The notes below the pieces were generated by a model. It was not told the DNA's origin and searched no databases. It saw only the letters and a list, made by a program, of their open reading frames with translations. This document shows positions 1 through 36,873 of a DNA stretch of 36,873 bases, piece after piece. Every line of letters begins with the position of its first letter. The stretch's first letter is position 1. This stretch comes from Oceanospirillales bacterium. GTDB taxonomy: Bacteria > Pseudomonadota > Gammaproteobacteria > Pseudomonadales > Balneatricaceae. The position numbers and the translations under genes were made by a program. The stretch is taken from assembly GCA_018223185.1 (NCBI GenBank), contig JAAEYW010000036.1, positions 1 through 36,873 of the forward strand, read 5' to 3'.

Positions 1-248
1 CGAAGATGGAAGGGGCGGTAGAACTGGCGGAAGAGATTTTCCATATGCCGGTGCGGCTGGCGTTACCAAGTGGTGTGCGGGGCATGGGGGATATCCTCAA
101 CAGTCCTATCTATGCTACCGGCATTGGTCTGTTGCAATACGCTAAACAGGATATTCAGCATCTGGGCGAAGCGGTAGCTGTTGACGATACAGTGGAGCGA
201 CCAAATGTACTGAACCGGATGAAAGCCTGGTTCCAGGGGAATTTCTAA
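1..248 (+). CDS. ftsA: Cell division protein FtsA, C-terminal end (5' truncated by window)
   Basis: The open frame enters at base 3 and ends with TAA at 246-248, leaving about 81 residues. The opening residues KMEGAVELAEEIFHMPVR, followed by a short PIYATGIGL stretch, match the last part of the actin-like ATPase domain of FtsA. The final residues MKAWFQGNF form the amphipathic C-terminal tail by which FtsA binds the inner membrane and tethers FtsZ. The downstream neighbour is ftsZ, the normal arrangement at the end of the dcw cluster. Most of the gene, including its start and ATP-binding motifs, lies outside the window. Confidence 0.93.
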   Translation, partial: KMEGAVELAEEIFHMPVRLALPSGVRGMGDILNSPIYATGIGLLQYAKQDIQHLGEAVAVDDTVERPNVLNRMKAWFQGNF

Positions 249-428
249 TGACTTACTAAATGAAATTCGGCGCAGGCAAAGACGTCTCGTAAGAATAAGT
301 ACAGCAGGGGTGGTTAGCGGATATAAACCCCCGATGATTGATGTGTTCACAGGATGTGACAGACAGCAACAAAACCGAATGCAATAAAAACAGGTGCGGG
401 TTGGGCACTGAACCTGGAGGGAAGGGAT

Positions 429-1625
429 ATGTTTGAACTAGTTAATAATATCGCACAGAACGCCGTCATTAAGGTTATTGGCGTAGGTGGTGGCGGCGGT
501 AATGCCGTGCAGCACATGGTCTCATCGGAGGTTGATGGGGTTGAATTTATCTGTGCCAATACGGATGCACAGGCGCTCAACAATATGGGGTCACGCAGTG
601 TTCTGCAGCTGGGTGGTGAAATTACCAAGGGGCTGGGAGCGGGCGCCAACCCCGATATCGGTCGTCAGGCTGCGCTGGAAGATCGCGATCAGATTGTTGA
701 GATGCTCAGCGGCGCGGATATGGTGTTTATCACCGCAGGAATGGGGGGAGGGACCGGCACGGGTGCGGCTCCTGTTGTTGCTCAGGTGGCAAAAGAACTG
801 GGTATCCTGACCGTTGCCGTGGTGACCAAGCCGTTTCCGTTTGAGGGCAAGAAGCGGATGCTGATTGCCGATCAGGGAATCAAAGAGCTGTCTGAACATG
901 TTGATTCGCTGATTATCGTGCCCAACGAAAAGCTGCTGCAGGTGCTGGGTAAAAACTGCACCCTGATGAAAGCGTTCGACGAAGCAAACGATGTCCTTAA
1001 AGGGGCAGTGCAGGGTATTTCTGACCTGATCATCCGTCCGGGTATGATCAACGTCGACTTTGCTGACGTACGCACCGTTATGTCAGAAATGGGCACATCG
1101 ATGATGGGTACCGGAATGGCCCGGGGTGAAAACCGTGCGATTGAGGCCGCTGAGGCGGCGGTACGCAGTCCGCTGCTGGAAGATGTTGATCTGATGGGGG
1201 CCCGGGGTATTCTGGTGAATATCACTGCCGGTCTGGATCTTGGGTTGGGCGAGTTCAGCGATGTTGGTCAGGTGATCGAAGAGTTTGCTTCTGATAATGC
1301 GATTGTGGTGGTGGGTACCGTTATCGATCCGGAAATGGTTGATGATATCAAGGTGACGGTGGTTGCTACCGGCCTGCAGAGAGCGAAGCAGGAAGATACC
1401 ACGGTAAAAGTGGTCAGTAACAACCGTAAGCCCGATGGTCAGCTGGATCTGAATCAACTGGAGCTGCCTGCAGTACACCGGCGTAAGGCGGACCATATCA
1501 GTGCTGAAAAAAATAGAGTGTCACACAGGGAACTTTCCGGGTCTGCGGAGTCGAAGAGTGGCACACAGGGGGAAACGGAGACCTATCTGGATATCCCGAC
1601 ATTTCTGCGGCGCCAGGCGGACTAA
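429..1625 (+). CDS. ftsZ: Cell division GTPase FtsZ
   Basis: This 398-residue protein is the tubulin-like GTPase that forms the cytokinetic Z ring. The tubulin signature GGGTGTG lies at residues 106-112, and the N-terminal nucleotide loop [10 protein letters not shown] is present. The last residues, [14 protein letters not shown], are the conserved C-terminal peptide that contacts FtsA and ZipA. It is preceded by a variable linker of roughly 50 residues. Length is normal for the family. The start at 429 has a good ribosome site (GGAGGGAAGGGAT just before ATG). It follows ftsA with a 180-bp gap holding a small inverted repeat (TCACA-GGA-TGTGA, 347-359) but no clear terminator, so transcription from the upstream dcw cluster probably continues into it. 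Confidence 0.98.
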
Positions 1626-1673
1626 ATAGCAAGGGAGATGGTCTGGCGTTGCAGTGATTACACTAATCAGTTA

Positions 1674-1703
1674 TTGCTGATATAGCGCTATTTTTGTTAG
1701 TAT
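1674..1703 (+). promoter_or_regulatory. Candidate sigma-70 promoter for lpxC
   Basis: TTGCTG (1674-1679) and TAGTAT (1698-1703) are 18 bp apart, and the -10 element carries an extended TG motif (TGT before TAGTAT). It sits about 50 bp upstream of the lpxC start in an AT-rich gap. The match is by eye and untested. Confidence 0.45.
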
Positions 1704-1754
1704 GTCGCGTTAATTCGCCACACAAGAACACACCAAAGAGCCTTGGCATAAAAT

Positions 1755-2669
1755 ATGATCGGACAACGTACATTACGGAACAGCATTAAAGCAACAGGCG
1801 TAGGCCTTCATACCGGTCAGAAAGTGTATTTAACACTCAAGCCAGCGCCAGTGGATACCGGTATTGTTTTCCGTCGCGTGGATCTTGAACCGGCTGTTGA
1901 AATCCATGCACGGGCAAAAAATGTCGGCGATACGACTTTGTCGACTAACCTGCAGCAAGGCAATGTGCGTGTTTCGACTGTCGAGCACCTGCTGTCTGCG
2001 ATGGCCGGACTGGGAATCGATAATGCTTATGTTGAACTGAGTGCCGAGGAAGTTCCGATTATGGATGGCAGCGCTGCGCCATTCGTATTCCTGATTCAGT
2101 CTGCGGGTATTCAGGAGCAGAATGCTCCTAAACAGTTTATCCGGATTAAGAAAGAGGTTACCGTTCAGATTGATGATAAGGTTGCGACATTTAAACCGTT
2201 TAACGGTTTTAAAGTTGGCTTTACTATCGACTTTGATCACCCGGCTTTTGCTGATCGTAACATGGAAGCCAGTCTCGATTTTTCCAGCACTTCGTTCGTG
2301 AAAGAGGTCAGCCGGGCCCGTACCTTTGGCTTTATGCGTGACATAGAATACCTGCGTGGTCAGAATCTGGCTCTGGGTGGAAGCATGGATAATGCGATTG
2401 TGGTGGATGATTATCGTATCCTCAATGAAGATGGTCTGCGTTACGATGATGAGTTTGTAAAACATAAAGTCCTTGATGCGGTAGGCGATCTTTACCTGCT
2501 GGGTAAAAGCCTGATCGGAGAGTTTCACGGTTTCAAATCCGGTCACTATCTGAACAATTTGCTGCTGCGTAAATTGCTGGAAACAGAAGATGCATGGGAA
2601 ATTGTAACCTTTGAGGGGCGTGAGCAAGCAATGCCTATCTCATATTTGCAGCCCGCTGCTGTAAGCTGA
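1755..2669 (+). CDS. lpxC: UDP-3-O-acyl-N-acetylglucosamine deacetylase LpxC
   Basis: This 304-residue cytoplasmic zinc hydrolase catalyses the committed step of lipid A synthesis. The expected zinc ligands are visible: H78 (in [15 protein letters not shown]), H237 and D241 (in HKVLDAVGD). The catalytic H264 is in SGHYLNN. The substrate-binding segment with [13 protein letters not shown] is also intact. The length is typical (E. coli 305). It lies between ftsZ and secA as in many gammaproteobacteria. A strong terminator follows, so lpxC ends the preceding transcript and secA must have its own promoter. Confidence 0.98.
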
Positions 2670-2686
2670 TTAGCACATACACTCTG

Positions 2687-2720
2687 AAAGCCGGACTAAT
2701 TAGTCCGGCTTTTTACTTTT
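2687..2720 (+). terminator. Intrinsic terminator after lpxC
   Basis: A perfect 26-bp palindrome at 2687-2712 (each arm AAAGCCGGACTAA or its complement) is followed by a T-rich tract. It starts 18 bp after the lpxC stop. The A-run on the left arm could make it work in both directions, but no minus-strand gene converges here. Confidence 0.9.
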
Positions 2721-2857
2721 TTTAAGGCCGATTTACCCTCAAAAAAAATATCCCTATTGAGATTCAATTTGATGCCCCAATAGAGGTAGAATGTTGCGTT
2801 AATTTAATACTTTAACCGGCTTAAGACCGCCGCTTCTAACAGGTAAAAAATCAGATT

Positions 2858-5593
2858 ATGTTCACTTCGATGTTAAAGAAGGTTTTTGGTAGTAAGAACG
2901 AGCGTGTACTCAAACAGATGGGTAAGGTCGTTAAGCAGATCAATAGCTATGAAAGCGAAGTTGAACAACTCTCTGATGATGATCTGAAAGCAAAAACGGT
3001 TGAGTTTAAATCACGTCTTGAACAGGGTGAATCGCTTGATGCCATTCTGCCGGAAGCTTTTGCGGTTGTCCGGGAAGCTTCACGGCGGGCTATGGGGATG
3101 CGCCACTTCGATGTACAGATGATCGGTGGTATTACCCTCCATGACGGTAAAGTTGCTGAGATGCGCACCGGTGAGGGTAAAACCCTGGTGGCTACTCTGC
3201 CTGTTTACCTCAATGCATTAGAGGGACGTGGCGTTCATGTTGTCACCGTAAACGATTATCTTGCCAGCCGTGATGCTGAGTGGATGCGCCCGCTGTATGA
3301 GTTTCTGGGGCTGAGCGTTGGCGTGGTTCTGTCGGGGCAGGATCCGCAAACCAAGCGTGATGCCTATCATGCGGATATTACCTACGGAACCAATAATGAG
3401 TTTGGTTTTGATTATCTGCGCGACAATATGGCTTTCAGTGTAGAGGATAAAGTTCAGCGGGATTTCTTTTTTGCCGTGGTGGATGAGGTGGACTCGATCC
3501 TCATTGATGAAGCGCGTACGCCACTGATTATCTCCGGTGCGGCGGAAGACAGCTCAGAGATGTATCGCAAGATGAATACTCTGATTCCGTCGTTAGAAAA
3601 ATATGATGGCGAGATTGATCCGAAAAGTGATGAAGAGATTGATGGCGACTTTGCTGTTGATGAGAAGAACCGCACCGTTGAACTGACTGAACGTGGTCAC
3701 CAGCGGATTGAGGATATGCTGGCGAAAGAGGGAATTCTGGCTGAGGGCGAGAGTCTTTATGCACCACAGAATCTGAGCCTTCTGCATCATGTTCTGGCGG
3801 CACTGCGGGCGCATAACCTGTTTCAGCGTGATGTGGATTACATCATTCAGGAGGGTCAGGTGGTCATCGTTGATGAGCATACCGGCCGTATTATGCCAGG
3901 GCGTCGCTGGTCTGAAGGATTGCATCAGGCTGTAGAGGCGAAAGAGGGCGTTCATATTAATCAGGAAAGCCAGACGCTGGCTTCGACGACTTTCCAGAAC
4001 TACTTCCGTCTCTATGAAAAACTTTCCGGTATGACCGGAACTGCAGACACTGAAGCGTTCGAGCTTAATCAGATCTACGGTCTGGATGTTGTGGTTATCC
4101 CGACTAACGTGCCGGTAGCCCGGATTGATTACAATGATCTGGTATTTCTCACAATCGAAGAGAAATATGAAGCGATTCTGAAAGAGATTGAGCACTGTGT
4201 TGAGCAGAAACGCCCGGTGCTGGTGGGTACTGCGTCGGTTGAGTCTTCTGAGATGATCTCAGCCTTTCTGAAAAAGAAAAAGATTCCCCACAACGTATTG
4301 AACGCTAAGAATCATGGTAAAGAGGCTGGCATTATTGCGGATGCCGGTCGTGCCGGTGCGGTGACTATCGCAACCAATATGGCGGGTCGGGGTACCGATA
4401 TTGTTCTGGGCGGTAAGTTTGAGTCGGTTCTGGAGGGGATGGATAACCCGACTGAAGAGCAGATTGCTGAGGCAAAAGCGGAGTGGCAGAAGCGTCATGA
4501 TGCCGTGCTGGAAGCGGGTGGTCTGCATATTATCGGTACTGAGCGTCATGAATCACGCCGGATTGATAATCAGTTGCGGGGCCGTGCTGGTCGTCAGGGT
4601 GATAACGGTTCTTCCCGTTTCTTCCTGTCACTGGAAGATGATCTGATGCGTATCTTCGCTTCAGACCGGGTGCGTCAGTTTATGAAAGCGCTGGGTATGG
4701 AGAAGGGTGAAGCGATCGAGCATAAGATGGTTTCCAATGCGATTGAGAAAGCCCAGCGTAAAGTGGAAGGCCGCAACTATGATATTCGTAAGCAACTGCT
4801 GGAATATGATGACGTTGCAAATGACCAGCGTCGTGCGGTCTATGATCAGCGCAATGAGCTGATGGCAACGTCTGACATCTCTGAGACGATTGAAGCGATT
4901 CGTGCGGAGGTGGTCGATAATGCAATCAGTGACTATATCAAGCCGCAGAGTCTGGAAGAACAGTGGGATATCCCCGGTCTGGAAAAACATCTGGAGTCTG
5001 AGTTTGGGCTTGAGATGCCACTGCAGGAGTGGTTGGATAAAGATGATACCCTGCATGAAGACACACTTCGTGAGCGTATTCTACGGGACATCGTAGAGGA
5101 TTATCAGGCTAAAGCAGCGATCGTCGGTGAAGAAAATATGCGCCTGTTTGAAAAGCAGGTGATGTTGCAGGTGCTGGATACTTTGTGGAAAGAGCACCTG
5201 CAGTCGATGGATATGCTGCGTCAGGGTATCCATCTGCGCGGTTATGCTCAGAAAAACCCTAAACAGGAGTATAAGCGTGAATCGTTTATTCTGTTTGAGC
5301 AGCTGTTAGAAAATATTAAGACTGACGTGATTAAAATTCTGAGTCATGTTCAGGTGCGTCAGCCTGAAGAGATTGAAGAGATGGAACGTCAGCGACGTGA
5401 GCAGGCGGCGCATCAGCAGATGAACTTCCAGCATGAGCAGTCTTCCGCTATGGTTGCAGATGAGTCTGGTGAGGAGGACGTTGTTGCAGGTGCAGAGCCA
5501 TTTGTACGCGACGGTAAGAAGGTAGGCCGTAACGATCCTTGTCCATGTGGTTCCGGAAAGAAATATAAGCAGTGTCACGGTAAACTGAACTGA
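2858..5593 (+). CDS. secA: Preprotein translocase ATPase SecA
   Basis: This 911-residue motor drives post-translational protein export through SecYEG. It has Walker A MRTGEGKT (102-109), the DEAD-type Walker [12 protein letters not shown] (209-219) and, in the second helicase domain, GRAGRQGD. It ends in the zinc-binding SecB-interacting tail with C895, C897, C906 and H907 ([14 protein letters not shown]). Length is normal and no frame break is seen. The Shine-Dalgarno sequence is weak (CAGG about 13 bases before the ATG). Unlike E. coli, the 188-bp gap after lpxC shows no secM-like frame, so translational-arrest control of secA by SecM is not apparent. A terminator follows the gene. Confidence 0.98.
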
Positions 5594-5640
5594 TTACTGA
5601 AGTTGGGTATTTACCCTGATCTGGTTATTGATTAATACAC

Positions 5641-5669
5641 AGAAAGCAGCGAAGCTGCTTTCTTTTTTT
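5641..5669 (+). terminator. Intrinsic terminator after secA
   Basis: The arms AGAAAGCAGC (5641-5650) and GCTGCTTTCT (5654-5663) form a 10-bp stem with a GAA loop, followed by a T run to 5669. It lies about 48 bp after the secA stop and before argJ. Confidence 0.92.
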
Positions 5670-5703
5670 CTATAGATTAAAGATAAGGTTTAAGGAGTCT
5701 GTA

Positions 5704-6921
5704 ATGGCGGTAGGTCCTGGCACGCTTCCAACGCTGCACCCGGTTGCAGGTTTTCGTATAGGTACAACCTCTGCGGGGGTTAAAAAGCCAGGCCGAAAAG
5801 ATCTGGTGTTAATGGAGATTGCAGAGGGGGCCAGCACTGCAGGGGTTTTTACCCTGAATCAGTTTTGTGCTGCTCCAGTGAGAATCTGTAAGTCTCACCT
5901 GCAACAGGGGATGCCATCATACCTGGTGATTAATACCGGTAATGCGAATGCCGGCACTGGTAAACAGGGGCATCAGGATGCACTGGATGTCTGCCAGGCT
6001 GTTGCAGAGCGTGCTGGCGTAGACCTCGCGCAGGTTCTGCCTTTTTCGACCGGAGTTATTGGTGAAAAGCTGCCGAAAGAACGCATCATTGCTGCGATTC
6101 CGTTAGCTTTTGATGCTCTTTCTGAGAATGGCTGGCTGGAAGCCGCCAGTGGTATTATGACCACTGATACCCGGCCAAAAGCGTATTCAATGCAACTGGA
6201 ACATCAGGGACAGGTGATTACCCTTACCGGCATCTCAAAAGGTGCGGGCATGATTAAGCCGAATATGGCAACTATGCTGGCCTATATTGCTACCGATGCC
6301 AGGGTTGAACCAGCCCTGCTGCAATCGCTGTTAAGCCGTGCAGCAGACCAGTCATTTAACCGTATTACCATTGATGGTGACACCTCTACAAACGACTCCT
6401 GCATGCTGGTTGCTACCGGCGCCAGTGGTGTTGAGGTGACTGAGGATAACAGTGAGCTGTTGGCGCTGTTTAGTAAGGCTGTAGACACGGTTTTACTGGA
6501 ACTGGCTCAGGCGATTATTCGCGATGGTGAAGGTGCAACTAAGTTCGTTACTATCAGTGTTGAGCAGGCTGCCAGCTCAGATGAAGCACTCAAAGTCGCC
6601 TATGCGGTTGCTCATTCGCCGCTGGTTAAAACAGCATTGTTTGCCAGCGACCCTAACTGGGGCCGGATTCTGGCTGCTGTGGGCTATGCAGGAGTCGATA
6701 ATCTTGATGTTGATACCCTGCAGATCTGGCTGGGAGAAGCTTGTATCGTTGAAAATGGTGGGCGGGCTGCCAGTTATACTGAAGAAGCGGGACAGGCGGT
6801 GATGAATCGTGAAGAGATCACTATCCGAATTATCCTTAATCGTGGTGATAAACAGGAAACCGTCTGGACCACTGATCTGAGTAAGGATTATGTGGCTATC
6901 AATGCGGATTACCGTTCTTAG
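5704..6921 (+). CDS. argJ: Bifunctional ornithine acetyltransferase / N-acetylglutamate synthase ArgJ
   Basis: This 405-residue enzyme of the cyclic arginine pathway transfers the acetyl group from N-acetylornithine to glutamate. The family is made as a precursor that cleaves itself at a conserved threonine. The motif KPNMATML is present, placing the nucleophile at T190 and predicting an alpha chain of about 189 residues and a beta chain of about 216. The oxyanion-hole region (TGVIGE near residue 118) and the C-terminal DLSKDYVAINADYRS are typical. A strong AAGGAG ribosome site lies 7 bases before the ATG. The next gene starts 30 bp downstream and is probably cotranscribed. Whether the enzyme is bifunctional or only the transferase cannot be decided from sequence alone. 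Confidence 0.97.
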   Translation: MAVGPGTLPTLHPVAGFRIGTTSAGVKKPGRKDLVLMEIAEGASTAGVFTLNQFCAAPVRICKSHLQQGMPSYLVINTGNANAGTGKQGHQDALDVCQAVAERAGVDLAQVLPFSTGVIGEKLPKERIIAAIPLAFDALSENGWLEAASGIMTTDTRPKAYSMQLEHQGQVITLTGISKGAGMIKPNMATMLAYIATDARVEPALLQSLLSRAADQSFNRITIDGDTSTNDSCMLVATGASGVEVTEDNSELLALFSKAVDTVLLELAQAIIRDGEGATKFVTISVEQAASSDEALKVAYAVAHSPLVKTALFASDPNWGRILAAVGYAGVDNLDVDTLQIWLGEACIVENGGRAASYTEEAGQAVMNREEITIRIILNRGDKQETVWTTDLSKDYVAINADYRS

Positions 6922-6951
6922 TCGATACTTACAGCCGGGTTGGTATAGGTT

Positions 6952-7884
6952 TTGTCGAAATTGATCCATGTCGCGGCAGCGGCGATCTTCAATGACGCCG
7001 GTGAGCTGCTTCTGGCGCTGCGCGATAAAGCGCAGCATCAGGGGGGCTTATGGGAGTTTCCCGGTGGAAAGGTTGAGCCGGGTGAGGATGTTCGCAGTGC
7101 ACTGTCCAGAGAGCTGCAGGAGGAGCTGGGAATTGAGATTGATCAGTCTGCCACCGTTCCCCTGATACAGGTTCCCTATCACTATCCTGATAAATCGGTA
7201 TTGCTCGATGTCTTTCGCGTAAACCGTTTTATGGGAGCGGCCTATGGCCGGGAGGGGCAGCCGCTTAACTGGGTCAGGCTTAGCGATCTGAGTGGATATC
7301 AGTTCCCGGCGGCAAACCGGCCGATTGTGAATGCGCTGTTGTTGCCCTCTGCGATGGCGATTACTCCGCAGTTACAGCCGGAACAATATAGTGGTTTTTG
7401 CGCTCAGGCCGTTCTGAAGGGCGCTCAGGCCATTATGCTGCGGGCAAAGCATCTGAGTGAAGCCGAGCAGGTGCGCCTCTATCAACAGCTCTCTGCTCAG
7501 TGTCAGGAGAAACCGATCATCTGGAATGGTTCGGTTGATATTGCTAACAGAGCTGCTGTATCAGCTCTCCATCTGAGTTCAGACAGATTGCTGCAACTGA
7601 GTCATCGCGAGGCGTATAACGGTCGCTGGCTAGGGGCTTCATGCCATAATGAAGCACAGATTCGCTGGGCAGAGAAAGTCGGGGTGGATTACATAACACT
7701 CTCCCCGGTACAGGCAACCTCGAGTCATCCGGAGGTGACCCCTCTGGGCTGGGCTGAATACTCCCGTCTGGTGAGTGAATCCTCTCTGCCCGTTTATGCG
7801 CTGGGCGGGGTATCAATGGAAGATCTTGCGCCAACTATTCAGGCAGGTGGTCAGGGGATAGCAGCGATCAGCTGTTTTTGTTGA
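6952..7884 (+). CDS. mutT: MutT-type Nudix hydrolase fused to a ThiE-like domain
   Basis: This 310-residue two-domain protein has an N-terminal half (about 1-130) carrying an intact Nudix box: G39, E45, R53-E54 and E57-E58 in GGKVEPGED...RELQEELG. It is expected to hydrolyse oxidised nucleotides such as 8-oxo-dGTP. The C-terminal half (about 140-310) resembles thiamine-phosphate synthase/TenI barrels, with DYITLSPVQATSSHP and a closing YALGGVSMEDL. Such fusions are known in gammaproteobacteria and the role of the second domain is unclear. The start is a TTG at 6952. A second TTG at 6961 (LIHVAA) is possible, as AUAGG lies at 6945-6949 and the spacing suits the later codon better. It follows argJ closely and is convergent with yacG across the REP array. 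Confidence 0.9.
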   Translation: MSKLIHVAAAAIFNDAGELLLALRDKAQHQGGLWEFPGGKVEPGEDVRSALSRELQEELGIEIDQSATVPLIQVPYHYPDKSVLLDVFRVNRFMGAAYGREGQPLNWVRLSDLSGYQFPAANRPIVNALLLPSAMAITPQLQPEQYSGFCAQAVLKGAQAIMLRAKHLSEAEQVRLYQQLSAQCQEKPIIWNGSVDIANRAAVSALHLSSDRLLQLSHREAYNGRWLGASCHNEAQIRWAEKVGVDYITLSPVQATSSHPEVTPLGWAEYSRLVSESSLPVYALGGVSMEDLAPTIQAGGQGIAAISCFC

Positions 7885-7920
7885 AGCAGGGGGTTGTGAA
7901 ACTGCCAGGGTCTCAAATCA

Positions 7921-8427
7921 GTAAGCGCTGCATCCTGCAGCGATAAAACTTGCTGCCAGTGCAGGCCTTCGCCGCTGGAAGCGGCTCCTACAATAAAAAC
8001 AGATTCATCACAGAGGGCGCGATTATTAGTAGGCGCTGCATCTTGCAGCGATAAAGCCTCTGCACCTGAATATCCCTTCGCCGCTGGAAGCGGCCCCTAC
8101 AATATAAAACAGATTCATCACAGAGGGCGCGATTATTCGTAGGCGCTGCATCTTGCAGCGATAAAGCCTCTGCACCTGAATATCCCTTCGCCGCTGGAAG
8201 CGGCCCCTACAATATAAAACAGATTCATCACAGAGGGCGCGATTATTCGTAGGCGCTGCATCTTGCAGCGATAAAGCCTCTGCACCTGAATATCCCTTCG
8301 CCGCTGGAAGCGGCCCCTACAATATAAAACAGATTCATCACAGAGGGCGCAGATTAGTAGGAGCTGCATCTTGCAGCGATAAGGTTCTCTGCCAGTGCAG
8401 GCTATTGCCGCTATAAGCCCTCATACA
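7921..8427. repeat. Tandem array of paired REP-like inverted hairpins (BIME-like), about 4.5 units
   Basis: Units begin with GTAGG/GTAAG at 7921, 8029, 8139, 8249 and 8357, giving periods of 108, 110, 110 and 108 bp. Each holds two hairpins. The first is CGCTGCA-TCT-TGCAGCG after a GTAGG head. The second, about 45 bp on, is GCCGCT-GGA-AGCGGC followed by CCCTAC, i.e. the same GTAGG head in inverted orientation. A 5' GTAG head beside a GC-rich hairpin is the hallmark of Pseudomonas-type REP elements mobilised by RAYT transposases. Units at 8029 and 8139 appear identical, and the one at 8249 matches them until its last few bases. The outer units differ inside: both carry CTGCCAGTGCAGG instead of CTCTGCACCTGAATATCCC. 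The last unit is decayed. This stretch, plus its flanks 7885-7920 and 8428-8508, holds no credible gene. Confidence 0.88.
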
Positions 8428-8508
8428 GGGAAGCTTAAAGCCAGAAGCATATACATCCGCTTTTTCTGTGGCCCTCCGTGGTAAAAACGCCATACAGGAG
8501 AAGTACTG

Positions 8509-8745
8509 TCAGTGCAGCGGCCGGTCCAGATAATCAGCGCTTTCGCTGTCTTCAAAGCTGCTACTGTAATCGTCAACGCTTGGCTCTGCCGGGATCTGAT
8601 ACTCTTCTGAAGCCCAGGCGCCAAGGTCTATCATTTTACACCGCTCGCTGCAAAATGGCCGAAAAGGGTTGTCGCTGCTCCACTCCTGCTCTTTGCTGCA
8701 GGTTGGGCATGCTACCAGTGGTTTTTTCTTTACAGGCTTATCCAT
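8509..8745 (-). CDS. yacG: DNA gyrase inhibitor / zinc-binding protein YacG
   Basis: This 78-residue zinc-ribbon protein begins [16 protein letters not shown]. The zinc ligands are the pair CPTC near residues 13-16 and the pair CSERC near 32-36, the family's CX2C-X15-CX3C pattern. The acidic tail ([17 protein letters not shown]) is typical. In E. coli YacG binds GyrB and inhibits gyrase. The ATG at 8745 overlaps the end of coaE by 8 bases (8738-8745), which argues for translational coupling and for this start over longer upstream ones in the same frame. It is the last gene of the pilBCD-coaE-yacG run. Confidence 0.95.
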
Positions 8746-9355
8746 AGTCAGACTCCCGTTCCTGCCGTGCCTGGTGCAGGAACTTATTGTGCAATTGTTC
8801 AACCTGCGGTTTAAGGTCGTCGATAGTGCCACTGTTATCGATCAGATCATCCGCTTTCGCAATGCGCTCGCCCCGGGGAATCTGTGCTGCGATTATCGCT
8901 TTGACCTGTGCGGTATCGGTAGTGTCCCGGACGGTGGTACGACTGATCTGGGTCGCTTCATCCACGTCCACTACAACGATATGGTTAACCAGCAGGTGCT
9001 GATCTGTTTCCAGTAGCAGAGGTGAGGCGAGAATAGCATATTCTGAGTCGGACTGATCGAGTTTAAGTAAAATGCGATCTCTTATCAGGGGGTGCAATAG
9101 TTGCTCTAGCCAGTCCCGCTGACGCGGGGTTTCAAAGACAATTTTTCTCAGCGCTTTACGATCAAGGTGACCGTTTTCTAAAAGAATGTCTTCACCAAAT
9201 CTCCGGGCAATTTTAGCCAGTGCCGGCTCGCCGGGCTCTACTACTTCTCTGGCAACCTGATCCGCATCGATTACAGTGATATTCTGTTGCTCAAATAAGC
9301 GCGAAACTGCAGATTTGCCACTGCCAATTCCGCCGGTAAGACCTACTACAAACAT
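8738..9355 (-). CDS. coaE: Dephospho-CoA kinase CoaE
   Basis: This 205-residue enzyme phosphorylates dephospho-CoA in the last step of coenzyme A synthesis. The P-loop [11 protein letters not shown] at residues 6-16 is intact, and [17 protein letters not shown], typical of the family, follows. Length matches the usual 200-206. It stands between pilD and yacG, the conserved order in pseudomonads and relatives. The spacer from pilD is made largely of 14-bp tandem repeats. The start has only a weak ribosome site (AGAGAG upstream of ATG on the minus strand). Confidence 0.96.
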
Positions 9356-9372
9356 ATCAGTCTCTCTGAATT

Positions 9373-9441
9373 TAGTGTCTTATAAATATAGTGTTATAAG
9401 TATTGTGCTAGAAGTATTGTGTATAAGTACCATTCTATAAG
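9373..9441. repeat. Degenerate 14-bp tandem repeat in the pilD-coaE spacer
   Basis: Five units lie at 9373-9386, 9387-9400, 9401-9414, 9415-9427 and 9428-9441 (14, 14, 14, 13, 14 bp). Read on the minus strand the common pattern is CTTATAnCACnATA, for example CTTATAGAATGGTA, CTTATACACAATA and CTTCTAGCACAATA. The first unit in transcription order contains the pilD stop codon (TAG, 9437-9435). Confidence 0.8.
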
Positions 9442-10337
9442 TTTAGCAGTTGCAGATACCAGTCAGTCAGTTCATCGCCCCATAAAAGAGCGACCCATCC
9501 GGCACCCGCCAGGTAGGGGCCAAAAGGGATCGGTGTTTGTGATTCATGGCGACTGAAAGCGATCATTAAACCGCCCACTATCGCCCCAATCAGAGAGGAG
9601 ACCAGAATAATAAGGGGCAGCATGTCTGCTCCGGCCCAGGCTCCCAGCGCTGCCAGCAGTTTAAAGTCTCCATATCCCATCCCCTCTTTTCCGGTCAGCA
9701 GTTTAAACAGCCAGTAGACCGACCAGAGCGAGAGGTAACCCAGTACGGCTCCCCAGAGCGCAGAGGGCAGTGAGGTGAAATAGTCAAAGCTATTGAGAAT
9801 CAGACCGATCCAGAGCAGTGGCAGAGTGATTTTATCCGGCAGTAACTGATGATCGATATCGATAGCCGTCAGCGCAATCAGACACCAGCTGAAGAAGACA
9901 ACGGCAAAGGCGGCCAGATTAAAGCCGAGCTGCCAGACGATAAAGCCGGATATCAGAGCTGTTGCCAGCTCGATCAGCGGATAACGAAGTGATATCGCGC
10001 TTTTACAGCTACTGCATTTTCCACCCAGGATCAAAAAGTAGCTGATAAGCGGGATGTTTTCATACCAGCGAATCAGGTGGCCACAGTTCGGGCAAGTTGA
10101 GGCGGGCTGGGCCAGGTTGAAAGTCTCAGTCAGCTGTGAGGGCGCTGCCGGGTGCTCCGCTGGTGCTTCTGAGGAGTTCGGGTTTGCCGCCTCCTCAGCC
10201 ATTTGTAGCCATTCGCGCTCCATCATCAGAGGCAATCGATGAATGACTACATTCAGGAAACTGCCAACCATGAGTGAGAAAACAAAGGTGAGTGACACCG
10301 ACAGCCAGATATTCGCTGCAATCAGTTCGAAAAACAT
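9435..10337 (-). CDS. pilD: Type IV prepilin leader peptidase / N-methyltransferase PilD
   Basis: This 300-residue polytopic inner-membrane aspartyl protease removes the leader from type IV prepilins and methylates the new N terminus. The N-terminal cytoplasmic loop carries the tetracysteine zinc motif (CPNC and CSSC). The two catalytic aspartates sit in ALTAIDIDHQLLPD and in the GxGD motif GYGDFKLL. About seven or eight hydrophobic segments follow. The cytosolic loop contains a Pro/Ala/Ser-rich insertion (ANPNSSEAPAEHPAAPSQ). It lies downstream of pilC, separated by a tandem-repeat spacer, and is expected to process the PilA encoded nearby. Confidence 0.96.
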   Translation of the reverse strand: MFFELIAANIWLSVSLTFVFSLMVGSFLNVVIHRLPLMMEREWLQMAEEAANPNSSEAPAEHPAAPSQLTETFNLAQPASTCPNCGHLIRWYENIPLISYFLILGGKCSSCKSAISLRYPLIELATALISGFIVWQLGFNLAAFAVVFFSWCLIALTAIDIDHQLLPDKITLPLLWIGLILNSFDYFTSLPSALWGAVLGYLSLWSVYWLFKLLTGKEGMGYGDFKLLAALGAWAGADMLPLIILVSSLIGAIVGGLMIAFSRHESQTPIPFGPYLAGAGWVALLWGDELTDWYLQLLNL

Positions 10338-10363
10338 ATTTGTCAGATTCCGCTATCTTCTCT

Positions 10364-10460
10364 GAAGGTTCTTTATGAATAAGTTCTTTACGAACGTCTC
10401 GTTACGAGAGCTTCTTTACGAGCGTCCCGTTACGAGAGTCTCTTTACGAGGCGCTCATAC
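10364..10460. repeat. Degenerate 14-bp tandem repeat in the pilC-pilD spacer
   Basis: Seven units lie at 10364-10376, 10377-10391, 10392-10405, 10406-10419, 10420-10433, 10434-10447 and 10448-10460 (13, 15, 14, 14, 14, 14, 13 bp). The minus-strand pattern is close to GTAAAGAGACTCTC / GTAACGGGACGCTC. Alternate units match best, so there is also a 28-bp higher-order period. The first unit in transcription order contains the pilC stop TGA (10457-10455). Confidence 0.85.
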
Positions 10461-11681
10461 AACGTTACCCAGCTGGAAGATCGGCAGATACATCGCGATA
10501 ACCAGACCACCCACCAGAATACCCAGAATCGACATGATCATCGGCTCGATCAGGGTGGAGAGGTTATCAACGGCGTTATCCACCTCCTCTTCATAGTAGC
10601 TGGCGACCTTATCGAGCATCATCTCCAGAGAGCCTGCTTCCTCTCCAATAGCGATCATCTGCGTGGCCATAGGGGGGAACATGCCCGTCATTGTCACAGC
10701 ATTTTGCAGTGACTGACCGGTGGATACGCCGTTCTTGATCTGTATGATCGCTTTTTCGTAGACCACATTGCCTGATGCGCCTGCAGCCGATTCCAGTGCA
10801 TCGACCAGTGGAACACCCGCGGCAAAAGTCGTTGCCAGGGTCCGGGCAAAGCGTGCGATCGCTGAATTGTGCAGAATCTGGCCAATAATTGGCAATTTAA
10901 GCACCGATCTGTCTAACCACTCTCTGAACCCTCTGGATTTTTCATGGGCTTTAGTGAACGCGAAACCGGAAGCAACAATGGCGATCAGTGCAATAAACCA
11001 CCAGTCCTGAGCAATTTTGGACAGGCCCACGACAAACAACGTGAAGGCGGGCAGGTCTGCCCCGAAGCTTGAAAAAACGCTTTCAAACTGGGGTACAACT
11101 TTTATCAACAGAATTGCGGAAACCACCAGACCAACGACAATAACGGCGATCGGATAGGTCAGGGCTTTCTTGATTTTCTTTTTAAGGGTTTCAATCTTCT
11201 CTTTATAGGTTGCTATCCGGTCCAGCATGGTTTCCAGTGAGCCAGAGTTCTCACCCGCATGTACCAGATTACAGTAAAGATCATCGAAATATTTTGGGTG
11301 ACGCTCCAGTGCCTTGGCAAAGCTGGTGCCGCCACTAACATCGGATTTCAGGTCATAGATAACCTGTTTCATCTTGGCTTTTTCGATGCCGTTAGCGACA
11401 ATATCAAATCCTTGTAGTAACGGCACACCGGATTTCAGCATGGTGGCCGTTTGACGGGTAAACAGGGCGATATCCAGAGGCTTTATCGGCTTATTATGGT
11501 TGCTGAACATGCTGTAGGTTTGTTTCCGAACCTTCTTGGGCATAATCCCCTGTTTGCGCAGCATCGCTTTGGCTTCCGCCAGGTTTACCGCATTGATGGC
11601 GCCTTTGCTGTTATTTCCACTCCTGTCTTTACCTTCCCAATTAAATGTAAGAGGTGTTTTGTCTGTTGCTTTCTTAGCCAT
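10455..11681 (-). CDS. pilC: Type IV pilus inner-membrane platform protein PilC
   Basis: This 408-residue GspF/PilC-family protein is the inner-membrane platform on which the PilB and PilT motors act. Two homologous T2SSF cytoplasmic domains are visible: one beginning near residue 70 (LFTRQTATMLKSGVPLLQGFDIV) and the other near 275 (ARTLATTFAAGVPLVDALE). Hydrophobic segments lie near 170-195 and 210-240, and another at the C terminus. The length is normal. It is separated by 48 bp from pilB upstream and followed by pilD, the standard pilBCD order. Confidence 0.96.
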   Translation of the reverse strand: MAKKATDKTPLTFNWEGKDRSGNNSKGAINAVNLAEAKAMLRKQGIMPKKVRKQTYSMFSNHNKPIKPLDIALFTRQTATMLKSGVPLLQGFDIVANGIEKAKMKQVIYDLKSDVSGGTSFAKALERHPKYFDDLYCNLVHAGENSGSLETMLDRIATYKEKIETLKKKIKKALTYPIAVIVVGLVVSAILLIKVVPQFESVFSSFGADLPAFTLFVVGLSKIAQDWWFIALIAIVASGFAFTKAHEKSRGFREWLDRSVLKLPIIGQILHNSAIARFARTLATTFAAGVPLVDALESAAGASGNVVYEKAIIQIKNGVSTGQSLQNAVTMTGMFPPMATQMIAIGEEAGSLEMMLDKVASYYEEEVDNAVDNLSTLIEPMIMSILGILVGGLVIAMYLPIFQLGNVV

Positions 11682-11729
11682 CCGGTTGGTTTCCGTATAC
11701 AGGTTTAGATATTAATTAGATAGAAACAC

Positions 11730-13448
11730 TTAAAGTTTGATAACCCGGTTCATCTCCTCCAGGCTGGTAACGCCCTGGATTACTTTACGCAAGCCTGACT
11801 CTCTTAACGATCTGAAACCCTGCTGTTTAGCGGTTGCCAGAATATCAAGAGAGGTACCGTTATCCATAATCACCTGGGCAATTTCAGAACTCATGGCCAT
11901 GGTTTCATAGATACCCACCCGGCCTTTATAGCCCTTGTTGCATTTATTACAGCCTTCCTGATTATGTTCAAACAGGTTAAAACCGGTATTGATCTGATCC
12001 GCAGTGAAGCCCTCTTCTAACAGTGTCGCTTCCGGGATAGACACTGGCTTTTTACAGCCGGTGCATAAACGCCGGCCCAGGCGCTGAGCGATAATCATAG
12101 ACACTGATGTGGCAATATTAAATGCCGGAACACCCATATTGCGTAGTCTTGTCAGTGTTTCAGCGGCGCTGTTGGTGTGCAGGGTTGACAGTACCATGTG
12201 GCCGGTCTGGGCCGCTTTAATTGCGATCTCGGCGGTTTCCAGGTCCCGGATCTCACCCACCATTACCACACCAGGGTCCTGACGCAGGAAGGAACGTAGC
12301 GCTTCTGCGAATGTCAGGCCTACCTTGTTGTTTACATGTACCTGATTGATCCCCTCCAGGTTGATCTCTACCGGGTCTTCTGCGGTGGATATGTTGCGCT
12401 CAACGGTATTAAGGATATTCAGACCGGTATAGAGGGATACGGTTTTACCACTGCCGGTGGGTCCGGTAACCAGAATCATCCCTTGCGGTTTATGCAGCGT
12501 CTGCATGAATAACTCTTTCTGATCTTCGTCGTATCCCAGCGCTTCGATACCCATCTGCGCACTGGTGGGGTCGAGAATACGCAGCACCACTTTCTCTCCC
12601 CATAGGGTGGGCAGGGTGTTGACCCGGAAGTCGATTGCCCGGTTTTTGGAGATCTTCATTTTTATCCGGCCATCCTGAGGAACCCGGCGTTCAGAGATAT
12701 CCATCTGGGACATAACTTTAAGGCGGGCGCAGAGACGGGATGCCAGGTTCGCGGGTGGTTTGGCGACCTCCTGCAAAATACCATCGATCCGGCAGCGGAT
12801 GCGGTAGGATTTCTCATAGGGTTCGAAGTGGATATCCGATGCGCCTGTTTTTATGGCATCCAGTAGTATTTTGTTAACGAAGCGTACAATGGGGGCATCA
12901 TTTGCGGCATCTTCGCCGGTATCCTCCTGCTGCTCATGAGCGCCGTCATCGATCTCAAGATTGTCCAGATCTGCATCTTCAAGGCCCTCAAGGGCGGAGT
13001 TCTGCTCATCCAGAAAAGTGTCGATCAGATGGGAGAGTTTATCTTCCTCTACAATCACCCCTTCGGTGGTGGTGCCGGTATGGAACTTAAACTCATCCAG
13101 TGCCTGGATATTGGTCGGGTCGGAGATCGCGACATAAAGTCTGTTCTCACGTTTGATCAGCGGCAGGGCGTGGTGTTTGGTAATCAGCTTTTCATCGACT
13201 AAGCCCTGAGGCAGGGCTTCGAGATCGATCACATCGAGATCAAACAGGGGCATGCCGAACTCATCGGCCGCTGCCGCAGCAGCCCGGTAGGCACTCACCA
13301 GCCGGTTCTCGATAATATGGGCGATAAATGGCTTATTGTCTTTACGGGCGGATTTCAGTGCATCCATCGCTACATCGGATGAAAACACACCGTCATTAAC
13401 CAGTCGTCTGGCCAGACCGCTCAGAGGCTGAAAAGGTTGTACGCTCAT
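11730..13448 (-). CDS. pilB: Type IV pilus assembly ATPase PilB
   Basis: This 572-residue hexameric ATPase powers pilus extension. The N-terminal domain is the GspE/MshEN type. The ATPase core has Walker A GPTGSGKT at residues 329-336, the Asp and His boxes, and Walker B GVVMVGEIRDLETAEIA. The zinc tetracysteine CTGCKK and CNKCNKG follow near residues 455-500. Length matches Pseudomonas PilB (566). It heads the minus-strand pilBCD-coaE-yacG operon, back to back with pilA. Confidence 0.97.
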   Translation of the reverse strand: MSVQPFQPLSGLARRLVNDGVFSSDVAMDALKSARKDNKPFIAHIIENRLVSAYRAAAAAADEFGMPLFDLDVIDLEALPQGLVDEKLITKHHALPLIKRENRLYVAISDPTNIQALDEFKFHTGTTTEGVIVEEDKLSHLIDTFLDEQNSALEGLEDADLDNLEIDDGAHEQQEDTGEDAANDAPIVRFVNKILLDAIKTGASDIHFEPYEKSYRIRCRIDGILQEVAKPPANLASRLCARLKVMSQMDISERRVPQDGRIKMKISKNRAIDFRVNTLPTLWGEKVVLRILDPTSAQMGIEALGYDEDQKELFMQTLHKPQGMILVTGPTGSGKTVSLYTGLNILNTVERNISTAEDPVEINLEGINQVHVNNKVGLTFAEALRSFLRQDPGVVMVGEIRDLETAEIAIKAAQTGHMVLSTLHTNSAAETLTRLRNMGVPAFNIATSVSMIIAQRLGRRLCTGCKKPVSIPEATLLEEGFTADQINTGFNLFEHNQEGCNKCNKGYKGRVGIYETMAMSSEIAQVIMDNGTSLDILATAKQQGFRSLRESGLRKVIQGVTSLEEMNRVIKL

Positions 13449-13785
13449 TGTTCAGAGAATCCATTTTATCTGTTTGTATCGGCGACAGAGAGGATAGCTT
13501 AAGTTGATTGCTTCAATACGTATAGTAAGTTCATCTAAAGAACACTTAATATAAGTTAATCGCTTAACCTAAACTGCCTTGTATTATTATCTATTTGTAA
13601 AGTAACATCTATCGGTCGGTTTGAGAATCAACAGACGCTTGCTTCAGGTCACTGGACTGCCGTAAAAAATAGGTTACTATCTTACCTGGCTCGTATGGAG
13701 CAGGGATGAAGAGCCTTATGGCAAGGGAAGGAGTCGTTCGGAGCAAGGATGATGATGAATACTTTGCTCGCTGGAGAGATAACTC
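13449..13785. promoter_or_regulatory. Divergent pilB/pilA intergenic region (337 bp)
   Basis: No gene is visible. The region must hold the pilB promoter (minus strand) and the pilA promoter (plus strand). The part nearest pilB (13490-13610) is AT-rich. The part nearest pilA has a purine-rich leader ending in GGAGAGATAACTC before the ATG. The only clear motif is the sigma-54-like element listed separately. Confidence 0.6.
13687..13702 (+). promoter_or_regulatory. Candidate sigma-54 promoter for pilA
   Basis: TGGCTCGTATGGAGCA keeps the invariant GG and GC dinucleotides with exact 10-bp spacing. It differs from TGGCACG-N4-TTGCA at one -24 base and two -12 bases. pilA is sigma-54/PilR dependent in Pseudomonas, which makes a -24/-12 element plausible. 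It lies 83 bp upstream of the ATG. Confidence 0.45.
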
Positions 13786-14217
13786 ATGAAGAGCACTATT
13801 AAAAAACAACAGGGTTTCACCCTTATTGAATTGATGATCGTTGTGGCGATTATCGGTATTCTGGCGGCGATTGCGCTGCCTGCGTACCAGAATTACACCA
13901 ATAAAGCTAAGTTTACTGAAGTTGTTGTAGCGACCTCGTCTATCAAAACTGCTTTTGAAGTAGCTTTTGCTGAAGAAAGCACTTTAGCTTCTGCAGCAGT
14001 TAATGCAGGAGTTGCTGCCGCTGTAGCTGATGCAAATGGTCAGGGCGGCTATGTCGCATCAGTTGTAATCGCAAGTGCTGGGTCACCAGGTCAGATTACG
14101 GCTACATCTCAGGATATTACCACCACTGCTACCACGTATATTTTGACTCCTTCTATTACCTCAAATACTGTTCAGTGGGCTAAGAGCGGTACATGTGTTG
14201 CGGCAGGATGGTGTTAA
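13786..14217 (+). CDS. pilA: Type IV major pilin PilA
   Basis: This 143-residue prepilin has a short basic leader [10 protein letters not shown], cleaved by PilD after G10. It is followed by the N-methylated phenylalanine and the class IVa helix [20 protein letters not shown] with the conserved Glu at position 5 of the mature protein. The C terminus holds a cysteine pair (CVAAGWC) that could form a short disulfide loop, much smaller than the D-region loop of P. aeruginosa strains. The globular part is Ala/Thr/Ser-rich. It has a strong ribosome site (GGAGAG) and its own terminator, consistent with a highly expressed monocistronic gene. Confidence 0.96.
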
Positions 14218-14253
14218 CCATTTGTTAGAGTTGTCTTGTTAATTTTCTTGATT

Positions 14254-14280
14254 AAAAACCCGGTTCTACCGGGTTTTTTT
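14254..14280 (+). terminator. Intrinsic terminator after pilA
   Basis: The arms AAAAACCCGGT (14254-14264) and ACCGGGTTTTT (14268-14278) form a stem with a TCT loop and a following T run. It lies about 37 bp after the pilA stop. Confidence 0.93.
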
Positions 14281-14356
14281 AGGCTTATTGTTTATTTCAA
14301 TATTCAGCATTTTGTTGTCTTATTAACATTCTTTTACATGAAATAAAGTTAAACTA

Positions 14357-14716
14357 ATGAACAAAAAAACAATCCTGATTATCCTTATAGCCATTACTGC
14401 AACCGTCACGTATTACCTCTACGAAGAGCCTCTGCCTGTTGAAAAGCGGGCTGTCGTTGAAGCGGATCTGGCGGCTCAGCCTGATAAGTACCCAGCGACC
14501 CCTGTATGGTGGTCAGATGGCGGTATTCTGGCGATCGGTATGTTGCCCCGTGAGGGTGGTGAAAAGCGCAATGACAGCGCTAAAGAGATCTGTAATATTC
14601 TCTGGAAGAATGATGTCAATAAAACCGTGGTTGAGGTTTACGATATTCTTCAGATTCAGAAAAGTGATGAGTGGGAGCTGATTGGTGCTGCGGATTGCCG
14701 GCGCCAGGCTCAGTAA
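14357..14716 (+). CDS. Small membrane-anchored protein of unknown function
   Basis: This is a 119-residue open frame that I do not recognise. Residues 2-22 (NKKTILIILIAITATVTYYLY) form a basic start followed by one hydrophobic helix, i.e. a signal anchor or uncleaved signal. The remainder is soluble and moderately charged, with a central PVWWSDGGILAIGMLPR motif and a DVNKTVVEVYDILQIQ segment. There are two cysteines: C75 (KEICNIL) and C114 (AADCRRQ). The likely topology is N-in with a periplasmic domain. It lies between pilA and nadC, after the pilA terminator, so it is probably a separate unit. The ribosome site is poor. Codon use resembles neighbours and the frame is well composed, so I take it as a real gene. 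Confidence 0.65.
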   Translation: MNKKTILIILIAITATVTYYLYEEPLPVEKRAVVEADLAAQPDKYPATPVWWSDGGILAIGMLPREGGEKRNDSAKEICNILWKNDVNKTVVEVYDILQIQKSDEWELIGAADCRRQAQ

Positions 14717-14723
14717 ACACAGT

Positions 14724-14888
14724 GTCGGTAGGCTTAGATTCCAGTAGGCTCAGGCTTTAGTAAGCTTAGGCTAAGAAAACTACATCTCCCGAAAACTCTA
14801 TGTTCGTAATCTAAGGTTCGGTAATCTAAGTTTCAATAAACCTGAGCCGGGTTACCTGAGATCTGATGCCTGAGTTTTAAGCTCTAAG
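14724..14888. repeat. Degenerate 14-17-bp tandem repeat downstream of the small protein gene
   Basis: Clearest units are 14803-14816 (TTCGTAATCTAAGG), 14817-14830 (TTCGGTAATCTAAG), 14831-14846, 14847-14860 (CCGGGTTACCTGAG), 14861-14874 (ATCTGATGCCTGAG) and 14875-14888 (TTTTAAGCTCTAAG). Looser earlier units (TAGGCTTAG, TAGGCTCAGG, TAAGCTTAGG) start about 10 bp after the stop codon. Nothing coding is seen in 14717-15100. The remainder holds an AT-rich stretch with the 13-bp palindrome ACCCAAATTGGGT (14954-14966) and a terminator. Confidence 0.6.
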
Positions 14889-15020
14889 CTCGATGACTTT
14901 TCCAATGGTTCAGGCTTTTTATAATAAATTAAACGTTAGTTTGCTGAATTTTTACCCAAATTGGGTATTCTGTTTTAAACGTCTATTATTTCCTTTTTGG
15001 AATCAATAAGCCGTGTTTAT

Positions 15021-15057
15021 GAAAAAAAAATCCGCCTATCAGGGCGGATTTTTTTAT
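15021..15057. terminator. Bidirectional intrinsic terminator downstream of nadC
   Basis: An A run, the arms AATCCGCC and GGCGGATT around a short TATCAG loop, and a T run make a hairpin usable on both strands. On the minus strand it ends nadC. On the plus strand it would end any transcript coming from the small protein side. Confidence 0.88.
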
Positions 15058-15100
15058 ATTTCTGATACAGCTTGCAGCGACTGTAGTTTCTCAGCCGGCT

Positions 15101-15946
15101 TCAGATAAACCGCATCGACAGATCAACCGCTTTACAATCTTTGGTCAGCAGGCCGATAGAGATGTAGTCGACGCCGGTTTCGGCGATACTTCTCAGTGTG
15201 TTTTCATCGATGCCGCCGGATGCTTCCAGCTTTGCCGGGGTTGGGTGTTCTTTGTTTTTCTGCACCGCAAGGCGCAGGCCTGCATGGTCAAAATTGTCCA
15301 GCATGATAATATCGGCCCCGGCATCGAGTGCCTGTTGCAGTTCTTCAAACGACTCTACTTCAATTTCTACCGGTTTGCCGGGTTCGTTGTGTTTCGCGGT
15401 GGCTACCGCGTTGGCGATTGAGCCGCAGGCCATAATATGGTTTTCTTTAATCAGGAACGCATCATAGAGGCCGAGACGGTGGTTATAACAACCACCGCAG
15501 GTGACCGCATATTTCTGTGCAAGTCGCAGTCCGGGAATGGTTTTACGGGTGTCCAGCAGCTTAACATTGGTTCCTTCAACCAGTGAGGCATAGTAAGCGC
15601 TGATGGTGGCGGTAGCGGAGAGGGTCTGCAGAAAATTCAACGCGCTGCGTTCGCCAGTCAGCAGTGACCGGGCTGACCCCTCCAGTTCAAACAGTGGCTG
15701 ATTGGCAGACACTTTGTCACCGTCACTGACCAGCCAGGTTACCCTGACGCTGTCATCTACCTGCCGGAATACCTCGTTGACCCAGCCTACACCACAGATG
15801 ACCGCATCCTGACGGCTGATAACCCGGGCTTTACCCTGTTGCTCTGCCGGAATCAGCTGGGCGGTGATATCGCCGTCACCAATATCTTCCGCCAGTGCGG
15901 TACGAACGGTAACAGTAATATCGCTGAGCAGTGGGGTGTTGGCCAT
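15101..15946 (-). CDS. nadC: Nicotinate-nucleotide pyrophosphorylase (quinolinate phosphoribosyltransferase) NadC
   Basis: This 281-residue cytoplasmic enzyme converts quinolinate and PRPP to nicotinate mononucleotide, CO2 and PPi in de novo NAD synthesis. Family segments seen are [14 protein letters not shown] near the N terminus, [44 protein letters not shown] and the C-terminal [25 protein letters not shown] chose ATG 15946 because GGAG lies 7 bases upstream and homologues start at this point. The frame is open 45 bases further to a GTG without a good ribosome site. It is divergent from ampD, as in Pseudomonas-type genomes. Confidence 0.95.
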
Positions 15947-16110
15947 AGGGGCTCCGTTTAGATGATCTGGTTGCAGTTGTTCCGCTATCACAGCGGTTTA
16001 CTGTGCGGATAGCTTGTCTGATGTGAAAGGCATGGTACTATCAATGGCCGCTCACCTGACGGTATTTTAACGGAAAGCCACAGGGTAAAGTAGTCGCTGG
16101 CAGAGGAAAA

Positions 16111-16689
16111 ATGACCCGGTTGAAAGAGATTTTTCAGATAGAGGCAGGCTGGCTGAATGAAGCTGAGCGCTGTCCATCGCCTAATTATAATCAGCGTCCG
16201 GATGCTGTGCCGCCACGGCTGCTGGTGATACACAATATCAGTCTGCCCCCGGCGAAGTTTGGTGGTGGTTATATCAGTGATTTTTTTCTCAATCAGCTGG
16301 ACTGCACTGTCCATCCCTATTTTGAGACAATCGCATCGTTACAGGTGTCCGCGCATCTGCTGATCGAGCGAAATGGTCATCTGGTTCAGTTTGTTGGTTT
16401 TGATCAGCGGGCCTGGCATGCGGGGCAATCTCACTATTGCGGTGCAGACAATTGTAATGACTTCTCTATCGGTATTGAGCTGGAAGGGGCGGATACCATC
16501 CCCTATACCGAACAGCAGTATCTGCAACTGGCCAGAGTGACAGCGGCGCTGTTTGCCTACTATCCTGAGATGAGTGCGGAGCGTATTACCGGCCATTCGG
16601 ATATCGCTCCACAACGCAAATCAGACCCGGGACCGGCGTTTAACCGGCACTATTTTGGCCGTCTGTTGAAGAGGGAGTTGCACGGATGA
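16111..16689 (+). CDS. ampD: 1,6-anhydro-N-acetylmuramyl-L-alanine amidase AmpD
   Basis: This 192-residue cytoplasmic zinc amidase removes the peptide from anhydromuropeptides during cell-wall recycling. In many gammaproteobacteria its loss derepresses AmpC beta-lactamase through AmpR. The zinc ligands of the Amidase_2 fold are present: H41 (LLVIHNISLPP), H162 (ITGHSDIAP) and D172 (KSDPGPAF). The intervening WHAGQS and NDFSIGIELEG motifs are typical. No signal peptide is present, in line with the cytoplasmic AmpD rather than the periplasmic AmpDh paralogues. It overlaps ampE by 4 bases (ATGA). No ampC or ampR is in the window. Confidence 0.96.
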   Translation: MTRLKEIFQIEAGWLNEAERCPSPNYNQRPDAVPPRLLVIHNISLPPAKFGGGYISDFFLNQLDCTVHPYFETIASLQVSAHLLIERNGHLVQFVGFDQRAWHAGQSHYCGADNCNDFSIGIELEGADTIPYTEQQYLQLARVTAALFAYYPEMSAERITGHSDIAPQRKSDPGPAFNRHYFGRLLKRELHG

Positions 16690-17534
16690 AGTTTCTGGCT
16701 GTGATGTTGACGATTATTCTGGGACGCTATAAGCGCCGCTCGCAGCGCGTAGTCAGTCTGTCCCGGGCTGCTACTCCCCAGAGCTATCTCCACTGGATTC
16801 TGCTGATTCTGTGTATGCTGGCTCTGGAAACGTTCTTGCTGCTGCTTTTCCGCTGGGAGTCCGGAATCTTTGTTTTAGCTATAGAGCTGATGGTGCTCTA
16901 TATTTATCTGGAAAACTGGTCGCCCAGTGACCTGACCGGTAAATATTATCAGGACTGGTGCCGGGGGGATTTTCAGGCCTCCTGGCTGCAACTGGCAGGG
17001 TTGCTTGGGCTGAACCGCACCGATGATGTCACTGATTGTCAGTCGGCTCACTATGCTATTTGTCAGCAGTATATTTTTCTCTCGCTTACCGGTTTTTTTG
17101 CACTACTGTTCTGGTTTGTTTTTCTGGGCATTCCCGGGCTGTTTCTCGCCCTGTGGGCAGGATGGCAGCTTCAGCGCAGACAGAAAAAACGCTTGCTGCT
17201 AGCTGCTCAGATGGTTATCTGGATTCCAGCGAGGGCGTTGGGCTTTACCTTCTTTATTGTGGGCAACGGTGTGAGTGCCTTCCATCAGCTAAAAAAACCA
17301 CATGCTGATGACCAGGGGATTAGTGACTGGCTTTTCCGGATCGCGCTGGCCGCTGTGGGGGAAGAGAGTTATAAGCAGTACAAACTGGGCGGGGATTGTG
17401 GTGTTGATCAGTTCCGGCATCTGGCGGCTGAAGAAATTATCAGTCTGAACCGGTTAATTCGCCGCTCTGCGATTCTCTGGCTGGTCATGTTTGGTCTGTT
17501 AACGATGCTGGGCGTTGAAACACCGCTCTATTAA
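16686..17534 (+). CDS. ampE: Inner-membrane regulatory protein AmpE
   Basis: This 282-residue polytopic membrane protein of the CobD/CbiB-like AmpE family has hydrophobic segments near residues 38-75, 125-160, 175-200 and at the C terminus (SAILWLVMFGLLTMLG). The order ampD-ampE with a 4-bp ATGA overlap is the classical operon and implies translational coupling. AmpE has been proposed to sense or transduce wall-turnover signals, but its molecular role is not settled. Length matches the family (about 275-285). Confidence 0.9.
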   Translation: MKFLAVMLTIILGRYKRRSQRVVSLSRAATPQSYLHWILLILCMLALETFLLLLFRWESGIFVLAIELMVLYIYLENWSPSDLTGKYYQDWCRGDFQASWLQLAGLLGLNRTDDVTDCQSAHYAICQQYIFLSLTGFFALLFWFVFLGIPGLFLALWAGWQLQRRQKKRLLLAAQMVIWIPARALGFTFFIVGNGVSAFHQLKKPHADDQGISDWLFRIALAAVGEESYKQYKLGGDCGVDQFRHLAAEEIISLNRLIRRSAILWLVMFGLLTMLGVETPLY

Positions 17535-17589
17535 AAATAATGAGTGGTGTTATCAGATCGGTATGGTTGAAATAGATATGGATATAAGC

Positions 17590-17608
17590 GAGAATAATTT
17601 TCATTTGC
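17590..17608 (-). promoter_or_regulatory. Fur-box-like operator upstream of fbpC
   Basis: Read on the minus strand the site is GCAAATGAAAATTATTCTC. It matches the 19-bp Fur consensus at about 13 positions. It is identical at 16 of 19 positions to the site upstream of fbpA (21628-21646), and both point the same way relative to their gene. It ends 19 bp before the fbpC ATG, so binding would block initiation. Confidence 0.72.
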
Positions 17609-17627
17609 AAAAGAGAACGCTCGACGT

Positions 17628-18674
17628 ATGACTCCTCTTCTGGAACTCAGATCACTTGGTTGCGGCTATGAAAACACCGTTATAGCAGAACAGCTGAATA
17701 TGCAGCTGCAGGCGGGAGAGATAGCCTGCCTGCTAGGCCCCAGTGGCTGTGGTAAAACAACGGTACTGCGTGCTGTTGCGGGTTTTAATCCTCTGTTATC
17801 CGGCACCATTGTTCAGAATGGAGAGGTGATCTCCAGTGCAGGTTTTACCCTGCCACCGGAGCAGCGCGGAATCGGCGTGGTGTTTCAGGATTATGCCCTG
17901 TTTCCCCATCTCAACGTGTTTGACAATATCGCTTTTGGTTTACACCGGTGCAGTGCCGCAGAAAAGAAAAAAGCGGTTGCAGAGATGCTGAAACTGGTCG
18001 AGCTTCCTGATATCTCCAGCCGTTATCCTCATGAGCTGTCCGGAGGGCAGCAGCAGCGGGTGGCACTGGCCCGGGCGCTCGCACCCAAACCTAAACTGTT
18101 GCTGATGGATGAACCTTTCTCTAATCTGGATACCGACCTGCGTAAACAGTTGGCGCTGGAGGTGCGATCTATTCTTAAAGATCAGGGTATTGCGGCGATT
18201 ATGGTGACCCATGATCAGCAGGAAGCGTTTGCTATCAGCGATAAACTGGGCATTCTGGCACAGGGTATTTTGCAACAGTGGGGAACCCCGACAGAGTTGT
18301 ATTACCAGCCGGTTAATCCTCTGGTGGCTGGATTTGTTGGCAAGGGGGAGCTGTTTGATGCCAGGTGCCTGAGTGAGACAGAGGTTATGACTGAGCTGGG
18401 CCCCATTGAGTTTGCTGAACCCTTTGGCGGGGTTGCCGGCAGGCAGCTCTCTCTCTTTATTCGTCCTGCCGATATCCGGCCCCGGATTGAAAAAGGCAGT
18501 GTAATGGCCACCATTGAGCAGAAAGAGTTTCTCGGCAGTTCAGTGGTCTATCAGCTGATGCTGCCGTCTGGAAGACGAATAGAGTCGGAAATTTTTGAAC
18601 CCCTGATGTTTGAAGTTGGCTCGCAGGTGTCACTGCATGTTGCGGCTCACCGTCCTATCGCGTTCAGTTGTTAA
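17628..18674 (+). CDS. fbpC: Iron(III) ABC transporter ATP-binding protein FbpC-like
   Basis: This 348-residue cytoplasmic ATPase powers ferric-ion import with FbpA and FbpB. Walker A GPSGCGKT is at 37-44, the Q-loop in VFQDYALFPHLNVFDN, the ABC signature LSGGQQQRVALARAL, Walker B LLLMDEPFSNLD and the switch His in VTHDQQEA. A C-terminal TOBE-like domain (about 240-348) fits the FbpC/PotA/CysA subgroup. It is not in an operon with its partners: it runs towards fbpB and ends only 14 bp from the fbpB stop. Iron specificity is inferred from the neighbouring FbpA type and the Fur-like operators. Confidence 0.9.
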   Translation: MTPLLELRSLGCGYENTVIAEQLNMQLQAGEIACLLGPSGCGKTTVLRAVAGFNPLLSGTIVQNGEVISSAGFTLPPEQRGIGVVFQDYALFPHLNVFDNIAFGLHRCSAAEKKKAVAEMLKLVELPDISSRYPHELSGGQQQRVALARALAPKPKLLLMDEPFSNLDTDLRKQLALEVRSILKDQGIAAIMVTHDQQEAFAISDKLGILAQGILQQWGTPTELYYQPVNPLVAGFVGKGELFDARCLSETEVMTELGPIEFAEPFGGVAGRQLSLFIRPADIRPRIEKGSVMATIEQKEFLGSSVVYQLMLPSGRRIESEIFEPLMFEVGSQVSLHVAAHRPIAFSC

Positions 18675-18688
18675 TGTTTTTGCCCGGT

Positions 18689-20386
18689 TCAGTTACTCTC
18701 CCGGGTGGCTGAAATAGTCCTGCTCAGCAGTATGACCGGTATGATTCCGACCAGAACGATCAGCAGCGCAGCCAGGGAGCAGGCTTCCAGCATCTCATCA
18801 GAGGCATACTGGTAGACATAGGTTGCCAGTGTATCGTAGTTGAAAGGCCGCAGAATCAGTGTGGCAGGCAACTCTTTCATGCAATCTACAAACACCACCA
18901 GTGCGGCTGTCAGGATTCCGCCTTTGATTAAGGGCAGATGGACTTTCGTCAGGGTCTGCAGTGGTGAGTGTCCCAGTGATCGTGATGCCATATCCATGCT
19001 TTCAGTGATCTTGTTAAGGCTTGATTCGACAGAACCGACCGATACTGCCAGAAACCGCACAACATACGCGAACACAACGGCGAAAGCGGTGCCACTGAGT
19101 AACAGGCCGGTCGACAGATTAAAAAATTCCTCCATCAGTGCATCGATAAAGTTGTCGAAGGCGGCCAGAGGGATGATTACGCCAATTGCCAATACAGCCC
19201 CCGGCATTGCGTATCCCAGGCTGGAAAACTGTGCCGCGATCTTGAGACTCTTGGTTTTATGCAGCCGTTTTGAGTAAGCCAGCAGCAGTGCAACAATAAT
19301 GGTGAGCAGCGCCGCACAACTTGAAAGAAGAAAGCTATGACTGGCATGAGTGATGAAGTCGCTGGTCCACAGCTGGTCAATATTGCTTAAGGCATAACCT
19401 GTTAAAACCCATACCGGAATCACAAACCCCGTCACGACCGGCAGGCTACACAGCAGTGTGGCGCCCCATGCACGCCAGCCGGAAAGTCGGTATCCGGTGA
19501 GTGTTTTAAACCGGTCGGAACTGTGAAACTGACGCTGCTTTGCCCGTGCCAGTCGTTCCAGAGAGATCAGTATGACGACAAAGATCATCATCATGCTGGC
19601 GATCTGGGCGGCTCCGCCGAGGTTACTCATGTTGAGCCAGGTATCGTAGATTCCCGCGCTCATACTTTTCACCGCAAAATAATCTACGGTGCCAAAGTCG
19701 TTTATGGTTTCCATTGATACCAGCGACAGGCCGACGGCTATCGCCGGACGCGCAATGGGTAAAGATACCCGGTAGAAGCTTTGCCACGGTGTGCAGCCCA
19801 GTGTCCGGCTGGCATCATGTATGGTGGTGGACTGCTCCAGAAAAGATGCCCGGGCCAGCAGATAGATATAGGGATAGAGCACCATCGCCAGCATCAGGAT
19901 CGCACCACCCAGGGTGCGAATATCGGGAAACCAGTAATCCTGCGCAGTTTGCCAGCCAAATAGTTCACGCAGGAAAATTTGCACCGCGCCGGAGTATTCC
20001 AGCAGGTCGGTATAAACGTAGGCGATCACATAGGCGGGGACAGCGAAAGGCAGCAGTAGTGCCCATTCGAAAAGGCGACGGCCGGGGAAACGGCACATGG
20101 TCACCAGCCAGGCGCCACAGACGCCCGTGGCGATGGAAAGCGCTCCGACACCGAGCATCAGCGCCAGTGTCGTAGTGATGTAAACCGGCAGTACCGTTTC
20201 TGCCAGATGACCCCAGATGTTTTCCTTTGGAAACAGCGCCAGATAGAAAACAGACAGGACTGGCAGTGCCACCATGAGTGCTGTACCCCAGGTACAGCTA
20301 TACCAGCCAAACAGATAGCTGTTTTTTAAACGGTTCTGTCCGGAAGCGCTCTCTATGGTCACCGGGACGGTGGGTTTTGCCTGCAT
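18689..20386 (-). CDS. fbpB: Iron(III) ABC transporter permease FbpB-like
   Basis: This 565-residue inner-membrane permease is a fusion of two BPD-type permease halves, as usual for FbpB/SfuB. About 12 hydrophobic segments are seen. Each half has an EAA-type ATPase-contact loop: EQSTTIHDASRTLGCTPWQSFYRVSLPIARPAI in the first, and the related SMDMASRSLGHSPLQTLTKVHLPLIKGGI in the second (given here as positions about 195-225 and 465-495). I set the start at ATG 20386 because GAAGAGAG lies just upstream. The longer open frame to 20443 would run through a terminator-like hairpin at 20405-20432. It lies downstream of fbpA. Confidence 0.92.
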   Translation of the reverse strand: MQAKPTVPVTIESASGQNRLKNSYLFGWYSCTWGTALMVALPVLSVFYLALFPKENIWGHLAETVLPVYITTTLALMLGVGALSIATGVCGAWLVTMCRFPGRRLFEWALLLPFAVPAYVIAYVYTDLLEYSGAVQIFLRELFGWQTAQDYWFPDIRTLGGAILMLAMVLYPYIYLLARASFLEQSTTIHDASRTLGCTPWQSFYRVSLPIARPAIAVGLSLVSMETINDFGTVDYFAVKSMSAGIYDTWLNMSNLGGAAQIASMMMIFVVILISLERLARAKQRQFHSSDRFKTLTGYRLSGWRAWGATLLCSLPVVTGFVIPVWVLTGYALSNIDQLWTSDFITHASHSFLLSSCAALLTIIVALLLAYSKRLHKTKSLKIAAQFSSLGYAMPGAVLAIGVIIPLAAFDNFIDALMEEFFNLSTGLLLSGTAFAVVFAYVVRFLAVSVGSVESSLNKITESMDMASRSLGHSPLQTLTKVHLPLIKGGILTAALVVFVDCMKELPATLILRPFNYDTLATYVYQYASDEMLEACSLAALLIVLVGIIPVILLSRTISATRESN

Positions 20387-20404
20387 AACTCTCTTCTGGT
20401 AACG

Positions 20405-20432
20405 AAAAAACGGTAGCACGAGACTACCGTTT
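20405..20432 (-). terminator. Terminator-like attenuator between fbpA and fbpB
   Basis: On the minus strand AAACGGTAG, a 7-base loop and CTACCGTTT form a perfect 9-bp stem that runs into a T6 tract. It sits between the fbpA stop and the fbpB start. It probably lowers fbpB expression relative to fbpA, as periplasmic binding proteins are usually needed in excess. Confidence 0.82.
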
Positions 20433-20475
20433 GAATGAATCATTGTCGATGGCTGTTATACCATAGAAAGGCGGA

Positions 20476-21519
20476 TTAGTTATCAAAACCGACTTTGTCG
20501 GCCATCCGTGCAGCCTGAGCGCGCAGTTCAGCAACTTTTTGCAGGTTGATATTGTCCTGTTTGAAATCTCCCATATATTTGTTCAGCAATGCTGAACGAG
20601 GGGTTTCCGGACGCACTGGAAACTCAAAGTTGGCTTCTGCATACATTGATTGTGCCTGCGCTTCACTGAGGAATTCCATCAGTTTGATTGCGCTCTCTTT
20701 GTTAGGCGCATATTTTGTCAGCGCAGCACCGGAGATACTCATATGTGCCCCGCGATCACCCTGATTTGGAAATACCAGATTAACGGCGTTCGCCCAGTCT
20801 TTCTGTTCCGGTTGTTTTTCGTTAGTGATCATCTTGCCGAAGTAGTAGGAGTTTCCGAGGGCTATGTCACACACTCCCTCTTTGACGGCTTTGACCTGTG
20901 CGCGATCATTTCCCTGAGGCTTGCGTGCCAGGTTTGCTTTAACACCTTCCAGCCATTGCTCCGCTTCTGCTTCGCCATGATGGGCGATCATGGAGCCGAT
21001 CAGTGACAGGTTGTAGGTGTGTTTGCCGCTACGGGTACAGATTCGTCCCTTCCATTTAGGATCAGCCAGTTCTTCGTAGCTCTTAATTTCACCCTCAGCG
21101 ACCCGGTCTTTTGAGGCGTAAATCAGTCGGGTACGGCTGGTGAGTCCGAACCACTGGTTTGCCGGATCACGATAATGTGCCGGAATATTCTTTGTCAGGA
21201 CATCACTTTCCACCGGCTGGGTCAGCCCCTTTTCGACTACATCGTAGAGCGGACCGATATCGGATGTCAGCACAATATCTGCAGGAGAGTTTTTACCTTC
21301 ATGCTCCAGCCGTTCAATCAGCCCTTTTTTGGCAAAAACAACGTTGGTTTTGATGCCGGTATCTGCGGTGAAAGCATCCAGCATCGGCTGAATCAGGAAC
21401 TGCTGACGGTAAGAATAGATATTCACTTCATCTGCAGCCGACGCCGAGTTGGCTGCGATAGTCAGAGGCAGAACGATAAAGGTCAGCTTTTTGATCTGTT
21501 GCTTGAATGGTTTTCGCAT
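20476..21519 (-). CDS. fbpA: Iron(III) ABC transporter periplasmic binding protein FbpA/FutA-like
   Basis: This 347-residue periplasmic protein captures ferric iron. A Sec signal peptide (basic MRKPFKQQIKK, hydrophobic LTFIVLPLTIAA, cleavage near ANSASA-AD at residue 28) leads a mature domain beginning VNIYSYRQQFLIQP. This opening is typical of FbpA/FutA/IdiA proteins. The paired tyrosines used for iron binding are visible in GNSYYFGKM, and RSGKHTYNLSLIGSMIAHHG is a family hallmark. A Fur-box-like site and an inverted repeat lie upstream. The attenuator downstream separates it from fbpB. Confidence 0.93.
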   Translation of the reverse strand: MRKPFKQQIKKLTFIVLPLTIAANSASAADEVNIYSYRQQFLIQPMLDAFTADTGIKTNVVFAKKGLIERLEHEGKNSPADIVLTSDIGPLYDVVEKGLTQPVESDVLTKNIPAHYRDPANQWFGLTSRTRLIYASKDRVAEGEIKSYEELADPKWKGRICTRSGKHTYNLSLIGSMIAHHGEAEAEQWLEGVKANLARKPQGNDRAQVKAVKEGVCDIALGNSYYFGKMITNEKQPEQKDWANAVNLVFPNQGDRGAHMSISGAALTKYAPNKESAIKLMEFLSEAQAQSMYAEANFEFPVRPETPRSALLNKYMGDFKQDNINLQKVAELRAQAARMADKVGFDN

Positions 21520-21558
21520 AGTTGAAACACCTGAGTTGTATCTGATTTATTAAAAGGC

Positions 21559-21583
21559 ATATAGTGTTAAGTCAGCACTATAT
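21559..21583. promoter_or_regulatory. 8-bp inverted repeat in the fbpA leader/promoter
   Basis: ATATAGTG (21559-21566), a 9-base spacer and CACTATAT (21576-21583) form a perfect inverted repeat. It lies 40-64 bp upstream of the fbpA ATG, between it and the Fur-like site. It could be a leader hairpin or a second operator; the sequence alone does not decide. Confidence 0.5.
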
Positions 21584-21627
21584 TGCTAATGCGAACTATT
21601 CTTATTTAACTTTTAATTAAAGTCAAT

Positions 21628-21646
21628 GCAAATGAGGATGATTCTC
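21628..21646 (+). promoter_or_regulatory. Fur-box-like operator upstream of fbpA
   Basis: GCAAATGAGGATGATTCTC matches about 13 of 19 Fur consensus positions and 16 of 19 positions of the site before fbpC. It lies about 109 bp upstream of the fbpA start in the rsmE-fbpA gap. A weaker partial match overlaps 21585-21603. Confidence 0.72.
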
Positions 21647-21693
21647 AGTTAAATTTATCAATTTTACTGATCCAGGTCAGGAAAGTCTGTTGA

Positions 21694-22407
21694 TTAAACA
21701 GGGAATAGTCTGGCTAATAATACCGGTACTGCATTCTCAACCCGCAAAATTCTCTGGCCGATATGGATCGCTTCAAACCCTGAGGCCTGAAGTTTTTCCA
21801 CTTCATAGGGTATAAAGCCACCCTCCGGGCCAATAGCCAGCGTCGTATTCTCAGTGCTGGCCGCGGGGCAGGGGGAGGCGTGGTAGGGGTGTGCGACCAG
21901 AGCCCGGGTCTGGCAGGAAATCTCTGGAAGTTCGTCTTCTACAAATGGCTTAAAGCGCTTTCGCAGGAGTACTTCGGGCAGGATTGTATCGCCTGACTGT
22001 TCCAGTCCCAGCAGTAACTGTTCTCTGAGGCTGTCCTGCTGCAACAGAGGCGTCGACCAGTAACTTTTATCCACTTTGTAAGAGTTAATCAGGTAGATCT
22101 GTTTGACCCCCATACTGGTAATTGTTTGCAGGGTGCGTTTTAACATTTTGGGACGGGGTAGTGCCAGTAACAGGGTCAGGGGCAGAGCGGCAGGAGGCTG
22201 GTTTTCCAGCAGAACCTCCAGCGTGATGCTCTGTTCCGAGAGGCTGATCACTGTTCCGCTTCCGGTCTTCCCGTTAAGCAGGCCTACTTTTAGTTGCTGT
22301 CCCTGAACTGGCTGGTGGAACTGCCTGATATGGTGAAAGCGACGGTCACTGATGGTCACTGTATCGGTTGCGGTAAAGTCACTTTCAAACAGTACTATCA
22401 GATTCAT
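21694..22407 (-). CDS. rsmE: RsmE-family 16S rRNA (uracil-N3) methyltransferase
   Basis: This 237-residue SPOUT methyltransferase is predicted to methylate U1498 of 16S rRNA. The SAM-binding knot is recognisable from AIGPEGGFIPYEVEKLQ and the closing GQRILRVENAVPVLLARL (usually LRTETA). The PUA-like N-terminal domain starts MNLIVLFESD. The middle (LPRPKMLKRTLQTITSMGVKQIYLINSYKVDKSYW) keeps the family layout but differs from E. coli RsmE, so it may be a diverged RsmE subgroup or paralogue. It lies between dmpR and the fbpA promoter on the same strand and is probably an independent housekeeping gene. Confidence 0.85.
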   Translation of the reverse strand: MNLIVLFESDFTATDTVTISDRRFHHIRQFHQPVQGQQLKVGLLNGKTGSGTVISLSEQSITLEVLLENQPPAALPLTLLLALPRPKMLKRTLQTITSMGVKQIYLINSYKVDKSYWSTPLLQQDSLREQLLLGLEQSGDTILPEVLLRKRFKPFVEDELPEISCQTRALVAHPYHASPCPAASTENTTLAIGPEGGFIPYEVEKLQASGFEAIHIGQRILRVENAVPVLLARLFPV

Positions 22408-22458
22408 GGCAAACTCAGGAAAGAGAGAAGGCCGTCATTCTAAATCAGCCTTCACCTG

Positions 22459-24159
22459 TTATCCATCCTGTATTTTTTTCAGGCGATAGGCCAGCGCCGG
22501 ACGTGTCAGTCCGAGTTTACGTGCCGCTTTTGATACATTATTGCTGCACTGAGACATCGCCTCTTCAATTAATTGCTGTTCAAGTTGTTCGAGACTGAAG
22601 TTTTCGACCAGCAGACTCTCAACCGGCTCAGTGTTCGCTGGAGTGGATTTAGGGAGTTCTTCACAGAGTTGTCCCCGGCCACCAATGATATTCAGTGGAT
22701 GAGAGGGTTCAGACAGCGAGGGAAAGAAGCCCGCCATGCTGATAGTTTGATTGTTTTCGGTCAGAATAACGCCTCGTTCAATCATGTTTTCCAGTTCGCG
22801 AATATTTCCTGGCCACTTGTACTGGACGAGTGCCTGCATCGCCTTATCAGAGATGCCAGCTGTTTTTTTATTGTACAGAGTGCAGTATTTTTTCAGGAAG
22901 TGTTCGGTCAGCAACGGTATATCTTCGGTGCGGTCGCGAAGCGGGGGAATATGCACAGGATAAACATTTAAACGGTAAAACAGATCTGCACGGAAGCGAC
23001 CCTCCTGCACCGCGGTTTCCAGATCTTCATTGGTGGCGGCGACCACCCGGACATCGATTCGCCGGGTGCGGTTGTCTCCGACCCGCTCAAACTCTGATTC
23101 CTGCAGAACTCTCAACAGTGATGCCTGCGCTCTTGGGGTCAACTCGATCACTTCATCAAGAAAAATAGTGCCGCGGTGCGCCCGTTCAAACTTACCCTCA
23201 CGGGATTGCGTTGCACCCGTGTACGCGCCTTTTTCTACTCCGAATAATTCGGCTTCTATCAGGTCAGGAGGGATGCAGGCACAGTTGACGGCAACAAAGG
23301 GTTTGTCAGCACGGTCACTGGTTGTGTGCAGGCCCCGGGCAACAATCTCTTTACCGACGCCGGTTTCGCCCTGTAGCAGAACGCTCACCTTACTTTTTGA
23401 GGCTTTACGTATCAGGTGGCAGACATTTTTAAACGCTGCGGAATGCCCGACGCTGTTATACAGCAGATCTTCCTCTGCATCACTACTGCGAAACTTATCT
23501 TTCAGAACGCTGACTTCATCCTGCAGGGCCAGCAGCTGTTCAATTATTGGATCGGGAAGCAGGTATTTTTCCATCTCTTCGGAATCGTCCCAGTCTTCGG
23601 CCGGACGTCCCTCGATATGACAGTGATCAGCTCCGGTACCGGCGCACTGAGTTTCCCTGAATATGATCTGACGGTTCATATAATAGGTTGAAAAACCACT
23701 GGCATAACCGATCAGTGTCCAGCATACGGGGACGTCAGAATTGCCAAAATTTGACAGATGAGTTTCTACTTCATGGGAGTTGTACCAGTCAAAAGAACCG
23801 AAGAAATGATGGTTATCTTCGTCGAACTCCAGTGAAATAGGGATTACTTTTACCATCCCTTTAATGGCATGAAGCTGAGGTCCTGCCATAAACACTTCTT
23901 CAGCGGTCATATCCGGGCGAACTTTTTCAGCCAGTTCTGCATCGCGCCAGCCGGTATGGTAACCAAAACGCATCAGGAAGCCTTTCGCTCTCTCTACCCC
24001 CAGTGTCTGGATCAGTTCGTTTCGCAGTAGTCCCATAACCGCAGAGTGGATTAATAGCATTCGCTGTTCATTCAGCCAGATTTTCCCCTCTTCATTGTCA
24101 AAACGGATCTGTTCTAAGAGATCCTGAACGTCAGGAAGCTTAGGTTGTAATTCGGTCAT
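22459..24159 (-). CDS. dmpR: Phenol-responsive sigma-54 activator DmpR/XylR family
   Basis: This 566-residue enhancer-binding protein has an N-terminal XylR_N/V4R sensor (about residues 15-210). The V4R part holds YHTGWRD and the cysteine-containing ECTGTGADHCHIEG-like stretch. A linker follows, then an AAA+ domain with Walker A GETGVGKE at 264-271 and the sigma-54 contact loop GAYTGA at 311-316 (GAFTGA in most relatives). FLDEVIELTP and the R-finger region come next. A Fis-type helix-turn-helix closes the protein (NVSKAARKLGLTRPALAYRLKKI). Direct binding of phenols by the sensor is established for DmpR. It is divergent from dmpKLMNOP, which starts at a consensus -24/-12 promoter, so that operon is the evident target. 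Confidence 0.95.
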   Translation of the reverse strand: MTELQPKLPDVQDLLEQIRFDNEEGKIWLNEQRMLLIHSAVMGLLRNELIQTLGVERAKGFLMRFGYHTGWRDAELAEKVRPDMTAEEVFMAGPQLHAIKGMVKVIPISLEFDEDNHHFFGSFDWYNSHEVETHLSNFGNSDVPVCWTLIGYASGFSTYYMNRQIIFRETQCAGTGADHCHIEGRPAEDWDDSEEMEKYLLPDPIIEQLLALQDEVSVLKDKFRSSDAEEDLLYNSVGHSAAFKNVCHLIRKASKSKVSVLLQGETGVGKEIVARGLHTTSDRADKPFVAVNCACIPPDLIEAELFGVEKGAYTGATQSREGKFERAHRGTIFLDEVIELTPRAQASLLRVLQESEFERVGDNRTRRIDVRVVAATNEDLETAVQEGRFRADLFYRLNVYPVHIPPLRDRTEDIPLLTEHFLKKYCTLYNKKTAGISDKAMQALVQYKWPGNIRELENMIERGVILTENNQTISMAGFFPSLSEPSHPLNIIGGRGQLCEELPKSTPANTEPVESLLVENFSLEQLEQQLIEEAMSQCSNNVSKAARKLGLTRPALAYRLKKIQDG

Positions 24160-24414
24160 AGTGCACTGCTTTTGTTATTTTTCTTCTGATTTTTATATGA
24201 GTCAGGTGACTGACACCTGTTTTTATTGTGACGCTTATTTTCCCTAAAAAACAACACCTATTTAGATTTTTATCGATGATTGGTGGCGCGGCGTCAGACG
24301 CTGGTATTTGATTTTTTCATTAACTTTTCACTATTTCATGAGCTTTTGTTGCTGGCCTGCGGGGTCTCGTGTCAGGCTGGGTGATGTTTGTAATTGTTTT
24401 TAATTGTCTATAAA

Positions 24415-24427
24415 AATCAATAATTTA
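24415..24427 (+). promoter_or_regulatory. IHF binding-site consensus match
   Basis: AATCAATAATTTA fits WATCAANNNNTTR at every defined position. It lies in AT-rich DNA 40 bp upstream of the -24 element, where IHF bends DmpR/XylR-type promoters to bring the activator to the polymerase. Confidence 0.65.
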
Positions 24428-24466
24428 TGATTTATTTAAGGCCTTTTCTCTACGTTTTTCTGTCTC

Positions 24467-24482
24467 TGGCACAGCCGTTGCT
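24467..24482 (+). promoter_or_regulatory. Sigma-54 promoter of the phenol hydroxylase operon
   Basis: TGGCACAGCCGTTGCT is a full match to TGGCAC-N5-TTGC with GG and GC correctly spaced. Transcription should start near 24493, about 30 bp before dmpK. The adjacent divergent dmpR supplies the expected activator. Confidence 0.93.
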
Positions 24483-24522
24483 ATAACTATCGTGATTAAA
24501 AATTAATGACACAGGTGATCAT

Positions 24523-24819
24523 ATGGCAGATCTGAAACTACACACCCGTAATGATTCTGAGGACAGGTCTGGCTTTGATCGGATGACAAAGTATGTCCGG
24601 GTGCGTAGCGCCAAAGATTCCCGATTTGTGGAGTTTGACTTTGCTATCGGTGATCCGGCGTTGTTTGTGGAACTGATTATGCCACAGGGCGCTTTTGAAC
24701 ATTTTTGTAAAGCCAATCAGGTTGTCTTTATGACGCAGGCGCAACAGACCAGTGTTGATGCCGAGATGGAAAAATGGCGTTACGGCGAGGAAACGCTGAT
24801 GGCGCATAACCACCGCTAA
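24523..24819 (+). CDS. dmpK: Phenol hydroxylase assembly/activation protein DmpK
   Basis: This 98-residue protein is first in the phenol hydroxylase operon. In characterised systems DmpK/PhhK is not part of the final enzyme but assists formation of the active diiron oxygenase. The segment KYVRVRSAKDSRFVEFDFAIGDPALFVELIMP and the following AFEHFCKANQV resemble the DmpK family (positions about 23-70). Its position directly after the sigma-54 promoter and before dmpL is diagnostic. Start ATG 24523 has AGGTGATC just upstream. A shadow frame on the other strand is ignored. Confidence 0.9.
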   Translation: MADLKLHTRNDSEDRSGFDRMTKYVRVRSAKDSRFVEFDFAIGDPALFVELIMPQGAFEHFCKANQVVFMTQAQQTSVDAEMEKWRYGEETLMAHNHR

Positions 24820-24881
24820 CCTTTACGGTTAATGCGATTCGAAAATAACAATAACGATCCAAAAAAGATGGGATAACAATA

Positions 24882-25868
24882 ATGACCATTGAGATTAAAA
24901 CCGCCATGCTGGAACCGGTGCGCAACACCTTTGCGCATATCGAACGTCGCTTCGGTGATAAGCCGGCTACCCGCTATCAGGAAGCAACCTATGATGTTGC
25001 TTCCGAGATTAACTTTCATTACAAACCGCTGTGGCAACCCGAGTTTGAACTGAACGATAAAGGCCGTACCGCCATCGTGATGAAGGACTGGTACGCCTTC
25101 AAAGACCCCCGCCAGTTTTACTACGGAACCTATGTGCAGATGCGCGCCAAACAGCAGGAGGTGGCTGAGAGTAATTACAGCTTCTTCGAAAAGCGCGATC
25201 TGGCCCGTCTGATTCCGGATACGATTCAGCAGAAAGTGATCCGTCTGCTGGTGCCGCTTCGCCATGTCGAGCAGGCCGCCAACCTCAATAATATGTATGG
25301 CAGCTCGCTGGGCTACGGCACCGCGATTACTCAGGCGCTGTTGTATAACGGTATGGACCGTCTGGGCAATGCCCAGTATCTGTCCCGCATTGGTCTGATT
25401 CTGGATGGTAATTCGGGTGATGCCCTGGCCGAAGCCAAGCGTTACTGGATGGATGATGCCGTGTGGCAGGGTGTGCGGGCTTACTGCGAAGCCAATATCT
25501 GTGTTGAAGACTGGTTTGAATCCTTTGTTGCTCAGGATGTGGTGCTGGATGGACTGATCTATGAACTGGTCTACCTGCAGTTCGATCAGTGGCTGGCGGA
25601 TAACGGCGGTCAGGACTTCAGCATGCTGACTGAGTTTATTCAGAACTGGAATAAAGACACCAACCGCTGGGTGGATGCGGTGGTAAAAATTGCAGTGATG
25701 GAATCCGATGCCAATAAACAGTTACTGCACCAGTGGGTTGAAAACTGGAAGGGTAAAGCCATTGAGGCACTGGCGCCGCTGGCTCAAGAGATGATCGGTC
25801 CGGACGCGCTGAATACAGCAATAACCGCACTCGATACCCGGCTGGTTAAAACCGGACTTCTGAAATAA
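24882..25868 (+). CDS. dmpL: Phenol hydroxylase oxygenase beta subunit DmpL
   Basis: This 328-residue protein is the smaller helical subunit of the (LNO)2 hydroxylase of the bacterial multicomponent monooxygenase family. It is built like the large subunit but lacks the diiron ligands. Family features include EPVRNTFAHIERRFGDKPATRYQEATYD near the N terminus (residues about 9-37) and PLRHVEQAANLNNMYGSSLGYGTAI near residue 125. Length is normal. The gap to dmpK is 62 bp, and dmpM follows after 32 bp. Confidence 0.95.
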   Translation: MTIEIKTAMLEPVRNTFAHIERRFGDKPATRYQEATYDVASEINFHYKPLWQPEFELNDKGRTAIVMKDWYAFKDPRQFYYGTYVQMRAKQQEVAESNYSFFEKRDLARLIPDTIQQKVIRLLVPLRHVEQAANLNNMYGSSLGYGTAITQALLYNGMDRLGNAQYLSRIGLILDGNSGDALAEAKRYWMDDAVWQGVRAYCEANICVEDWFESFVAQDVVLDGLIYELVYLQFDQWLADNGGQDFSMLTEFIQNWNKDTNRWVDAVVKIAVMESDANKQLLHQWVENWKGKAIEALAPLAQEMIGPDALNTAITALDTRLVKTGLLK

Positions 25869-25900
25869 TACCGCGAATAAAAACAATAAGGTTTATGACT

Positions 25901-26170
25901 ATGTCAAAAGTATATATCGCACTGCAGGACAATGATGAGTCCCGCTATATCGTCGAAGCGATTGAAGAGAGTAACCCGGATGCTACCGTTATCCATCAGC
26001 CTGCCATGATCCGCATCGAACGGGAAAATAAGCTGGTAATCGAACGTTCAGTAGTGGAAGAAAAGATGGGCCGGGAGTGGGATGTACAGGAACTGCACAT
26101 CAATCTGATTACCCTCGGCGGTAACGTAGATGAAGATGACGACCAGTTCGTCCTTGAGTGGAAACAGTAA
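25901..26170 (+). CDS. dmpM: Phenol hydroxylase effector (regulatory) protein DmpM
   Basis: This small cofactor-free protein (89 residues from this start) binds the hydroxylase and is needed for efficient turnover. It begins MSKVYIALQDNDESRYIVEAIE and ends GGNVDEDDDQFVLEWKQ, both typical of DmpM. Two in-frame ATGs lie 6 bases apart (25895 and 25901). I prefer 25901, as AAGG at 25888-25891 is then 9 bases away rather than 3, and homologues begin MSxxVYIAL. dmpN starts 11 bases after the stop. Confidence 0.94.
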   Translation: MSKVYIALQDNDESRYIVEAIEESNPDATVIHQPAMIRIERENKLVIERSVVEEKMGREWDVQELHINLITLGGNVDEDDDQFVLEWKQ

Positions 26171-26181
26171 GGGGTAACATC

Positions 26182-27684
26182 ATGGCAGCTAAAAAACTAA
26201 ATATAAAAGATAAGTATCGCCTGCTAACCCGTGATCTGGACTGGGATTTTTCCTACGAAGATCGTAAACAGGCGTTTCCCTATGAAGAGTTTGAAGGGAT
26301 TAAGATCACTGACTGGAATAAGTGGGAAGACCCGTTCCGTCTGACCATGGATTCCTACTGGAAATACCAGGCAGAGAAAGAGAAAAAACTCTATGCAATC
26401 TTAGATGCTTTCTCCCAGAACAACGGTCACCTGAATGTGGTCGATCCCCGCTATGTGAATGCGGTGAAGATCTTTCTTACCGGGGTTTCGCCACTGGAGT
26501 ATCAGGCTTATCAGGGCTTTGCTCATGTGGGTCGCCAGTTCGGTGGTGTAGGGGCCCGGGTGGCCTGTCAGATGCAGTCGTTGGATGAGTTGCGTCACGT
26601 ACAGACCCAGATTCATGCGATGAGCCACTACAATAAGTTTTTCGATGGCTTCCAGGAGTTCAGCCATATGCATGACCGGGTGTGGTATCTCTCTGTACCC
26701 CGCTCATTCTTTTGCGATGCGAGAAGTGCTGGCCCATTTGAGTTTATGATCGCCATCGGTTTTTCCTTTGAGTATGTGCTGACCAATTTGCTGTTTGTGC
26801 CCTTTATGTCCGGTGCCGCCTATAACGGCGATATGGCTACGGTGACCTTTGGGTTCTCGGCGCAGTCTGATGAAGCCCGTCATATGACTCTCGGCCTGGA
26901 GGTGATCAAGTTCCTGCTGGAACAGCATGAAGACAATGTGCCGATTGTGCAGAAGTGGATCGATAAGTGGTTCTGGCGCGGAACCCGTCTGTTGACGATT
27001 GTTGCGATGATGATGGACTACATGCTGCCCAATAAGGTGATGTCCTGGAAAGAGGCCTGGGAGGTCTACTTCGAAGAAGCCGGTGGTGCACTGTTTAAGG
27101 ATCTGGCCCGTTATGGCATCCGTATGCCGAAATACGCCGAGACTATCGAGAAGGAGAAAGAGCATATCTCCCATCAGGCCTGGTGGACCTTCTATACCCA
27201 CGGTCATGCTGCGGGTTTCCACACCTGGATACCCTCAGATGAGGAGCTGGACTGGTTGTCTGCTCAATACCCGGATACCTTCGATAAATACTATCGTCCA
27301 CTGTGGGATATGGCCAAAGAGATGGAAGCTAAGGGCGAACGCTTTTACACATCGGGGTTGCCACAATTGTGCCAGACCTGTCAGATCCCAATGCTGTTTA
27401 CCGAGATGGATAACCCGAACCAGAACTCGATGCGCGACACGGTTTATCAGGGTGAGCGTTATCACTTCTGCTCTGACGGCTGCTGTGACATCTTTAACGA
27501 TGAGCCGGAAAAATTTGTTCAGGCCTGGCTGCCGGTACACCAGATATTCCAGGGTAACTGCGGTGGCCCCGATGTCGGCGATATTCTGAAAGATTATTAC
27601 AAGATGAATATTGGCCACGACAATATGGATATTAAAGGCTCTCCTGATGAGGCGCGCTGGAATAAGTGGAAAGGCATCGCCTGA
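26182..27684 (+). CDS. dmpN: Phenol hydroxylase oxygenase alpha subunit (diiron) DmpN
   Basis: This 500-residue catalytic subunit hydroxylates phenol to catechol at a carboxylate-bridged diiron centre. All six ligands of the family can be placed: E106 (LEYQAYQ), E136 and H139 (DELRHVQ), E197 (FEYVLTN), E231 and H234 (DEARHMT). The C-terminal part has a cysteine cluster (CQTC, CSDGCCDIF), typical of this subunit. I chose ATG 26182 (MAAKKLNIKDKYRLLTRDLDW) because AAGGGG lies just upstream. The frame is open to 26158, but that start would overlap dmpM. A hairpin follows the gene. Confidence 0.97.
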   Translation: MAAKKLNIKDKYRLLTRDLDWDFSYEDRKQAFPYEEFEGIKITDWNKWEDPFRLTMDSYWKYQAEKEKKLYAILDAFSQNNGHLNVVDPRYVNAVKIFLTGVSPLEYQAYQGFAHVGRQFGGVGARVACQMQSLDELRHVQTQIHAMSHYNKFFDGFQEFSHMHDRVWYLSVPRSFFCDARSAGPFEFMIAIGFSFEYVLTNLLFVPFMSGAAYNGDMATVTFGFSAQSDEARHMTLGLEVIKFLLEQHEDNVPIVQKWIDKWFWRGTRLLTIVAMMMDYMLPNKVMSWKEAWEVYFEEAGGALFKDLARYGIRMPKYAETIEKEKEHISHQAWWTFYTHGHAAGFHTWIPSDEELDWLSAQYPDTFDKYYRPLWDMAKEMEAKGERFYTSGLPQLCQTCQIPMLFTEMDNPNQNSMRDTVYQGERYHFCSDGCCDIFNDEPEKFVQAWLPVHQIFQGNCGGPDVGDILKDYYKMNIGHDNMDIKGSPDEARWNKWKGIA

Positions 27685-27705
27685 AGCGTCAGAAACGATA
27701 ATAAC

Positions 27706-27726
27706 GGGTGTAGCTCCGCTGCACCC
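27706..27726 (+). other. Intercistronic hairpin between dmpN and dmpO
   Basis: GGGTGTAGC, loop TCC and GCTGCACCC form a 9-bp stem with one G-U pair. No T run follows, so it is more likely an mRNA stability or processing element than a terminator. Confidence 0.6.
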
Positions 27727-27753
27727 GGACAAGAATAAGAAGAGGATATAACA

Positions 27754-28116
27754 ATGCCTGTATACGCACTAAATCCTGGCTACCAGGGCGAGCGGATGGA
27801 TCGGGTTGAGAACTTCCACGGCAATCAGGTTGTTTATCTGGGCTGGGATGAACACCGTATGTTCTGCGCGGCAAAAGCATTTCCATTGCCTCCCTCAATG
27901 CCATTTGCGGTCCTGATTGAAAACATTATGCCCGAGGCGTTTGGTCAGCATCCGGAGTTCAGCCAGATTAACTGGGACACGGTTGAGTGGCTGCTGGACG
28001 GTGAACCGTTCAAGCCGCTAGCGGACGTCAGTCTGGCTGATCAGGAAGTGGGCCATAAGTCTTTGATCCGATTTAAAACTCCGGAGTTAAAGGGGTATCA
28101 GGGCGCTGGCGTTTAA
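27754..28116 (+). CDS. dmpO: Phenol hydroxylase oxygenase gamma subunit DmpO
   Basis: This 120-residue protein is the third subunit of the (LNO)2 hydroxylase. It contains YALNPGYQGERMDRVENFHGNQVVYLGWDEH-type sequence in the first 31 residues and FCAAKAFPLPPSMPFAVLIENIMPEAFGQHPEF near 35-70. Both are typical of the family. The ribosome site AGAGGATATAACA lies just before the ATG. Its subunit role is structural; no cofactor motif is present. Confidence 0.94.
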   Translation: MPVYALNPGYQGERMDRVENFHGNQVVYLGWDEHRMFCAAKAFPLPPSMPFAVLIENIMPEAFGQHPEFSQINWDTVEWLLDGEPFKPLADVSLADQEVGHKSLIRFKTPELKGYQGAGV

Positions 28117-28211
28117 TGTCGCAGTGCCTGAGCAGGGTCTGAGGTAAATCAGGCAGACCGGCTCCGGTTAGGGGCGGGTCTGTAGCAGGGTGAAACTTTG
28201 GGTTAAGAACT
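28117..28211 (+). other. Hairpin-rich 95-bp dmpO-dmpP spacer
   Basis: Two nested or adjacent inverted repeats are visible: GCCTGA...TCAGGC (about 28129-28157) and CAGACC...GGTCTG with an inner ACCGG-CT-CCGGT (about 28155-28183). No T run follows. They may tune the relative amount of the reductase mRNA. Confidence 0.45.
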
Positions 28212-29273
28212 ATGAGTTATGAAGTAACAGTAGAACCAACCGGTGATGTAATCGAGGTTGAAGAGGGGCAGACTATTCTGGATGCTGCATTACGACAGGG
28301 TGTCTGGCTACCGTTTGCCTGTGGTCATGGTACCTGTGCCACCTGCAAAGTTCAGGTGCTTGAAGGTGAAAGCGATCAGGGTAACGCCTCCCCGTTTGCT
28401 TTGATGGATATGGAGCGGGATGAGGGTAAGGTGCTGGCATGCTGTTGTACCCCGGAATCAGATATGGTGATTGAGGCGGATATTGATGTCGATGACGATT
28501 TTGCCGGTTATCCGGTAATGGACTTTATTGGCACGGTGGTCGAAATTCGGCAACTGTCCCCCACTATTAAGGGAGTCTTTTTTGAACTGGACAATCCAAT
28601 GGAGTTTCAGGCCGGTCAGTATATCAATCTCAAGATACCCGGGGTGGAGGGCAGCCGTGCATTTTCCATAGCCAATAAACCCTCCGATGCTTCTACGCTT
28701 GAACTGCATGTTCGCTTAGTTCCGGACGGGGCGGGCACCACTTATCTGCATGAGCAGTTAGAGGTGGGAGATACGCTGGATGTGAGTGGACCTTATGGTC
28801 AGTTTTTTGTGCGTAAATCCGATGACCAGGGGGCGATCTTTATTGCCGGAGGCTCGGGGCTTTCCAGTCCGCAATCGATGATTCTGGATATGCTGGAGGA
28901 GGGCGATGGCCGCCAGATCACACTGCTGCAGGGCGCACGCAATGTCTCCGAACTGTATAACCGGGAGCTGTTTGAAAACCTCGACAGAGAGTTTGCGAAC
29001 TTCACCTACGTGCCGGCGCTGAATGCACCGGAGCCAGGGGATGACTGGCAGGGCTTTACCGGCTTTGTCCATGACGCGGCACAGGCTCATTTTAACGGCC
29101 GTTTTGATGGCAATAAAGCCTATCTCTGCGGCCCACCGCCGATGATTGATGCCGCGATAACGACCCTGATGCAGGGACGTTTGTTTGAGCGGGATATCCA
29201 TATGGAGCGCTTTGTGACGGCGGCAGATGGTGCTGAAGAGCAGAGCCGGTCGGCTCTGTTTAAACGGATCTGA
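28212..29273 (+). CDS. dmpP: Phenol hydroxylase reductase DmpP
   Basis: This 353-residue NADH-dependent iron-sulfur flavoprotein passes electrons to the diiron centre. The N-terminal plant-type [2Fe-2S] ferredoxin domain has C37, C42, C45 and C77. The FAD domain has the RAFSIAN motif near 157. The NAD domain has GGSGLSSPQSMILDML near 214 and the C-terminal CGPPPMIDAAI. All electron-transfer elements are intact. It ends the dmpKLMNOP operon and is convergent with the LysR gene 61 bp away. A hairpin overlaps its last codons. Confidence 0.96.
   Translation: MSYEVTVEPTGDVIEVEEGQTILDAALRQGVWLPFACGHGTCATCKVQVLEGESDQGNASPFALMDMERDEGKVLACCCTPESDMVIEADIDVDDDFAGYPVMDFIGTVVEIRQLSPTIKGVFFELDNPMEFQAGQYINLKIPGVEGSRAFSIANKPSDASTLELHVRLVPDGAGTTYLHEQLEVGDTLDVSGPYGQFFVRKSDDQGAIFIAGGSGLSSPQSMILDMLEEGDGRQITLLQGARNVSELYNRELFENLDREFANFTYVPALNAPEPGDDWQGFTGFVHDAAQAHFNGRFDGNKAYLCGPPPMIDAAITTLMQGRLFERDIHMERFVTAADGAEEQSRSALFKRI
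29241..29262 (+). terminator. Hairpin at the 3' end of dmpP, possible weak terminator
   Basis: CAGAGCCG-GT-CGGCTCTG (29241-29258) is a perfect inverted repeat inside the last codons of dmpP, followed by TTTAAA. A second repeat TTTTCAG...CTGAAAA (29277-29305) lies after the stop. Neither has a long T tract, so termination strength is uncertain. Confidence 0.4.
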
Positions 29274-29334
29274 TAGTTTTCAGACTTAACCGGTATACCT
29301 GAAAATAGCTGAGGAGCAGGCAAAGCCGTAGCCG

Positions 29335-30231
29335 TTATGCTGCGTTCTGCCTGTTCCAGTATGCAATAAATTGCTGAGTAAAGGTTGTCACTCTGTTGGA
29401 CAGGTGCTGACGATGAGGGTAGATCACATTGATCGGTATTGGCGTGTTGCACAGCTGAGGCAGGAGCCTGATCAGTTCGCCATTTTCCAGCATAGTCTGT
29501 ATTGCAAATTCCGGGCAGAAAGCGATTACTCTGCCCGTGCTTGCCATTTTTGCTGCAGCCAGAGCACTGTTTACCCGGGCGATAATCTGGGGTCTGATTT
29601 CAATTTTCTGTGTGTCCTGCATAAAGCTCCAGCTTCCCGATTGCCGATAGTTTGTGTCAAACACACAGGGCAGATCTTCCAACTGTCGTATTGAGTCCGG
29701 CTGACCATAGTGATTGATAAAGTCGGGTGATGCACAGAGGCTCATCTGTGTGGAACCTGCAGATCTGGCGATCAGGGATGAATCTGCCAGATTGCCAACT
29801 CTCAGTGCCGCATCGAAACCTTCACCGATCAGGTCTACAAACCGGTCATTCAATTGTAGTTCTATTTTCAATTCAGGATTGGCAGATGTCAGTTCTGCGA
29901 TAAACGGCATTAACACCAGTTCGCCAAAGGTGGTCGGTGCAGAGATACGCAGCTGCCCTACCAGACTCTGACTTTCTCTGAGCAGTTGGGATTCGAGATT
30001 AACGATATCATCCAGAATCTTCCTGGCCTGATCATAATATCGGTTGCCTTCACTGGTGATCTGCATGCTTCGTGTGGAACGGATAATCAGCCTGACTTTC
30101 AATGCATTTTCGAGTTGCGCTATGTGGGTGCTGACCAGCGCTTTAGTTTTACCCAGGCGTTTTGCCGCGGCAGTAAAGCTGCCAGCCTCAACAACTGTAA
30201 CAAAGGTAGACATCAGGTTCAGTTTATCCAT
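29335..30231 (-). CDS. LysR-family transcriptional regulator
   Basis: This 298-residue protein has an N-terminal winged helix-turn-helix (residues about 1-60: MSTFVTVVEAGSFTAAAKRLG, then KALVSTHIAQLENAL). An LysR substrate-binding domain (about 90-295) follows, containing GQLRISAPTTFGELVLMPFI and RVGNLADSSLIAR. It is closest in style to the CrgA/YhjC-type LysR proteins that regulate an adjacent divergent operon. That operon here is doxX, hydroquinone reductase and LigB-type dioxygenase. The inducer cannot be told from sequence; a quinone or aromatic is plausible. It sits between the two phenol operons. Confidence 0.93.
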   Translation of the reverse strand: MDKLNLMSTFVTVVEAGSFTAAAKRLGKTKALVSTHIAQLENALKVRLIIRSTRSMQITSEGNRYYDQARKILDDIVNLESQLLRESQSLVGQLRISAPTTFGELVLMPFIAELTSANPELKIELQLNDRFVDLIGEGFDAALRVGNLADSSLIARSAGSTQMSLCASPDFINHYGQPDSIRQLEDLPCVFDTNYRQSGSWSFMQDTQKIEIRPQIIARVNSALAAAKMASTGRVIAFCPEFAIQTMLENGELIRLLPQLCNTPIPINVIYPHRQHLSNRVTTFTQQFIAYWNRQNAA

Positions 30232-30277
30232 TGGTTTAAAAGCTCTGTTCGAAATGTTTATTGTAAAATAATAATAG

Positions 30278-30305
30278 ACAATGAGTAAAATAAACGCGTC
30301 ATTGT
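30278..30305. promoter_or_regulatory. Inverted repeat in the LysR/doxX divergent promoter region
   Basis: ACAATGA (30278-30284) and TCATTGT (30299-30305) are separated by 14 bp in an AT-rich 137-bp gap, and the symmetry extends outward to ATA/TAT with one mismatch. It lies between the divergent genes, as expected for a LysR operator, and contains T/A-rich half sites. Confidence 0.5.
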
Positions 30306-30368
30306 TTATATTTTAAAATAATTCAGAATATCCTCACAGATCATTAATAAACAGATGAGGATAACTCG

Positions 30369-30779
30369 ATGAATACTTCTCCTGCCTATGCAGCAACACT
30401 GCTGCGCATTGCGCTGGGTACCATGTATCTGGCACACGGTTTGTTGAAGCTGCTTGTCTTTACTCCGGAAGGCACGGCTGGCTTTTTTAGTTCACTTGGA
30501 CTGCCTGGATTTTTCGGTCCTGTCACCATGGCTTTGGAAATCGCTGGTGGGGTTGCGCTGATTCTGGGTGTTTATGCCCGTTGGGTTGCTGTAGTGCTGA
30601 TCCCCGTTCTATTGGGTGCCGTTATCCTGGTTCATGGTGCGAATGGCTGGGGCTTTGGTAATCAGGGCGGCGGCTGGGAATATCCGGTATTTTTAATCGC
30701 GGCTTCTGTCGTTCAGTTTTTACTGGGTGATGGTCGCTATGCCGTTACACAGCAAAAGACAGAGAGTTCTGCTGTTTAA
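30369..30779 (+). CDS. DoxX-family integral membrane protein
   Basis: This 136-residue protein has four hydrophobic segments: around 10-30 (LRIALGTMYLAHGLLKLLVF), 50-72 (ALEIAGGVALILGVYARW), 75-93 and 105-122. The early LRIALGTMYLAHGLLKL and the ALEIAGGVALILG motif are typical of the DoxX/YphA family. DoxX proteins have been linked to oxidoreductase complexes, thiosulfate:quinone reduction and redox stress, but the function of this subgroup is unknown. It leads the operon divergent from the LysR gene. A terminator-like hairpin follows, so it may be expressed more than the genes behind it. Confidence 0.88.
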   Translation: MNTSPAYAATLLRIALGTMYLAHGLLKLLVFTPEGTAGFFSSLGLPGFFGPVTMALEIAGGVALILGVYARWVAVVLIPVLLGAVILVHGANGWGFGNQGGGWEYPVFLIAASVVQFLLGDGRYAVTQQKTESSAV

Positions 30780-30790
30780 AGCTGATGAAT

Positions 30791-30821
30791 AAGCTCCGCA
30801 TTCCAGTTGCCGGAGCTTTTT
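30791..30821 (+). terminator. Terminator-like attenuator between doxX and the hydroquinone reductase gene
   Basis: AAGCTCCG (30791-30798) and CGGAGCTT (30811-30818) pair around a 12-base loop and run into T's (to 30821). It begins 11 bp after the doxX stop and 12 bp before the ribosome site of the next gene. Some read-through is likely. Confidence 0.6.
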
Positions 30822-30844
30822 GTATTAACCGCAGGAGTGCAACT

Positions 30845-31798
30845 ATGTTAGTGAATGGCGTGTGGCAAAGTAAATGGGACCCGGTTCAGAAAAAAGATGA
30901 GCAGGGGCGATTTATACGTCAAAGCAGTACATTCAGAAAAACGATCAGTCCGGATCGTATCGCAGCGGTAAAGAGTGGTGATATTGAAACGTTGGGGGTC
31001 CGGTTATATGTGGCGTATATCTGTCCCTGGGCAACCCGTACACTGATCGCCAGGTCTTTACTGGGCTTAGACGAGCTGATACCTGTCAGCATTGTCGATC
31101 CACAGCTGAGTGACAGTGGGTGGCGGTTTAACGGATATCCCGGAAGTACGCCGGCTCAGCAGGAGTCGATAACCTATATCCATCAACTGTATACACAGGC
31201 TGATCGCGAATATAGCGGACGGGCAACGGTGCCGGTCCTATGGGATATGGCAGATAACACTATTATCAATAATGAATCTGCAGATATCATCAGACTATTT
31301 AATAACGATCTTCGTTTATTGCACGCTTCAGAAGTCGATCTGGCTCCTGAGTCACTATTACACGAGATAGATCGCTTTAATGAACGAATCTACAATACGC
31401 TGAATAATGGTGTTTATCGGGCAGGCTTTGCCTCCTCTCAGGGGGCATATGAAGAAGCTTATGCCGACCTGTTTACAACATTAGACTGGCTGGAACAGCA
31501 TTTTGAAAAACAGCAGTATGCAGTCGGCGATCAGCTTACAGAAAGTGATATCCGGTTGTTTGTGACGCTGGTTCGCTTTGATGTGGCATATTATGGGTTA
31601 TTCAAAACGAACAAAGCTCAGATAGCTGACTATCATAATATTTCGGACTATATGGACCGGTTGTTAAAGATTCCTGCCTTTAGCAAAAATACTAATATTG
31701 ATCATATAAAGGCAGGTTATTACTCCATCAAAGCGCTGAACCCTACTGGTATTGTTCCTGCCGGGCCAGAGCTGCGCTGGTTTGATTATCTGAAATAG
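30845..31798 (+). CDS. Glutathionyl-hydroquinone reductase (Xi-class glutathione transferase)
   Basis: This 317-residue enzyme belongs to the YqjG/ECM4/PcpF family, which reduces glutathionyl-hydroquinones to hydroquinones using glutathione. The catalytic Cys is C60 in the signature YICPWATRT, and VPVLWD with NNESADIIRLFN of the thioredoxin-like domain follows. The C-terminal helical GST domain includes NNGVYRAGFASSQGAYEEA (about 199-217). I chose ATG 30845 (MLVNGVWQSKWDP), with AGGAG 7 bases upstream. An ATG at 30785 would run through the hairpin. Likely role: rescue of quinone-glutathione adducts formed from catechols. Confidence 0.92.
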   Translation: MLVNGVWQSKWDPVQKKDEQGRFIRQSSTFRKTISPDRIAAVKSGDIETLGVRLYVAYICPWATRTLIARSLLGLDELIPVSIVDPQLSDSGWRFNGYPGSTPAQQESITYIHQLYTQADREYSGRATVPVLWDMADNTIINNESADIIRLFNNDLRLLHASEVDLAPESLLHEIDRFNERIYNTLNNGVYRAGFASSQGAYEEAYADLFTTLDWLEQHFEKQQYAVGDQLTESDIRLFVTLVRFDVAYYGLFKTNKAQIADYHNISDYMDRLLKIPAFSKNTNIDHIKAGYYSIKALNPTGIVPAGPELRWFDYLK

Positions 31799-31807
31799 GA
31801 GGCCCTC

Positions 31808-32590
31808 ATGCCATTAACTTCAGCTCCGGTTATGTTTATCGGTCACGGTTCCCCCCGATGGGCGCTGTCCCCCGGCGAAGCCGCTGCCCGTTTACAGGAG
31901 TTCAGTGTTTTCTTTAGTCAGGTAAAAGCGCTGCTGGTGATATCCCCTCACTGGATCTCCCGTGGAATGCAGCTGACAGCATCCCCTGAACCGGAAACGA
32001 TTCATGATTTTGGTGGCTTTGAAGAGGCGCTTTATCAACTGCAATACCCTGTTGCCGGGAGCCCTGTGCTAGCGCGTCATATTCAGTCTGTATTGCAGGG
32101 TCAGGGGGTAGAGGTTTCACTGAATGAACAACGAGGTTTAGATCATGGTGCCTGGGTGCCGCTACTGCATATGCTGCCGGATCACAAGATCCCTGTGTTG
32201 CAGCTTTCCCTTGATGCCGCTTCAACCCCTGCGTCTCTTGTAGCACTGGGGGAGACGTTAAAGAGCCTTCGCAGTGAAGGCGTCGCGATTATCGCTTCCG
32301 GTAGTCTGACCCATAACCTTTACCATATAGGGGATGAGCACGGATCCCCTCTGGACTATGTCGTACGGTTTCAGGCCTGGGCCCGGGGGCAGGTGATGGA
32401 ACGGAATATTCGTGCTCTGAGTCAGCCACATCTTGAATCTGAAGATTTTGCTACGGCACACCCAAGTGCTGAGCACTATCTGCCCCTGTTGATTGCTATG
32501 GGAGCCAGTAAAGAGACAGATCAGCTCTCTGTATTAGAGAGTCCGGTGTTGTATGAGGCACTGTCGATGGAGTCCTATGGATGGAACTGA
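31808..32590 (+). CDS. LigB/DODA-family class III extradiol ring-cleavage dioxygenase
   Basis: This 260-residue member of the YgiD/4,5-DOPA dioxygenase family carries likely metal and catalytic histidines in MFIGHGSPRW (H13), ISPHWISRG, IHDFGGF, DHGAWVPLLHM and GSLTHNLYH. Members cleave catechol-type rings with a non-haem iron, or bind zinc. The natural substrate of the bacterial enzymes is usually unknown. It overlaps neither neighbour; the start follows the reductase gene stop by 9 bp, with AGGAGGCCCTC before the ATG, so both are cotranscribed. It is unrelated in fold to the catechol 2,3-dioxygenase encoded downstream. Confidence 0.9.
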   Translation: MPLTSAPVMFIGHGSPRWALSPGEAAARLQEFSVFFSQVKALLVISPHWISRGMQLTASPEPETIHDFGGFEEALYQLQYPVAGSPVLARHIQSVLQGQGVEVSLNEQRGLDHGAWVPLLHMLPDHKIPVLQLSLDAASTPASLVALGETLKSLRSEGVAIIASGSLTHNLYHIGDEHGSPLDYVVRFQAWARGQVMERNIRALSQPHLESEDFATAHPSAEHYLPLLIAMGASKETDQLSVLESPVLYEALSMESYGWN

Positions 32591-32632
32591 TGAAATAGTT
32601 AACTGATCGTGACGATTATTCATTATTTGATT

Positions 32633-32665
32633 AAAAGGCCTTGCTTACGAGCGAGGCCTTTTTTT
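32633..32665 (+). terminator. Intrinsic terminator after the LigB-type dioxygenase
   Basis: The arms AAAAGGCCTTGCT and AGCGAGGCCTTTT pair (one G-U) around a TACG loop and end in a T run. It closes the doxX operon and isolates the meta-cleavage operon, which begins with its own promoter. Confidence 0.93.
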
Positions 32666-32741
32666 ATCACCAGGTCTTTGTTTGTTAATAAATTATTTAA
32701 AAACAATAGATTAAGTTTATTTAATAATGTTTTTGATTTGC

Positions 32742-32757
32742 TGGCACAGTGGTTGCT
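32742..32757 (+). promoter_or_regulatory. Sigma-54 promoter of the meta-cleavage operon
   Basis: TGGCACAGTGGTTGCT is a full -24/-12 match (TGGCAC-N5-TTGC), as good as the one before dmpK and sharing TGGCACAG with it. The predicted start is near 32768, about 34 bp before the ferredoxin ATG. The upstream 70 bp are AT-rich and follow the terminator. Confidence 0.92.
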
Positions 32758-32801
32758 GTTAAATACAGTGCAATTAATTGAGAGCGTGAGAGGAGACTCC
32801 T

Positions 32802-33146
32802 ATGCCAGAGCAGGCTTCGCATTTGATTACGGTGGTTAATCGTAATCAAGACTTTAAATGTGCAGAAGACCAGGTGTTGCTGATTGCGATGGAGCGGATG
32901 CGTGCTAATGCGATCAATGTTGGATGTCGTGGCGGAGGTTGTGGTGTTTGTAAGATTCGTATTCTTCAAGGGGAATATGAATGCAAACGGATGAGCAAAG
33001 CTCATATATCTGAAACTGACCAGCAGCAGGGTTATGTTCTGGCCTGTCGGGTTTTTCCCCGAACCGACCTTGAGATTGAAGCTGATCATTATCAGGCACA
33101 GGAATCTTGTTACGCGAATGAAGACGGCAGGATAGCGTCCGGCTAA
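32802..33146 (+). CDS. dmpQ: Catechol dioxygenase-reactivating [2Fe-2S] ferredoxin (DmpQ/XylT)
   Basis: This 114-residue plant-type ferredoxin has cluster cysteines C42, C47, C50 and C82 in NVGCRGGGCGVC and LACRVFP. XylT/DmpQ re-reduces the active-site iron of catechol 2,3-dioxygenase after inactivation by oxygen or substituted catechols. The next gene is that dioxygenase, the usual order. AGGAG precedes the ATG at 32802. It is the first gene after the second sigma-54 promoter. Confidence 0.93.
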   Translation: MPEQASHLITVVNRNQDFKCAEDQVLLIAMERMRANAINVGCRGGGCGVCKIRILQGEYECKRMSKAHISETDQQQGYVLACRVFPRTDLEIEADHYQAQESCYANEDGRIASG

Positions 33147-33194
33147 ACAATCAAAGCAGTAGAACAATAAAAGCAAAGTGCAGAGGAAAGTGAG

Positions 33195-34118
33195 ATGAGA
33201 AAAGGTGTGATGCGTCCCGGACATATACAGATCCGGGTTTTGGATGTTGAAGAGGCTCTGAAACACTACCGTGATCTGATGGGCCTGATTGAAGTTGAGC
33301 GTGATAGTCAGGGACGGGCTTATCTTAAGGGCTGGACCGAAGTGGATAAGTTCTCTGTTGTCCTGCGGGAAGCCGATGAGCCGGGTATGGATTTTGTTGG
33401 CTATAAAGTGCTGGATAACCAGACGCTGGCAAAACTGCACGGTGAACTGATTGAGTATGGCTGCAATGTTGAAGAGATTCCTGCGGGCGAGCTGAACGGT
33501 TGTGGTCGTCGTATTCGTTTTGATTCTCCTACCGGCCATATGTTTGAGATCTTTGCCGAGAAAGAACAAACCGGTAAATGGGGATTGTCAAACGTTAACC
33601 CTGAAGCCTGGCCCCGTGGTCTGACCGGTATGAAAGCGACTCGCTTTGACCACTGTCTGCTGTATGGACCAAACATCGCAGGCACTCTGGATCTGTTCCG
33701 TAATGTGTTGGGCTTTGAGTTGGCTGAGCAGGTGCTGGATCCGGAAGGAACCCGTATTGCCGGATTCCTGACCGTTGGTATGAAGGCCCATGATGTTGCA
33801 TTTATTGAGTGCCCTGAGCCGGGTAAATTCCATCATGCCTCTTTCTTCCTCGAAACCTGGGAAGATGTGTTGCGCGCTGCCGACCTTATCTCCATGGAGG
33901 ATGTTTCTCTGGATATCGGCCCAACCCGTCACGGCCTGACCCATGGTAAGACAATCTACTTCTTCGACCCGTCCGGTAACCGTTCAGAGGTATTCTGTGG
34001 TGGTGATTATCACTATCCCGATCATGAGCCGGTCACCTGGAAAGCAGAAGATCTGGGTAAGGCTATTTTCTATCATGACCGCGTCCTGAATGAACGTTTC
34101 CTGAGTGTTTTGACTTAA
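33195..34118 (+). CDS. dmpB: Catechol 2,3-dioxygenase (DmpB/XylE)
   Basis: This 307-residue class I extradiol dioxygenase cleaves catechol to 2-hydroxymuconic semialdehyde with Fe(II). The three iron ligands are at their canonical numbers: H153 (FDHCLLYG), H214 (KFHHASFF) and E265 ([12 protein letters not shown]). Other family markers are [13 protein letters not shown] at the N terminus and [17 protein letters not shown] near residue 247. The start has AGGAAAGTGAG just upstream. The stop TAA (34116-34118) lies inside the first unit of a 14-bp tandem repeat that fills the start of the spacer. Confidence 0.97.
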
Positions 34119-34195
34119 GAGCTTTGACTTAAGAGCTTTGACTTAAGAGTTCTGATTTAAAGAGCTCTGAGTTGAGAGCTCTGATTTAAGTGATC
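34111..34195. repeat. 14-bp tandem repeat overlapping the dmpB stop codon
   Basis: Six units lie at 34111-34124, 34125-34138, 34139-34152, 34153-34167, 34168-34181 and 34182-34195. The first two are identical (TGACTTAAGAGCTT). The others drift: TGACTTAAGAGTTC, TGATTTAAAGAGCTC, TGAGTTGAGAGCTC, TGATTTAAGTGATC. The first unit holds the last base pairs of the coding region plus the stop. Divergence rises with distance from the gene. Confidence 0.93.
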
Positions 34196-34215
34196 AGTCC
34201 CGATAATTAAAAAAA

Positions 34216-34276
34216 GGCCGCTCTGTTCTCCGAACATAAACGGAGTGGCCATGTGTGGCGGAGTGACTATCCCGCC
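34216..34276 (+). other. Hairpins in the dmpB-dmpC spacer
   Basis: GGCCGCTC (34216-34223) can pair with GAGTGGCC (34243-34250). Alternatively CTCCG (34228-34232) pairs with CGGAG (34241-34245). A further repeat TGGCGG...CCGCCA lies at about 34256-34276. No T run follows, so termination is unlikely; processing or stability control is possible. Confidence 0.5.
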
Positions 34277-34355
34277 AAATATAGTTCTATTGTCTGTGGT
34301 TCTTTAAAGCTGCGAGTGCCAGACAGATTTACCTCTGAGATTAGCGAGTACAGCC

Positions 34356-35816
34356 ATGCACGAATTTAAAAACTTTATTAATGGTGAATTTGTCACCAAT
34401 GCCAGCGGTAAGACCTTTGAAAACCGTAACCCTGTCGATAACAGCCTGCTGGGCAGGGTTCATGAAGCGGGTCAGCCTGAGGTGGATGCAGCGGTGAAAG
34501 CCGCCAAGGCAGCGATGAAAGGCCCCTGGGGCAAAATGACTCAGGCTGAGCGGATCAAACTGCTGGATAAAGTGGCCAGCCGTATCAATGAGCGTTTTGA
34601 TGAGTTTCTCGATGCTGAGTGTAAAGACACCGGTAAGCCACACAAAATTGCCTCCCATATCGATATTCCCCGGGGTGCGGCAAATTTTAAGGCGTTTTCC
34701 GAAACCCTGGCGAACCACCCCACCGAAGCGTTCAAACTGGATACGCCGGATGGTCGTGGTGCGCTCAACTATGGTCACCGTACCCCTAAAGGGGTGATCG
34801 CCGTGATCAGCCCCTGGAACCTGCCGCTGCTGCTGATGACCTGGAAAGTCGGTCCGGCACTGGCCTGTGGTAACACCGTGGTGGTTAAGCCTTCCGAGGA
34901 AACCCCGGCCACTGCAACCCTGCTGGGTGAGGTGATGAACGAGTGTGGCGTGCCTGAGGGGGTTTATAACGTGGTACATGGTTTTGGTCCTGACTCGGCC
35001 GGCGCCTACCTGACCGAACACCCGGATGTGAATGCCATTACCTTTACCGGTGAAACCCGTACCGGCGAGATCATCATGCGCGCGGCTTCTGTGGGCCTTC
35101 GCAATATCTCTCTGGAGTGCGGTGGTAAGAACCCGGGTATTGTTTTTGCCGACTGCGATATGGACAAAGCGATCGAAGGCACGATGCGCTCGGCATTTGT
35201 TAATTGTGGCCAGGTTTGTCTGGGTACCGAGCGTGTGTATGTCGAACGTCCGATCTTTGAGGAGTTTGTACAGCGCCTGAAAGAGGGCGTTGAAAAACTC
35301 AGGCTGGGTGTGCCTGAAGACCCGGAGGTGGATTTTGGCCCGCTGGTCAGCCAGGAACACAAAGAAAAAGTGCTGTCCTATTACCGCCTGGCGGTCGAGG
35401 AGGGGGCAACGGTGGTGATCGGCGGTGGAGTCCCCGAGATGGGTGAAGCGCTGAATGCCGGCGCCTGGGTCGAACCGACCATCTGGACCGGCCTGGCCGA
35501 TGATGCCCGTGTCGTCAAAGAGGAGGTGTTTGGTCCCTGCTGTCATATCCGTCCTTTCGATACCGAAGAAGAGGTGATCGAACTGGCGAACGATACCAAA
35601 TATGGTCTGTCCGCGGCGATCTGGACAGAAAACTCCGCCCGGGCTTCCCGTGTGGCCGAAGCGATGGATGTCGGTATCGCCTGGGTGAACAGCTGGTTCC
35701 TGCGCGATCTGCGAACCGCCTTTGGTGGGGCGAAGGAATCAGGCATCGGCCGCGAAGGCGGGGTGCACGGTCTGGAATTTTATACCGAACTGAAAAATGT
35801 CTGCATCAAGCTGTAG
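34356..35816 (+). CDS. dmpC: 2-hydroxymuconic semialdehyde dehydrogenase (DmpC/XylG)
   Basis: This 486-residue NAD-dependent aldehyde dehydrogenase oxidises 2-hydroxymuconic semialdehyde to 2-hydroxymuconate (4-oxalocrotonate branch). The catalytic E254 (SLECGGKNPG) and C288 (NCGQVCLGTERVYVE) are present, together with TFTGETRTGEIIM and PWNLPLLLMTWKVGPALACGN. Length and family features match DmpC/XylG. The ribosome site is weak. The spacer from dmpB is 237 bp, unusually long for this operon. A 13-bp repeat begins at its stop codon. Confidence 0.95.
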   Translation: MHEFKNFINGEFVTNASGKTFENRNPVDNSLLGRVHEAGQPEVDAAVKAAKAAMKGPWGKMTQAERIKLLDKVASRINERFDEFLDAECKDTGKPHKIASHIDIPRGAANFKAFSETLANHPTEAFKLDTPDGRGALNYGHRTPKGVIAVISPWNLPLLLMTWKVGPALACGNTVVVKPSEETPATATLLGEVMNECGVPEGVYNVVHGFGPDSAGAYLTEHPDVNAITFTGETRTGEIIMRAASVGLRNISLECGGKNPGIVFADCDMDKAIEGTMRSAFVNCGQVCLGTERVYVERPIFEEFVQRLKEGVEKLRLGVPEDPEVDFGPLVSQEHKEKVLSYYRLAVEEGATVVIGGGVPEMGEALNAGAWVEPTIWTGLADDARVVKEEVFGPCCHIRPFDTEEEVIELANDTKYGLSAAIWTENSARASRVAEAMDVGIAWVNSWFLRDLRTAFGGAKESGIGREGGVHGLEFYTELKNVCIKL

Positions 35817-35881
35817 CCGTCAACAAGTTTAGCCAACAGTTCTGGCAAAGAACCCTGGCAACGACCTCTGGCAAAGAGAGA
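35814..35881. repeat. 13-bp tandem repeat starting at the dmpC stop codon
   Basis: Units are 35814-35829 (16 bp, starting with the stop TAG), then 13-bp units TAGCCAACAGTTC (35830), TGGCAAAGAACCC (35843), TGGCAACGACCTC (35856) and TGGCAAAGAGAGA (35869). The array fills the gap up to the ribosome-site region of dmpE. Confidence 0.75.
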
Positions 35882-35893
35882 TAGAGAACACAT

Positions 35894-36679
35894 ATGAATA
35901 AAGAACAGATACTACAGTGCGGTGATGAGCTGTATGAAGCGATGGTACAGCGACATACACTGCGTCCGTTTACTGAGCGATTTAACGATATCACCATCGA
36001 AGATGCGTATAACATCTCCCTGCGCATGATCGAACGCCGTGTGGCTGCGGGTGAGAAAATCATCGGTAAGAAGATCGGTGTAACCTCAAAAGCGGTGCAG
36101 AACATGCTCAATGTTCATCAGCCGGATTTTGGTTTCCTGACCGACTCAATGGCTTATTCTCAGGGTCAGGAGATGCCAATCAGCGAACAGTTGATACAGC
36201 CAAAAGCGGAAGGTGAGATCGCCTTTATCCTGAAAAAGGATCTACTGGGGCCCGGTATCACCAATGCTGATGTGCTGGCGGCTACCGATTGCGTGATCCC
36301 CTGTTTCGAAGTGGTCGATTCCCGGATTGAGAACTGGCAGATCAAAATTCAGGATACCGTGGCAGATAACGCCTCCTGTGGGCTGTTTATTCTTGGCGAT
36401 AAAGCGGTCGACCCACGTAAAGTTGATCTGACAACCTGCGGCATGGTGGTCGAGAAGAACGGTGCAGTGATCTCAACGGGTGCTGGTGCTGCGGCGCTGG
36501 GCAGCCCGGTGAACTGTGTTACCTGGTTAGCCAATACGCTGGGTCAGTTTGGTATCCCCCTTAAAGCCGGTGAAGTGATTCTGTCGGGCTCGCTGGTGCC
36601 TCTGGAGCCGGTTCAGGCTGGGGATTATATGAGCGTCAGTATCGGTGGTATCGGTTCTGCCTCCGTTCGCTTTGTATAA
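35894..36679 (+). CDS. dmpE: 2-hydroxypenta-2,4-dienoate (2-oxopent-4-enoate) hydratase DmpE/XylJ
   Basis: This 261-residue enzyme adds water to 2-hydroxypenta-2,4-dienoate to give 4-hydroxy-2-oxovalerate. It contains [49 protein letters not shown] and the C-terminal [14 protein letters not shown]. This pattern fits the hydratase better than the related 4-oxalocrotonate decarboxylase (DmpH), from memory of the families. It follows dmpC directly, where dmpD would normally come first. Confidence 0.92.
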
Positions 36680-36722
36680 CCGCTGGCAACCGCCTTTTAT
36701 TTAGAGCTTAGGGTGAAAGTAT

Positions 36723-36873
36723 ATGAGTAAGAAACTTAAAGCAGTGATTATCGGGCCGGGCAATATCGGCACTGACTTACTGGTGAAGATGCAACGTTCC
36801 GAGTGGATTGAACCGGTCTGGATGGTCGGTATTGACCCTGAATCAGATGGCCTCAAACGCGCCCGTGAGATGG
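36723..36873 (+). CDS. dmpF: Acetaldehyde dehydrogenase (acylating) DmpF/XylQ, N-terminal part
   Basis: The first 50 residues are in the window; the gene is cut by its end. They begin [20 protein letters not shown], a Rossmann NAD-binding fold with GPGNIG, then [29 protein letters not shown] (residues about 22-50), typical of DmpF. The enzyme converts acetaldehyde and CoA to acetyl-CoA and works in a channelled complex with the aldolase DmpG, expected downstream. The ribosome site AGGGTGAAAGT precedes the ATG at 36723. Confidence 0.93.

Follow-up and report, generated by a model that had tools for sequence, protein, structure and literature searches.

The window, i.e. the whole stretch of DNA analyzed (36,873 nucleotides), is from an Amphritea-like genome, and the genus comparisons below are with Amphritea and its close relatives. 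Five of its spacers display a short tandem periodicity, as the first-pass annotation had proposed; the best lags are 14, 14, 16, 14 and 13 bp, and none of 1,500 dinucleotide shuffles reaches the score of any one of these spacers. A comparison spacer at positions 36680–36722 is non-periodic (979 of 1,500 shuffles equal or exceed its score). TRF reports arrays at positions 9376–9446, 10385–10450, 14802–14834, 34111–34190 and 35842–35877. The window has no Rfam match at the gathering threshold, and a promoter and terminator consensus scan of positions 33900–36800 gives no more hits than shuffled sequence.

Array 1 (9376–9446, minus strand) consists of about four copies of a 14-bp unit (TACTTATAACACAA-like). 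It spans the stop codon of pilD (9435–9437) and extends toward coaE. Array 2 (10385–10450, minus strand) has a 28-bp period made of alternating 14-bp half-units, CTCGTAAAGAAACTCTCGTAACGAGACG, and starts 4 nt past the pilC stop codon (10455–10457). Spacer 14724–14888 is the weakest of the five and holds two differing short arrays. Array 3a (14728–14772, plus strand) lies directly 3′ of the stop codon of the 14357–14716 open reading frame; its 16-bp unit (GTAGGCTTAGATTCCA-like, about three copies) is found by the lag-16 test and by direct reading, is not reported by TRF, and its periodicity begins 11 nt past the stop. Array 3b (14802–14834, plus strand) has 2.3 copies of a 15-bp unit (GTTCGTAATCTAAG) by TRF and sits 85 nt past the same upstream stop. 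Array 4 (34111–34190, plus strand) has the 14-bp unit TGACTTAAGAGCTT in 5.6 copies by TRF and six by eye, and contains the stop codon TAA (34116–34118) of a catechol 2,3-dioxygenase-like gene. Array 5 (35821–35877 by the lag test, 35842–35877 by TRF, plus strand) has about three copies of the 13-bp unit CTGGCAAAGAACC and separates an aldehyde dehydrogenase-family gene from an FAA-hydrolase-family gene; it begins 25 nt past the upstream stop by TRF and 4 nt past it by the lag test. The first-pass annotation had the first unit include or begin at the stop codon in four of the spacers. This is strictly the case in two (9373–9441 and 34111–34195), whereas the others begin 4–25 nt beyond it.

The arrays are not confined to the window. 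A sample of 836 kb (18% of the source genome) shows 30 arrays in 490 gaps, compared with 0.67 in shuffles (TRF score of at least 50, period 10–30). Shuffled spacers were the check proposed in the first-pass annotation, and as an equal density is absent from them the finding stands. The mode of the period in this sample is 14 bp, and 43 of 65 non-redundant arrays have a unit length of 13–15 bp when TRF periods of 20 or more are halved. Copy numbers by TRF range from 1.9 to 9.6. Periodicity at lag 7 is seen in one gap, with 0.3 expected.

Expressed per kb of spacer, array density at a score of at least 50 is 0.27 in the source genome, 0.16 in G003, 0.14 in G001, 0.09 in G009 and 0.04 in G015; outside the genus it is 0.05 in the outgroup G022 and 0.02 at 20 Pseudomonas pilD loci. 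Under the rules of the placement survey the values are 0.34 for the source genome, 0.25 for G016, 0.17 for G003, 0.16 for G001, 0.15 for G009, 0.11 for G007 and 0.03 for G015, which ranks the source genome first among the seven genomes with broad sampling. The surveys differ in context, gap limits and score cut-offs, and their counts vary accordingly; the sampled stretches are contig starts plus fixed steps rather than random draws. Density was sampled in 10 of 17 genus genomes, three of them only around the window orthologues: G008 (45 kb), G010 (20 kb) and G011 (40 kb) give 0.43, 0.89 and 0.46 per kb, but these are small samples with two arrays each and are left out of the ranking for that reason. 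The arrays extend beyond the genus. Two Marinobacterium loci have three arrays in 7.2 kb, and among 71 named pilD loci (of 80; loci below 8 kb were dropped) five of ten arrays are outside Amphritea and Marinobacterium.

Array density tracks the number of gene 3′ ends that flank a gap: 0.451 arrays per kb in convergent gaps, 0.243/0.219 in co-directional gaps and 0.073 in divergent gaps. Divergent gaps make up 26.9% of gap sequence and hold 6 of 68 arrays (p = 2e-4). The genes were called with a simple purpose-made hexamer caller, which may have assigned some gaps to the wrong type. Enrichment exactly at the stop codon is modest. In the placement tests, which use co-directional arrays only (37 of 41), a stop codon or gene end is overlapped by 11 of 37 arrays where 6.1 are expected (p = 0.03). 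The proposed tie to gene ends is thus upheld for the 3′ end at the level of the class but is modest for the stop codon itself. At two loci (L017:16830 and L219:12481) the duplications plainly copy the tail of a gene including its stop codon. A function as backup stop codons was considered and rejected, as co-directional arrays show no clear excess of them (0.075 versus 0.066 in permuted arrays, sd 0.006).

Spacers and coding sequence differ sharply in exact tandem runs. In source-genome spacers their density is 24.3 per 100 kb and the periods fall into every class modulo 3; in coding sequence it is 1.7 per 100 kb, and the period is divisible by three in 11 of 12 runs. Exact coding runs of period 9–24 number 8 in 709 kb of G000; the outgroup, Pseudomonas and mixed loci together have 16 over 899 kb. 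In-frame coding duplications are therefore not raised, although a generally faster duplication should raise them too; duplication may thus be limited to spacers, or selection on coding sequence may hide it.

Spacers orthologous to those of the five window arrays mostly have no array. Of 12 relatives, G009 has a related array in the spacer of array 1, G010 a different one and G005 two 14-bp copies; the other nine have none there. Array 2 (pilC–pilD) is absent from all 12, three of which have called gaps that include coding sequence, and its absence was seen again when seven of the 12 were re-examined. At the position of array 3, the stop codon is the site of a different array in A. atlantica (G016), G008 has a 17-bp array of 2.1 copies and five others have none. 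Shorter relatives of array 4 are seen by eye in G008 and G009 but not in G007 or G011; TRF at a score of 45 calls none in these four. G009 has one copy related to the array 5 unit (TTCAGCCAAGAG, by eye) at the same place. The comparison spacer 36680–36722 has a single copy of TATTTAGAGCTTAGG in the source genome (36698–36712, plus strand), about two units in G009 and three in G008, as judged by eye from the orthologous spacers.

The C14 spacer displays repeated related units in the source genome and in six of 11 relatives. The TRF period is 13 in the source genome, G009, G013 and G011, 26 in G015 and 15 in G016, and G004 has a few related copies that TRF does not call. At most one unit-like copy is present in G008, G007, G005 and G014, and none in G010. 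Counted by eye, the source genome has about ten units and G009 about nine. The called downstream neighbor of this spacer looks doubtful. For the C12 locus, the 10 loci tried from other species yielded no orthologous spacer. Single-copy ancestors were judged by eye from aligned spacers, with no tree, and this reading suggests that a single local unit gives rise to each array in place and that arrays turn over between species. With the spread of arrays over the sampled genome, it supports the earlier proposal of a local process acting repeatedly.

Array 4 has a paralogous array on contig C23. The C33/C23 pair shows one gap column over 72, although 15% of the columns differ, and nothing in it suggests fast change in unit number. 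In 11 arrays of period below 20 with four or more units, identity between units is 0.82 at distance 1, 0.80 at distance 4 and 0.63 at distance 9, the last being one pair. Growth from one end was rejected, since first and last unit pairs are equally alike (8 versus 8 of 18 arrays). An alternation of A and B units came from 17 halved arrays (TRF period 20–32), is not seen in the 11 arrays below 20 and was also rejected.

The units had been described as unrelated between loci. Their sequences and periods do differ by locus, but 13 of the 61 non-homologous arrays have the hexamer AGAGCT in common. A motif search finds a 10-bp core, AAGAGCTCTT, in 14 of the 61 (37.5 versus at most 19.9 in 12 column-permuted controls); it is missing from the other 47. 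In 17 genus genomes, pairs of AAGAGCT at array spacing number 65, compared with three for the reversed control, and the linkers between them differ (hand sums); G008 has 22 such pairs and the source genome seven. AGAGCT is not a dispersed motif, as its frequency outside arrays about matches composition, and among non-array spacers the core is found in none in the source genome and in three in G015 (control mean 0.6). In the C14 spacer a related core appears by eye to be kept while the period shifts from 13 in the source genome to 15 in G016. In a class-wide search with three cores, 33 matches occur in 10 of 369 genomes and the reversed control gives 16 matches in seven genomes; 144 other genomes of the order have 101 core pairs versus 70 in the control (all hand sums). 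As reversed controls also give matches elsewhere, it is in this genus alone that the core is conspicuous. Longer likenesses also occur: the L222 array has matches of 44–67 bp at 81%–89% in G008, G010 and G012 and is 78% identical over 59 bp to the L214 array of the same genome, and for array 4 there are matches to the array alone in G002, G016 and G008.

RNA structure and dyad symmetry were rejected as common features. Against column-permuted controls, which keep the array periodicity, 65 arrays show no gain in fold (mean z −0.18, SE 0.12) and no excess of dyad symmetry (p = 0.11), i.e. nothing beyond the periodicity. Against dinucleotide shuffles, the 34111 array (z −3.2) and the 10385 array (z −2.4) do fold better. 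The sense strand looks A-rich if convergent and divergent arrays are counted in, but this disappears in co-directional arrays (A–T skew −0.001) and was discarded as a feature.

The arrays probably arise by repeated tandem duplication of about 14 bp, retained where a change of length is harmless, i.e. in 3′ spacers, and then eroded by point mutation. A stretch of about 10–22 bp, most often 13–15, near the 3′ end of a gene and sometimes with its stop codon, would be duplicated head to tail by replication slippage or strand-switching; one or two units would be duplicated again and the copies blurred by point mutations. As translation ends at the first stop codon, extra copies past it would be harmless and would remain in 3′ spacers. 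Within genes, almost all surviving periods would be whole numbers of codons, and arrays near promoters and ribosome sites would be removed. The rate or the retention of duplications would be raised in this genus, and duplication would be biased to sequences with the AGAGCT core. The enrichment, the period, the 3′-end bias, the codon filter and the core come directly from the tests above; we infer the slippage or strand-switching step, the neutrality of the arrays and the reason for the AGAGCT bias. Selection for spacer length, also offered in the first-pass annotation, finds no support here that would set it apart from neutral retention. Counting against this origin, a neutral and sequence-blind process leaves the core, the 44–67 bp likeness between loci and the related C14 arrays unexplained.

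The arrays may be selected cis elements, each a core (AGAGCT or a near relative) plus a locus-specific linker, with copy number tuning a signal at the gene end that is read by a protein, or by the termination or decay machinery, on DNA or in the mRNA 3′ region. The core that beats all 12 permuted sets, its pairing across differing linkers, its frequency outside arrays, which is about that expected from composition, its absence from the non-array spacers of the source genome, its apparent persistence through the C14 period change and the folding of the 34111 and 10385 arrays against dinucleotide shuffles all agree with this. However the 47 arrays without the core, the lack of fold gain or dyad excess over column-permuted controls, the many orthologous spacers that have no array and the unclear stop codon enrichment in co-directional arrays make it unlikely. 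Slightly less likely is a spacer-confined process that is triggered by, or recognizes, an AGAGCT-type core near 3′ ends and copies in steps of about 14 bp, giving core-plus-linker arrays. If this were true, step and core would be traces left by a specific enzyme, or by a transcription–replication structure stalled at gene ends, and not by ordinary slippage.

Tandem arrays between operon genes, with a unit number that varies between species at one spacer, also recall hypervariable contingency loci (phase-variation VNTRs), in which quick change in unit number switches the adjoining gene. The degenerate units, the C33/C23 pair and the nearly equal C14 unit numbers of the source genome and G009 make this improbable. 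Marginally less likely is that copies of a dispersed repeat spread from spacer to spacer, whether MITE-, REP- or CRISPR-like or a unit type acquired by transfer. The core common to part of the arrays and the L222 and array 4 matches would fit, but units and periods vary by locus, most arrays have no common motif, and the orthologous spacers, read by eye, suggest growth from local units. Chance periodicity or an assembly artefact could be argued from the degenerate units and the weakness of array 3, but is scarcely credible: the shuffles already refute chance at the level of the class, and arrays are present in independently assembled genus genomes.

The birth of short tandem duplications is poorly known because most arrays studied are already long and regular. 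In this genus dozens of arrays can be seen at various stages, from one to about ten units, in comparable spacers of many species. These staged arrays, the narrow step and the shared core make step length, the role of 3′ ends and sequence preference directly testable. Operon spacer length in these genomes can shift through array growth.

No description of this array class was found in searches of the PMC open-licence library. A CRISPR array has identical repeats with unique spacers of similar size between them; here the units abut, are 13–16 bp long and are degenerate. The 20–40-bp dispersed palindrome of REP/BIME elements has no counterpart, there being no dyad excess and no shared motif longer than the 10-bp core, which 14 arrays out of 61 have. 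Some arrays do match one another over 44–67 bp. Repeats of the archaeal Borg elements are perfect, A-enriched and about half in open reading frames, whereas the arrays here are degenerate and mostly in spacers, coding runs are rare, and co-directional arrays have no A/T strand skew.

Cyanobacterial STRR are among the prokaryotic heptanucleotide repeats. Fourteen is twice seven, but the present arrays are longer and degenerate, with a mode of 14 and locus-specific units rather than one 7-bp unit at many loci. An older heptanucleotide survey, as summarized in PMC4679880, covers units of 5–11 nt, proposes an origin by polymerase slippage and notes that repeats within genes tend to multiples of three. 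The account of marine Beggiatoaceae in that paper describes many intergenic sets of TAACTGA direct repeats, some of which overlap the upstream stop codon and which relatives can lack (PMC4679880). The likeness is in the many short intergenic direct-repeat sets of a marine gammaproteobacterium. As described there, the TAACTGA unit is a fixed 7 bp and lies mostly just upstream of start codons, whereas the Amphritea arrays have many units of 10–22 bp nearer the stop side. In a Burkholderia thailandensis selection, de novo head-to-tail duplications of 9–60 bp in a beta-lactamase gene are reported, some of which fit slippage at short direct repeats (PMC4169377); unlike the spacer arrays here, these are coding, selected and of two copies.

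The closest match is with bacterial minisatellites and VNTR loci. TRF finds several copies, head to tail, of units about 10 bp long or longer and, as in those loci, units exceed 9 bp, are intergenic and locus-specific, and vary in copy number between species. An E. coli survey that set minima of 20 bp for the unit and 90% for identity lists minisatellites in one table as a small class, 2%–4% of variable loci (PMC2884548). Phase-variable loci have near-identical units, whereas mean adjacent identity here is 0.82 or lower in arrays of at least four units. Unlike typical minisatellites, the arrays are strongly degenerate, have a narrow period with a mode of 13–15 bp, lie on the 3′ side and in about a quarter of cases display one core. 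Their frequent occurrence in short gaps after genes, here and in close relatives, suggests a tendency of these genomes to copy nearby DNA. The arrays are thus bacterial minisatellites of an unusual, 3′-end-biased type that is enriched in this genus.

The window is contig C33 (36.9 kb) of a 4.6 Mb genome in 43 contigs. By pilD, Amphritea atlantica DSM 18887 (82% identity) is the nearest relative with a species name, and 16 other genomes of the genus, among them G016, which appears to be that strain, are available for comparison. Spacers 9373–9441, 10364–10460, 14724–14888, 34111–34195 and 35814–35881 all display an array detected by the tandem-repeat finder TRF. The best periods in the lag test are 14, 14, 16, 14 and 13 bp, respectively, and in each spacer the lag score is reached by none of 1,500 dinucleotide shuffles, which upholds the periodic arrays described in the first-pass annotation. 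The array at 34111 can be read as six units and has the stop codon TAA inside its first unit (TGACTTAAGAGCTT). Genes flanking the arrays, as identified by Pfam, encode a dephospho-CoA kinase, a type IV prepilin peptidase, a type II secretion F/PilC-type protein, a quinolinate phosphoribosyltransferase, a catechol 2,3-dioxygenase-like protein, an aldehyde dehydrogenase and FAA-hydrolase-family proteins. A Pfam search with the open reading frame preceding the 14724–14888 array gave no match.

The window also contains a 110-bp unit at positions 7966–8382 (3.8 copies, 97% identity by TRF), with palindromes such as CGCTGCATCTTGCAGCG. Parts of it recur elsewhere in the genome, most often on contigs C41 and C12. 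By its appearance this repeat may be REP-like.

A first sample of 21 stretches (247 gaps) has 13 arrays with periods of 11–17 that reach a TRF score of 50, versus none in ten shuffled sets. The lag spectrum of the genome sample has its maximum at 14 and a harmonic at 28. The shuffled-spacer comparison proposed in the first-pass annotation comes out in favor of the arrays: a larger sample of this genome (836 kb, 490 gaps) has 30 arrays of period 10–30 versus 0.67 per shuffle, i.e. 0.27 per spacer kb. Slightly different rules give 34 arrays in 482 gaps, which by extrapolation scales to about 190 in the whole genome. Densities per spacer kb are 0.09, 0.04, 0.14 and 0.16 in the genus members G009, G015, G001 and G003, 0.05 in the outgroup G022 and 0.02 in 20 Pseudomonas pilD loci. 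Two small, erratic sets show 0.42 (two Marinobacterium loci, 3 arrays in 7.2 kb) and zero (three Neptuniibacter loci, 6.8 kb). The 71 named pilD loci of at least 8 kb have ten arrays in 131 kb: two in A. atlantica, three in Marinobacterium and five elsewhere.

Placement was analyzed with 68 arrays from ten genus members. Convergent gaps (46.5 kb) have 21 arrays, co-directional gaps 23 in 94.6 kb plus 18 in 82.2 kb, and divergent gaps (82.3 kb) six. The divergent share, 6 of 68, compares with 26.9% of the sequence (p = 2e-4). Co-directional arrays, of which 37 of 41 were usable, are closer to the upstream stop (relative position 0.396 versus 0.5, p = 0.015), and 11 of the 37 overlap a stop or gene end versus 6.1 expected. 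The bias persists without the 30 or 50 nt immediately preceding the next start. Thus the proposed anchoring at stop codons is real but modest, and avoidance of start regions accounts for part of the placement.

The units had been considered unrelated between loci. A motif search by expectation-maximisation in 61 arrays, homologous loci removed, found AAGAGCTCTT in 14 arrays with a score of 37.5 (12 column-permuted sets reach 12–20). AGAGCT is present in 13 of the 61; the highest count of any 6-mer in 60 permuted sets is 10. In addition, the array at sampled locus L222 has matches of 44–67 bp to array-like sequence at other loci. Unrelatedness therefore holds for most arrays, and a sizeable minority, mainly in the Amphritea-like genus, shares a single core joined to differing linkers. 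Away from the arrays there are 40 occurrences of AAGAGCT versus 37.9 expected. With up to one mismatch, AAGAGCTCTT has no occurrence in 91.8 kb of non-array spacer of this genome (control palindromes, mean 3.6) and 0–3 in six other genus members, where only G015 exceeds the controls (3 versus a mean of 0.6). AAGAGCT pairs at array spacing number 7 versus 0 for the reversed pattern in this genome and, summed by hand, 65 versus 3 in the 17 genus genomes and 101 versus 70 in 144 other genomes of the order. Arrays of AAGAGCT/AGAGCT with a 15-bp period also appear to exist in other families (G079:C380:5544–5610 and G304:C12:210912–211202), and in one of them there are long stretches of almost perfect units.

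Orthologous spacers differ in array content. At a score of at least 45, arrays are present in 5 of 31 gaps over the window and, among relatives, in 2 of 28 compared gaps in G009, 2/28 in G011, 2/24 in G008, 3/17 in G016, 0/12 in G015, 2/27 in G007 and 1/12 in G010. The pilC-pilD array is missing in all 12 relatives compared. In the pilD-coaE spacer, G009 has a related array, G010 has a different one and G005 has two 14-bp copies; nine other relatives have no array. At the 14717 spacer A. atlantica has an array with another unit, and G008 a short array. By eye, spacer 36680–36722 has a single unit in this genome; G009 has about two and G008 three. The catechol spacer, also by eye, has six units here and on the C23 paralogue. 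G008 has about three to four there and G009 about one and a half, while G007 and G011 have none; in none of these four relatives does TRF find an array at score 45. By eye, a spacer on contig C14 shows repeated related units here and in 6 of 11 relatives; the array is missing in the other five, and four of these (G008, G007, G005, G014) have at most one unit-like copy at the same place. A contig C7 spacer has 2.7 copies of CCGGTACTATTAGA, versus 2.1 copies of another 14-bp unit in G008; no array was found there in nine other relatives.

In several simple cases the end of a gene has been duplicated together with its stop codon, for example as a 22-bp copy at L017:16830 and as one of 20 bp at L219:12481. 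In this genome, exact tandem runs number 31 in 128 kb of spacer, with no rule of divisibility by three, and are rare in coding sequence (12 in 709 kb, 11 with periods divisible by three), where there is no increase over other bacteria. Unit identity in arrays with periods below 20 falls slightly with distance, from 0.82 to 0.80 over four units, with fewer pairs beyond; stepwise duplication predicts such a fall. The paralogous C33 and C23 arrays agree at 85% over 72 columns with one gap column; agreement is 94% across the final 200 coding nt and 80% over the whole gene. This pair has thus aged by substitution.

The paralogous catechol dioxygenase genes (33195–34190 and C23:66081–66220) lose similarity at the array end, as after a gene-conversion tract. 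A hairpin follows at 34216–34250 (GGCCGCTC...GAGTGGCC); by eye, its stem sequence differs in G008 and G009 and pairing seems kept, and a TTCTATTG-CTGTGGT-like element beyond it is common to relatives. Positions 24467–24482 and 32742–32757 match the sigma-54 promoter consensus exactly (two sites versus 0.03 expected). By Pfam, the former is upstream of genes including a phenol-hydroxylase-family protein, the latter upstream of catechol genes, and a XylR/DmpR-type activator is at 22459–24159.

The arrays might be functional, and those at 34111 and 10385 do fold better than ordinary shuffles. This is expected from repeats with some self-complementarity, and neither RNA folding nor dyad symmetry of the arrays exceeds that of controls with the periodicity kept. 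Function is therefore considered rather unlikely, and neutral retention of the arrays is rated above it.

The main text of a taxonomic genome paper on Amphritea (PMC9365125) contains neither of the words "repeats" and "intergenic". The nearest published cases are the TAACTGA repeats (PMC4679880), the Borg repeats (PMC9879509), the variable segments of E. coli (PMC2884548) and duplications arising de novo within a gene for beta-lactamase (PMC4169377). In the sections of these papers drawn on here, none of the four is of the degenerate, approximately 14-bp, locus-specific and 3′-end-biased type that the present arrays display.
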